Part shown: in pieces, positions 1-64,000 of the stretch | Layout: each line of letters begins with the position of its first letter | Position numbering within the stretch: position 1 is the stretch's first letter | Assembly: GCA_030435675.1 (NCBI GenBank) | Contig: CM059623.1 | Coordinates: 3,684,012 to 3,748,011 of the forward strand | DNA from: Steinernema hermaphroditum | Lineage: Eukaryota > Nematoda > Chromadorea > Rhabditida > Steinernematidae | Length of the DNA: 64,000 nt | Direction: 5' to 3' | The notes under the pieces: model-generated | The model's input: only the letters and a program-made list of their open reading frames with translations | What the model was told of the DNA's origin: nothing | The model's database searches: none | Translations under genes and position numbers: made by a program

Positions 1-344
1 CATACAGGTAGATGGAGGTAAAGGAGAGTCTCGCCTTTTTCTTGGTTGCAAACGCTAGATAAAGCGTTAGCTCTACGGAGCAGTTTTGCTGTTTCGAACT
101 GAATGAATGTGTGTCTACAATTGCGTTCAAGAAGCTGATTGCGGTTGGAGAGTGGCCACGAAGTCCAATCGAACATGAACTGGACAGATATGATCTTTGC
201 ACTTCAGGCATCTGGAATCTGGAAGCTCAACGGGAGTGGTTGTCCAAGAAGATCAGGGTTTCCTTGGTCAAATGATTCTGAAAACGCTGGAAAAATGCTG
301 GGTGATCCTCTGACCGGTGACCGGTGATCAATTCAAGACAATTG
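1..344. other. No gene seen at left edge
   Basis: No coding exon or repeat that I can support lies here. Short open frames exist but have no recognisable content. Confidence 0.5.
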
Positions 345-670
345 CGAACGTTTTTCCTTTTTTCCTGCGAATGCTTTCGATGTCGATTCTGGAAAAGTTG
401 CCATTTATGGCATTGAGGATTTTGAGAGCGCGCCGCTGCACGTCGATGGAGTCCGCGTGCTTATTGACTTTCCAAATCCAGAGTTCCTGGGGTCCTGGGG
501 AACGTTGACCGACAGCTCTATCGGATAGGGCGACTCGTCCCACTCCTTGAAGAAGTTGAGCAACTGCTCTTTGGACACGTTCGGCACATATGGACTTCGG
601 ATATCGATGAGTTTCGAGCGCGACTTCACGCAGTTCTCCATGATGAACTGGATGGTCTCTGGAGTGACTT
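345..670 (-). pseudogene. Rearranged fragments of the 1601-2617 gene
   Basis: Two pieces of the neighbouring gene are recognisable on the minus strand. Bases 391-480 match its middle part (around 2197-2285; shared peptide KILNAINGNFS). Bases 505-670 match its C-terminal third (around 1781-1945; shared peptide RSPYVPNVSKEQL). Their order is swapped relative to the intact gene, and they lie in different reading frames, so they cannot encode the original protein. The first piece does stay in frame with the env-like fragment just upstream, making a 302-codon open frame (328-1236) that looks like an accidental chimera. Nothing shows it is expressed. Confidence 0.7.
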
Positions 671-1236
671 CCGTAACTAATATAGAGTCCAGGGAGGAAG
701 GACGTGCTCACGGAGCTAAAGGTTGCTGTCAAATGATTGCACTGTGCGCTATGTCCTGGATGTACAAAGAAAGTATGTTCTTTGACCGGTTTGCTTGAAC
801 CGTAGTCCAATCGAAGGGCAATCTGTGCCTCCGGTTTCCATTGTGGACACGAGAAGACTTCATACACCGTGTCGGATTTCGGTTGTGCGTATATCCGCAA
901 AAACAAACATCCTTTCGCGTCGTGCCAGCATCCGCAAAGTACGGATCCGCAAGATGGCATATAGTACGTGTGTTCGGGAGAATCGTTGGCAATTCCATAC
1001 TGAATTTTATCGCTTGTCATAGCCATGAGGCACTTATCCTGAGTGCAGGAGCTAACTGGGGAGCATCTCTTACTGGAATGGACGTGATGTGAAAATTCTC
1101 TCGTGAAGTATTCGGACTTCTGCTGGCACTCCAAGAATAGGCTATCGATTGACACATGAAGAGTGGCCAGAACGTCCTTCTCATGGTCCGTCAACATGGT
1201 GCATGACGGGTTTGCGTAAGGAATAAGCGATAGCAA
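671..1236 (-). mobile_element. Env-like fragment with phlebovirus-G2-type motif (LTR-retroelement relic)
   Basis: The N-terminal ~190 codons of the 328-1236 minus-strand frame are cysteine rich. They contain a CGC-type cluster followed by a YEVFSCPxW motif and an alternating beta-strand pattern. This pattern is typical of the phlebovirus G2-like fusion-glycoprotein domain that BEL/Pao retrotransposons of nematodes carry as an env gene. Only a piece is present: no gag, pol, LTR or complete ectodomain is visible nearby, and the frame runs directly into fragments of the 1601-2617 gene. The family assignment is from motif memory, not from a search. It is best read as a dead retroelement fragment. 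Confidence 0.5.
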
Positions 1237-1600
1237 GGTTGCCTCCGTGAATGTGCTCTCTGAGCGGCCGTTTGCGTTGCTGCGGCCTTCGTGGCTGTGG
1301 CTGGGTGATGGTCGTCACTTCTGTGTCATCCGAGCGTCGTTCGTCATGATTAGGGTGACTTGGTACATGAGGGGCTGCTAGCTGAACGACCATCCTCTCT
1401 CCCGTGTCTTCGGATGTGCCAAGGGGTGGTTCCTTTTAAAACCACTGCGGTATGGGAACCATGTGATTCCGATACAAGCTATAGCCTTCAGAAGAATTGA
1501 CAGAAGCCGACTGAGGACGTAACAGCCCGGAACATAGAGTTTTAACACAAATTGAGATTTTATCGTAGCACGCCTTACAACATCAGTGGTACAAACGTTG
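1237..1600. other. Intergenic, nothing recognised
   Basis: No exon of a recognisable protein is seen. A 70-codon minus-strand frame (1181-1393), basic and proline rich, may be more of the broken env-like element, but I cannot support that. Confidence 0.4.
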
Positions 1601-2617
1601 CTATTCCTTGGCAGAGAACAGAAAGTAGTCGACTCCTACCTTGACGACGCGTTCCAACGATTTGTGCACAAGGACGAGTTTGTGCTCTCCGAAGTACTGA
1701 GAGTACTGAGAGCCTTCGTAGTCAGGTTCGAAACAGGCCTTTACCAATTCTAGGTCGCTTTCGACATCGTCTAAGTGAACGTTGACCGACAGCTCTATCG
1801 GATAGGGCGACTCGTCCCACTCCTTGAAGAAGTTGAACAACTGCTCTTTGGACACGTTTGGCACATATGGACTACGAATGTCGATGACCTTCGAGCGCGA
1901 CTTCACGCAGTTCTCCATGATGACCTGGATGGTCTCTGGAGTGACGTCCGACCGTTTGATCTCAACACGAGTTGGTAGCTTCCTTGAGTAGTTGTGGTTA
2001 AATGTTTTCGCGATCGAGCCGCTCCAGCCTCTCATTCCAATGAACGAAACGCTCAATCCTGATAAACTGGTTGAGGATGAGCCATCCGTGTTAAGAGAGC
2101 TCAGCCATACTTCTCGATTCTTTCCGGTAGGGTTCATAATCGTAAACAGCGTTTTCGTGGTGATGTCCGACCTGCGAATGCCTCTGATGTCGATTGTGGA
2201 AAAGTTGCCATTTATGGCATTGAGGATTTTGAGAACGCGCCGCTGCACGTCGAAGGAGTCCACGTGCTTATTGACTTTGCGAATGGAGAGTTTTTGGGGT
2301 CGTCGAGTAAACACAGGAGTCGAGATGGCCGAGATGAACTTTTGGTCGTCGTAGGGGATTGGACAGAATACACCCCAAGAGACGGCTATGCACTTCGAAT
2401 GAATCGTCAGAGGATCCACGTCCGGTAAGTCCATAGTTGCGCGATTCACATTGGCCGACACATTAAGAGTTTTCCTTTTTCCCGTCTTCACCATGCCCCA
2501 GTAACCGGACAGCTGCCGACAGCTCTTGAGATCCATCAGCAGATCGACGACGGAGTCGATGAATGCAAACGGGGTGAACTCCATGGAGCTACTGGATGAA
2601 ATGACCGTCACATTCAT
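1601..2617 (-). CDS. Single-exon protein of unknown family, 338 aa
   Basis: A continuous 338-codon frame begins at an ATG (2617) and ends with stop codon TTA on the plus strand near 1601. I do not recognise the family. The protein has no signal peptide or membrane segment. It reads as alternating beta strands and loops, and its last ~130 residues (around PETIQVIMENC to the C-terminus) resemble the size and rhythm of the C-terminal domain seen in worm F-box-type proteins, though no F-box is visible at the N-terminus. Two broken relatives lie nearby (345-670 and 3333-3630), so the locus has been duplicating. The shared upstream sequence at 2618-2690, kept in the inverted copy, may include its promoter. 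Confidence 0.65.
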   Translation of the reverse strand: MNVTVISSSSSMEFTPFAFIDSVVDLLMDLKSCRQLSGYWGMVKTGKRKTLNVSANVNRATMDLPDVDPLTIHSKCIAVSWGVFCPIPYDDQKFISAISTPVFTRRPQKLSIRKVNKHVDSFDVQRRVLKILNAINGNFSTIDIRGIRRSDITTKTLFTIMNPTGKNREVWLSSLNTDGSSSTSLSGLSVSFIGMRGWSGSIAKTFNHNYSRKLPTRVEIKRSDVTPETIQVIMENCVKSRSKVIDIRSPYVPNVSKEQLFNFFKEWDESPYPIELSVNVHLDDVESDLELVKACFEPDYEGSQYSQYFGEHKLVLVHKSLERVVKVGVDYFLFSAKE

Positions 2618-2708
2618 GAGTGGGGGCAGGTCGGCTCACGCGGAAGTGTGTGAATTTACACTTGCTGTCGTCTCTCACACATCACAGATAGAGGTGCTTT
2701 TTATTTTA

Positions 2709-3120
2709 TTGGGTTGGTGCATTGAAATTGTCAGTGACATAAACATGACATAATTTCGACTGCCCGAGGCCGTGTATTTCCAAGTCGACCTCTACAAAAG
2801 CTCTCTACTTTAAACTCAGAGATTTCTTTTTTGTTGTCTATATAGCACTGTCTTAGCTCTATCTTACTCTCACCTGTGCTCATCCATAAGTAACGATATC
2901 AAAAGAAACTATCCAAAATAAGGTTAAGAGGTCGAAAATCGCAACAAAAAGGTTTTTCAATTTTTAACCCCGCGTATTCTACAAACGAGGAATCCGGATG
3001 TTGCCTATAAAGTGGACTGAAGTTGTACATAAGAACGATGAATACTTTGTCTGAAATCTTTGTGTTTTGTTTCTGTAAATAATCACAAAATGATCTGACA
3101 TTTTCAATGCACCAACCCAA
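2709..3120. mobile_element. Mariner-type MITE, 412 bp
   Basis: Terminal inverted repeats are seen directly: the left end starts TTGGGTTGGTGCATTGAAA and the right end is its near-perfect complement, ending CAATGCACCAACCCAA. Both ends are flanked by TA (2707-2708 and 3121-3122), the target duplication of Tc1/mariner elements, and GGTTGGTGCA is the classic mariner terminal motif. The interior has no transposase-like frame, so this is non-autonomous. It sits between the 1601-2617 gene and its inverted partial copy. Confidence 0.85.
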
Positions 3121-3332
3121 TATTTTTGAGTTTGATTTATATTTGAGTACGGCGAACTCTCACTCATCATTATGATTCAAAACATAATCTCAAAAAGATG
3201 GCCTTTTCGCATCACCATATTCTGTTAATGCCAGCGGTTAAGTTACATAGCAGAGAATGTGGACATCCTCCATTTACTTTTTTACTGTACATGTAGATCT
3301 CTCCTAACTCTATGTACCTACCATCTGACCGG

Positions 3333-3630
3333 ATGTGTGAGAGACGACAGCAAGTGTAAATTCACACACTTCCGCGTGAGCCGAACTGCCCCCGCCCGAC
3401 ATGAATGTGATGGTCATTTCATACACTAGCTCCATGGAGTTGTTTTTTAAGGCCAATAAGCACGTGGACTCTCAGTACTCAGCTCTCAGTACTCTCAGTA
3501 CTTCGGAGAGCACAAACTCGTCCTTGTGCACAAATCGTTGGAACGCGTCGTCAAGGTAGGACTCGACTACTTTCTGTTCTCTGCCAAGGAATAGCAACGT
3601 TTTTAACACTGATGTTGTATGATGAAAATC
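3333..3630 (+). pseudogene. Inverted, internally deleted copy of the 1601-2617 gene
   Basis: On the plus strand this repeats the 5' flank, the start codon and first ~14 codons of the 1601-2617 gene. It then jumps, through a short CTCAGTACT-repeat stretch, to the last ~30 codons (HKLVLVHKSLERVVKVG), the stop and some 3' flank. About 290 codons are missing. Together with the intact gene it forms a large imperfect palindrome around the mariner MITE. Confidence 0.8.
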
Positions 3631-3879
3631 TCAATTTATCGATAGAAAACCGACATGGGGGACTTAAAGCTAACCGCGAATTCGCAGATCCTTTGACACT
3701 TCTGTATGACCCGACAAGTACCCAAGGTGGATGTTTTGGTTCTGCCCTCACTCGATAAAGCGTCTCCTTTGGATTGGCTGTTTATGTCTGTACTACAACG
3801 TGAAATTTATCGGTTAAAATAATATTTACACTTCACGTAAAATAATTTAACAACATCTAACACCGGGATGTGACCTTCT

Positions 3880-6800
3880 TCAGCACATCGGTTCTCCGTA
3901 GCCCTTCAGCAGTCCCCTGACTGCATCTTCACACATGGGAGACGCCTTCATCTCGGCCATGACCACGACCTCCTCCAGAAGACCCTTCAACTTCGTTACA
4001 TCGAGGGAAACCTTGTCGCTCGTCTTGTTGAGGGTGATCATCTTCTGGACAAGGTCGCAAGTGTCCGAAGCGAAATTTTTCCTTTGAAGGACGACATTCT
4101 TGATTACGGTAGCTACGCTGGTTAGGAGAGGAGTGATATCGAAGGAGTGATCGAATTTATGTCTAAAATTGTGTTTTTGAATGAGGTAAAGAAAATGGTG
4201 ACCTACTCATTGAAGAACACCTGAAGACCGGTTACGGTAGCGTGCTTGACTTTCCAGTAAACTGAGGAATCCTGTAGGATATTGATAATAATGGTCTGTC
4301 CGGGAATGATTTTACTTTCTGAAAGTAGGGAAATGCTATTGGCTTGCAAAGAAAATGTTTGGCAGCCGGCCGGATTCGAACTCGGATCGATCGTTTGATA
4401 GTTACCGATGCTAACCATTGCACCACCAGTCCACACATAACTGGCCCTACGCTGTATTGGCTAGCGCTCTCGACCACCAAACGATCGATCGGGGTTCAAA
4501 CTCCGGTGGAGTAAATTTCGAGTTTTCAACTTTTTTCACCTTTTCTCCATTTTCTGGACTCACCTTCAGGGTAAACAATCAGAAGTCGGGCCAACCACTC
4601 AGCTAAAATGGCCAAGAAGTCTTGTTTGTGGGTGATCTTCTGATGTTTCGTCTCCTCATCATCTGAAGACTCGTCGTCTTCGTCCTTCTTGGCAATCAGC
4701 TCCGAGATGAACTTCTCTATCTTGGCAGCTCCGTCCAAGTAGCCCAGATTCTGACAAAACGCTACGGCGGCTTTGATGGCTTGGGCCTTGTATTGTACGT
4801 TTTTCTTCTGGGTCTCTTTGAAGAGAGGAGCAAATTTCTTAACCAATCATTTGTCATATGTGACCAGTTACCGTAACCCACCTGCTCCAGCTCTTCATTA
4901 GTCCACTTCTTCTTCAGCTGCGTCGAAGTTGTGGAGACCAACGCCTCGACAGCATTCAGAACTGTCTCCTTGCCGTCCCAGATGCGCCCAGGCAGGAATT
5001 CGACGATACTTCCGTAAATTTCGTCCGCGCGGTCGGCACTAAAGCTGCTACCAGCATATTGGAACACTTGGGTTAGCATGGCGGCCGCGTTGGAACGGAC
5101 AACGTAGACAGCGTTGTTCTTCATGAGGTCCAAGGCCAAAGCGATCATCTCTGCAGAATACATGCGGATGGCCGATTCAGTGCCCGGAATCATATCGCTC
5201 CACAGCTCCAGCCAATCCTCGTGCTTCTTCTTTGCCACTGGATCGCCTTTGGGTACTTAAAGAAGTTAAATTACCGTAGTTCTTCGAATCCCAAAGCTGC
5301 TTACCTTTCTCAAAAGTGGTCAAGAAGACGACCGGCAGAAGTTGACCGTTGTAGTCGGTGACGAGTTCGTGGCACTGGTTGACCAGGCCTCTGAGAAGGT
5401 GGTACACCTTTTGACGACTATCCTCTAGAACCGGAAACTAGTAAAGCTCGTACTTTCATCCTTACCTTCAGTAGAAACGAGCGACTCCACAATGAACTTG
5501 ACCACCTTCTTGACCGACCTTTCCGGGCAATATTTCAGGAAATAGGACACCGTAGAGGCGTACTGCTTTCGAAGGGCCGGGTTACTGTTGCTCAGCCCTT
5601 GATAGAGGGCGCGGAAGATCAAGACGTTGGAGTTAGCGCACCTCTCCGAGTTGAGCATGTTGGGAAGACGGAGGCAAATGTTGACAAGCCACTGCGCGGA
5701 TCCGTTGCGGGTGGGCAGACCACAGCTGTGCAGAAGGTTCTGGCTGAGGATCTGCGCGATTTGGTCGTAGTTCTCTTCGTCGATGAAGGGGATGAAGTCG
5801 TTCAGGGACGTCATCATGGGGGAAGTTCGGGCGGCCGAGGAACGGGCGTCGTCGACCTGAAAAAGCGGAAATGATGGAGGAAAAAGTGATGGGAGCTGTG
5901 CCGAGACTACAGTACGCCTTTGTATAGCAGAGTTCGTGTTCATCATAGGACAAACAAGTAAAGAAAAAGGACGTGAAATGAGGAAAGACGAAAGAAAAAT
6001 ATTTGGACTCTGGTAGGATTCGAACCCCCGACCTCCTTCATGATAATCTACAGTCATGGGCCATAGCTTTGGAACAAATGTAGACCTGGGTTGGTCTCTT
6101 CTAAGTCCCTCATTTCGAATCAGACCTTCACAAATAGACTCAAAACGCACTTACAATTTCTCTAGTACCCTCATCGGATCTCAGCGACAGATAGCTAAGC
6201 ACAGAGGGCTCCGTCTCGCTGAGCGACTCGAGGAGACAAGGAACGATCTGCTTCAAGAAGGGCTTCACACTCTTTCCAGCTTCTTTTCCGAGTCTCATGA
6301 CACATCGAAGGCTGAAACATCGATATGAGATCCGGACGATTGCCGTATCCTACCCAAACATTCTCGTGGCTTTGACAGTCGAGTGGATGCCCTTCTCCAC
6401 CAACACGGGCAGCACTGTCCCGATTACGGTATTCGCCGTTGTCGTTCCCTCGGCGCTGTATCTGCAGACGGTCCTCTCGACCTGTTGGAGAGCCTTCAGG
6501 GCGGCAAGACGAGTCGACTCTTTGATGTCGTCTTGGACACGGAAAAGATCGACAAGAAGGTCGCCAAGATCCTCGCACATAGAAGTGACGAAGTGGCCGG
6601 AGAGGAGGTCGGCCAAGGCCAAGCAGCTCGACTCTCTCACGCGCCACTCCTTGTTGGTCAGAGAGGAGCGGATCTCGCTCATGATTTCAGTGGCGTACTC
6701 GTCGGTGACGTTCTTCTGGGTGCCGGTCACCTCCTTCCAGATGGACTTCATCGCCAGTTGGACGTTGACGTCGGGGTCGTAGGTGTAGCGGTAGAGTTTG

Positions 6801-9800
6801 GGAACAAGCGAGGGCAAGTAGGGTTGGAGCTCGTTGCGCGCCACTTCAAAGACTGCGCCGAAGCCGAATGCGGCGCCCTGAATTCAAAGCGAGTGATAAG
6901 AGCTGGCCATGAAGGGGGATAGAGACTAGGAAGAACAACTAGTCACATCGCCATTTTACAGATCAAAAGCTTCTTTACCTTCTTGGAATTCCACGTTTGA
7001 TTATGACTGGCCAAGCTCAAGAACTTGTACACCAAGTCCGGCTGATTCATGTCCGTTGCCAATGCACAAATCTCCTTGTAAGTGCCAATGGCCTCCCCAC
7101 CAGGCGCCTTTCCCAATTGTCCTTTCTCGAAAAGTACCGTATCCTCGGTCAGCTTCACCACTGGCTTTCTTCCGGTGGACAGGGCATCGACCAGCTGTCC
7201 AACGAGCTTCTTCTTCATCTCATCCGAGGCTAGCGAGTATGCAAGGCCAACTCCCTTGCTAGCCACGTCCTGGGCAAACTCTAAAGTGGAAATGATTGAT
7301 ATGCTAAGAGTACGGTAGTCTACCGTTGGATTCAGAGAGTCCGTTGATGAAAGCGGCTTGGATGCTGTCGAGATGCTCGATAACGACCTGGAGACCCATG
7401 TCGGACGAGCGTTTTGTCATGCGGAAGAGCCAGATGAGGGCTGCTTGGCGGAGGTGACGGTTGGTGTGAGTTACTTTTTCAGCGATTATGGTAGTGATGA
7501 TTGCTTTGGCACGAGATTCGAGGAGTTCGTTGGGTGAGGAGAGCTGGAAATCAATGGTTCTTAATATGAAAAATAAATAAAAAAGGAGTAAAGGATAAAA
7601 GAAGAAGAATTGGTTTGGGAGGGATTCGAACCCGCATCGTTCGTTTCATAGTCCCGAGTGCTAATCACTAATCACTATGCTACTCTACTCCGTTAGCTGT
7701 AAGTGGTGGCGGTTCAGTGGTTAGCAGCGCCGATCATTAAACGATCAGCTCGAGTTCGAACCACAGGACCTCAAAAATATTTTCTTTTTGCATTTGTATT
7801 TTTTCACTTTCACTTTTAACTGACTCCAAGAAGTTGGCCACGACCTACCTTCAAGTCACCCGGCGCCGTAAGGAACACATTCCTTCGGGAATCCGAAATC
7901 TCTCCACAGACGCTGTCGAAAAGCGCGTCTCCGACGTTGAACTGCAGCTCAGGCAGTGGAGGACCCTCTCCAGCGTCAAAAAGGCTCTGCACGATCTTCT
8001 CGACTACGGTCACCGCCATCGATTCATGGATGGAGGCGAGGAATCCGAGACAAGCAGCTGCGCTCTCTTTCATCTTCAGAGTGATCGTGTCCTTGCGGGA
8101 GACGAGAGCTTTGGCGAGAAGGTCGATGGCTTCGACATAGTCCTCGGCCGAACGCGACTTTTGGATGTAGAGATGCTAAAGATTTCACTTTGATACCTTT
8201 CCAATCCTGACTTTCTCACCTTCTGCTCGTTTCCCACAGCCGACAGTCTCAGAACTTCGGCCAACGCCGACAGCGCCGTCTCCAGAGACACACTTGGATG
8301 CTCGAGACCGTCCTTGGTCAGCGCGATAAGAGCCTTTTGGACGTCGGCGGCGTATTCAAATGAGATCTCCTGCTCCAGGCTGAGCAACGCCATAATCCAC
8401 ACAGTTCCCGCAACAAAATCTTTGTTCGCTTTAACTTCGGCTACCGTAGTCTGGAACTCATCGACGATCTGGCGCCGCTCGAGAAGAAGGATGAAGGCTT
8501 TGGCAGCGAGATTGCACACGGAGTATCGATTGGAGGATTTGGTTACTGTGCGGAGTTTGTCGCGACAGGCCGAAACCAGCCATTGGTTGGGAGTGCCCTG
8601 GGAGCAGGAGAGCACGAAGATGCAGATGTGGAGAAGAGCACTTCCTAAAATCGGGTGTATGAAACACATTGCCCAGAAAACGAAAAAAAAAATGAAAATT
8701 AAGCTCTTGCTGGGGGTCGAACCCGTGACCTCCTGGCTGATATACATGATGTATGGCGCAAAACTTACCAGTGTTGGTAGACTCCCATACCGACGTCAGC
8801 ACAATCTCCACAAACTTCTGCACCGTTTCGGGTCTTGACCCCTTCAAGAAGATCGCTACCTTCGGCAGCTCTTCGACTTTGAGATCGTCGTCCAGGAATC
8901 CGAAGAATTTTCCCGAGCACTTTGCCAAGGAGGCCGCCACGGCCAGAATGTAGGTCGAAGCGATCTGGTGAGTCTTTTCAGTGAGCTTCGACTTCCGAAC
9001 GTCCTTTTTGCTCTTCTCGGCCGCTTCCAGAGCGTCGGTCACGTTTTCGATCTTGAGGTTCTTGTGGAAAAGGTCCACCAGTTCGTCCAAGTCGGGAAGA
9101 GACTCTTGGTCGGAGAGGGAGAGCTGCAGGAGACGAGCCGCTTCTTTCTCGAGGTCGTGTCGCCTAAAATTATTTTTTGAAATTTTGGCCATAGAGGAGG
9201 TTTTCGGTTTTCGATTAAACATCTGGGTGGTGGGCAATGAGCCGCTTAGATTTTGAATCGGATCGGATTCACCCTTCTCAATTGGATTACGGTATCTCAC
9301 CTTGAGTTTAAGCAGTGGACGAGGAGCCACCGGAAGACAGGACTCTTTGACTTGATCAAAGCGGCGATATACTTTAAGGCCACAAGAGAGCACTTGTCAA
9401 TCTTCTGAAATAAGATATTTCTTTAGTATGCTCTCTATAAGCTTAAAAGAGGAATATTTCGTTACGTACCACGAACTGAGCAACTACGGTCTCGAGCATG
9501 TTGATAACAGCGGGGTCCTTGATGGCAGCAAACGAAGGCAGCCACTCAACGAGACAATCTTGGATCGCCCCGATGACCTCCTCCGGTGCCGTCGTGATCG
9601 CTTCGAAAGTGTCATTCAAAAGAGCGAGGTTGGAAGTCACCAAGTTGGGCAGTTTTCTGCCCAAAATACCGTAGGAACGGTAGAGAATGGCAACTACGTT
9701 CCCGAACTGAAATATTCTTCTAGGTGGACCATTTTGAGTGGATGAGATACCTCGCACTCGTGGAAGAGTTTCGTGATCTGCTTGAAGATGATGGGACCGA

Positions 9801-11861
9801 AGTTGGGCAGGAAATTGGGAGGCATATTCTCGACGATGGACTGTAGGAACTGCGCCCCAAGGATCTGGACTTTCACCGGGCGAAGGTCCTTTTGATCGTT
9901 TTGAAGGGCGCCGAATGCGACCTAGAAAAGGAGGTACGAGGATGACATGAGGCCTGAATACCTTGTAATTCCCCGGGAATGTAGTAGCAGCCTTTTTCGA
10001 TCTGTTAAGATATGGCAAAATGGCCATCTTCATAGGGATATCCGACACTCCGATCTTCTCGCGAACGTTGGTCGCCTGATTTCCGGTGTACCATAGGAAC
10101 AAGTAGTTCACAATGGTGGCATCGTTGATGCACTCATCGATGTTGACCTTTCTCAACTGCAGATCGGCCAGATCTTTCACTTTGTCCACGTAGTTCGACT
10201 TTCCGAGGATGTAGATCGGGAATGACTCCTTTTCTGTGTAAACATCTTTAGCGAGGAAATTGAGGGTTCCCATTTTGAGCTGGAAGAATTCGATTTTGAT
10301 CCGGGGCCATTGGACGTGAACTCACCTCGGTCATGTTGGTTTTGATCACCACAAGTCGAAGGATGATGTCCGAATAGACGCCGAGGGCTATGCCACTCTC
10401 CCTCCCGGGGATGATTCCCTCGGTCACCAGGTGAGCACGTCTTTGACAGTCTTCAAAGTGTGTGTACTGGAAGGCCGTCATATCTCTGAGAAGCTGAAGG
10501 ATTATGGGCTTCACGGAAACGTCTCTGAAGAGATCCATGATGTCGGAAGGCCAGGACTCGATTCTCATGAAGCCGAGAAGTGAGATTCCTCTGATGATTA
10601 TGAATGTTAGCCTGAAAGTTGAGATTAGGTATACGGATCTGATCAAAAAACGCTGGTTTCCATCGGGACTCGCTGTCAAGAGACATTAGGAGACACAGTA
10701 AAAATACTAAAAACGTATTAAATGCAAAAACAAAAAATTTTGACGGCAGAGGATTCGAAACCGCATCGATCGTTTCATAATCAGCAATGGTAACCACTAC
10801 ACCACTCGACAGAATTCGGCCATCGTCTGGTGCAGTGGTTAGCACTCTTGATCGGCAAACGATATATGCGGGTTCAATCCCTACTTTCGACTTTCTTTTT
10901 CTAGCTTCATCAATTTTTTTCATCAAAACTTACTCATAGGCAGTGTTCTTTGACCCGTCCTCTACCTTTTTCTTCAGCAACTTCAACAGCTCTGGCATAT
11001 ACTTGACCATCTCAGCGTCGTTCATCCTATCGATGCCCATCTTAAAGAACCGAAGGGTAAGCCCAAGCGGTACAGGATGGGTCTGTTTCTTGAGATATTC
11101 CATGTAGATGTCAACATTGATCTTGACCAATTCGTCGTTTTTGATTCGTCTACTTAAATGTGCGAGTATCTCTTTGCCCTTGTCGAGGATTTTCTGATTG
11201 TTCGTCGCGAGGAGATCCATTACAGTGAAAATGGTCTTGTCGAGGAACGTTTGCATTTTCTCTTCATTATCGATCGAGGCCAGCTTCAGGAAGAGACGTT
11301 CCACTGAAACGATTTAGAAGCTATAAAATACAAGATTTTTTTCTAAATTTGTGTCTGAAGACATGTAAATAATCTATAGGTAAAATTCAATGAAAACAAT
11401 GGAAAAAAATCTGCTCCGCGCCGGCTTTGAACCAGAGACCTCCAGTGTGATAATAATTATTTTTCACCAAAATGCTATTATGATATTATCACACTGGGGG
11501 TCCGGGGTTCGAAGCCGGTCTTAGGCAAACTTTTTCGTTTTTTTCTTCCTCTATCTCCTAAACGTCTTTATTCAATTTTTTCTTCATAATTCCACTGGAA
11601 AAGGGACCGATAATTTGGCGTTAGGAGAGGTCCAGCTTTCGTGTTGTACATTGGAATAAATCATGTCTATGACTATGTCTACTGAGCCTCTCAATGGGCA
11701 GCAACACCCAATTACCAAGCCGAGAGGACCTAGAACCCAGATTTTCAAGCGCATTTGGCCTAAAGCCTTCATGCCATAAAATAACTAATGCACTTTGTGA
11801 ACATGGGAACGAACAAAGAATCGAACTTACAGGCATCTTCAACACCCAAATTTGCAGCCAT
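3880..11861 (-). CDS. ECPAS: ECM29-like proteasome adaptor and scaffold protein
   Basis: Hand-built model of 20 exons: 11831-11861, 10934-11303, 10326-10611, 9962-10279, 9751-9921, 9470-9706, 9301-9404, 8769-9163, 8220-8644, 7849-8175, 7324-7543, 6979-7280, 6354-6877, 6155-6311, 5466-5856, 5275-5424, 4882-5237, 4564-4837, 4207-4318 and 3880-4162. Phase is kept throughout and gives about 1,810 aa, close to the ~1,850 aa of animal ECM29. The N-terminus (VERLFLKLAS) and the serial HEAT-type helices throughout match this family. ECM29 binds the 26S proteasome, stabilises or inspects the core-regulatory particle junction and tethers it to other compartments; C. elegans has orthologs. The start lies 256 bp from the divergent SDR gene, so a shared promoter is likely. 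Eleven introns are 37-65 nt. Eight are longer than 100 nt, and six of those contain tRNA-like sequence. Confidence 0.9.
4361..4512. repeat. Head-to-head tRNA-like pair (ECM29 intron 18)
   Basis: The left half (4361-4435) read on the minus strand has an A-box-like GGTGCAATGGTTAGCAT and a B-box GAGTTCGAATCC. The right half (4441-4510) read on the plus strand has TGTATTGGCTAGCG and GGGTTCAAACTCC. Both share AAACGATCGATC at the anticodon-arm position. Acceptor stems do not pair, so these are not working tRNAs. T-runs follow each half outward. Confidence 0.75.
6008..6060 (-). repeat. tRNA-like 3' half (ECM29 intron 14)
   Basis: On the minus strand an AGGAGGTC variable-loop-like segment runs into GGGGGTTCGAATCC, a strong B box. 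No convincing A box or acceptor stem is seen. It resembles the single elements at 8701-8757 and 40640-40700. Confidence 0.5.
7617..7768. repeat. Head-to-head tRNA-like pair (ECM29 intron 10)
   Basis: The left half is on the minus strand, with B box GGGTTCGAATCCC and a GATTAGCA A-box remnant. The right half is on the plus strand, with GGTTCAGTGGTTAGCAG and GAGTTCGAACC. AAACGATC or its variant is present in both. T-rich tracts follow both outward ends. Confidence 0.75.
8701..8757 (-). repeat. tRNA-like 3' half (ECM29 intron 8)
   Basis: On the minus strand: CAGGAGGTCACGGGTTCGAC, with the B box at its end, followed by a pyrimidine/T-rich tract. Same layout as 6008-6060. It fills most of a 124-nt intron. 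Confidence 0.5.
10747..10883. repeat. Head-to-head tRNA-like pair (ECM29 intron 2)
   Basis: The left half on the minus strand has GTAGTGGTTACCA and GGTTTCGAATCC. The right half on the plus strand has GGTGCAGTGGTTAGCAC, GGCAAACGAT and GGGTTCAATCCC. The two A boxes face each other across ~25 nt. Confidence 0.75.
11414..11522. repeat. Foldback repeat with B-box-like ends (ECM29 intron 1)
   Basis: CCGGCTTTGAACCAGAGACC at the left pairs imperfectly with GGGGTCCGGGGTTCGAAGCC at the right. An inner palindrome (TGTGATAATA / TATTATCACA) lies around an A/T-rich centre. It occupies part of a 527-nt intron. Confidence 0.6.
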
Positions 11862-12116
11862 CTTGTCGATATCCTTAAGAGCAGTTCAATACCACAAGAT
11901 TCAGAATCCTGAAAATTCGGTTAAGCATCATCGTTTCCTATTTATACATCTGTCATTTCGAAAGCGACGCCTTAGAACCGTCCAAAGCATGACAATTCGA
12001 ACGTTAGAATTTTCCAGTCCCCACCAGATCGGGGCGAGATCACTGCACTCCACTTCCGCGACACTCCCTTATAAGAGCGCAAGATAAAACCACGAATTCA
12101 CATGTGAGTTGCGGCA
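11862..12116. promoter_or_regulatory. Shared promoter of ECM29 and the SDR gene
   Basis: These 255 bp separate two divergent start codons. A TATA-like CTTATAAGAG lies ~45 bp before the plus-strand ATG. No other recognised sites. Confidence 0.4.
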
Positions 12117-14388
12117 ATGGCGCTCGTTGGAAAGAAGACTTTCTGCGTCGTTACAGGTGAGTTGAATCCAGTTTAGACTAATGGGCTAATTGAGATACTG
12201 TAGGCGCCAGTCGCGGTATTGGTCGAGAGATCGCCGTGCAATTGGCCGAAAATTCGGCTCCCGAATCTAGTTTCCTTCTTTTGGCGACCAACACGCAGAA
12301 GTTGGAGGAGACAGCTTCAGTAGTGAAGGCGAAGAATGAGAAGGCCAACGTGGAGATCCTGGCTGTGGACTTCTCGAAGCAGACGGAGAAGTTGAGTGGC
12401 GTCGAAGAGGCTTTTAAGAAGCTTTGGAGTGAGTAGATTTAGTATTGAGTACTGGGGCGAGTTCATTCCTTGATTCATACATGGTCATGTCAGGTGGGGC
12501 CTAAGTATAAGAGCAATGTTGGTCTATCCGAGGCAGGCACTTCGGAAGGTTCCCTTGTAGTATGAAAAGAACCACTTTTTGGAGAACCTAATAACGAAAA
12601 AGAACCAATCAATAATCCGAATTTGAACGGCTGTGTTATAGCTATGGGTGACCAAATACGAAAATGACAAATCTAAAGATCCGTGGGTTCTCTGGTTTCC
12701 AAACTCTGCCTTCCTATGTTCGAGTTCGAAGCTTTCTCGGTGCATTCTCAGAACTACTTTGTGATGTCATAACAGTAATACAGTCTCCTTCAGCACTTAC
12801 TTCCCCTTCTTTTTGTAACTTTGTCACAGTTTGCGCAACAATTCTTCGATTACACCTCTAGTACAGTGTAGTGTATGTACCTTAGAACCTGTTTTCTATT
12901 CTTGATCCGAGATCGGTAGCATTGAAATGTTGTAATATCAAGGTGACAGTACAATTTGGGACATCATGGGACACATTTAAGTGCATACAAATGAGTGCAT
13001 CAAAGACTGACCGAATCGAAATCTGCTTAAAGATTGTAAAGAAACGGGACTACCCGGATACAGAGTGATAGTGGAGCAATGGCATAATGTCGTCATATTA
13101 TAAGAGTGCCGCGACATAGACGACTTGTTTACATCCTAAGGTCCTCTACGACGAGTCTCACATTACAGTCTACTGTCTAGAAGTCCCTTTTTGGGTCACC
13201 TGTAAGGGATTCCATTTTTTGAAGATCGAATCGTGTAAATCGTGTGAATCGTAAAAAAAAAATCGTGAAGATCGAATCTTGCCGAGTGGACGTCCACGTC
13301 CATACTCATAACGTTCCCACATCAATATTTTACACATGATGAACAAAGGCACAGAATGGAGCCTTGATTGGAATATTCCAAAAGAATATGGGTAGCCCTA
13401 TTAAAAAAAACCTAAAAATCCTAAAAAAAACGGAAATGACATTGCAAACTTCTGTCTAGGCATTACAGTCTACTGCCCAAATGCCCTTTTTGGGGCACCT
13501 GTAGGGTATTCCGTTTTTTGGAGGGCGATCTGGAATCTCCCCATGTACGATTTATAACCCTCCCACATTAATGTTTTACACAAAGGTGCCATAGAATATT
13601 CCTTTGGTTGTAATATTCGTATCCTTCCCATCCCAAATGGAGATGGGTTGCTTCAGATGTGATTACTAGGACAACGCAGATTTAGCCTCAAAAATCGTGT
13701 GGTTATATTCTGTGAAATCTTACTCCACCGGCTCGCCTTTTGGGACTTTAGACACTTGCTTTCAGATGCTTCTCCATCCGTCGACCTTTTCGTCGTCGTC
13801 CACTGCGCCGGTACTGTCGGCAACATGGCCCTCCACTCGTACGAACTCGACGATACCGCCGACTGGCAAGCCCATCTCCTCACCAATGTCTCTGCCATGA
13901 TCCAACTGAACTGCGTTCTTCATAAACTACTCAAGGGGAAGGTATACCTCACTTTTAGTACAATACGCATCCTAATTAAGGGAAAAGAAAAACCCATCTT
14001 CGTCAACATCACATCTCTTCTCGCCATCCAGGCCTTCCCTTCATTCACTCAGGTACAAAATCCCAAAATTCCCCAAAAATCCGCATTTCTACAGTACTCC
14101 ACAAGCAAAGCCGCTCGCGAAGCCTACTTCCGCGCCTTCGCCTCCGAAGAACCGGCAGCCCGAGTGCTCAGCTACTCGCCGGGACCTGTTCTGACCGACA
14201 TGCACACTACCGTAATCGGCACCACCTGCGACGACGGTGTCCGGTCGATGTTCAAGGAGCAGGGAGACGCGAACAGTCCCCAGGAGAGGAGGGCGTTGAC
14301 CACGGATCAGACGGTCAAGAAGATGATCGGATTCTTGAATCAGGACACGTACACATCCGGCTCGAGAATTGACTATTTTGATATGTGA
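12117..14388 (+). CDS. SPR: Sepiapterin reductase-like short-chain dehydrogenase
   Basis: Exons 12117-12156, 12204-12428, 13766-13941, 13981-14052 and 14095-14388 give 268 aa, the size of animal sepiapterin reductase (~261). The N-terminus shows the NADP-binding TGASRGIG motif of SDR enzymes. HCAG stands for the NNAG strand, then NITS carries the catalytic serine, and YSTSKAA is the catalytic YxxxK. The C-terminal part (SPGPVLTDM, then DYF at the end) fits sepiapterin reductase, which makes tetrahydrobiopterin from sepiapterin or 6-pyruvoyl-tetrahydropterin in the cytosol. Intron 3 is only 39 nt. Intron 2 is 1,337 nt and holds a diverged direct repeat. Another pteridine or carbonyl reductase of the SDR family remains possible. 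Confidence 0.85.
13160..13650. repeat. Diverged direct repeat in SDR intron 2
   Basis: CATTACAGTCTACTG starts two copies ~300 bp apart (about 13163 and 13460). Both continue with CCCTTTTTGGG-CACCTGTA, a TTTTTTG run and a CCCACAT-AAT-TTTTACACA block. Copy identity looks moderate. There is no coding content. Confidence 0.65.
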
Positions 14389-14427
14389 ATATCTATCTCC
14401 ACTTATAGTATGGCAATGAATAAGTAC

Positions 14428-15655
14428 CACTGACAAGGGAATGTTGCCAAGTGGACGACGCGGATTGGATTGAGATATGGTGGGGGTGGTAGAGCTTGGT
14501 GTGGGCAATCACGCGCACACCGAATCCCGTGCCCTCAATCAAGGTTTAACACCTAAACACCCCTCGAAAGTTAGGTCCATATGAATATAGTCGACTTCGG
14601 CAACGCTGATGAGAACGGGTGTGTGGCTGAACTGGAAGTGCCTTGGCTGCCATTTTTGTGGTTTAGGTTCGACTCCGCTCCGGTCCATATTTTTTCTCCT
14701 CGCTTCTCCAACATATTTAAATTTGATTTTTTCCTCGCACCCAATCCTATCCCAACTTCAGTTATGAATACTAGCAATATTTAGCTCCTTTTTACAAGGG
14801 TACGGTAAAACATGTAAAGCTAAGATCGTGGCGAGACTAGGGGCAAACGGTAGGCCTAGGTAAGTACATGAGCTGTGCAAAAAATCAGCTGCCCATATGC
14901 GCTCTATGTCCATCAAAAAGAGATGTAGTATTCTTTCCAAGCAACTGGAAATCCGTTTCCCACAGGTGATTCCCATGTGGCGAAATGTATACTTTAGGTA
15001 TATCTGATAGTCGCATAATGATCTATCGGGATGTCGACCTAGGGAACATGTATGAACACTTTGCCAGCAAAACAAAATTGTGAGCTTAAGTATACACTTG
15101 GTCACTTGGGAATCACCGGTGAGAAACGAATGTTACATCGGTGAGAAAGGATGCCGCATCTTTTTTTGATGGACATAGAGCGCATATGGGCAGCTGATTT
15201 TTTGCACAGCTCATGTTCTTACCTAGGCCTACCGTTTGCCCCTAGTCTCGCCACGATCTTAGCTTTACATGTTTTACCGTACCCTTGTAAAAAGGAGCTA
15301 AATATTGCTAGTATTCATAACTGAAGTTGGGATAGGATTGGGTGCGAGGAAAAAATCAAATTTAAATATGTTGGAGAAGCGAGGAGAAAAAATATGGGCC
15401 GGAGCGGAGTCGAACCTAAACCACAAAAATGGCAGCCAAGGCACTACCCAGTTCAGCCACACACCCTTTCTCATCAGCGTTACCGAAGTCGACTATATTC
15501 ATATGGGCCTAACTTTCGAGGGGTGTTTAGGTGTTAAACCTTGATTGAAGGCACGGGATTCGGTGTGCGCGTGATTGCCCACACCAAGCTCTACCACCCC
15601 CACCATATCTCAATCCGGTCCGCGTCGTCCACTTGGCAACATTCCCTTGTGAGGA
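14428..15655. mobile_element. Large palindromic element 1, CACTGACAAGGG termini
   Basis: Arms of roughly 500 bp (14428-14926 and 15155-15655) are inverted copies around a ~230 bp centre. The left end begins CACTGACAAGGGAATGTTGCC and the right end carries its complement. Each arm contains a tRNA-like unit (A-box-like TGTGTGGCTGAACTGG, B box GGTTCGACTCC) followed outward by a T-run. No transposase frame is seen. The same terminal sequence bounds the palindrome at 48460-49570, so this is a non-autonomous foldback/MITE family. Confidence 0.8.
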
Positions 15656-15779
15656 AAAGGTGCATGTCTCTAAAGGTCAAACATGTCATGTCATTACATG
15701 TGTTCTGTTTCAATATGTACTGTGTGCTGAAAGATTTTTATCCAATATTACAAAATGCCGCTTTCTGCTTCGTATAGGA

Positions 15780-17229
15780 TCAGGCCATGGCAATATCAGA
15801 ATCGTAATCTGCCGATCCACTCTTTGCTTCAGTCACAATACGCCGACAGGAGTCGAAAAACTGGTGTCTGGTGACAATACTGCATGATTTAAGGGTTTGG
15901 GCCATCGCTTGAACCGGGATCTGGCGGACAGTCCTGGCGCTGAGGTTCTTTTTCGTGATCAATCTAAATTTACAATCTTCTTACAGCGCTGATAGAACTT
16001 TACATACGTGGAAAGGCCATTCAGATGCTCAGTGTTGTCCACGGCTGTCAACTCATTGATAAGCATGCCCACCCGCTCCAGCTCATCTATGCATGATGTC
16101 AAGATGGCACTGACAGCCTGGACACTCGGTCTTCCCAAATAGCGAACTATGTCCGCTCGGTCGACGAAGGCGTCGTCCATCACCTCGGTCAGATTGGAAG
16201 TGGTGAAGATGAGGACGTTGGGACGTTTTCGGATCCGGTCGATTTGGGTGAGAAGGGCGTTGACGACGCGGACGGCATCGCTCGGTTCGTTCCGGTTCAT
16301 GGCGGTCTTCCTGGACATGGAGAGACTCTCCACTTCGTCGATTAGGACAAAAACCATTCGGTGGGTGTCCTCGGTGAGCGACTCGATCTGCTCGAACATC
16401 TTCTGCACTAGTTTTCCACTCTGAAATTGGGTAAATGGATCGTTAACCTATGTGGGGCCTTACCTCGGAGAACCACCTCGAAAACAAGCTGTGGCTGTTG
16501 ATCTCCACCATCACCGACCTCTTGAAAGTCTTATTGAGTCGAATCGACAGTCTTTGAGCGATTCCTTTGCAAAACGAGGTCTTTCCCGTCCCAGGAGGTC
16601 CTAAACCAACCGATTATTACAAGCCTATCCTTTCCTGTCTCACCGTGGAGCAACACTAATCTGTTCATGTTGATGATATTGGTGTTGACTCCGGCTGCCG
16701 ACAGCCTCATCAGCGCTTCGATGTAGGCGATCATTTCGGATTTGATGTTGTCCGAGTAGACGAGATTCTCCCAGATGTCCTCGTATTCGCGGTTGGGTAG
16801 TTCAACTTGATGTGAGGAGACGGCGCCCTCCTCGTCACCCGTGTCTATCTCGAAGGGAACAGGCGATTCTGTGGTGAGCTTGTAGTAGGAGCATGGGAGA
16901 GACTTGATCTGTTCGGTGGTGAGGCGAGGGGTCTGAAACATAACATTCTTATCCAAAGCAGGCAACGTCAAACTCACCGCATATTCGGGCACGGCCGGCA
17001 GATGAACGGTGATCCTGTCGACGTCCGTCGAAAACGGCAACCCATCGGGAACGGCGATCGGACGACAGTTGTGGATAGAGAAAGAGCCAGAGATGGAGGC
17101 ACAGATCTCGTCGTAGTGGATGCCGTGCTGCATGCGGATCTTCGGCCGGATCCGGATCTCCACATGACCGTTGGTCAAATCGAGCACGTTCGCTTGAGAT
17201 TCGCCGTTCATGTCGGCGTCAAAGCACAT
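15780..17229 (-). CDS. pch-2: PCH-2/TRIP13 AAA+ ATPase
   Basis: Exons 16978-17229, 16644-16932, 16464-16600, 16008-16420 and 15780-15963 give 424 aa (TRIP13 is 432). The AAA+ core is clear: Walker [10 protein letters not shown], Walker [10 protein letters not shown], sensor-1 TTSN, then FVDRADI as in TRIP13. The last exon carries the small C-terminal domain ([10 protein letters not shown]). PCH-2/TRIP13 remodels HORMA-domain proteins such as Mad2 and meiotic HORMADs, acting in the spindle checkpoint and in synapsis and crossover control. It lies 380 bp downstream of the Argonaute gene on the same strand; that spacing is long for a worm operon but does not exclude one. Confidence 0.93.
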
Positions 17230-17609
17230 ATTTTGAAACGGACTCTCCTATTTCGAACAAACGAGAAAATCGCGCTTTCCCGCACTTTTTTATGTGGTGC
17301 AACGGTCGCGCCGGGACCCAGATGTGAGCGATGATGCTGATGCACTTCTAGTGACAGCCCCTTGGAGGTGTCATTGGAGGTGTCATGAAGCTTATGAAGT
17401 ATAATAAAATGAACATAAGCTAAGCTACCGTACACCTTGACAAGCACCTCACATGTTTCAGAATAATCGCCAGCCTGCACTGGAGAACAATGAAGTTCGC
17501 GCAAAAAGAAGGAACTGCTGCAGCTGAGAATGCACAAACAAAGAGAAGAATTAATAAAAACACTCATACATTTACACACAATGTCTATAAACACGCTAAA
17601 CATCCGAAC

Positions 17610-20600
17610 TCATATGAAATACATGCGCGCCTTAAACGTTTCGTTAACGTTGACAAAGTCCTGGAGAGCCGCCTCACAGGTACTTTGCTTCAGGTTCGTG
17701 AAATCCGGAAGATGGCCTTTGCGGCAGTCGTTGGCCTTGCCAATGATTCCATCCATGCCGCCTGAGGGCTTCCGGCCGACCTTGTTCGAGTCGTAGTGAT
17801 CCGTGTCTTGAACCCCACTAAAAGTAATACATAGAAAAAGCATCTTGGCTTGGTTCAACTCACAGCTTTCGCTTAATATGGCAGCGAGCGCGCGTGGCTA
17901 CCAAATCGGCATAGTAGACCGGCGAAGGGATCGAAACAGAACGAGCACAGCGAGCGTAGGTGTGGCAGATGCTGAACGTAATCTGCTGTAGGTCGTCAGC
18001 GTTGAACGAAGAGTCGTCCCAAAGGACGTGGTAGCGAGTGGGACGAGAGGTTCCCTGGATTCCGAAGTGCGAGCAGAGATAAAAGTCGAAGCCTTCGGGA
18101 GTCACGATTCCGGTGTCGACGATTGTTCCGGGAGGGATGTTCTTCGCCTTCCCAACAGAATCGCGCACGTTCTTGCAGAACATGCGAGCGTGGTGGCGTT
18201 TCTGCACAACGATGTAGGTTATGGGAGGGCGGTAATCGGGCGAGAGCATCGTGCAAGCGGCACGAATTCCCTGCAGCTCCTCGCGAAGCACTTCACCGAA
18301 CTGGCCTTCCGACACTCCATCGCGGTAGACGATGATGCGCGCGGGCTTCTTCTTCGTGTTGCGGTAGAAGCACAGCAAACGCTCGCGGATGGCGTCTACC
18401 AGATAGACAACTGATTCGCGGCACTTCCGCTGGACTTTGACGTGTGCTCCGTACATCTGAGGGTAGCAGTCCACATTCGCAACGATCTACAAAGAATCTC
18501 CTATAGAACGCGAGTGGAAGCCTTATGCTTACAGCGGCAACCGAAGGGATATTCTGACGCTCCTCGCTTTGGGTCGGGTGCGTGACGTCGACACCGACCA
18601 CGAGAGTCGGAACGTCGATGAGATACTTGCGAGTAACCTGGTCGGGAACGACCCGAGAGTTTATGCCTCCGAGCTTAGCGTTAATCTTCAGAATGATGTT
18701 GGAGCAGGTGGCTGGCGAGGGGCGCTGTACGTTCTTCATCAAAAGACACTGCGACATGATGCCGTGCTTCAGATCGCCGCACTCTTTGACCGTCACTAAA
18801 TTACGAGTTGTCAAATATTGATACAGCGTTGATGCATGCATACTGTAAAGATCGGAGTTTTTCGACTGCATAACAACAATGATCAGGTCGCACGGTTGCT
18901 TTGTCTGCGCGTACTCATGGGCGATTTCGTCGAACAGCTGCACAATACACTCCTTCGTCTTGCCATACTTCACGAGATCGGGCCACTGTGGAAGCTGCAA
19001 GCCCATTTGACCTGCTTTCTGTTGCAGTGCTTGGCAGAAGTTTCTAAAGAATTATGTAACCAACGAGACAAGACTCAACAGCCATACTGAAGAACACCTT
19101 GCTCGCGAGGATTGACCATGGCAATGAGCGAGTAACTCCGGCACGCTGCGGGGAGGTAAAGCACTTGATTGTCCATCGACCATGCCCCGTCCTTCGGCAC
19201 AACAATAGGATCGGCACGACGATTCTCTCCGTATTGAATTTGAGGAGGCTTCAACACACGACCGACCGTCTCAAACATTTCCTCTGAGATCTTCAGCCCA
19301 AACTCCTTGAGAAAAGGATCTTTATTGAAGCCAGCCTGTTGGAAAAGCGACGAGATGCGCTTTTCGCGGTGTTCAGCATCGACAGCTGCCGCCTAAACGG
19401 ATCTTTGTGCAAGGAGATTGAGAGATTCAGCCATACTCGAATGATTTGCGAAGTTTGCCGTTCGGACAATTTCTTCGCATATTTTTGCGGACTGTCAAGC
19501 AGGCACACTTCAAGGGGGAAGAAGATACTACGGTGCGCGGGACCAACGTGAAGGCACGGTAAACGAGGATACTTAAGCTTCTGGTACTTCAGCTCAAAAT
19601 ACTTGGCGACTGTTAAACGATTCTCAGTCCCGTCGTCATCTTTTCCAACGAACGTCAGCTGGTCGGCAGGAGCATGGAGCCCGTTAACTCTATAGACGCG
19701 TACAACCCCTGGACGATGAGAGACGCGGACCTTTAACCCGCGAACGGCTTCTTCCAGTGCCTTCAATTCATGGCTTGACAAGGAGAAGTTCTCGTACAAT
19801 TTGTCGCGCTGAAAGAGAAGAACTCAACAGTATTCGAATGCATGCAAACGTACGGAGATAAATCCTGTGGAGGAGCAGTTAGAGTTACGCGGTCCTCGCT
19901 GCGGTCCGCAGACTCCTCCAGAACGGGCGTTCAAGTTATTGGCACGTTCGTTGAGCACTTCGCACATGAAGTCAATCATCTCAAGCTTCATCTTGTAAAA
20001 TGCCGAGTGCGATACTAAAACCGAAATGAAATATCCACTGTGATCGGCTTAGCTATCCTACCGTCAACGTTCAGGAGTGGGCGGTAATTCTGGGCCACTT
20101 GAGCAGATGAGAAAAATCCTGTCCACATCTGCTTGCCACCATCCAAGTCCAGAGCATCAGAATTCGCTGTAGGAAGACGATAAAATGACGATTTCCAAGC
20201 ACAGTAGTTGGCAGAGTTTGCCACTAGTGGACATGTTAGTGCTTGGCGGAACACGATGTCGATAACTTGAATGGGAGTGGTGACGCGCTCGTCGATGTTG
20301 CCACTCTTCGATTTCCCGACTTCTATCACCATCGGGCCAACCAGTTGTAGGTTGACGGCGCAACGAGCGGAGGAGCGCATTTCACGGGGAAGGGCGACGT
20401 CCAAGCAGAGTTCAACCTAAAGCAAGATAAACATTAAAGAAAGCTATTATAATAACGACTCACTGTGCTCTGTCCTGGCAGCATACAGATTTTCTGCATG
20501 GCGTAGAGTTGGTGCGCTCCGTCGTAAGCGATGGCGTACGGGTTTGGAAAGAAGTTAGGGAACTTTTTTACGCATTGCCAGAAGATCAGTCGATTTTCAT

Positions 20601-21144
20601 CACGGTCCAATCTGCGTGGTCCAAGGTGGACGATTTCCACGTGGTACTGGAGCACGATCATGTTCTGGTCGCGGACCTGGATCTCGAAAAAGTTTGTCAT
20701 GACAGGAATTTTGCGCCCGAGCGTGCCGAATCCGGGCCGAGCCATCAGCGTGCGAATCTGCATCTTCGTCTTATCATCAGCTCCATGTGGCTGCGCCTCC
20801 TTCTGCACGGTGACTCGGCGCTGCGTACGCATTTCATCATCATCGTCGTCCGAATCGCTGGAATCGCCGTCCATGAAGTTAATCTTCGGCGTCTTCGGTG
20901 CTGCTGCACGAAGCGGCAGCTGCGGACATGACGGCGACGGCGAAAGTGGCGGCGTCGACGACGAATAGTCGAAGCTGTTGTTGTCGTCGTTGTCCGTACT
21001 TGTAGAGATGCCGCTGTTGGAGACGGCGTCCGATTCGCTCGATGAGGTTGACGAGCGGCGGAGGGAGTCAACGAGCGACAGCGATTCCAGCACGGCCGCC
21101 GGCAGTTCCAGCAGCGTCGTTGCGGCAGCTTTCGTGGTGCTCAT
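17610..21144 (-). CDS. AGO-clade Argonaute, ALG-3/ALG-4-like
   Basis: Eight exons (20464-21144, 20062-20416, 19854-20014, 19437-19808, 19088-19392, 18533-19043, 17864-18486 and 17610-17817) give about 1,071 aa. After a ~140-residue Ser/Asp-rich N-terminal extension come the N domain, PAZ ([28 protein letters not shown]), MID ([20 protein letters not shown]) and PIWI. PIWI keeps the slicer tetrad: [17 protein letters not shown], the Glu finger region and a terminal histidine in ATRARCH. It ends MYFI, like the MYFA end of miRNA-class AGOs. It is clearly AGO clade, not WAGO or PIWI. Divergence from ALG-1/2 and motifs such as [19 protein letters not shown] suggest the sperm-line 26G-RNA Argonautes ALG-3/4; that subclass call is from memory. 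Confidence 0.88.
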
Positions 21145-21538
21145 TCTTCGGCCGTTCACGGGTTCACCAGTAGGTTCGCGCAGAGGGGGTCTTCGACGAA
21201 TGAGGACGCGGGCGACGAAGACCGCTCGCCTGAATCGGAGGCCTATTTATAGCTTTCTGCTGTCTACGTGCAGCAATCCGCTGTCTGAGTCTGGAAGCTT
21301 TGCATCAGACTGCAGACAGCGTTGCTGTGCAAAAGAAGCTGGGTCCTACAGCGAAGTGTCTGATTACTGTACGAGCTGCGTGAGCGAGTGTCATTCCTGA
21401 ACTTCCCTCTCTCTGGGCTTTCTCTATCGCGTTTCGTGCTCAAGTTGGTGTCAGTGTTGGAATATATTTGTTGCGGAAAAACCTAAAAGTGTCTCCGATA
21501 TTTGTCTTTCGGTAGATTCATGTTTTTGCTGCTTGCAG
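21145..21538. promoter_or_regulatory. Divergent promoter between Argonaute and pas-6, with splice acceptor before the pas-6 ATG
   Basis: These 394 bp separate two start codons on opposite strands. A TTTTTGCTGCTTGCAG tract ends immediately before the pas-6 ATG (21539). This is the place and form of a spliced-leader acceptor or a 5'UTR intron end. Confidence 0.5.
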
Positions 21539-22470
21539 ATGTTCCGTAACCAGTACGACAGTGACGTGACCGTGTGGAGTCCTCAAGGACGTCTTCACCA
21601 GGTTGACTATGCCGTCGAGGCTATGAAGCAGGGCAGCGCGACCGTCGGTCTCACAAGCGAAACGCACGCGGTCATTGTTGCGCTGAAGCGAGCCGCGAAC
21701 GATCTCTGCTCCCATCAAAAGAAGATCTACGAACTGGACACCCACAGCGGAGTTTCAATTGCCGGGCTGCTGTCCGATGGTCGAATTCTTGCGTAAGCAC
21801 ATCATGCATAAGCCGATATACATCTGATTTCAGTCGCTTCTTGCAAACCGAGTGCTCCTCTTGGCGTTGGGACTACCAGGAGCCCATTCCCCTTCAGGTG
21901 CTCAGCAACCGCCTCCAACTGAGTTAAAATGTCCATTCTGATCGTCAAGTAATGGAGTGGTTTCAGAACTGCAAGCTAACACTCAATTCTACGGCCGTCG
22001 ACCGTTTGGGGTTGGACTCCTCATCGCCGGTTATGACGCCAAAGGCCCACACATCATCAAGACCGACCCTTCTGCCGAAGTTGTTGAGACCCATGCCGCT
22101 TCCATTGGTGCCCGGTCCCAAAGTGGACGCACCTATCTCGAACGTAATTTGCTGAATTTTCGGAATGGTGAGCTGAGCAGTTCCATGAGCATATTAATTT
22201 CCTTCATTTAGCTAGTCTCGGCGAGCTGATCGAGCATGCGTTGTTGGCTCTCCGTGATACCTTGCCAAACGAACAAAATTTGTCGATGAAGGTCTATCTT
22301 GTCAAGTCCATACATGCACTCATTATGCTTTGCTTCAGAATACGAGCATCGGCGTTGTTGGAAAAGATATGCCGTTCAGAATCATGGAGGAGGAGGAAGT
22401 CCAGCCGCATCTCGACCGCGTCGCTCTTTCTCACCATCAGCGAGTCGGACGTCGCGAGGGAAACGAGTAG
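21539..22470 (+). CDS. pas-6: Proteasome subunit alpha type-1
   Basis: Exons 21539-21792, 21834-21922, 21958-22167, 22212-22291 and 22339-22470 give 254 aa. The N-terminus [19 protein letters not shown] and the [18 protein letters not shown] segment identify the 20S alpha-1 (PSMA1) subunit, part of the outer gate ring. The [20 protein letters not shown] signature is the alpha-subunit N-terminal box. The second intron is only 35 nt (21923-21957) but is needed to keep the frame. The C-terminal tail lacks the long acidic end of mammalian PSMA1. ECM29, a proteasome adaptor, lies 10 kb away, but the two are on opposite strands with other genes between. Confidence 0.95.
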
Positions 22471-22570
22471 AAGAAGCACGAAGACGTTGATATGACCAGA
22501 AGTGAATGAAATTTTTTGATGTTAAATGTTACTTAATAGTAAAGTGTAATTGGAGGAACATCTCTCTGTA

Positions 22571-22924
22571 ATGGATGGGCTGCAAACGCTTCAACAGGGT
22601 CAGTTTAACGGTCTATTCGAGTGGAGGGCGGTCGAAATGCTGTGTTTCCTATGTGGTTCGTTTTGTCCCGCCTTCTTGGTCACCATTGTCTTGACTACAT
22701 GTTTACGCACGCAAAAGCCGAAGGCTAAACCTGGACATTTGCCAGAATTCGACGATCCGAAAGCTGCGGACGTGGACACGCTTTATGAAGTGTACAGCGT
22801 CGAGATGTTTCCGGAAAAGAATACTCTGCTCAGCAGTCATTCTGCCACAGACGGTGAGTTCCGCCATTGCTCATTGAGCTCTAAAGTGTTTGTTTCAGAG
22901 TTGAAATGCGCAACCACGGTCTGA
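22571..22924 (+). CDS. Small single-pass membrane protein, PDZ-type C-terminus
   Basis: Exon 1 starts at ATG 22571; a ~50-nt intron with GTGAGT/TTTCAG edges is removed near 22852-22900. The product is about 100 aa. Residues ~17-41 form a hydrophobic segment with several cysteines (EMLCFLCGSFCPAFLVTIVL), followed by a basic RTQKPKAKPG stop-transfer-like stretch and an acidic tail with YEVYSVEMF. The spliced end ATTV fits a class I PDZ-binding motif. I do not recognise the family. It begins 100 bp after the pas-6 stop on the same strand, the spacing of a worm operon partner. Confidence 0.6.
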   Translation: MDGLQTLQQGQFNGLFEWRAVEMLCFLCGSFCPAFLVTIVLTTCLRTQKPKAKPGHLPEFDDPKAADVDTLYEVYSVEMFPEKNTLLSSHSATDGEFRHCSLSSKVFVSELKCATTV

Positions 22925-22976
22925 GATGTTCAACAATCGTTTGTTTTCGCATGGTTTATTATGCGCGATAGGGCAT

Positions 22977-24415
22977 TTAGTCGTCGTAATAAATATCATC
23001 ACAGTTAAGGCTCAAGCTGGGAATAGTCGATTTCAGTCGATATTCGAATTCTTCGTGGGCCTTCGTTCCTAAATACTCCAGTCCCATGAGCCGACATTGG
23101 CCTGCGAGCTCCAGGTGCTGAATAGGAACCCTCGGGGGCTGCGGTTTTGCCGAATCCTCGATTTGCGATCCGATATCCGTTGCTGTCTGAGCTCTGGTGA
23201 CCTTCTTTCTCGGCTGCTTACTGAACGGATAATTTAAGAACGTCAGACGAAGGGCCGAGACGAGTGCGTCCACGTTTGCTATTTCACAGGAACTGATGCG
23301 GAATGTGTTCATTGGGTACGAGACGATGCGCGTATGAGCTTCGCATGTAAGACTCCAATCGCGGACTGTCAGGTTTTCGATGATTAGACCCACACCTGCT
23401 ATCGCCTCGGAGAGCCTTGCCAGCGACATCTGACTCACATTCATGTCCGTACATATCAGCTTGACCTTTTTAAAAGATCGATGACTGAATCGCTCGATAT
23501 TCTTGAAAATCTAAACACAGAAAGTTCTTTCAAGTAAGCCGAAAAGTACAATTTCACCGTTGAGGCTCGATCAGCGTGCAGCTCCAGATGAACCTCCACT
23601 TCGGCGAAACGATCGATGAAGCCTTTCAGAAGCCGCGGCATTCGATCACTTTCCATATCATTCACATGCAACTGCAGAGTGACATGAGAGAGATTCTACA
23701 AGGAAACACTTCACTCGATGGTCTCTTGATCCGAATGGGCAAACACTCGAAAGTCGAGAACAGCTTCGGGGCGCCGGAGCCGCAACTGACTCACCGTGAA
23801 CAGATCGGCTTGCACGCGAGCGAAGCGCTCGCAGAGGTCGGTGGAGTCGCCGGCCACCAGAAGCCACAGTTCCTCGACGTTGCTGAAGTACTTCCTATTC
23901 ATCTCGCGTCTACAGTTCGTCTAAACACATCCTTGTCATATTCTGCTCAAGTGGACTCACTTCGTCGATCGTCGCGAGCGTCCGGAAATCACATGTGAGC
24001 TTCGTAAGCGAGAGGCGCGATCTGAAGCAGCAGGTTCACCTATGCAGCACATCACAGGCATTGGAAACCTTCGTAGAATCCCTGAAAGAAAGTCGATCAA
24101 TTCGTCATGAGTCCGTGGCGTTCGAACGGAGAGTCTACGGAAGGGGATCTGCTGCAGCGCGAACGCACAATTGTCCAACGACTAAAAACAGCGTATAATA
24201 CAGAGGAAAGTGACAATTCTTACCTGCTCAATGACCAGTTCCGAAACATCTCGCCTCAAGATCGCCTGAATAAGCCTCGACCACCGCTTGCACACGATCT
24301 CAAGGCGCACGAGTTCTCCGTAGCCGAAGCGCTCAATGAGGCCGAATATTTTCCGCAAAACTATGTCAGGGAGGGCTGGGATTATCCGCGGGCGATCCAT
24401 CCAACGAAGTGACAC
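22977..24415 (-). CDS. F-box protein, nematode type
   Basis: Exons 24224-24415, 24069-24181, 23961-24021, 23747-23920, 23558-23695 and 22977-23510 give about 403 aa. Residues ~12-55 (IPALPDIVLRKIFGLIE ... LEIVCKRWSRLI) form an F-box, the SKP1-binding segment of SCF ubiquitin ligases. The rest shows repeated short strands with leucines (NVEELWLLV, NLSHVTLQLHV), like the substrate-side domains of worm F-box proteins, and a basic KQPRKKV patch before an acidic end. The fourth intron could use either of two donors (23747 edge preferred, giving a 51-nt intron). Worm F-box genes are numerous and fast evolving, so no ortholog is proposed. Confidence 0.8.
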
Positions 24416-25700
24416 AACTGTTCGGCCAATGACTCGCTCTTAGCCTCCCATCGACGTTGTGTTTGCATAGCCACAGTGACGGTAACACAAACTAGTTTAC
24501 TTCTTTACATGTTGATGTTTCAAAATTGGCAATTTTAGAGAGGAATTCAGATCAGTTACGAAGGCCCTCCTCGATGTGGGCGGGGCCAGCGAAGACAATG
24601 ACGTGGAACACTAGATGTTGTGCCCTGAAAGCTCAACAGCTGCATACGGTATTTCGTCATTTTTCTTTTCAGTTATTATTGAGCTTTCAGGGTGCAGCAT
24701 CAAGAGTACTGCACCGCAGTCACCGCCGCAGTGAGCATTGAACGGGCCTTTCTTCGCCGTTTTTTTTTGTCAATTTTCAGCTCATCATCTCTAAATTTTG
24801 AGGGTTTCCGCCTTCGGCACCACCAGAGAAGATGTCGTTTGAAATGTAGATTACGGATTAGCCTCCAAAACACACCTATTCCGATGGAAAGTTGTGTTGC
24901 AATCTCTCCGAGAATCATATTGGTTCCATATCGATCTGACATAACATTTCCATTTGGCTGATGAGACTTGACGGATGCGAGCATAATTAATCTTTCGCAT
25001 CCCCTGCGCGTCGCTGAAATTTAACTTTACGATCGTGAATCTGATGTTGAACTCGAACTTTTGCTCGTTGTGCATATTCTCCTCCATGTTTCGTGTAACC
25101 CTCAAAATATGAGTGTGATTGAGCTTTTCTATTTTATCAAGACAATTATTCTTGATTTCTGTGCCAAATTCTGCCCGCTATACTTATACTTTTGATCCTC
25201 GCCGATTCCAGTTCGGTTTCGGTTCCTCTCCGTTCACTTGTGCTGCTGCCGATGATGAAATTCGCTGATTAGCCGAGGCGTTGTTTGTTCAAAGCGCGCG
25301 TTCTTCCCACGCTATCGATTCACGGCGCGCAACTTTCCTCCGATTTATTTGCACCTTCGCTGTACCTAATGGCGGTTGCAGGATGCAGTCCGAGGATGCT
25401 CGCCGGCGTTGGTCTGTTTACGCCGCCTTCTTCGCCCTCGCCGCACTAGCCTAAGCGTTCGCAGCGGGCGAGAGTGGGGCGCGATCGCCGCTGCCACTCG
25501 CATTACATGCATGTTTGTGACGCAGTGGGCGATGTTGCGAGCGCCACCCGCAGGCGCTTTCAGCTGGCCTTGGGGCGTGTAATTTACGGCCGGGAGAGGC
25601 TTTGAATCGCGAATTGGATTGTGCTCATGTGTGCGTGGAGTGTATTGTGTCGGGCGAGCTGGTGCGAAATGCGAACTAACTCTTATTTCTTTACAGGAAA
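24416..25700. other. Intergenic; possible decayed exons
   Basis: A minus-strand stretch (about 25092-24700) could splice into a ~120-residue peptide with one hydrophobic segment (IATQLSIGIGVFW). I do not recognise it and could not find a complete gene. The hairpin at 24621-24694 lies inside. From ~25200 to 25700 the DNA is CG rich and probably is the promoter and 5'UTR of the next gene; TTTACAG ends just before its ATG. Confidence 0.4.
24621..24694. repeat. CCCTGAAAG hairpin repeat, copy 1
   Basis: TGCCCTGAAAGCTCAA at the left is complemented by TTGAGCTTTCAGGG at the right, around an A/T-rich loop that includes TACGGTA. A related hairpin lies at 51029-51140. Confidence 0.7.
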
Positions 25701-27536
25701 ATGATCGAATTAGGCGCGCTAGAGCTGTATTTGGTCGCCGTCACCGCCGGCATCAGCTTCTTTGGCATGGTGAACGTTCTACGACCGGATTTCTCACAAC
25801 TAATAAACGACCTCGTCACGTACGGCAAATCTTTGTCCAATCAGAACAGCAAAATCCTGAGATGGGTCGCCGTGCCGAAGCGGTGGTTCTCCCACTTCTA
25901 TCTCGTCGCCACTTTCATGAGTTTATTCTGGCTCACCATCGTCTTAGCCGCTCACATGCAGATCATCCAAGTTGACCTGAGGTTAATCAACTGGCTGCGG
26001 ATGTGCAGCCGGAATCCTGTCGAAAGTGAGTTTCATCTCTTCTTTTTGAAGTTTATTTTATGACTCTTCGTTTGCTTTTCTCTAAGTTCCTACGCACGTT
26101 TTGAAAAATGTCCGAGTGTTTGCTTGGTTTGTGGAGAAATACCATTATCTGAGCAAGTCCAATTGAAAACAGCCAATTGAACCGTGGTGCTTCACAATGG
26201 CAGGACCCGTTTAAATGTTGTTTACTGGCTGAAGTAGTCGTTGATTTCCAGAGTTGGCTCTTGGATTTTATTGTTGGCTATAGCTGTTTCCCTTGAGAAA
26301 AGAACCATAGCATCTTGACTGGTCAATGCAGCCAAGCTATCTGAAATCGAGACAGTTTTCGGTAGAAAAATAGGCTTCCGTTTCCCCGGAAAACCAAAAA
26401 TTAGCAAGGACTAATGGTTGTTTGCAGGCATCAGGGGTCGAAAATGGCTGTTTTCTAAGTGGATTGAACGTTGACCTCAATTGATTTGCTGTGATAAACA
26501 ACGTTGTCAAAACACGTTGTCGCTCAGTTGTTTACATCGCATTCGATGTTTTCGTTTAGTCGTTCTTTGATGTACTTCCAGCATTAGCTGACTCATGGCC
26601 ACATCCTGATGTTTACTCACTGTATTCCTTAGCTTTTTGGACGAGGCGAGGTTATTTTGAGCAAAATTGGCTATTCCAATATCAATAAAACGCGCCAGCG
26701 GGCATTATTAATCCCGGTTTATGACAGAACAGATGGTCATCAGTATGCGCTTGCCCCATAAACAACATCCTCAGGCGCCATCGATCATTCCCATTGGCTT
26801 TATTAATCCTTCGTTTCAGTTCGACCGGAAGCGGCGCTCATCTTCTGCACCTTGATATGTCTTCACTCCGTGCGCCGCCTGATAGAAACGATGGTCGTCT
26901 GCGTATACTCCGACTCCCAAATGAACGTCTTCCACTATTTGGTTGGAATCATCCACTACATCATCCTCCCCGTTTCCGCCGTGTGCGAAACCAGCGGAAT
27001 CGCTTCTCGAGAAAGTGAGTCATTTTTCTCGTACGTTGTTTGAGTGACGCATTCTAGAATTCTTGGCCGATTTTAATCGTATCTCGAATCTCCAACTGGC
27101 CGGAATTGCCGCATTCGTATGGTTCAGCTATCACCAGCACCAGTGCGCCCTCAAGCTTGCCAAAATGCGCAAGAATCACCAAGGTCAGCCAATTCCGTTG
27201 GTATTTTTGAAAAATGTCCCGATTGCAGGAAACATTACAAACTACGCCCACGGAATTGCCTACGGAGGCCTCTTCGATTACGTTTCTTGTCCTCACTTCT
27301 GTTACGAAGTGCTCCTCTACGTCTCACTCTTCCTGACACTGAATCTTACTGGGCGCTGCTTCGCGGTATCCAACAACGGAAGTTAATAGAAGCTAACTGC
27401 GTGCTTTTAGCTCCTGGTGGTATTTGTTGCCGTGAATCAGTCGATAGCGGCGCTCATTACGCATCGATGGTACGTGGAGCGATTCGGTGAAAAATATCCA
27501 GCAAAGCGCAAGGCGATCATTCCGTACATACTCTGA
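25701..27536 (+). CDS. SRD5A3: Polyprenol reductase (steroid 5-alpha-reductase 3 family)
   Basis: Exons 25701-26025, 26820-27014, 27058-27183, 27229-27365 and 27411-27536 give 302 aa (human SRD5A3 is 318). The protein is multi-pass. The C-terminal steroid-dehydrogenase domain shows [19 protein letters not shown], then [19 protein letters not shown], then the [13 protein letters not shown]...R end typical of SRD5A3. The enzyme reduces polyprenol species towards dolichol in the ER membrane, for N-glycosylation. The ATG follows a TTTACAG acceptor. Intron 1 is ~794 nt, the others 43-45 nt. Confidence 0.9.
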
Positions 27537-28246
27537 GTGGCAACGACGTTTACTCACTCATAAGGAATCTCACTGACCTCTACTCATCCTGTGATAACCA
27601 AAAGTTGCAGAAACGTTTATTGTTTAACTAGGCTTTGTTGATCTTATCCAATCGTTATTTGCTTGTTTAATAGATCATTAAATATTGTAATAAATGTACA
27701 GAGCTGATAAGCAGTGTTTGCGGCACGTGTCGAAATGAAATGGTGGTACGGTAGTTTTTCTTTTTAAATGGGAGGCTGGAGGACGAATTCAATGTGGGAA
27801 GGCAACCAGTCTTGGGTATTGCCTTGATTAGAATGGCCCTGCTGGTGGTTATACGTTAGACAGTGACGGCTGATTAAGTTGTCTGGTAGACGCCTGGAAC
27901 CTGCACGGAAGTTCCGTGTTAACTGCATCAAATCCCCTGAAAGGAGAGGGTTGTGTTGCCAATTTTGACATATCTTCGTAACGATTCATCCGCTCCGACG
28001 CCCGCGTCTCCTGTAGTCCCCATAAAAGTGGCCAAGAACCCATTAAACAATTAGGACCACAAAACTAATCAAACATCATCGGGCACAATCTTTACGACTT
28101 CTCCTTCTCGAGTCCCTTCCCGACCCAATTGTCATTTTGCAGTCGGATTATCCTTCTTATCGGCGGCGGCCCAATGGGAGGGACTACTTCCATACTTCTG
28201 AGTTGCATAAAAGGCGACAATGATAAGATCACTGTACTCGGCAACG
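27537..28246. other. Intergenic, promoter of first S28 gene
   Basis: An AATAAA near 27690 may serve SRD5A3. No exon is recognised between ~27750 and 28200. Confidence 0.4.
28207..28227 (+). promoter_or_regulatory. TATA-like and GATA sites of first S28 gene
   Basis: CATAAAAGG is followed by TGATAAG (28221-28227), 20 bp before the ATG. TGATAA is the site bound by intestinal GATA factors (ELT-2 in C. elegans), which fits a gut hydrolase. A matching CATAAAAG precedes the second copy near 31250. Inference only. Confidence 0.4.
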
Positions 28247-30151
28247 ATGAACGGTCGTCTCGCTCTGATTCTTCTCGTCGTCGTCGGTAGGACCAAAAAA
28301 GTCTTTTTGTCTCCGAGTAACGATCGCTTTTAGGCAGCGCACTGTCCGCTTCCCTGAACAAGGGCTCCACCGGATTCAACCGCAAGCGATGGCTGATCCG
28401 TGGCCGCCCGTGGCACGGCCTCGTTCCTCCGCCGGCTAAGGCCGACAACGTCGACGCCCCCGATCAGTGGTTCACCCAGCCCGTGGACAACTTCGATGCC
28501 TCGAACACCCAGACCTGGCAGCAGCGCTTCTGGTCCAACGACCAGTGGTACACGGAGGGAGGCCCGATCTTCCTCATGCTCGGCGGAGAGGGTCCCGAAA
28601 GCAACGGATGGGTCGTTCGCGACGACCTCGAGTGGACCACCCTCGCACGGAAGTTCGGCGCCATGGTGTATCTCATCGAGCACCGCTTCTACGGACAGAG
28701 TCTTCCCTTCCAAAGTGCCGAGACCTCTAACTTGAAGTACCTGTCCTCGCGCCAGGCCCTCGCCGACATGGCCAACTTCATCAAGGCGCAGAATAAGAAC
28801 AACGGCTACAACAACCCCAAGTGGATCGTATTCGGAGGATCCTACTCTGGAGCCTTGGCTGCCTGGGCCCGTGAGCAGTACCCCGAACTTGTCTATGGTT
28901 CTTTGGCCAGCTCCGCCCCCGTTCAAGCCGAAGTCGATTTCTACCGTAAGTGTTTCAGAAAGGATTAAAAATGTTTTGATGCAGACCGGGAACGAACCCG
29001 GGTCGATTATTTACTGGTCGCACGTGCTAACCATTGCACTATTTGGACATATGTCTAATGCAATTTTAGCCGAATGGCTCAGTGGTTTACATCACAGATT
29101 AGTAAACGATCGACGGGAGTTCGAAACCTAGAAGAAGATCTTATTTTCTAAATTTTTTTTTCGTCAAATAAACATTTCTTATGAGCTAATTTCTAGAGTA
29201 CCTCGAAGTCGTCGAGTTCGCCTTCAGCCAGACGGACAAGAAGTGCGCCGACAACATCCACCAGGGCTTCGTGCAGCTCCAGAAGCTCGCCAAGACCTCC
29301 TCCGGCCGCGAAACCCTAAAGAACCTCATGAACATCTGCGAGGACATCGACCCTCACAACACCGATAACCTCCACAACTTCTGGCAGTCCATGATCGGAA
29401 ACTACATGGGCGTCGTCCAGTACGGAGGCGACAACAGCGGAAACTACCGTACCGAAGTCACCCCTCAGGCCATCTGCGCTATGGTCAACGACGAGAGCAG
29501 CGATATCCTTCAGCGCATGGGCAACGTGAACGCCTGGTTCATGGAGATGTACGAAGAGTCGTGTGTCGACATCGACTACCAGAACTACCTCGACTACATG
29601 AAGCAGTCGACCGACGCTGGTTAGATCTATCAATAGCCTATAGTCTATTGAATGTCTTGCATTTAAGATCGTATGTGGATCTGGCAGACGTGCACCGAAT
29701 TCGGTTACTACCAGTCCAGCGACTCTAAGACCGCCGGACCCTTCTTCGGCGACAACACCAAGAGCTCCATGCCCATTGAGTAAGCCCTGCTCTGACCCAT
29801 CATCATCCCTAAACATCGTCCCTTTCCAGCTGGATCGTTAGGGAGTGCGCTCAGATCTTTGGCGACGACTACAAGAGCCAGGCCGTCTACGACGCTATCA
29901 AGAAGACGAACAACTTCTACGGCGGCGCCAACAAGTTCAACGCCACCCGAGTCATCTTCCCCAACGGCAACCACGACCCGTGGCACGCGCTCGGCGAGCT
30001 GACCAGCCCCAACGCCCAGTCGCCGGCTATCATCATCGCCGGAACCGCGCACTGCGCCGACATGTACCCTCTGGCCGACGACGATCTTCCCAGCCTGAAG
30101 GCCGCGCGCAAGTCCATCTCCGCGCACATGGCTCAATGGATCATGCACTAA
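28247..30151 (+). CDS. Secreted S28 family serine carboxypeptidase, copy 1
   Basis: Exons 28247-28286, 28334-28945, 29197-29619, 29668-29779 and 29830-30151 give 502 aa. A signal peptide (MNGRLALILLVVVGSALSA) is followed by the peptidase S28 fold: QPVDNFD, GEGPES, the nucleophile serine in GGSYSGALAAW, the acid in NGNHDPW and the histidine in GTAHCADM. All three catalytic residues are present. The closest relatives are the thymus-specific-serine-protease/lysosomal Pro-X carboxypeptidase group (K12H4.7-like in worms), which cut after proline in lysosomes or gut lumen. It is a tandem duplicate of 31295-33180 with the same intron positions; intron 2 in both carries a tRNA-like pair. Confidence 0.93.
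28983..29130. repeat. Head-to-head tRNA-like pair (S28 copy 1, intron 2)
   Basis: The left half on the minus strand has GTGCAATGGTTAGCACG and CGGGTTCGTTCCCGG. The right half on the plus strand has GCCGAATGGCTCAGTGG and GGGAGTTCGAAACC with AAACGATCGAC. T-runs follow. The same pair sits at 32030-32170 in the paralog. Confidence 0.8.
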
Positions 30152-31294
30152 AAGTTCGGGTCGTGCGTAGTAGATGTACTATAGCGAAATAAAGACGGTG
30201 ATAAGAGACTGTTTGCAGGCGATCGTTAAACCATAGAAGTACCCTTTTATCAATTCTGTTCAAATTCTTGCTGATAGAGAGGAGGTCCGATCCAAAGAAC
30301 AAATCATAAAAAATTAATTAAAAAGTGATGACGTAGCGAAGATTATTGATCAAATTGTCTGAGCACACTTCAATTTGAAAATGAGTCCTTTACAAGCAAG
30401 TCAAGCACACGGATCAACATACCATATCCTTCCCAGTTCAATAACTTCTCTGAATATCTCCAAAATTGACCAACCTAGCCTTTATGCAATAGTGACAAGA
30501 TCAGTTTTCAGGGCTTGACTTGAAGAAAAATAAAATGGCACCAGTTCGCAAAGCAGAAAAACCAAGAAAAAAGAAGTTTCGGTCGCTAGGATTCGAACCC
30601 GCACAGATCGTTTATTGGTCTCCAATGCTAACCATTGTACCACCCAAACTGTTCAATGACGACAATTTGGCGCCGTGGAGCAATGGATAGCATTCTTGCT
30701 TGCCAAACAACCTATTGGGGTTCGAGTCCTGGAGGAGTTGTCGTATGCGTTTTTTTACATATACGATGTTTTTAAACGGACAGTTTTTGACATGCAGTTT
30801 GACAAACCCGCTATGCTGTACGGTTCCGAAACGTGGGCGTTAACGACGACAGTAATAATGATCGCGCTTTTTTTTTCTTTTTTTGAGCTAACCTTTCTTA
30901 GTGATGATGAAATATTACATCAGCAGTAACTTTGCAAGCAATTTTTCATCTCTACTTTATGTCCGTCGGTCACCCTCTTTTACACTTTTTGAAGAACGAT
31001 CGAGTCTTATGTAAATTCAGCAGAATATCACATAAAAAATACCAATCAGTTAAACTTCGTATAATTGTAGATGGGGGTGCATTTGGAGATGAAAAAAGAC
31101 GGACCCAGAGATGGTAACCCGATCACTGACCTGTTCGAGAACATTGTTCACCTGAAATCCTCGTTAATTCCTTCCTTATCGTCGTTACATTCTGATAGCC
31201 TGCTTCAAGCTCCACTCGTGACTACAACCTTATCGCCGTTGCAAAATGTAGCCATAAAAGAAAGCCCGACCGATGGCGCCAGAGGCATTCGACC
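30152..31294. other. Intergenic between S28 copies
   Basis: AATAAAG at ~30187 is a likely poly(A) signal of copy 1. A tRNA-like pair lies at 30585-30735. The last ~100 bp are the promoter of copy 2. No exon is recognised in the rest. Confidence 0.5.
30585..30735. repeat. Head-to-head tRNA-like pair (intergenic)
   Basis: The left half on the minus strand has GGTACAATGGTTAGCATT and GGGTTCGAATCC. The right half on the plus strand has CGTGGAGCAATGGATAGCAT, CCAAACAACC and GGGGTTCGAGTCC. This is the only short pair in the window that is clearly outside an intron. Confidence 0.75.
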
Positions 31295-33180
31295 ATGAAC
31301 GGCCGTCTTGCGTTGCTCACTCTCTTCCTTATCGGTAGGACACAAATCCGCGCTTCTCGACCGGTCACCCCTCTTTAGGAAGTGTACTCTCCGCTTCCCT
31401 GAACAAGGGAACCACCGGATTCAACCGTAAACGATGGCTTCTTCATGGTCGTCCGTGGCACGGCCTTGTTCCTCCCCCAGCTGCCGCTGTCCAGGATGAT
31501 CAGTTCCCCGATCAGTGGTTCACTCAGCCCGTGGACAACTTTGACTCCAGCAATAAGCAGACCTACAATCAGCGCTATTGGTCCAACAACCAGTGGTACA
31601 AAGAGGGAGGCCCGATCTTCCTCATGCTGGGAGGAGAGGGTCCCGAAGACAATTCATGGGTCAGCTTCGAGCCGCTCGAGTGGCTCCAGCTTGCTAAGAA
31701 GCACAACGCCATGGTGTTCCTCATCGAGCACCGCTACTATGGAGAAAGTCTGCCTTTCCAAGAGCAGACCGCTGACACCCTGAAATACCTGTCCTCGCGC
31801 CAGGCCCTCGCCGACATGGCCAACTTCATCAAGGCGCAGAATAAGAAGAACGGCTACAACAACCCCAAGTGGGTCATCTTCGGAGGATCTTACTCTGGAG
31901 CCTTGGCCGCCTGGGCTCGCGAAAAGTACCCTGATCTCGTCTACGCCGCTTTGGCCACTTCTGCTCCTGTCCAAGCCGAAGTCGACTTCTACCGTAAGTG
32001 TTTCAAACAGCGTTAAAAATGTTTTGATGCGGACCGGGTTCGAACCCGACTCGATTATTTACTAGTCGCATATGCTAACCATTACACTATCTTACATACA
32101 ATTACGCCGGTATGGCTCAGTGGTTTGCATCACAGATTAGTAAACGATCGATGGGAGTTCGAAACCTATAGGATGATCTTATTTTCTAATTTTTTTTTCG
32201 TCAAATAAACGTTTCTTATGAACTAATTTCTAGAGTACCTCGAAGTCGTCGAGTTCGCGTTCAGCCAGACGGACCAGAAATGCGCCGACAACATCCACCA
32301 GGGCTTCGTGCAGCTCCAGAAGCTCGCCAAGACCTCCTCCGGCCGCGAAACCCTTAAGAACATCATGAACATCTGCGAGGACATCGACCCCAGCAACTCC
32401 GACAACGTTCGCCTCTTCTGGCAGGCCATGATCGGAAACTACATGGGCGTTGTCCAGTACGGAGGCGACAACGCTGGTGCATACCAGACCCAAGTCACCC
32501 CGAAGGTCGTCTGCAATGCGGTCAACGACGAGGACTATGACATTCTCACCCGCATGGCTAACGTCAACACCTTCTTCATGCAGATGAACCAGGAGTCCTG
32601 CGTGGATATCGACTACAACAACATGATTCAGTACATGACCGATCCCAATGCTGGTATGAGCAATGAAGAGATCCAGAAGGTTATCATCGATGTCTTCAGA
32701 TAAGGCCTGGTTCTGGCAGACCTGCACCGAATTCGGGTACTACCAGTCGACGGACTCCAAGACCGCCGGACCCTTCTTCGGCGACAACACCAAGAGTTCC
32801 ATGCCCATTGAGTAAGCCCTGTCCTGACCCATCATCGTCCCTAAACATCGTACCTTTCCAGCTGGCTAGTGAAGGAGTGCGGACAGGTCTTCGGCAACAA
32901 CTACATGAGCTCCGAAGTCTACAGCGCCATCAAGTCCACGAACGACTTCTACGGCGCAGCCGGTGACTTCAAGGGCACCCGCGTCATCTTTCCCAACGGC
33001 AACCACGACCCGTGGCACACACTCAGCGTCCTCAAGGACCCCAACCCTTCTTCGTATGCCATCGTAATCAACGGAACCGCGCACTGCGCCGATATGTATC
33101 CAGCCAGCAAAGAAGATCTTCCCGGACTTACGGCCGCTCGCAAGAGAATCCACGAGATCTTCGCTACGTGGTTCCCTTAA
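31295..33180 (+). CDS. Secreted S28 family serine carboxypeptidase, copy 2
   Basis: Exons 31295-31334, 31379-31993, 32234-32653, 32700-32811 and 32862-33180 give 501 aa. Signal peptide MNGRLALLTLFLIGSVLSA, catalytic serine in GGSYSGALAAW, aspartate in NGNHDPW, histidine in GTAHCADM. The 46-nt third intron (32654-32699) is open in frame, so without splicing the frame would stop at TAA; splicing restores FWQTCTEFGYYQ as in copy 1. Exon 2 and the start of exon 3 are very similar to copy 1 at DNA level, while the C-terminal third has diverged. The role is as for copy 1. Confidence 0.93.
32030..32170. repeat. Head-to-head tRNA-like pair (S28 copy 2, intron 2)
   Basis: Same position and layout as 28983-29130, with small changes. 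The right half has GGTATGGCTCAGTGGTTTGC, AAACGATCGATGG and GGAGTTCGAAACC. The pair was present before the gene duplicated. Confidence 0.8.
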
Positions 33181-34261
33181 GATGTTCGTTTGCGTATTTG
33201 TGTAGATTAAGTAAATTATTACCCGACATTTATTTGTTTTTAAGTGAGTCAGTAGATCAGAAATTCTAACCCGCAGTGGTAAGAATTTATTGGAGGATCA
33301 GAGAACGCCTTTTCGATGTCCGTACATCACATATTCAGAAAGAGACCGACAAAGTACAGGGTGTCAATGCTCTCTCCCTTTCGGTGTCTAGTAGACAAAT
33401 GCTGCAAAAGATGGTAATCATTTTTGTGCTAGAAATCTATGCGAAGCAGTGGGAAATCGACCGATTTGTAGGCCTGCAAATGATTGGCATTATCTGCAAC
33501 TTTTGTCTACCAGGCGGACACCAAAAAGGAGGGACTTCTTTACAATCTTTATACATAGCAAACAAGTCGGAAGAGAGCGGAAGAGAAACAGAAACCGAAA
33601 TGGCCTTCTTTGCAATCCAGTTATTTCAAAGACGTTATCTGAATCTTCACTGTACTGGAGATTTTCTCTGTTCGTCTGACACTCTTCGTGCTGATGCAAA
33701 CGAACTGTTGAATTTCAGCGCAGTATATCAGTACGTCGTTACGGATCAGCTGCTGCCGGTGCTGTGCCACCGTGCAACCTCGTGATGTTCATCACGAGTT
33801 CACCCGCAATAGTGCGTCAAAAAGGCGCGGTGGATGACTCCCCCGGGCTATGGGTCTCCACCGCGGATTGCCTTCCGTGAGGGGAGGGAACCCTGGTGTC
33901 GGCTTCGCCGTGCCAGGCACACTGGTCTAGGCCAGTGTGGTCGGGTGCCCGGGCCCGGTGTTTTGGTTCTGACATTAGTGTTCCTTTTCTTCCTGCAGAT
34001 AGCAAAAGTTCTCCTTTTCTATCCGCGCATTAAATCATCGGTTTTTTTGGAGAAAAAAAGCACTGTGAATGGACTGAAACAACTTATATCGCTGGTTTGT
34101 TTCTCTGGTCACCAGTACCACCATAATCCACCGGACCACACGCGTTCGACGTGTGTGGTGCATTCGTCTCCTTCGGATATTACCGGCGGAGACGACTTAC
34201 AATGGTTCGTTCTGTCTCAGATGAACTCATTCTCACTGACCTCAACTGATCGAAGCGGTCG
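33181..34261. other. Intergenic with dispersed structured repeat
   Basis: A 169-codon frame (33276-33785) overlaps the repeat and shows no recognisable protein. A 15-codon upstream frame starts at 34202, just before the next gene. The repeat is listed separately. Confidence 0.4.
33650..33975 (+). repeat. Dispersed structured repeat, copy A
   Basis: Shared with 38285-38650 (minus strand) and 62070-62420 (plus strand). It begins near TTTTCTCTGTTCGTCTGAC and runs through hairpins CTCGTGATG/CATCACGAG (33779-33798), CCTGG...CGGCTTCGCCG...CCAGG and CACACTGG/CCAGTGTG (33918-33939) to GCCCGGGCCCGGTGTTTTGG. No open frame or tRNA-like box is evident. Confidence 0.8.
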
Positions 34262-35998
34262 ATGGCCAAATACCGCGAGCTCTACAATGGCGAGATGTTC
34301 GACGATCTTCCGAAGACGATACTCACCTTCTCCACTACCAACTGTGGCCGAGTACGTTATCCGTTGTTATTTCTAACCTTGTTAACTGTTCAGTTTGCGT
34401 ACATGCTCGGCCAGCGGACGTATATCGAGCTCGTCAATCACAGGGACCTGATGATGGTGACCGAGTGGACGATCTTCGAATACGACATCCGATCTGGAAA
34501 GGTAAATTTTGTTTTTTGGATATATTGGATATTCACCATCTTTTCAGAGCAACACATTCGCTCTCGATGTCGGCGGGCTGGATGTGCTGGAGATTGTCGA
34601 CTTCTACATGCTCAACGAGTGCCGTTCGGGTGTGCTGATCCTCTACGACGCTCAGCAGAGGGTCATCATCCAGCATCTGCTCAATTTTGACCGGGCGACA
34701 AAGGCAACAAGCTGCGCTTTCACGCGAAATACGAGATTTAATGGAGTGGCGAGTATCCGAGTTGGTACGATTGAATTTATCACTCTGATTTATGTATTTG
34801 TTCCAGGGCTGGGCGCCTCACACCTCGGCGTTATCGTCGTCACCGGTCATCTCCCGGAACAGGAAGGCTTCGCTCTGGTGGGAATGCTGATGGCCGCCGA
34901 TCCGTCGAAAAGCGATCGATTTCCAACCGTGATTCTGGACAACGAAATCGGCGCGATGGAGAGCAAATTGAAAGCGATCGATGAGGACCTCTACGTTTGG
35001 CCCAAATCAATCCCCATGGTGACTAAAAAAGGGATTTATTTCCCGGTGTGTGAGTGAGTGAGGACGGCTTTTCGTTTGTATCTTATTTTGGTGTTATTAC
35101 AGGAGATTTGGCGAGAAGCTCTTCTTCAAAAACGATCTCCTCTCATCGATCGAGTTTCAAGGCAAAACGCTTGTTCCGAATGTCTTGGAAACGACTGCTC
35201 TGCAAGTTATGGCCATGTTAGCAAAGTTCCCTATAACTTCATTATAGGGAGGACTGGGATTGGCTACATTCAATTGATCACGCCAACATGCTGGTTCAAA
35301 AGGTAAAAAATATTCGGCATGTGATTGAGATGAATCTCCGTGTTTAGGACAACTGCACATGGCTCTCTTTCATCCAGCCGCAGCCGATGAACCACTTGAC
35401 GACTTTGTTGCAGTACGTGTCCGACTTCGGCTGCGTGACTCTGCTGCGTTACGTGGGCGGTTTCACGCTTTGGTTCAGCCGATTTGACGCTGGATACTCG
35501 GCACTGCTTTTCACAAGATTCTACATATGGCTTGTGGGTCCACAGATCTTCCCCGACTTCTCGCCGCCGCCTTCCTTCGAAGCTTATGTGCTTGATTTGA
35601 AGAGCCTGAAGTGGGCACAGGTTGACTACGAGGTCAGTCTGAAGCGATGTGTGTTGAGCTGAGCACTTTTACGATCTCAAGAGTCGCTTAGCTGTTTCTA
35701 TTTTGTATCAACTGGCTGAACTGCACCACTAATGATTCATTCGTTTCAGACCGATCGGAAACAACTGAAGAACGACGCACAGGTGCTCATCGATGTGAAC
35801 GCCAAAGGACACGCGACGATCTTCGAGCATCACATGAGAAATCGGATGCTTCGCTTCGGCTACTTTTCCAACCCGTTCCGTCCTCAATCGCTGCATGATC
35901 TGGCGCTCGCCGAAGTGGAGAAGATCAAGCCCGAGCTGCGGCACAACGTGGAAGAGATGAATCGGTTCGGTTTGGGCTATCTGGACCGCCCGCTTTAA
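34262..35998 (+). CDS. Unrecognised 449-aa protein
   Basis: Exons 34262-34351, 34394-34501, 34548-34764, 34807-35053, 35103-35205, 35252-35302, 35348-35632 and 35750-35998 keep phase and give 449 aa. I do not recognise the family. It is probably soluble: there is no signal peptide or sure membrane helix, although CVTLLRYVGGFTLWF and TRFYIWLVG are hydrophobic. The many short beta-strand patterns (FALDVGGLDVLEIVDFYML; LGVIVVTGHLP; FEAYVLDLKSLKW) suggest a beta-propeller or kelch-like fold, and the C-terminus is helical and charged. The intron 5 acceptor (GGGAG, 35251) is weak, so that junction is the least certain. Confidence 0.7.
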
Positions 35999-36830
35999 TA
36001 AAATGTGCTGTGGCTATATAGTTTACATTTGCGGTGAGAGTAGACTGCTGAAGTCATTCGAGTGGCTACGGATCGCTCGCTCTCATGAATCGTTCTGGAT
36101 TAGCTGATGTAAGTGACTTTTCGCTTTCGTTCAATGCTTAATCTGCTCTCTAAATTTCAGGCACATGTTGCTCAATAACCAAGAGATCTTCCCGCTCCTG
36201 GTTCGTGCTTGTTTTGTGCCGTTCAGTCCTGCCGATTCGGGATAGCTGTCGAAATTCCTGGGCTACCAGCACTGATGGATTTGGCATCCATATTCGATCA
36301 GCTGTTTAGATCTTCAACAGTATCTAATCCGGTTCCTCACCTGATGTATTTGGCCATCAGAAGACCTCAAAATTTTGCGTCATTCCCTCCAATCCACACG
36401 ATTCTCGTTCCACTCAGCGGACGATGTCTCGTACGTATCTCGTCAAAAATGTGTCACTCGAGGCCACTGACGCCTAATTGCCCGCTTCTCGGCTTGATGA
36501 CATCTCGAGATGGCAACATCGTCGCGCCACGACATTCGAATCCGCATCGATCCCTTTATAAATAGTAGTCGGCCCGCGGACACTTGACAAATAGCGTTGC
36601 TGAGAGGCGTATTAGGCGTGCGCCGACAGCGGTGACGGCACGCATACCTTCCCCGGGGGTGATGCCAAGATTTAATTGATTGGCGCGCCGAGGCGACTTC
36701 GTCGACGGCGCCGTCCCCAGGGCCTCCACGGCCACACACACGTTTGTCCCACGTACGCCGTGGGAAGTCGCGCGCCGAAACGTCGTCGTCGTCCCACGAC
36801 TGTTTATTGCCGAACGGAGGATTAGCAGCG
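35999..36830. other. Intergenic; CG-rich promoter at right
   Basis: AATAAA at ~35998 likely ends the upstream gene. From ~36590 to 36830 the DNA is rich in CG and GGCGCGCC-type sites, probably the promoter of the methyltransferase gene. No exon is recognised. Confidence 0.4.
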
Positions 36831-39800
36831 ATGGATTTGGAGAACGAGTACGTGCACGACGTCTACCGGCGTCTGGCGGCGCACTGCTCCAATGGCGCCG
36901 TCGGCGGCGACTCGCACAGTAGCCGCGCCAACCCGAAGATGTGGCCGAATGTGCGAAAGTTCATGGAGCGTCTGCCTAAGGGGTCTGTCGTGCTGGACGT
37001 CGGCTGCGGACATGCCAAGTACAGTCCACAGGAGGGATTTGTCGTTGGATTCGACATGTGCGCCGACGTGCTCTGCCAGTGCGCCAAGAAGCCCCACTTC
37101 GATGGCATCCTCGCCGATGCCTTGAGGATCCCCGTTAGGTGAGTGACTCTTTAAAGTGATCTTTTAAAACGGCGTTCACATTGAACGTGATAAGAGCGTT
37201 CATAATAGACTGAAGGGAGTGAAAATGAAATGAACCCAGATACCGTATACCAGGTGATGGAAATTGACCGAAAAATGGCATATCTCGGCTATAAGAGACA
37301 CCTCTCACTTCATGTTGTTTTTGTGACCATTTGTGCACATGCCTGACTACTTCCATAAGTGGAAACGTTGCTATTTTCGTCAAAAGCACTTATATGCTTC
37401 AATTTTCTGTACTTTAACGCCACTTCAATCGGATAAGGGATTGGATTGCGTGACTAGAAGAACAAACAAGAAGCCGCAGAAAAATGGTCGCTTGAAATTT
37501 GTATTATGGTCGCCGAGCATCGCTCTCTAAGCCAGAGAACAATCTTATTTGTTTACTGCCGATTCACACTTAATTATTGCTATAATTACGGTAACGATGT
37601 ATTTGTGTCGTTCTCGCTGCTGCCGGGTGGGTTTAATCAAAAGGCCATTGTTTATGCACGTTACGTCACTCTGGCGCGCCGCAAATCGAATTACTCAAAG
37701 TAGCTCTGTCGTCAACAAACGAAGGGGGGTGAGGCTGGGAAAATGAGTGGGAACGTGAGAAAGGAAGGTGCAGTTTTCTCATGTTCCATTGGGGGACACA
37801 AACTTGGTCGGAAAACATAAAAAACATGTAGTTTACAAGTACTGAGGTCCTTTTAGGATTTGTAAACATGCTGCTCATGATGTGTAGAAAATTCTACTTG
37901 GTCATGTCAGATTTGTTTATACAGAGTAGTCCAGAAAAGGGCATTTTCTGTGTTGTGGGTGTCTGTTCAAAGCGCGACAACTGCTTTTGATACTCTGTGA
38001 AGTTGAATTAAGATGAAGGGATGGTGCAGGGATTCGAACCGGCAGCCTCCGGCGAACATGGTAGGCAGATGCGATACCCTGTGCCATGTTGACAGATGCT
38101 TCAGTGGCGCCGTACTCGTATATGCCTCGGTCTCCTTAACTTTTAACTTCTTTTTTTTTCAATCGTGTTTGAGCGAAGGAACCTAGTATTTTGCAGATTT
38201 TGCTCATTAGCCTAGCTAGGCCTACCGTCTGCCCCTGGTCTCGCGTCGATTTTAGCGTTACATGGTTGACCGTGACCGGAATTACTGAAATCGAAACCAA
38301 AACATCGGGCCCGGGCTCCCGACCACACTGCCTAGGACCAGTGTGCCTGACACGGTGGAGCCGAGACCAGGGTTCTCTCCCCTCACGGAAGGCAATCAAC
38401 GGTGTAGACCCATTGCCCGGGGGGTCACACACCGAGGAAGACAATACGTTGATAAGTTACGTTGATATAAGTACGTACTCGCGATTGAAATCGCGAGGTT
38501 GCACGGCTAGACGAATCGACACCGGCAGCTGCACGACACCGAAGCGCCGGCGCCACCAGTCACCATGCGGCGTAGTGTTATACCAGGCTGAAATTCAACA
38601 GTGCGTTTGCATCGGCGCGAAGAGGGTCAGACGAACAGAGAAAATCTTCCAATACGAGGTATTTTCCTCTGTGGTTCTTTCTTTTAGTTGGCCTTAATTT
38701 ACAGTCCGTCGTGTTTTTGACCTCAGTTTGAAAATTGGATACCCTGCGTAAGAGACTAGACAGCAATAGCCGCAGACAGGTCATTTCTGTTTTTCTTACG
38801 CTCGGTTGGCTGCTAGAATGGCTGTCGACTGAAAGGTCGCCACCCGGAATACACTCTGGCCAAAATAGCTTCGCAGAGATCCAAAACAATCTCTTGTCAC
38901 TTCCATTCCAGAAAAAGAGTGGCTGACCGAGGGCACCTAGTATTTTGCCCGTTGAATACAGTCACCATTTTCCCCGCGTCGATCTTATCGTTACATGTTT
39001 GACCCTCCCCTCGTTAGAGCCTTTAATGACCTCTCCACTTTTTTTTCTGCAATAATTTGAAGTTCACTCACAATTTGAGGATTTATACGTACAATGATAC
39101 TAGGCAAATTAGGGTTACTGCAGGGTTGATCGCTGGGTTTAAAAATCAGCGTAATAGTGACCGGAGCAGTCAAATCCTATCAGTTCAGGTCGTCGTCTGT
39201 AGACGCAGCATTGTGCGTATCCGTCCTGCACCACCTCTCCTCAGTCGACCGCCGGAAAGCGGCCATTGAGGAGATCGCGCGATGTCTCCGGCCAAGGGCC
39301 CAAGTCATGTTCTACGTGTGGGCGTTCGAGCAACCAAATGGCCAATTTTCCGGGCAGGACCTTCTTGTGCCGTGGTATCTCCATGAGCTATCGAAAAATG
39401 GTGAGTTCGTCTTGAATTGTATTGCAAAGAGAAATGAATATTGCCTGTACTCTGAACCTTGATCCTAATCCCCATTCAGGGAAGCCCCCGCTTGTCCGTT
39501 TCCACAAGGATTCCACCAGAGAGCAACGGATTATCAGCGTAAGCCTTTGGCCATAGATCCCCGGAAAGCCTCCGCTTTCAGAACTCTATCCCGGTCAAAG
39601 TGAACAATGGACGAGCTGACGGCTCCTTTTCACCTCTTAATACCGTATCCCTCTGGATCGATAACGTCTTCTCGAAGCTGTGGAGTCCTCAAAAGCAGGC
39701 TCCAAAGCCTCCGCCTCCAGCCGTGCCCACCTACATCAAGAAGCTCCAAAGAACGGAGACAATCGTGTCGGGAATCCGACAGTTCAGTCCGGCCCTGAGT

Positions 39801-40082
39801 AGACGACTGGCTTCGCTGTTCTGCTCGGTGGAGGAGCAGCTGGCGACCGAGCTGAGCGAAAAGATAGTCAACGAGGCGGTCACTGAGGCGCTGAGCACAC
39901 TGCAAGAGGTCACCTTCTACCGATACTACCATGTGTTCCGGAAGGGCGAACTGGAACAACTCATATCGGCCGTGCCGAACCTACGAATCATCAGTTCAAA
40001 CTACGATAACGCCAACTGGTGCGTTGTGACCGAGAAAATCCCGAGCTCGTTCACGCCAGTGCCGTGCAAGATTAGAATTTAG
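36831..40082 (+). CDS. TRM9/ALKBH8-type tRNA wobble-uridine methyltransferase
   Basis: Exons 36831-37138, 39189-39400, 39480-39538 and 39582-40082 give 359 aa. SAM-binding motif I is VVLDVGCGHAKY, followed by GFD, LADALRIPVR and SVLHHLSSVDRR, as in Trm9. FSGQDLLVPWYL and the end RYYHVFRKGELEQL...NWCVVTEKI are signatures of the ALKBH8/TRMT9 methyltransferase domain. These enzymes, with TRM112, methylate 5-carboxymethyluridine at position 34 of tRNAs. There is no RRM or AlkB domain, so it is the stand-alone (Trm9/TRMT9B) form. Upstream in-frame codons to 36744 exist, but the family N-terminus fits ATG 36831. Intron 1 is 2,050 nt and holds a copy of the structured repeat. Confidence 0.9.
38020..38110 (-). 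repeat. Degenerate tRNA-like element (methyltransferase intron 1)
   Basis: On the minus strand ATGGCACAGGGTATCGCATC is followed by GCCTACCATG and CCGGTTCGAATCCC. The boxes are tRNA-like but the acceptor arms do not pair. It resembles 45690-45772 in the TGCC-ACCATG part. Confidence 0.45.
38285..38650 (-). repeat. Dispersed structured repeat, copy B
   Basis: Inverted relative to copies A and C. Its equivalent hairpin is CTCGCGATT/AATCGCGAG (38478-38497). The CACACTG/CAGTGTG hairpin and the GCCCGGGCCCGA end are kept. To its left (38185-38275) lies a piece similar to the centre of the palindrome at 14428-15655 (shared CCTAGCTAGGCCTACCGT-type block). Confidence 0.8.
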
Positions 40083-40229
40083 AAAATACCCATTATGTTG
40101 TGTTATATGTAATGTGTCATTGTATCACAAATAAAATAATTATTCCACGAAACTCTTCTTACATTTATCACCGTATAAAATCTTTTGAATCGAAAATTTA
40201 CAAAGTTGAAAGAAGAGAGCAGAAAGAGA

Positions 40230-43200
40230 TCAGTTGTGCGACGTGGGGGCGACGAGGTCGAAAGTGAGGATCGGACGCCGGGGACGGTCGAGGAGAAGGT
40301 CGTCGAGAATGTTGTTCCATGGTAACGTCACGTAGGTAAGATATGCATTCAGCAACGTCGTTTCCACCCGCTTTTTCTGATTTAGCCAGCCGAAGGCCTG
40401 GCCAAAAGATTTGCCAACTCCCCACATGCTGCTGGCCGAGCGTTGGTCTAAAGAAGAGGACTTTTTAGGGCGATAAATAAGGAGGGAAACGGTGGAACTG
40501 GGTAAGAACTTGTTTTCTGAAAACTGGACTCCTTTGAGCTTCGGCTCCTTAGGAGGGGATAAGATTACTTTGCCTATTAAAAATCAACCAGGGAAACATA
40601 TTTCGAAATGTTTCGTCAAGAAAGCACATAAAGAAAAAAGTTTTTCTGTGGGCGGATTCGAACCCCGGACCTTCTAGCTGATACCAGGTCGTTCCAATTT
40701 CGAACCGGGTAGATGCCACCATAATTTTCACCTTTAGATCAGTTCTTATTTTAGAATTTCGTCTCAAAACATGAGTTTAAAATCCTGGCAGTCTACAGTA
40801 CAATGATGAACATCGGTCTAATGGACTTTCTATATTTTTGCAAAGTTTAATGGCAGCGCTGATGACTCTCAATCACATTGATTGACGTTATTTAAAAAGC
40901 CATGAAAAAGAAAAAAATCTGAAAAAGAAAAGAAATTTGGAAAAAAATTATTCTTCACGTTTTGGGTTTCGAACCTCCACTGATCATCTCCTTGTCTGCG
41001 CGCTTATCCGCTATACCATTACACCCTTGTGGTGCAGTGGCTAGCGTCGTTGATTTACGGGCGACAGGTCCGCGTTCGTTCCGTCCCAAATCCACTCTTT
41101 TTTGTTTCCTTTTTCCATGAATTCTGCTCACATTTCTCTATTTTCTTGTCAACACTTCTCTCTCTAATTAACCCCACATCAATCAAAAACTCACTTACCC
41201 TCAATCGAGTTCCCCTCGACTTCTCCGTATTGATTCACAGAGTCGGCATCGCTCTGCCAGCGACGATTCCGTGGCGCACAGCCCAACGAAGGACCAGGAG
41301 TGATCGCCGTCCTTTTATACATCGGCTGATTGACGAGGTTCGTATCGGACGAGCGTCGGAATCCGAAGGGACCGGCCTAAATAGGCTAGTCTCACTATGT
41401 CCATGCCCAAAAGAATCACATACGGAATTGAGATCCTCAAACTCCATGGAATGTTCCACCAACGGAGTGTCCATTCCAGTGTTCAGCACACGCATAACAG
41501 CCATCTCGGCGTATCCCTTCCCGTGTGGTCCCCTCATCCGCACGAATTCCTGTCGGCGTTGGCCATTGTTCATCAGCTTTTGGGCCCAGTGCCATGTGTT
41601 AGAAGCCTGGAAGACATCGAATTGTATGGCTTTGCACAGCCCGCCACTTACTCTTGCATCGTACACCTGCTTGAGCACCTCGTATCTAATGGACCCTAAG
41701 AAAATGACGGCCTCCGTTTGACGATAACGATCTCGTGCAACCACCTCGACGCATACGCATTCGCCGTCTTGAACAATCATGTCATTAAAGATCTATGCAA
41801 ATTACATGGTTACAATCAATGGACGGCAATCAAGCATCGCCTACTTGTTCGAAATTGTCGATGGCGAAATATATTTTCGGAAACGTGATGACCTCACATT
41901 CGCCTTTGCTGTCCATTCGTCGACGACTCGGAGACGGATAGACCTTCTGAATGGGCAACAGGAGGATAGCCGAACAGCTCAAGTGGGCTAACCTGACAGT
42001 TTTTCCTCAATATTTGCAAGTTCTGCGGACTGGTTTTCGTGCAAACCGCACAGGTTACATAGAAGTCGAGCTGCTGGAGGATGATGTTCAAACAGACCGT
42101 TTCCTCCCAGTTCACTTTTGTGTCGCCGACCGTAGGATGGTTCTTGCTCGTTCTTCGATAGACCTGCAGCTGGCTGACCGGCTGAGACGTTCCGCTGTTG
42201 CCGACGTAGAAGTTCGGATTGATTTTCATGTTCGGCACGTACCACAGCATGTCGTCCGAATGGGCTGTGCAGTCCGTTGAGCTGCAATGGGAACTGCCGG
42301 CGATGTAGTCGGTGAAGATGCGACACCACTGCGGTTCTTGGTTCTGCACGATGTTGTATTCGCCATCTGAATGGTGAACGGTCAGTCGCCGACAATGCGA
42401 ATGGTGAGCAACAGTAAGCCCTGAGCGGGCTCGAACAAGCATCGATCGATTGTTGATCGGCTATGCTAACCGGTGCACCATAGATGCATTCACATGTAAA
42501 CAGGCAGATGGTCTGTTTTGATTCAAGCATAACCCTGTTTTGACTTTTTAGAAAAAAGGCATTATGCGGAGGTAAATCGGTCATCCTGTCCTAAGATGTA
42601 ATGTAACCAAGTCTAGTCGCAAGATTGTGCTTTTCGGAACTGATCACCTACAGTATTCCTCCACCTCTCTTGGCCGAATTTGAAAGATTGCCTCATGACA
42701 GCCTCCAAGCGTTTCTTCTGGCACTGGTCATGCCGATTCACTATTTTATTTTTTTTTTTGATTCAGTTTTATGCAAAATTGTGTATATTTATATACTTAT
42801 ATTTCTAAAACATACAAGATAAACAACACAAAAAAGGACTCGACGTTTGAACTGGAACCGGGCTCGAACCTAGATCGATCGTTTACCAGTTCTGCATGCT
42901 AACCACTGTACTATAGGAGCAGGCGAAACTCTCTCTGTAAAGATTCCTTCCGACATAGTGTAGTGGCTAGCATTGAAGATTATAGCATGGTCAACTCGAG
43001 TTCGAATCCCAACATGAGCTTATTTTTTTAATCGTTTTCTTTTTTTTTCGATTTTTGGAAAATATTTTTATGCGATAATTTGCAGTGTATGGAACATTCT
43101 GTAAATTATGTATAAAGTAGGGATGCAGGAATCAGTCAGAAGGTCCGGGGTTCGGATCCACCCGGAGGCAAAACTTTTTCTTCGTACTTTTTCCTTATGT

Positions 43201-43734
43201 TCTTCTACATGATTATGTTTTGCTTATTTAGAATCTAAAAATGAAATACATTCCAGAATGCTGTGTCAAGAAAAGGTTAAACGAAAAAGTTTTGCCTGCA
43301 ACCCCGGACCTTTTGCCTGATACCGATTCGTTGCATCTCAATGTGATGCACAAGAGGAACTCTCCCATTTACACTGAATGATTCGAACGGGGTGCATCTC
43401 TATTATATGGATCAGTTTGCTCTGAGTTGTTATCACTATACCGTAGTGGGTTCTGAAGGGACTTTTCCCTCGATTCTGAAAGTTACATCGGCAGCCACAT
43501 TGAAGGTTTCCTTGTTTACATATTCTCCGTGTCTTAATTAAAAACAGCACCATCCAGTTTCTGACTCATCATGTTTTCCATTAACTCTCACATCCCCAAA
43601 AAGCAATCACCAAAACACAGTCAACACTCACCATAAGTGGTCTGATTTCGCCTGAGATGGCGAACTTCGCCCAGAAGCTTCGAGATGCAGACGCAGCTGG
43701 ACGCCGCTGACGCCGACGTCGATTGGGAATCCAT
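40230..43734 (-). CDS. KIAA0930-family protein
   Basis: Exons 43632-43734, 41993-42366, 41845-41946, 41652-41792, 41424-41606, 41199-41376 and 40230-40447 give 432 aa (human KIAA0930 is about 404). Diagnostic blocks are DDMLWYVPN, VNWEETVCLNIILQQLDFYV, CAVCTK, MDSKGECEV, VIFLGSIRYEVLKQVYD, EFVRMRGPHGKGYAEMAVMRV and AYLTYVTLPWNNILDDLL, all in the human order. The family is conserved in animals, and its molecular function is poorly defined. The 1,265-nt first intron and 751-nt last intron contain tRNA-like pairs and foldback repeats. The other four are 45-52 nt. Confidence 0.92.
40640..40700 (-). repeat. tRNA-like 3' half (KIAA0930 last intron)
   Basis: On the minus strand TATCAGCTAGAAGGTC is followed by GGGGTTCGAATCCGCCC and then T/A-rich sequence. 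Same type as 6008-6060 and 8701-8757. Confidence 0.5.
40963..41087. repeat. Head-to-head tRNA-like pair (KIAA0930 last intron)
   Basis: The left half on the minus strand has GTGTAATGGTATAGCGG and GAGGTTCGAAACCC. The right half on the plus strand has GGTGCAGTGGCTAGCGTC and CGCGTTCGTTCCG. Only a few bases separate the two A-box ends, the tightest pair in the window. Confidence 0.75.
42853..43010. repeat. Head-to-head tRNA-like pair (KIAA0930 intron 1)
   Basis: The left half on the minus strand has AGTACAGTGGTTAGCATG, AAACGATCGATC and GGTTCGAGCCC. The right half on the plus strand has ATAGTGTAGTGGCTAGCAT and GAGTTCGAATCCC. T-runs flank both sides. Confidence 0.75.
43106..43345. repeat. Foldback repeat with B-box ends (KIAA0930 intron 1)
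   Basis: The left arm (GAAGGTCCGGGGTTCGGATC...GCAAAACTTTTTCTTCG) is complemented at 43285-43340 (CGAAAAAGTTTTGCCTGCAA...CCCCGGACC). About 60-nt arms surround a ~110-nt A/T-rich centre. Confidence 0.7.
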
Positions 43735-44399
43735 TAGGCGAAGGTACTTTCAGACGGGCATTCTCGGTTCTGAAAATAAATATTATTCTTCGCTGATTGC
43801 ATTGGGAGCGCGCCACGTGGTGAATCGATACAAAAAGCGACTACTGAAACATTGACCCGACTGATAAGAAACGACGAAGGGCGGAGAGAGGGCAGAAGCA
43901 CCGGACGGGATGTGCGCCAGTCTCTGGTTTTGACGTTTTTCTGGTACGCTATGGGCAGCTGTGCGCCGAATGGGGTATGGGGAGGAGAAGATGCATGTGG
44001 GGATGGCGCGAAACAGGTGGCTTAGAGGATTAATGACTGAGATGCTATCTTTAGCCACTTCATTCTGAAGAAAGTTGTCGATGAAATTTCTATTATCGTA
44101 TCTGGAGAACAAAGCAGTCCATCATGAGCAACCAGAAAACTAAGCAGGTCTCTAAGGCCTGTAGCAGGGCTGTGCGAGAGTCGAGACTGTACACAGCCCT
44201 GGCTTGCAGGTGATTTCCATGGAATGACTTCTTCTTGGATCAGGGCCTTAACTAGGTTTCGGGTCGTCCAGTTAGGTTATAGTTGCGATTAAATTCGCCA
44301 TTCTGTCCGGATCGGCGAGTGTCACACGATTAAAGGTTAAATTAGCATCCTCTGCACTCACTCAGAAAATCGTCTGCGCCCTCTCAACGTGGACACACT

Positions 44400-44690
44400 G
44401 CCAAATCCAAGTACCGATCTTGACCAATCGGAAGCCCACCCCGACCTCGATTTGGTAGGGAGGCCTTTATAATTGTGTCAGAACACGTCTTTGCTTGTCA
44501 ATCTAAGTTAAGTAAAGGTAGAAAAGATGCTATCTCAGACAAGACTGTATAAATGTTTCGAGCTGGACACCAGAGACTCGGGTGTTCGCTTCGCTAGGTT
44601 AAAAGAAGTAGCGATCTTGACCAATCCCGGTTCGACTTCGATTTGGTAGAGAGGCTTTTGACTTTCGTCTTTCAGTTTCAACCTCAGTTA
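44400..44690. repeat. Diverged direct repeat with TTTGGTAG core
   Basis: CGATCTTGACCAATC, then TCGATTTGGTAG-GAGGC and later AGTTAAGTAAA occur twice, at about 44413-44520 and 44611-44700. Nature unknown; no coding content. Confidence 0.55.
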
Positions 44691-45689
44691 AGTAAACAGT
44701 GAAAATGCGTTAAAAAGACGTGGGGTAGGCACTCAGCTCGGGCGAGTGCTCCGAAGGGCAAACGAATAGGTGCTCATTATGTGGCACGTCCGGGAAAGTA
44801 CGTTTGATAGTTTGACTGTTCAGAACCATTGTACGATTTTGAGAAAAAATTCGCAGTTAGGTTTCCTACTAGTCCTACTTCTGAAGAGCATCAATGAGTA
44901 CGATGTGGACAAAGATCCGTGGGTCAAAAGACCTTTACCATAGAACAAGAGATTCTCGAAAGTGACAAAGAATAGAAAGCCTAGATCGCCTCTCTGTGGA
45001 AACATCCGGATCGGCGGCGACGGCGGAAGAATGAAATCGCGTGACTTCGTCACATATACATAAGCAAAGAGCTGCGAGCGAATGGCGGAACGAAATGGAA
45101 AACAGGTTGTGAGTCAGATCGAAAAGTCTCGAAGCAGCTGAATGGAACATGGAACATTTCATATCACAGTTTGCCCCACTTTGCCAAGAAGTGAAGTGCT
45201 AAATTATGTTGACCACAACGGTGTAATTCACTGTAGTGAAACACGAAATCGATAAAACAAAGCACACATGACGGGTCCTACAGAAGAGTGTAAACAAGCG
45301 CAGCCATAAAACGTGCACTCAGCGGAGCAGCGACAAAAGCGCCTAACGGAAAGGCAAATGAGTAAACAAACAAAGTGGGTGGAGTGCATGGCGATGGAGG
45401 CGGAGTGGTGGGTAATGAAGTACTAAAAGGATCGAATGTGGACCGAAAATAGGATTGTGGGCGAGAAATGAACCTTTGCCGAGGCAGAAACGCAAAATAA
45501 CACAAAGGTGGGCATGGTAAACAGGTGAACTGGCCACATGTTTCTCACACTCAGAGCTGCTTTGTATCTCATGCGCCTTTGTACTTTTATATTTTTTGAC
45601 CAGTTGTTCTGAAATGGACAGATGGGAAAACCAAAAGAACCATTTGAAGAAATCAGCGGCTATTGGATATCAACATGAGCTACGAGCAG

Positions 45690-45772
45690 ATGGTTTCCTG
45701 TGCGATTGGAGCAGTCGGTAGGCTGCCTGACCATGAGGCGTGGGTTCGCGGGTTCGATTCCTACCGGTAGCT
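45690..45772 (+). repeat. tRNA-like element, probably not a functional tRNA
   Basis: GGAGCAGTCGGTAGGCTGCC (A box) and GCGGGTTCGATTCCTACC (B box) are strong and a T-run follows, so Pol III could read it. A 4-bp anticodon stem (GCCT/AGGC) forms, but the 3' acceptor strand CGGTAGC has no partner at the right 5' position. I call it a tRNA-derived repeat. Confidence 0.5.
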
Positions 45773-47639
45773 TTTGATTTTTCTTCTTCACACAACCGTT
45801 TTGAGAGTCACTCCCGTTTCCTCTTCGAGAAGTTCTGTGCACCAGAACGAAAAAAACCGACACGAAAAAACGTCGGAAAATTGGGACCCGGTTCATTCCT
45901 AGTACCAGTGATCCTAATCGAGTCAGAATCCGTTCGAAAGAACGAAATGGGTCCATTACGCAATGAACAGTTTGCAGAAAAGTAGAACATCTGTAAAGAG
46001 ACTAAAGCTACACAAGGGGCAAAAATTTGAGCGAAGATCTCGTTCTATAATACCGCAACACCCATTCATTGTGCATTCGTTATTACCATGTGCACATCGA
46101 AACATCAATGCCCGCACTGTCCTAACGATATGGCCCCTCTCATGCCATTATGGTCAACGGCAAAATGCTCCCTAGGGACCTCAGCGATTGCAATATTTCT
46201 ATCAGTTACGGATCTTTAGAAGATGTTCATCATCATCCTCATAGAGTCCTACAATAACTTTGCTCTGCAAAACAATAAACCCACATTTTTCGATATTATA
46301 AAGCCATATAAAGCCTGCTCTACAACTCTAGATAGTCAGCGAGGTTGGATCTTACGCTATACCTGCTCTAAGCTATATCCTCCTTCCCACTGTCATGTTA
46401 ATGTGCAAGCGGGAAATCGCCTGATGTTCGCACAGATTGCGTCGAAGCGTATAAATTTGATTATATGTAAGTCGTATATGCAATTCAATTTGGTCCATCG
46501 AGCTTTTGCAAGAGAAATCACCTAGTAAGAGATTCCAAAGAGTCATCTCCTAAGCACATCTCGAGGGCTTCAAAATACATATTCAAGTAATAATCCTGGA
46601 AATGGACTCAAAAACCTCTTTATGGCATATATATAAATATATTTATGGATCCTCTCAAGTTTTTCAAAGTTTATCTGATTTCAGTGTTTGTTAGCTAATA
46701 AATGTAACGGCCCCGAGAAAGGATCCATTTGCGTGCCCTAAGTTGACCCTAAATCTCTCGACCCTTCTCCTGAAGAATATTAACTGCATTAACTGCATTT
46801 CCAGGGCAATTTTCGAAGTTTATCTTATTATCCCCACTTATAGTTTGTGGACAGCAAAGAGAGTACATGTAAACTACAGAAGAAGGACTACACGGGAGAA
46901 TTCGATGATACCCAGTCGCTGATAAGTTTAAACGGCGACCAAGAGCAGGAAGTAGGATGCCAGAATGCGGGGCCCATAAATATCCCAAATGATGTACTTG
47001 CACATCCTTCTCTAGTCTTATCGATTAGAGCTCATCTTTCTTGGGCAAGTCCAAAACGGAAATGAAAACAGCTAGTGCTTGGATCCACCGTAGAGTGCAG
47101 GTCCTTGGAATCGCCTCATAGACCTGGTTGCTTCAATGCAAGGAAATATCAACAGGATCGAAATATGAAAAAGGCCAGAGGAAGCCAAGGATCAGAGGGC
47201 CGAAGGGGAAGTGCTTCCTTACGGTTGATCTGTTCCAAACTGACCCTTTCTCGGCTAAGGAGTCTAAGTACTACGCAGAATGATCTCTTGTACATACAGT
47301 GTAAGTCATTGATTCATCATTCATGAACCAACTTAATCCGGGTCGAAAAATGGATGGAATATAGAGATTTTTCCAGAACTGTGGCTGTCTATCGAGATCT
47401 TATCGATCGCCCATAACTACCCCTTCAGATGTTCGTATTCAAATCAGCTGGGAGATGAACATCTGAACTTTATTGGTCCATATGCAGACCTTGTTTTCCA
47501 CTGAACTTATCGATTAGGGCTCATCCCTCTTAGGCTTGAGAAGTGCTTGATAATCAACGAGAATGATCTCGATGTAAACACGGTGATAAGGTCAAAGTAC
47601 AACGATAAAAGGTCAAGACGACAACAAAGGAATTAAAAC

Positions 47640-47930
47640 GCTCTCGGCGGTCGCGAAACAAGACGACTAATTCGCGAGTATCACCACAAGCGGCGGAATC
47701 AATAATCACGTCAAGAGAGGCTGTTATCTGGTTTCTCGACGGTGCCGCCGCGGCAACACATTCTCCGTTTCGGGCGATAGAATTATCGCCGCCGCCGTCG
47801 CCGCGACTCTCGCGCCGACAACAAACGCCGCTCGTTCGGCCTCTCGTTGTCCAGGCCCTTAGTCCTCGGCCACCGCCTCGAGTTGAGTCATTTGGGCGGA
47901 AATCGCCCGCGCGCCGAGTGTCGGAATTAG
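47640..47930. other. CG-rich block in A/T-richer surroundings
   Basis: Dense in CGCCG, CGCGA and GCGGC words and ending near GGCGCGCGGG-type sequence, unlike its flanks. It may be a promoter, an unrecognised exon region or a foreign piece. No convincing protein is seen in any frame. Confidence 0.3.
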
Positions 47931-48459
47931 AGAATTTTTTGTTTTGTTGTTGTCGGCGGGGAGTGCCGACGGAGAGTCCAATAAAGGAGTGGTGGATAAA
48001 ATGGGGAAAAACAAGCATCGAGGGGCGTTAAGCGTGCATTAAAGGCAGCGGCACTTGTTCGAAAACATGTGAGAGAAGTGGTATTTGAAGTACAAGTACA
48101 AAACGTCTATTTATGGGGACTTCTTGGAATGAAAAGGTGTCACACAAACGGGTGACACTTTAGAAGTATCAAAGGGTAACTTTGACTGATAGGCGAAGGT
48201 TTAAACCTACGCCGATTTGGGTGAAATTTGACACGGTAACAGGACTTGGCAAGTGTAGTGACAGTACATAAAATAGCTGCTCGTAAACTATAAGTTGATT
48301 GGGATAAGGAGGAGGTATTTCTCCGGTATCGACGCGACATTTGGTTCGCACCGGTGAGTCCAAATTGGTCGCAAGCAGAGATGCCAACCGGAGCCGAGTG
48401 GGCGAACCGGCCAATGTGAGCAAGAGTTTGAGACGGATCTTGCTTGGATTCCAAAATTC

Positions 48460-49570
48460 CACTGACAAGGGAAGTACCCGAAGTGATAAACGCCGATTTG
48501 GCTGAAACTTTGTAGACTGGTAGAGCTATGCTCATGTAGTGCAGTGACGTATGCCGCACCGGCAGCATCTAATAAGAGAGGGTCTAAAAATAGGTTAAAA
48601 GATAGGGCCTAAGGGATATAGTGCTCTTGAAGCCCAACGAAATGCGGTGATTGTTTGGTGTAGTGGTTAATGTGCCGGACTACCAGCTCTTTTTTCGCCG
48701 GGTTCGATCCCCGTCGACGGCATAACTTTTTCCTTGGCCTTATTATCTACGCCAATCTCTTTAAACCCACTTAATCGTACGACAATAGCCACTTACGAGA
48801 GTCGCACTACGACCACACACAGTGTTGTGAAACTACATAGTGAAACACCAAATACCGTAGTGAAACTCGGTCGCAGCTTCCTTTTGCAATCGTCGTCTGG
48901 TCTTCTACCATCGATTTGCTTTGTGTATTCATGCTTAACCCGAATTTCTCCAACGTGTCAAGCTTTTAACTCATCGTTTCCCATTGGAAATGGCCACGGA
49001 AGAATTTACTTCCGAAGAATCGGATTTGGCACATAGTATAATCGGTAAGATATCAATTAAAATGTACTCAATTATCTTAACTTTTGAAGAGTTTCTGCGA
49101 AACTACGATTAAGTGTTATTTCACTTGGTTCTCCTCTTGTAATCCGCTTCTTAAAAAATGGCGATTGATTCTAGGCGATAGGAAGCTGCGACCGAAGTTT
49201 CACTACGGTATCACTGTGTGTGGTCGTAGTGCGACTCTCGTAAGTGGCTATTGTCGTACGATTAAGTGGGTTTAAAGACATTGGCGTAGATAATAAGGCC
49301 GAGGAAAAAGTTATGCCGTCGACGGGGGTCGAACCCGGCGAAAAAAAGGACTGGTAGTCCGACACGTTAACCATTACACCAAACGATCACCGCCTTCCAC
49401 TGGGTTTCAAGAGCACTATATCCCTATCTTTTAACCTATTTTTAGACCCTCTCTTATTAGATGCTGCCGGTGCGGCATACGTCACTGCACTACATGAGCA
49501 TAGCTCTACCAGTCTACAAAGTTTCAGCCAAATCGGCGTTTATCACTTCGGGTACTTCCCTTGTAAGTGT
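48460..49570. mobile_element. Large palindromic element 2, CACTGACAAGGG termini
   Basis: Arms of ~400 bp (about 48460-48885 and 49180-49570) are inverted copies. The left end starts CACTGACAAGGGAAGTACCC and the right end finishes GGGTACTTCCCTTGTAAGTG. Each arm holds a tRNA-like unit (left: TTGGTGTAGTGGTTAATGTG and GGGTTCGATCCCC, 48656-48722; right: its inverse, 49316-49385). No transposase frame is seen. The termini match the element at 14428-15655 while the arms differ, so these are two subfamilies. Confidence 0.8.
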
Positions 49571-49852
49571 CAAGATATGGATGTATCTAACTTTTTTCTT
49601 TCATTTAGTAATATGGCTTTATAAGCTGGATAAAGGTTGTAAAATTCATAAAGTCATAAATAAACATCTCTATAAATAATGACAGCCAAGGAAGAAAGTC
49701 GGATATGATGAAGGACAACGAAATTCTCTCTTCTCTTCCGGGCATAACCTTTGAATAGACAGTCTACAACTATGACCAACCTGAACACAGAAAATCAGGC
49801 GCTGAAAAATATGCCGCGTCGAGATAGACTGTGCAATGATGTTCAGACCGCA

Positions 49853-49857
<5 letters not shown>

Positions 49858-49884
<27 letters not shown>
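49858..49884. repeat. (CT)n microsatellite
   Basis: An uninterrupted CT dinucleotide run of ~13 units. Confidence 0.95.
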
Positions 49885-49887
<3 letters not shown>

Positions 49888-50436
49888 ATGGTTCCGCGAA
49901 TGATTTCTATAAACGCGGCTGCGCGCGAATTCGCGCCCTCCAGGTACTAAAAACCAAGTAGTCCATAGCCCTGCGGGCGGCACGATTGGTGCTCATGCAA
50001 AAGTCTGAAGTTAGGGCCAAAAAAATTTTAAAGTTTCAGGAAACTCGAACCGACATCTCTGCTGGTCACAAAATAGGCAAGAAAGTCACTGAACAACTGC
50101 AAAAAAACTCAAAGCCTGGCATCGCCAGAGACATAGTGGTTTATTATCAGTGACCAACAGCCTTTGCACAAACGTGTGCCTGACGTTCCGAGTAATGATT
50201 TTTATGTGAAATTGATGAATGCGATGTTTGATCTACGAGACGTCCGAGGGGGCCTAGGCGAGGGTTTCCCAAACCGGGGAACAAATGAGACGTTTGCGTC
50301 ACGACGTGTGACTCTATCCGAATGTTATTTTACATACAGGATTATGCGAAGAAGTATGTTGTGATGCAAAGATTCAGCCACGAAAATTGAGCCGTGGATT
50401 ACATCTCCAAGGCGATTCAATGTGCACGAAGAAGAT
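49885..50436. other. Nothing recognised
   Basis: A 66-codon frame (50164-50364) has no recognisable content. Confidence 0.4.
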
Positions 50437-50527
50437 AAAATGGAGCGCAGGATTTACGGAACAGATATGGCGGACATTGCTGTGCAGCGTGCTAATATCA
50501 GAAAATTTATCGCGGTAAATGTGTTGT
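50437..50527 (+). pseudogene. Duplicated fragment of the nucleoporin gene
   Basis: About 91 bases appear identical to 54557-54647: the end of nucleoporin exon 2 (MERRIYGTDMADIAVQRAN) plus 13 bases of the following intron. Because intron sequence is included this is a DNA-level copy, not a retrocopy. Neighbouring bases on both sides are unrelated. Confidence 0.85.
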
Positions 50528-50739
50528 CACCAAAACATCTCTCACTGGACTTCGTATAAAGGCGTTTGCCAGAACAGAGCAGGCGCAGTGATCATATTGC
50601 CATCGGGAGATGTTGAAAAAACGTTTTGAATCACGTTCATTGTGTTCTGGTCACTTTTCATGAGGTGCTCGCAGAAGTCGTGAAGGACAAAACCAGCAAG
50701 GAAGGCGGAGCATGACGAGCTGCAATCTAAAGGCTTGTT

Positions 50740-50915
50740 CATTCTCCTTCCGACGCGACGCGACACGACGCGACGGTCGGCTCACGAGTATGAACGGGTG
50801 TTCACTCTGCCTCCGACCCGATCCGACGCGACGCGATGCGACACGACTCGACGTCGGAGAGAGTATGAACACCTGTTCACTCTCGTGAGCCGACGGCCGA
50901 CGCGCCAAGTCGGAT
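50740..50915. repeat. CGACGCGACG-rich repeat
   Basis: Degenerate runs of CGACG/GCGAC alternate with GTTCA-CTCT blocks and their complements, related to the palindrome at 53125-53205. The open minus-strand frame here is a by-product of low complexity. Confidence 0.7.
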
Positions 50916-51028
50916 CGGCGTCCAGCTTCGGCCGCAACATATACTAGGGAAAATTCCGACCGTTCGCGGGGAGCGGTAGCAGTCGACGAGAGAGAAGCGG
51001 ATGCCCTCTCACTGGTCACGGCACTATT

Positions 51029-51140
51029 GCCCTGAAAGATCAATAATTACGGTACTTCGTTATTTTTCTTTTTTTTCTTTCAAAGGGGATTTTAAAAAAG
51101 AAAAATAATGAGCTACCGTAGTTATTGATATTTCAGGGGC
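51029..51140. repeat. CCCTGAAAG hairpin repeat, copy 2
   Basis: The left arm CCCTGAAAGATCAATAATTA and a right arm ending TTATTGATATTTCAGGGG are complementary, and the T-rich/A-rich inner parts also pair. TACGGTA lies in the left arm and TACCGTA in the right. Related to 24621-24694. Confidence 0.75.
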
Positions 51141-51636
51141 GCCGTATCGGAGATACTGCCGTTACCGTTATGGTCATTGTCCGGGACGGTAATATAGGCT
51201 TTGGTTTTATCTGTCGTCAGTAGTTTCGGTTCTGTTCGACCGACGCGTGCACCGGCGGTCTAGGGGTGTACCCGGTTCCGGTTTTTTTTTTGTTCCGGTG
51301 CATCCCTACTCTAGATGCCCTTAGGCCACCCTGTACCATTTCACTGTTTCGATGATCGTTTCTAATATTGGGAGCACTGGCGCAACAAGCAAAGTTTCTA
51401 GAGATAAGGTGAGCAATTTTAATCCCGGCTTGAACAAAACGCGCCCTGGAAAGCGCTAATCCTTTGAAAGCGGCGGGATTCGATGCATAGACTTGTTGAT
51501 GATAGATAAAAGACTGAAGGCACCAGGGACAGAAAAAAAAGCTAAAAAAAGAGCCAGTTAGACCAGTTAGCTAGGGGTTACACAGCGGTTTGCCTGACCT
51601 CGCTACTCTGGGCTGTTTATGCTCTTCATGCTGCAT

Positions 51637-52533
51637 TTAAAGGGACCCGGTCATGGATAAAAAAAGTTTTTTAAAACTTCTGAAAATGGTACTAGGACAT
51701 TTGCGCCACCGACATTTGCGCCACTGACTTTTGCGCCACCATCTAGGACACCAATACATTTTTAAAGCAACGTATAAATGTACGGTCAGTCCGATATTAC
51801 TGTGTTTCAAAGTCGGGCCAGTCTTGTCAGACGCAGGCTGTGTCTCAAATTTGTGCTTCCGATTTTTGAGCATTTCTGTAGCTTGTTGAAATTGCAACTG
51901 CACGCAGGAGTCATGTATGCGACTTTCTCAAACGATCTGTGCGCGACTTGCATTTCAGCAGGATATGATTAAACTTAAAAACCGCAAAAATGTAAAAAAA
52001 AATGTAATGTAAAAATGTAAAAAAAAACAGAGCCTGTGTCTCACAAGTATGGTCCGGCCTTTAGGTTTATATCCATGATTTCGAGTTTATCTTCTCGTAT
52101 CAAATTCTTAATCTTGAACTTAAATATCTCGGCATATTCCTAATCCAGGCCTAGGTCTAGGACGTAAGGAAAGAGGAGGACTCGATTCGCTTGCTGGAAC
52201 CTCAGTGACATGCGCCTAGAAATCTGAACACAACATGTTTGCATGCTTTACAATTTGTGTACCCCTGTTTTTGAGGTCGCTGAGCACGGTGGTGAAGTCA
52301 GTTTTCCAAAAATCCCAGTAGTTTCCAAGAAACAGCCAAAATAGACAAAAAAAAAACGTCGTGCAAACTTTGCCTTCCAGACCAAGGGAGAGTTCGCCAT
52401 TTGTTCCGAAAACCTTTGATTCCCTTCTTTTATTCGATTCCACCACTGTGCTCAGCGACCCCGAAAACAGGGGTACGCAAATTTTCAGAAGTTTTAAAAA
52501 AACTTTTTTTATCCATGACCGGGTCCCTTTAAT
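51637..52533. mobile_element. Foldback element, AAAGGGACCCGGTCATGG termini
   Basis: The left end AAAGGGACCCGGTCATGG, followed by an A-run and AAAACTTCTGAAAAT, is mirrored at 52480-52533. An inner block (GTACCCCTGTTTTTGAGGTC, ~52258) is an inverted copy of part of the right arm (~52448-52475). Three TTTGCGCCACC units lie at 51700-51740. There is no transposase. A partial copy is at 57496-57690. Confidence 0.75.
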
Positions 52534-53659
52534 GACGACCTAGCGTCGTTCGCAGCCTGGTGGCGACGTAAATGATACAGTTACAAGGTGTAACCACTCT
52601 TTCCTCCAGCCCACTCAAGAAGGTTTGACAGTGTACAACTGCAAAGTGTTTGGGTTTTCGTGGTGGGACCAGGTGTAGCCCACCGATGATCGATTAAATT
52701 GGTATAAATCATGCTATTGTGGTGATTCCCAGCTTTACCGAACATGCGAATTTTCCAAATTATGACCTCTTGTCAGTGGGCCGAACCTACGACATTTCCA
52801 AATTTTGGCCCGACCGAACCTGAGAACCTTCCTAGAGCAAGTCACAATTGACAACCGTGACAAAATAGGGACCAAATCCATTTGAACATACGACATTCCC
52901 TAGACATGGTCATAACCTCACCGATGACCACCGTCGCCAGGCTCAAAATTTGCTTCGGGTTGAAAATAGGTGTTTGTGCATCTTGGGAAAGCCGTAGACA
53001 TCGAAAGAATCAGAAAAAATGGAGACCTCGCAAAAGGCGTCGGCCGACAAGAAGTGGTCGATTTGATATTTTGGGCCATAAGGCAAAATCGCGTCGGCCG
53101 ACGGTCGGTCGGCCGACGCGACGTGTTCATTCTCCCTCCGACGCGACGCGACGTCGGCCGACGTCGGCTCACGTCGCGTCGCGTCGCGTCGGAGGGAGAA
53201 TGAACAAGGCTTAAGGTGAGCCGAACCTTGATGTCTACAGACCTCTACTAGTGTGCCAAATTTCAACCAAATCGGCGAGGTCATGTTTAAAACTTTCATT
53301 CTTAGCTTTATTTAGCACTAATACCCTATTTTCTGTTAGTCCTGTACGAAATTTAGCACACAGGTTCCTGCAACGATTGTCTTGATCGCTTCTCATTTTA
53401 TGACTCTGCAGCACCACGCAAAAATTTGAAATCGGAATTGCAAATACCCTTTTAGTGGTATCGCCGAGAGCGATTCCAAACCGACCTAAAGGGGCGTTTT
53501 GTACGAACATCCGATATATCTAGTTACTCGAATGATTGGGTCCCGCCACGATCCTTGCAGACGACCGTAGCGGGTGGGCTGCGCACCGCTGCGATTAAGC
53601 CGTTTAGGCTTTTGTTTCATCTTCTCATCTTTTTTCATCTTCTCATCGGCAATTCCTCT
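52534..53659. other. Repeat-rich, no supported exon
   Basis: It contains the perfect palindrome at 53125-53205 and a block AAATTTCAACCAAATCGGCG (~53252) similar to parts of the palindromic element at 48.2-49.5 kb. Missing upstream exons of the nucleoporin gene could hide here, but I could not identify them. Confidence 0.4.
53125..53205. repeat. Perfect 29-bp-arm palindrome
   Basis: Bases 53125-53153 (GTTCATTCTCCCTCCGACGC...) are the exact reverse complement of 53177-53205, with a 23-base centre that is itself rich in GGCCGACG/CGTCGGC. Confidence 0.9.
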
Positions 53660-53669
53660 GGTAATTCGG

Positions 53670-53888
53670 ATGTTCCCTATCCATAATTGGCAGATGGCAA
53701 GTCTTGTATCTATTATTACTGATGCTGACGTTTCTGTTTTGCAGGTTCTGTGCTCCTGCTCGGGAGAAGTGGTTGTTGTGGGAAAAATGCCAAACACGAC
53801 CTCATGGAAGTGTTGGTCCCTCGAACAACGCTTTGACGTTCCCACCGCAGTAAATCAGAGTCCCACTTGCGGCATCGGCTTAGCAATG
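53670..53888 (+). CDS. Possible upstream exons of the nucleoporin gene (tail of beta-propeller)
   Basis: Two segments joined over a ~40-nt intron (GTATCT...TTTTGCAG) read NWQMASL then VLCSCSGEVVVVGKMPN...WKCWSLEQRFDVPTAV...CGIGLAM. The pattern of a strand ending in V-V-G-K, then W-x-x-W-x-L and a P-x-G-x-A end, resembles the last blade of the NUP214 N-terminal propeller. The rest of the propeller was not found. Tentative. Confidence 0.35.
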
Positions 53889-54100
53889 TGTTGTATTATG
53901 AACTAGTGATGTATCAATTGGTTTGAATGTCTGTGTCTCGCCGCGAATGTCTAACGACTGTATACGCCTGCATGATGCGTGCTATCGCCTATCACGCTTT
54001 AGGCTACTGTTGTCACCTTTTCATATCTGTTATGCTGTCACTTTGTTGGTGTTACGTGCCGTGTTTTTATGTTTGATTATAAAAGGTTTATTTACCCAAG

Positions 54101-56954
54101 TTTGAGGTCTCCCGAACAAGGGTACAAATGCAGGAGCTGCAGGAGTTGCTTTCAAAGAACCTATCGTTTATCGAAGCCACTGGACGTAACTTGGAGGAAT
54201 GTCGTGCGGTCAGCGATAAGGCAAGAGAAGCCCACGATAATTACGATAGAGGTAGGCGAAGAATTTTTAGAATCTATCTCACACTCTCGTAATTAAGATC
54301 GTGTCATGCTCGCTTTCGATAATCTGGACGATATGGAGGATTACCAATTTTCACTACAAAGAGCTACTAGTGCTTTGATAAAAACCTTGCGCGACGCACA
54401 CGCGCAACGGAACGTGGAATGCGCATTGTCTGCCAAGAACAATCCCAGTAAACTGGATGAAACCTGGAACACTCAGCCAACGTCGTTTTTCGTAAAGAAA
54501 GAGAAGATGAATGATAACAACAGCAAGAGCACAGAGCGGCAAGAACATATCGGTAAAATGGAGCGCAGGATTTACGGAACAGATATGGCGGACATTGCTG
54601 TGCAGCGTGCTAATATCAGAAAATTTATCGCGGTAAATGTGTTGTATCATTGCCTTCTTTCATAGTCTTCTTTAGACATTGGAGGATGAAACGATCAGAG
54701 TTCACCAGCCAATCGTACCCGCTGTACCAAACACGATTGTACCAACGCCAAGCCCAGTTGTACCCGCATCTGTACCAACCGTTGTACCAAGCACGAATAT
54801 AGGTGCTCTGTTTAAGGCGGTGGCAACCAGCAACGAGTCCAAAGAAGTGGTTAAGCCGGTGGTTGTTGATTCGCACGTATGTTCGCATCATTGTTGGCAT
54901 AATCTGACTGCGATATTTAGCCAAAACCTCTCCCTGTCTCAGCAATCACGGCGGCCGTTGCTACTACCAGCTCAACAGTAGCACCGTCGATCTTTGGTAC
55001 ATCGCCCACGGCTACCGTAGTGACGTCTGTTACCAGCACTGCAACAGCTACACCTTCGAGCTTTACCTTTAAACCCGCCCAAACGACCGCGGGAACCACG
55101 GCTTCTAGCGTTTCCTTCACGCCACAGCAGCCAGCGACTGAAGTAAAACCGGTGTTTGGCGAATTTGGGACTCAAAAGAGCTCTTCGCTCTTTGGAGGTT
55201 CTTCCGCCGCAGGAGCCCCTTCCGCAACGTCAGCATCCACCGTCGCTAAGCCGGTGGTTGTAGATTCGCACGTATGTTCGCATCATTGTTGGCATAATCT
55301 GACTGCGATATTTAGCCAAAACCTCTCCCTGTCTCAGCAATCACGGCGGCCGTTGCTACTACCAGCTCAACAGTAGCACCGTCGATCTTTGGTACATCGC
55401 CCACGGCTACCGTAGTGACGTCTGTTACCAGCACTGCAACAGCTACACCTTCGAGCTTTACCTTTAAACCCGCCCAAACGACCGCGGGAACCACGGCTTC
55501 TAGCGTTTCCTTCACGCCACAGCAGCCAGCGACTGAAGTAAAACCGGTGTTTGGCGAATTTGGGACTCAAAAGAGCTCTTCGCTCTTTGGAGGTTCTTCC
55601 GCCGCAGGAGCCCCTTCCGCAACGTCAGCATCCACCGTCGCTAAGCCGGTGGTTGTAGATTCGCACGTATGTTCGCATCATTGTTGGCATAATCTGACTG
55701 CGATATTTAGCCAAAACCTCTCCCTGTCTCAGCAACCACGGCGGCCGTTGCTACTACCAGCTCAACAGCAGCACCGTCGATCTTTGGTACACCGCCCACG
55801 GCTACCGTAGTGACGTCTGTTACCAGCACTGCAACAGCTACACCTTCGAGCTTTACCTTTAAACCCGCCCAAACGACCGCGGGAACCACGGCTTCTAGCT
55901 TTTCCTTCACACCACAGCAGCCAGCGACTGAAGCAAAACCGGTGTTTGGCGAATGTGGGACTCAAAAGAGCTCTTCGCTCTTTGGAGGTTCTTCCGCCGC
56001 AGGAGCCCCTTCCGCAACGTCAGCATCCACTGTCGCCTTCTCGTTCTCCAAGCCAGTAGAAAGTAAGCCGTCTGTTTTCGGAAAACCCGCAGAGAGTGCA
56101 CCTGTAAATGTCGTCTCTAGGTACGAGTTCTATCCTTTTAAAGCTGCGATGTACTGTTTCTCTGTTTAGCACGGATGAAGGTATGATGGAGGACGACAGT
56201 CCCGCAGATTTTGCATCCGGTGCGAAATCTGGATCTCTTTTCTCCAGTAGCGGATTTCTAAGGTAGGAAATTATTCCGAGCTTGTGCTATTTTGATGTCA
56301 TTTCAGTGGACTGGGCAGCGCGGCGCCTAAGGGCGAAGTCAAGAACGTATTCGGCGGAGCAATCAACAAGCCGGGGACTGTAGCGAACGCAAGTAGCTGG
56401 CTATTCGCGAAGTCTGGATCATCGCCTCAACACTCACAGCAGACGGTCCAGCCTTCGTCGTTCTCTTTCAAGTCGTCCAACGCAGGAACAAGTTCGACCT
56501 TTGGTACACTTCCATTAGAGTTTCTACAACTGACCGTTCGATTTAGGAAAAGCGGCGTTTGGTGGGGGAGCTTCACCATTCTCTGGAGGATCGTCATTTG
56601 GAACGGCGTCGTTTGGCGGAAAGCCGGCATTCGGAGCCTCTGTGGCCCCTGCTACGGACGCTGGATTCGCGTCGTAGGTCCAATCTTTCCCTTCACCTAC
56701 AATGCTTCCATTTCTGTAGATTCGCTTCGGCCGGTAGTGGAGGAGGATTCGCTAAGTTCGCCCAGCAAGGTAGCAACGGATTCGGTGCTGCTCCCACTGG
56801 TAGCACCTTTGGAGGCAGCAGCATGGCCTTCACACCCTCATCGACCTTCGGAGGCGGAAACACCTCATCTTTTTCGAATCAGTAAGTTTTGCGAGCATTT
56901 AAATCAGTATTAAGCATTTTGTTTAGAGGATCGTCGTTTACGAGCTGGCGCTGA
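54101..56954 (+). CDS. npp-14: NUP214/NPP-14-like nucleoporin, coiled-coil and FG region
   Basis: Exons 54101-54251, 54298-54632, 54676-54858, 54921-55253, 55316-55648, 55711-56120, 56170-56262, 56307-56503, 56547-56673, 56720-56881 and 56927-56954 stay open and in phase for ~783 codons. The first two exons encode a coiled coil (MQELQELLSKNLSFIEATG; ALIKTLRDAHAQR). The remainder is Ser/Thr/Ala-rich with FG motifs (SIFG, SSLFGG, FGGGASPF, STFGGG) and ends SSFTSWR. This order (coiled coil, then FG) is that of NUP214, a cytoplasmic-face pore protein for mRNA export and NES cargo. The N-terminal propeller is mostly missing, so the start is unknown; other FG nucleoporins are possible. A 395-bp exon-intron unit is triplicated (54859-56037). 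Confidence 0.75.
54859..56037 (+). repeat. Three tandem 395-bp exon-plus-intron units
   Basis: Each unit is a 62-nt intron (GTGGTTGT...GCGATATTTAG) plus a 333-nt exon portion. Units 1 and 2 are almost identical; unit 3 differs at about ten scattered bases. Each exon is a multiple of three, so every copy adds 111 codons in frame. Confidence 0.95.
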
Positions 56955-57495
56955 TCGTCGAATAGCGGTTAATGTTTTTTTTTGTTAATCTGTCATATTG
57001 TGCCTGTTACGTTTCCATTGTGAAGGAGTGAATCGTATAAAGGTTGTATTGCTCGATGGAGATTCAACTCAACATCCTGAGTGTGTAGTAGGATGCCATA
57101 CTAGACCGTAAGAACAACGAACCTTCACAAATGGTGTCATAATCGGCAGAACGTTCAGCGTTTAAAGGTTTAACATATATCAATAATCACATATAACTCG
57201 GAGAGAAAGAGAACGACATGTAGTATGAGATTTGGAATTCCGAGATCAAGACAACTTTTTCATGAAGCATTACAAATTGAATCGAAATGTCGTTGAACGA
57301 GGCCCAAAGGGGGAGTTTACATTATGGTCGACTTTGAAAGGACTGAAAACACACGACTCAAATAGGGGAGGAGACACATTATAGTGAGTATAGTGAGTAT
57401 TATGGTACGGATGGGACTTAAATAGTTGTAGTCGAACATATATCGGAGTTATTTAACAGGGAGTCCATACAGCTTCGCTTCGCTGGAGGAACGGG

Positions 57496-57690
57496 TTTTA
57501 AAGGGACCCGATCATGGATAAAAAAACTTCTTCAAATCTTCTGAAAATTTGTACACCCCTGTTTTCGGGGTTGCTGAACACGATGGTGAAGTCGGTTTCT
57601 CCGAAAACATGATAGTTTCTGAGAAATAGCAAAAAATAGACAAAAAACGTCGTGCAAACTTTGCCTTCAAGCGCAAGCGCTCGGGACCAA
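57496..57690 (-). mobile_element. Partial copy of the 51637-52533 foldback element
   Basis: AAAGGGACCCGATCATGGAT, then CTTCTGAAAATTTGTACACC and CGTCGTGCAAACTTTGCCTT match left-arm and inner parts of the larger element. No second arm is seen. Confidence 0.8.
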
Positions 57691-59820
57691 CGGTAAAACA
57701 CATTCTGAATCCTAAGGTCCGTTTCTTGAAAACTACTTATTAGAATACCATTTTTTTAATACCGAAGATTTTTAGAATACCATTTTGGAATAGCTGTGCA
57801 ATCCGAAAATCGGATTCAAAACGAGGAATATCATAAAGTATTAGAACTTAATCCAGACATTGAATAGATTAACTAACAGTCAAAGGGGAACCAGTTGCAA
57901 ACCGAAATGGGTTGTGATGTAAAGTAGACTTAGGAAGAATAGTATAGAGAAGAACTTAGGAAATGGAGCGGACAGAAAATGCGCGGCCCCCTCAGACAGG
58001 CTATAGTAAAACGGGTCCGCCAAATGAGAAAATGCCGCCACTAACTATCAGTTGGGGTTGGCTCCCTTGTATGTGACTATCTTTCAAAACATCCCTCAGA
58101 ACATCGCCTTCTATGCTCAACAGCTCATCAGAGATAGCCACAAAGATAGGGTAGGAACTGGGGATAAGCATGGAAGAAGTGGTGAGTAGATGGGAAAAAC
58201 AAGCATCAGAGGGGTGTTAATTATGGAAATGTGAGAAACGAAAGAGCGATAAAAATGTACACGTCTTTAACACGAATATTGCTAAGTTGGTAACATCAAA
58301 ATGTAGGTCTTTTCAGTGAATGGTTATTGACACGAAGAAACGATTTTTTACCCAAGCTATTCAAGATTAGCTTCATCAATTCAAGCTCTTTTTGTGGGCA
58401 GAAGCCGGATTTCTCTCGTAGACAAAGAAGTGTACAAAGAAGGAATGACCACAAACGGGTGGCGATCAGAGATGTGTTGATTTTGGGGCTTGTCCAATAG
58501 GAATTCCGCATATCCCTGGTGGAGACATCGGTCTTTGCGAGGAGACTGGATAGTGTAGCAAAAGGCCTCAAACAAAGAACAAAAATTTCGACCATAGCTT
58601 CTTTAATAAAATTTCTGCAGTCATGTGTATTTTCGTGAAATTTTCGAGAAGACAAATCTAGGGATTTGAGATGATTCGACGACACTCGAGTACAGAACGG
58701 TACAGTACGAGCCAGATTTTATCAGCTCTGTAAGGTTTGGGTAATTCTACCCGTGTGAAGCCCGTAAGAATGAGCACTGACAAAGCACCCGTACGTACAT
58801 AGCACTATATATAGACAAATATACACGTGATGATGAGATGTTATCGTAAGTCTAAAAGTGCAAAGTGAGCGAATACACAGCGGACTATAAAAAGATTCTT
58901 CGAGCGCATTCTCACATCGCTGAAACAACGAAACAAGAAAATAAACAGCAAGTCCATAAGAACAGGGACTTCAAGGACAAGAAGAAAACTATTCCAAGTA
59001 TTCTAGGTACAACATGAAATAGTGGCCTTATAGACGATTCCTATTTATACCCAATCTCGCAGGAAATAGGTCACATTGAAAACGTCAACGATCGGAGAGT
59101 GCGCTGTGCCTTTTTGCGCTATAAATTTCCTCGAAATTGTTGACATAGGGACTGAAGAATTACGTCTGTGGTGAAATCTAATACGTGGTCTTTAGACGGG
59201 AAGTGACGCCTCCACAAGTGAACTGTCATGTTATTTTAAGGATGATGTTCATGTGGCATATATTGACGTAGTTTGCAAAGGACGGCTGCTAACAGGGATG
59301 CACATATTCGTTCTTGAGACTCGAGATTGTTGAGCATGCTTCAGTAGTAGAATTGTAGATGGAAGATATGAAATGATGGTGAAGAAGGCCAGCTGAGCAA
59401 CAGAGAGCACTTCAGGGTGTTGGTTGTGGATATGGAAAAGCAGGCTCTCATCAATAGCGTGTCTTTTTTGTACATAGCCCGAAGTGTCCTTTCTCCGCAT
59501 AGTTCGCCGCTGTGTGACTGGCTTTCGTTGTGACGATAAACTACTCTCCCCAGAGGTCTTCGTGGCGAAAGCACTCCGAAGGACGCACTCCTAATTGCGC
59601 CGGATTCTGGTCCTCCGGAGGGCCGGGAACCGGTCGCCGCGGCGATTACGCAACGGAGGAGCCGTCGACCTTGGGTCCTTGAAGTGATCGAGTTAGGGCG
59701 ATGAGGGATACGATGTGACAGCGCTGGGCATCTAGGCTTCCAGCCCGAGCAGCCAAACACAACATACCTGAATAGGGGAGGGCCTGATTTGTATTGTTTC
59801 CTGAATGCGCTCTTTTCTCC
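57691..59820. other. Gene-poor stretch
   Basis: A 129-codon minus-strand frame (58296-58685) is the longest; I do not recognise it and its codon content is not convincing. CG-rich DNA from ~59540 to 59760 probably belongs to the collagen promoter. Confidence 0.4.
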
Positions 59821-61161
59821 ATGCTAGCTAGTGGAAGCCCTGGACGAGACCGACTTTTACGGTTCCATGCCATAAAGTCTCCAAGTGGATATTTACAGTT
59901 CGCCGAGGCGCCTAAGCGGAATCGAGACGACCTCGAAGACGCCCCTCCGGAAGACTCCGCCCCTTCGGTTTCCTTAAAAGCTCCAGGAGTCGTTCCCCCA
60001 CCACCACTCCCGCAGATGCTTCTGTCCACAAAGAAGCTCGGCTCCCACGGCGCCGCCTACGTCTCCGTCGTCTTCAGCGCTACCGTAATCGTGGGCTGCT
60101 GGGTGGCAGCCATCAGCCTCTTCCGCTCGATAAACACTTTCTACGACGAGATGCTCATCGAAGTCGAAGATTTCAAGGTGGGTGGTCCTCTTTAGGAGCT
60201 TCAGAAGACGCTTCTTCAGTCGATCGCAGAGGACGCGTGGGACGGAATCGTCGACCTGAGGAAGGAGCACGCGTTCCGTGCCAGACGATTCGCGTTCGAT
60301 TACGGTAACCAGGGAGGATACGTACGACCTCCACCACCAACTCAGCAGTGCAGTAAGTTACCGTACTGGATGCGCAGACAATGCTTTCCCCTGCAGACTG
60401 TGGATCGCGGGCGGCCAGATGCCCTCCAGGACCCCCGGGAACGCCAGGACTGCAGGGCGTCCCGGGGGAGATGGGGGAGAGAGGCCAGGAGGGGAAGCCC
60501 GGTGCCCCGGGCATCTCCCTCATCTACGATCAGAAGCAGCCGGGGTGCGTCCGATGCCCGGTGGGTCCTCCGGGCATCCCTGGGATGGACGGACCGGCAG
60601 GACCTCCCGGAGGCAACGGGGAGCCAGGCGTGCCCGGACGCCAGGGCCCTGACGGAAGACCCGGAGCGGTGGGACCGATGGGAAACGCAGGCAATCCAGG
60701 TGGGACCGAGTCACATCTCCACTGAAGCTTCCTTAGGAACTCCTGGAAGTCGCGGACCGCCTGGGCTCGACGGCGAGAACGGCTACTGCCAGAAGTCGCC
60801 TCCGGGAAGACCTGGACCTCCAGGCGATCATGGCGCCCCCGGAAACCCCGGACAGCCCGGATTCTGTCCGCCGCCGGGGCCTATGGGTCCCATGGGTCCA
60901 ACTGGAGCCCCAGGAAGCCCCGGTCTGCCCGGAGGCATTGGAGCGCCCGGAGTCGGCGGAGTACGAGGACCCCCGGGTGTCGACGCGCAGTACTGTCCAT
61001 GTCCGAAACGCTCTTCGACGGTGGAGAGACCCCCGCAGACCGTCTACACTCCCCCACACTACAGTACCCCCTACAGTACGCCGTACAATACCCCTAGCCA
61101 GGACTTCCGCCGCCGTCTCTTCGCTAGACTTCTCCATGCGAAACACCGGAACCTATATTAA
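59821..61161 (+). CDS. Cuticle collagen
   Basis: Exons 59821-60177, 60220-60352, 60397-60699 and 60737-61161 give 405 aa. A hydrophobic segment ([19 protein letters not shown]) begins the nematode cuticle collagen N-domain, ending DAWDGIVDL. Homology box A contains a subtilisin-type cleavage site, FRARR. Two main Gly-X-Y blocks follow, broken by cysteine-bearing linkers ([27 protein letters not shown]) and a C-terminal YCPCP. It forms secreted trimers in the cuticle. The start is uncertain: ATG 59821 adds an acidic N-terminus, while ATG 60016 gives a more usual short one. The 42-nt first intron removes an in-frame TAG. Confidence 0.9.
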
Positions 61162-61192
61162 TACTCGTGATTTATTACTGCATTAAAAGGCG

Positions 61193-61860
61193 TCACAAAT
61201 CGGTCTCGTAAAGACGTCCCTCGGGCTCCGGCTGCGGGATTCTGTGGTAGCTGCTCGACCGGGGACGGTAAGGGGGCGGCTCTTCGCGGAAGAGTCTCCT
61301 TTGGCGCGACGTTTGCGGCGTCCGGAAGGGCGTTCTGGGCGGAAGCGGCGTCCTGGAGCGCTGCTGGAGGTCGAGGAAGCGAAGGGTGAGGTCGAGATGG
61401 CTCCTCCGGAGACGCGCCAGCTGCTTCTCCGCCGCGAAGCGCAGCTCGAGTTCCCTCTCCGCAAGACGGTAGCTCTCCTCGACGGATTCGCGGAGACTTC
61501 GGATCCACTCTTCGTCGCCGTCATCGGGCGCCGGGGACCGTGTCCCTGCGCGTCTTTTCGGGGGCGTCTCCGTCGACTTCGATGAGCTCGAAGGTGAGCC
61601 TCGGGGCGTGTGCACCAGCTGCGATAGACGCTTCAGGATCCCCTGAAAGCAGAAGACTCAGTCAGGGCTGCGCATCGACTCCACAAACCGTGTTCTTCTT
61701 CTTCTTCGGCGTTTCCATTTCTCAACGTCTCGAGCGAAGAACTTCTGTATTTGAGTCGGTGGAGGACGCTCGCATCGCTCTTCTTCTTCTCCTGGCACGG
61801 CTTTGCGTCGCTTTCACACGGAGCGCCTCGAAGTGAGGGGAGGGGGGGGAGCAAGCATGA
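61193..61860 (-). CDS. Small charged coiled-coil protein, start not resolved
   Basis: Exon 61193-61642 joins upstream sequence at 61689 over a 47-nt intron (GTTTGT...TTTCAG). The protein has an acidic EEEEEHG stretch, a Ser/Pro-rich region with SP sites (RSPAPDDGDEE), a helical coiled coil (LRESVEESYRLAERELELRF...LTLRFLDLQQ) and a Pro/Arg-rich tail with TP motifs, ending GRLYETDL. I do not recognise it. No ATG in frame is seen near 61854, so an upstream exon is likely. It ends 31 bp from the convergent collagen stop. Confidence 0.6.
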
Positions 61861-62915
61861 CAGAGGTGCTTTCGGGAAGAGGAGACCGTTTCCCGCGCGT
61901 TCGCACTTCGAATCGAGCGGCTTCTGAAGCAGAACGATGCCGGGACCTCATAGGTTCCCAGAAGGCGAGCGTCATAAAGGGAGGGGACGGTAATAGCATG
62001 AACGATTTTTTGAGCGGAATTCACGGAGTACAGATGTCATAAGGAAAAAAGGAGGCCACCCATTGTGGAAAATGTTCTCTGTTGGTCTGATTCCCTTCGC
62101 ACCGATGCAAACGCACTGTTGAAGTTTAGCCTAGTATAACACTACGTCGCCAGTGGGTTTATATTGCCGGCGCTACGGTGCCGTGCATCTGCCGGTGTCA
62201 CTTCGTCGAACCGTGCAACCTCGCGGGATCAATCGAGTCACGCGAGTTTGCCGCTTCGGCATGTTCCTCGGTGGTTGGCCCCCCGGGCAATGGGTCTCCA
62301 CCGTTGATTGCCTTCCGGAAGGGGAGGAAACCCTGGTATCGGCTTCGCCGTGCCAGGCACACTGGTCCGAGGGCCAGTGTGGTCGGGAGCCCGGGCCCGG
62401 TGTTTTGGTTTTCGAATTCTGCTTGGTAGGACTGTCTTTCAACCATTACAGATCTTGAAACGGCAGGCATTTGTATTGAATAGAAACAATCTGTCTTGCT
62501 GAGGGTAGACGCAGGGACGCCATTCGTCGCGTCTAGACAGTACTTTGGGAGTGGTATTTACCGTATTTTCCTTGCAGACCCAAATAGATGAAATACGGAA
62601 TGAAGAGCAAATGCACGCGCGTTGTCTGTCTGCAGTCTTTGTCTACTGTCTGCAGCATTCCAGTCAATAGCGGAAGCTGAAGATCACACACAGCGTAATC
62701 CGTTTTGCGAAAGGAGATGTGTGGTGTGTGGCCTTTGGTGGGCGAGAGACTTTCCAAATTTGAACGAGAAGATGCAACTGCATATCCAGACAGGTACGGC
62801 AGCCGGATGGAGCCATTCTTGATTCAAATCGATTTTTTTCTGATTTGTTGTTGTCCGCACCGTGACTTTTTGAATAAGTTCATTTCTTGTTATCTTTCTC
62901 TTTAGGACCAGCGAC
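61861..62915. other. Intergenic with structured repeat copy C
   Basis: Apart from the repeat at 62070-62420 nothing is recognised. TTTCTCTTTAG ends at 62905, just before the next start codon, and may be a spliced-leader acceptor. Confidence 0.4.
62070..62420 (+). repeat. Dispersed structured repeat, copy C
   Basis: It begins TGTTCTCTGTTGGTCTGA and keeps GATGCAAACGCACTGTTGAA. Its hairpins are CTCGCG/CGCGAG (62220-62246), CCTGG...CGGCTTCGCCG...CCAGG and CACACTGG/CCAGTGTG. It ends GCCCGGGCCCGGTGTTTTGG. See copies A and B. Confidence 0.8.
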
Positions 62916-64000
62916 ATGGATCAGTTACCCAGCGATCTGGTGGATCATCTCGCACACTTCCTCTCCCGAAAGGACCTCAGAACGATCGCCAGGGCCGCCG
63001 TTGGCAAACGCGAACTGAACAACTGGGCCGTTGTAGCCGAAGACCATCAAGAAGAACGCTATCTGCTGGACGTGGACATTTGCCTGCCGCTACGAAACTC
63101 GAATGAGCAGCAGAAGATCCTTCTCTCTGTCAGAAAGCAGCTCTTCAACGCGGAAGGCAGCGAGCAGTGGGACTTCAAGAAACGGAACTTTGCCTGGATC
63201 AGGAGCGTGATAATCAGCCCGAACAGTTTAACCGATGGCCATCGCCCGTGTAATTTCGAAGAAGTCGTTCGCGTTCTCAGCATCCCGGTCGTGCCCAGAG
63301 AAGATGGCCGCAGTGAACTCACTCTGCGCGCCCTCAACGCGCCGCTGATGGAGCTCGCTCTGAAGATGGTAAACGCCGCAGGGAAGACGTTCACTGCGCT
63401 AGAGTTCATCTCCTGCCGCAACGGCGTGGATCTCCGCGTGGAAGAATTCGTCAATGATTACCTTGGCAAGGAGGCGTCGCTGCAGCGGTTGGTCATCAAC
63501 TGCACCAGTTTGAACAAGGGACGTATATTTGTTTCTCTGCTCTCCTTGTTCAATAGCAAACGACGCAGGTCGCTGAGAGTGTGCCTTCCTCGTTCCCCGT
63601 TCAATGTTCGAGAGATCAGTGCTTTCGTCCAAGACTGGCTCAAGTCCGATGGAGCTTTTGAAAAGAAGGGGATCCACTGGCGCAACTTGGGCACGATTCT
63701 TGGATGGGAAGATATAAAGAAGGAGTACAACCCCGTGGCCGGCTATATCATGCATCCAACGCGAAATTCTTCTCTCGAACTCGATTACGACCACTTCCGG
63801 ATTGTGAAGTTGGAGCATCAGGTTTATACGCACTATGAACTGGAAACGATGGGCTAATTCCAGCATTTGCCGGTGACAGCGGACTGGATCCACGCGTTGA
63901 TCACCAAGTGGAAGCAAGGCAACGGGCTTCGCCTGCACAGAGAGACGAAGAAGATGAACGTGGTCCTAACCTCGGAGGACGAATGGCACAAGTTGGAGCA
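62916..64000 (+). CDS. F-box-like protein, truncated by window edge
   Basis: The N-terminus MDQLPSDLVDHLAHFLSRKD fits an F-box start. Exon 1 is 62916-63821. A TAA (63855-63857) follows in frame, but a 42-nt intron 63822-63863 (GTTTAT...ATTCCAG) removes it and the frame continues (HLPVTADWIHALITKW) to the window end, so the gene is cut off at 64000. The rest is alternating strands and helices as in worm F-box proteins. It is not a close copy of the 22977-24415 F-box gene. Confidence 0.7.

Follow-up and report, generated by a model that had tools for sequence, protein, structure and literature searches.

In this study we asked what the short elements are that recur in a 64,000-nucleotide stretch of the Steinernema hermaphroditum genome (the window), each of which looks like two tRNA genes placed back to back, and how they come to lie in the introns of ordinary genes. 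The original prediction described eight such elements as one family with A boxes facing inward and B boxes outward, and proposed that they might be twin SINEs, foldback elements with outward Pol III promoters, or insertions that either generate introns or are tolerated in them.

Layout and anatomy of the pairs

All eight elements follow the predicted plan, the left unit being on the minus strand and the right one on the plus strand, and at all eight positions the A boxes face inward and the B boxes outward. Pair e1 (4358..4517; minus unit 4358-4440, plus unit 4435-4517) lies in the predicted intron 4319-4563 of ECM29, a gene identity with Pfam support in two of the three open frames tried. Pairs e2 (7608..7777; units 7608-7690 and 7695-7777) and e3 (10737..10895; units 10737-10819 and 10813-10895) lie in predicted introns 7544-7848 and 10612-10933, and e4 (28974..29142; units 28974-29056 and 29060-29142) in predicted intron 28946-29196 of a Peptidase_S28 gene. 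The predicted intron 31994-32233 of a duplicate peptidase gene holds e6 (32022..32180; units 32022-32104 and 32098-32180), which is the same insertion as e4, with a gap of 9 between its units against 19 in e4. The remaining pairs are e5 (30575..30743; units 30575-30657 and 30661-30743), e7 (40951..41097; units about 40956-41028 and 41018-41094), the most diverged of the eight, and e8 (42846..43023; units 42846-42928 and 42941-43023). A single family unit is found on the minus strand at 42416..42492.

With R1, a one-unit model built from the 16 units of the eight pairs and the single unit, the 16 reach 38-65 bits and the single unit, which has no match to its right, reaches 53, the next-best match in the window being at 15.7 bits; this scoring is circular, since the model was built from window units. 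An independent test is given by 49 other loci chosen by their match to one unit or part of one. A minus-plus pair is present in 45 of them (44 without locus L051), while L053 and L085 hold a single unit only and in L049 and L050 no unit was found. The paired arrangement extends beyond the eight elements first listed, and the proposal of one family with one head-to-head plan is supported. The 137 matches kept comprise 63 head-to-head pairs and leave 11 units without a partner; neighbours in plus-minus order within 150 nt of each other occur only in L051, which is probably a non-family pair, although it is still included in the counts of 63 pairs and 112 units. The left unit of L051 resembles a true tRNA gene. 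The 137 matches exclude L039 (the same place as L002, 2 rows), three matches below 11 bits, one of 5.1 bits and window matches below 16 bits; matches in L002-L033 were left out of one listing, with L002 and L003 entering via another. Single weak matches in L014, L015 and L013 (7-21 bits) are among those left out.

The units keep their A and B boxes, a AAACGATCGAT-like word and a stop made of a T-run, and their leader and acceptor positions are near random. The word expected at the anticodon-arm position is present as exact AAACGATC in 8 of the 16 window units and as variants in the other eight. Stem, T-run and box analyses used 112 units, those members of the 63 pairs whose ungapped score exceeds 40. 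The T-runs predicted beyond the outer ends are clearly there: T4 occurs in 77% of units in columns 74-94 and 81% in columns 84-104, compared with A4 in 30% and 5% and a T4 background of 12-15% in columns 164-280 (the plus-strand tail of e1 at 4510..4560, beyond its plus unit, is an example). The stops of 30 tRNA loci from this genome are placed alike, with T4 in 97% in columns 74-94. Because local tRNA genes carry similar tails, the tail of a unit can be regarded as an ordinary Pol III end, and we rejected it as a special feature. T-runs number 1.73 per tail in the tRNA genes and 2.54 in the units, and a rhythm of about 10 nt, measured on units alone, was reached in 0 of 2000 random shifts. 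Consensus match is 0.80 at box positions and 0.44 at others, a difference that is uninformative as the boxes were picked for being conserved; what does inform is the missing correlation between box and non-box match (-0.04). Together the boxes and stops form predicted Pol III-type signals facing outward. A generic B-box scan of 39 loci of chromosome C3 gave 37 head-to-head and 15 'tail-to-tail' arrangements (5 and 1 in the window), counts that we do not use because the B box reads nearly alike on both strands, so that one pair can give both (as at 7623/7762 in the window).

The gap between units is 10, 19 or 28 nt, give or take one, in 44 of 50 well-aligned pairs (L051 left out), a preference with P ~1e-11 against an even spread of 9-30, for values picked after seeing the data. 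When poorly aligned pairs are included the count is 50 of 63. The 12 poorly aligned pairs have gaps of -7, -3, 6, 7, 12, 17, 19, 19, 20, 28, 28 and 28. The sequence of the gap is near random although its length is kept. We considered whether the gap classes represent lineages, which is unsupported, as units of classes 28 and 19 resemble those of the other class as closely as those of their own.

Host introns and chromosomal distribution

Our rough gene finder places five of the eight window pairs (e1-e4 and e6) in introns rather than the seven originally proposed: e5 is between genes, e7 falls mostly in a predicted exon, which is doubtful, and e8 is non-genic. Over the larger set the pairs are enriched in introns: 32 of 63 are in predicted introns, which make up 23% of non-coding bases at the same loci, by a gene finder shown to be wrong at one peptidase paralogue. 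The contrast drawn between short ECM29 introns that lack the element and long ones that carry it is largely built in, because the element exceeds 130 bp.

The peptidase genes provide the search for sites without the element with an answer at one host intron. Six paralogues have an intron at the place of e4 and e6 from which the element is absent, five of these introns being about 41-46 nt long and one about 226 nt. The last (in L119) is 52 nt according to the gene finder, which is wrong; exon matches give about 226 nt, without a unit. Exon matches likewise suggest about 45 nt, not 33, in L123. With six element-free introns at this place, the e4/e6 copy entered an existing intron. The suggestion of tolerated insertion is supported here, and that of intron generation is not.

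The family is concentrated in one arm of C3. With three seed patterns, C3:0.75-4.06 Mb (3.7% of the genome) holds 60 of 65, 34 of 40 and 20 of 26 matches, the limits of this block being drawn from the matches themselves, and no match was found in 80 kb sampled from C1, C2, C4 and C5. For C3, the family thus forms chromosome-specific repeats near one end, as in meiotic pairing-centre arrays, with a few copies elsewhere. The few copies on other chromosomes imply that the family can move. One of them, on C2 (L048), resembles a C3 copy (L035) across its two arms and some of the gap, with similarity ending a few nt beyond the B boxes. A second tRNA-bearing repeat, with a nearly identical right edge, is concentrated in the same C3 arm, and part of the clustering may therefore belong to the arm itself. 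Besides this family, the genome contains at least two inverted-repeat elements that carry tRNA-like sequence, arranged tail to tail. The C3-arm concentration, the preferred spacings and the presence of about half of the copies outside predicted introns were all absent from the original prediction.

Possible explanations for the family

We give an even chance to the explanation that the pairs are an old inverted-repeat family, derived from tRNA, whose copies are kept as paired TFIIIC/Pol III sites similar to extra-TFIIIC sites. In its favour are the head-to-head plan, the conservation of boxes and word beside near-random leaders, stops placed as in tRNA genes, the preferred spacing, the lack of stem and arm co-change, the concentration on C3 and the C. 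elegans precedent. Each copy has two Pol III-type units back to back; TFIIIC may bind both side by side, and transcription by Pol III may run from the middle towards both ends. What is kept would be the docking site and not an RNA product, and most likely it would serve as one of a cluster of TFIIIC-bound chromatin sites of extra-TFIIIC type. Introns may tolerate the element since a non-coding insertion with T-rich outer ends would do little harm in either orientation. Competition for upstream factors would be expected between two divergent units at this distance, which counts against this explanation, as do the second repeat clustered in the same arm and the copies on other chromosomes. A more specific version, which we consider unlikely, is a chromosome-specific address in which side-by-side TFIIIC complexes at set spacings, dozens along one arm, would serve chromosome organisation or meiotic homologue pairing, other chromosomes being marked by other sequences.

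A less probable alternative is that the pairs are a neutral, ancient inverted-repeat mobile family of a foldback SINE or MITE-like type, whose spread was for the most part local, within the C3 arm, and in which the boxes would seem kept only since the copying sources needed them. The L035/L048 likeness with its end near the B boxes, the element-free paralogue introns and the tail-to-tail elements elsewhere would all fit such a family. So would the duplicates supported by their flanks, which give no proof of selection: 18 of 178 box positions changed compared with 69 of 424 others (P = 0.057), and e4 and e6 changed by 7.4% in the intron flanks and 8.9% in the boxes, so that ongoing selection is unproved. 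Counts of 48/315 versus 94/266 came from rows chosen by similarity and were set aside in favour of these duplicates. Harder to reconcile with neutrality are a spacing kept across a near-random gap, in classes that are not lineages, and the lack of R1 matches between 15.7 and 38 bits in the window, with the caveat that the model was built there. By eye, no target duplication was recognised in five alignments, which also speaks against such a family, and no SINE body or LINE-like or simple-repeat tail was recognised. A recent twin SINE is unlikely, since most copies have diverged too far to be grouped and target duplication was not recognised.

That the pairs are arrayed genes for small Pol III RNAs, with functional products of about 85-95 nt, seems to us quite improbable. 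Promoter boxes and T-run stops are indeed placed as in tRNA genes, but the product is near random outside the boxes and has neither a conserved fold nor co-changing stems. Ten unit RNAs fold like their shuffles (z -1.7 to +1.5), pairing of stems other than the acceptor is at the shuffled level, and no co-change was found in the T or anticodon stem among the 112 units. The claim that acceptor stems do not pair stands as far as pairing is near the shuffled level (45.0% versus 42.4%), and needs softening in that a trace may be present at most (z 1.9, as high in 35 of 1000 shuffles). Such a slight excess is expected of decaying tRNA copies and counts against the paired-site explanation. That the units are not working tRNAs agrees with the lack of clear cloverleaf pairing and of tRNA calls; in the window, ARAGORN found no tRNA and Rfam had no match at the gathering threshold. 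On these blanks and the lack of clear stem co-change we rejected functional tRNA genes.

A hairpin acting in the pre-mRNA, through splicing, editing or as a source of small RNA, is very improbable. All eight window pairs are capable of forming a long, imperfect hairpin (-39 to -61 kcal/mol), but over 51 pairs the two arms of a pair resemble each other no more (0.521) than arms of different pairs do (0.526), the same pairs show no arm-to-arm co-change or greater complementarity even with G-U allowed, and roughly half of the copies fall outside predicted introns. Given this equal likeness, a selected hairpin is not supported. An element that creates its own intron is hardly credible: some predicted introns (lengths 204-264) are little beyond element and splice sites, but at the one host position with a comparison all six peptidase paralogues keep the intron without it.

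Comparison with known systems

Like MITEs and foldback elements, the pairs are short inverted repeats with element-free sites and copies on several chromosomes. Unlike them, they have no target duplication or transposase-type ends recognisable by eye, and their arms share promoter boxes and match their own partner no better than other arms. The Twin SINEs of Culex also have two tRNA-related parts, but in the same direction, whereas those here are head to head. With tRNA-derived SINEs, of which the tRNA-RTE class is reported to make up 432 of 588 SINEs in S. carpocapsae (PMC5120318), the pairs share a tRNA origin, A and B boxes and a dispersed, non-coding nature. They differ from the single head of such SINEs in being inverted pairs, in having no recognised body or LINE-like tail, and in that related copies cease to resemble each other a few nt beyond the B boxes.

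The closest resemblance may be to extra-TFIIIC sites, which are known in yeasts, flies, mammals and C. elegans, where their role is open (PMC6950938). According to that paper, the C. elegans sites have both box A and box B yet are not tRNA genes, many are CeRep3 repeats, and they form dense clusters, over-represented in introns and in one arm per autosome, reportedly the pairing-centre arm. The pairs described here likewise have an A and a B box at tRNA-like spacing and no functional tRNA, are clustered in a chromosome arm and are over-represented in introns, placing paired, predicted Pol III-type promoters within ordinary genes. Hi-C and ChIP data are reported for S. hermaphroditum (PMC12629237), and with a family that marks one arm of one chromosome in a fixed head-to-head plan, at preferred spacings, the role of worm extra-TFIIIC sites would become testable in this species. 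In contrast to the C. elegans sites, which are described on all autosomes, the family is mostly restricted to one arm of one chromosome; its head-to-head pairing and preferred spacing, compared by description, are not mentioned for the C. elegans sites in the passages of PMC6950938 compared.

The paired arrangement and its distribution

The pair family is real and well-defined. At all eight places in the window a minus-strand unit lies to the left of a plus-strand unit, in keeping with the two-unit, head-to-head plan of the original prediction. R1, a sequence-only model of one unit built from 17 units, scores the 16 paired units and one single in the window at 38-65 bits, with the next match at 15.7 bits; these scores are circular, as the same units were used for model building. 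An independent test on 49 loci outside the window, chosen for having a unit match, gave a minus-plus pair in 45, a single unit in 2 and nothing in 2. The 137 kept matches comprise 63 pairs versus 11 unpaired units. Among these matches a same-direction unit lies no more than 150 nt from a pair in five cases, and plus-minus neighbours within 150 nt occur once, at locus L051 on C2. Here a tRNA-like gene, its acceptor ends judged by eye to be paired, is joined to another unit, and L051 is probably not a true family pair.

The assembly comprises 90.65 Mb in 60 contigs, and the five contigs examined (C1 to C5) measure 16.7-18.4 Mb each. The window covers C3:3684012-3748011. By locus positions, 57 of the 63 pairs fall within C3:0.75-4.06 Mb, from where most loci had been picked. 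Pattern searches point to the same block: TGGTTAGCANNNNNGAYNNNNAAACGATCGAT with up to 3 mismatches was found at 65 places, 60 of them in the block (reversed control 2); TGGTTAGCAN{24,30}GTTCGA, which leaves out the conserved anticodon-arm word, at 40 places, 34 in the block (control 0); and TGGATAGCAN{24,30}GTTCGA at 26 places, 20 in the block (control 0). The block represents 3.7% of the genome, its limits being drawn around the pattern matches themselves. The density peaks at C3 3.25-4.0 Mb, around the window, and part of this peak may be ascertainment, the window having supplied the consensus. A small sample of 80 kb from C1, C2, C4 and C5 contained no family unit by the model, and two weak part-matches in locus L086 belong to another tRNA-like repeat. 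A search with the word masked recovered 7 of the 8 window pairs and found no pair in 92 kb around 30 tRNA genes, again a small sample. Other paired families may exist elsewhere in the genome.

The repeat AGAAGGTCCGGGGTTCGAATCC occurs at 275 places genome-wide, with window copies at 43149 and 40664. Among the 100 exact matches listed, 33 of the 35 C3 copies lie at 0.26-4.06 Mb and 35 of the 40 C1 copies below 2.8 Mb, and the right edge on C3 is nearly identical to that of the pair family. This arm of C3 is thus repeat-rich in general; what distinguishes the pair family is that few copies are found in other arms. Many of the AGAAGGTCCGGGGTTCGAATCC matches listed form inverted pairs, tail to tail, about 150-170 bp apart.

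Several other tRNA-like sequences were observed. A second inverted-repeat element has 34 places genome-wide, of which one is in L086 and four were read (L106-L109). Each of its arms contains a tRNA-like sequence of type II; the arms are mostly about 347 bp apart and the middle part is oppositely oriented among copies. Single B-box half units with GGAGGTC ahead of the B box, at 6026 and 8723 of the window within ECM29, are possibly related to the type-II repeat. At 11433-11515 a 60-bp near-palindrome lies between two outward B boxes, with T-runs outside and no recognised A box, and two tRNA-like sequences that resemble each other, at 48701 and 49335, each with a T-run ahead of the B box, stand in opposite orientation about 630 bp apart. 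On C1, C2, C4 and C5, tRNA genes that are almost identical to one another (anticodon read by eye as TTT) turn up repeatedly close to the chromosome ends, for example at C2:0.8-1.6, C4:0.8-1.25 and C5:14.9-15.5 Mb; they are among 63 scored matches, 30 of which were read.

Unit anatomy, spacing and selection

Common to 112 units are TGGTnnAGTGGTTAGCAT, GAYTRnnAAACGATCGAT and GGTTCGAATCC; the two near-random positions occupy the place of anticodon bases 35 and 36, and near-random sequence also makes up the leader and acceptor columns. The expectation of unpaired acceptor stems mostly holds, yet these columns pair at 45.0% versus 42.4% when shuffled, a level reached in 35 of 1000 shuffles. T-stem columns (59.5% versus 61.3% shuffled) show no excess and anticodon-stem columns pair at the shuffled level. 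The expected T-runs are present beyond both ends, starting at about the termination point of a tRNA gene: T4 is found in 77% of units at columns 74-94 and 81% at columns 84-104, versus 12-15% far out, with A4 at 30% and 5% in the same columns. tRNA genes of the same genome have similar tails. The T-runs also show a rhythm of about 10 nt (0 of 2000 random shifts), on which we build no conclusion.

The gap, counted between position 1 of each unit, deviates by at most one nt from 10, 19 or 28 in 44 of 50 well-aligned pairs and in 50 of 63 overall; its step of about 9 falls short of a full helical turn. These preferred gaps could reflect old lineages. However, gap sequence is near random, units of classes 28 and 19 are as alike between classes (0.526) as within them (0.532 and 0.530), and the duplicate window pairs differ in gap, e4 having 19 and e6 having 9, which argues for a kept geometry instead. 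A selected foldback or hairpin is not supported: each of the eight window pairs can fold back because the same boxes are present in both arms, and across 51 pairs the arms agree no more within a pair (0.521) than between different pairs (0.526).

For selection we count that boxes, stop and spacing are kept amid near-random sequence, that the window has no R1 match between 15.7 and 38 bits, and that box and non-box identity are uncorrelated. Against it, flank-supported duplicates changed at 18 of 178 box positions versus 69 of 424 others (P = 0.057), and the e4/e6 flanks are no more changed than the boxes.

Introns and mobility

Residence in introns was borne out as a bias only. Predicted introns hold just 32 of the 63 pairs; 30 are non-genic (22 of these in segments touching a locus end) and one lies in a doubtful exon. 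The intronic share of non-coding bases outside elements at the same loci is 23%, giving a bias of about twofold that rests on a rough tool, a hidden Markov model for gene finding with this sequence as its training set. The suggestion that the elements generate introns is not supported for e4 and e6, whose host introns, 251 and 240 nt long, belong to Peptidase_S28 genes. At six paralogous places an intron interrupts the gene at the same residue. Its length is about 41-46 nt in five of them and about 226 nt in the sixth (C3:13.75 Mb), and none of the six introns contains a family unit. The e4/e6 copy therefore entered an existing intron. In the ~226-nt intron (L119, C3:13752200-13752750) a repetitive GGGACGG/CAAAG stretch stands in the pair's stead.

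Between loci L035 (C3) and L048 (C2) the likeness covers the two arms together with a part of the gap and stops a few nt past the B boxes; L045 and L076 also resemble each other, with the order flipped. As judged from such sequence comparisons, the pair family has moved in the genome. Most copies are too diverged for grouping.

Relation to known elements

Among the literature matches listed, no title or abstract opening concerned head-to-head tRNA-like pairs in nematodes, the subscription literature being mostly uncovered; the family is apparently undescribed, in that no description was found in the literature covered. In S. carpocapsae, 432 tRNA-RTE SINEs are annotated, according to the available text of PMC5120318. 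The mechanism proposed for the pair family is plausible and testable. For C. elegans, the available text of PMC6950938 describes that Pol III is absent from about half of the TFIIIC sites; these Pol III-free sites have box A and box B, overlap repeats in 44.6% (of which CeRep3 95.1%) and are over-represented in introns and in one arm per autosome, the arm harbouring the pairing centre. For the C. elegans sites this text does not mention the pairing, the spacing or the restriction to a single chromosome that characterise the pair family. In sequence, place and intron bias, as far as the same text describes them, the pair family resembles the C. elegans extra-TFIIIC sites, and the extra-TFIIIC site is its closest known kind.
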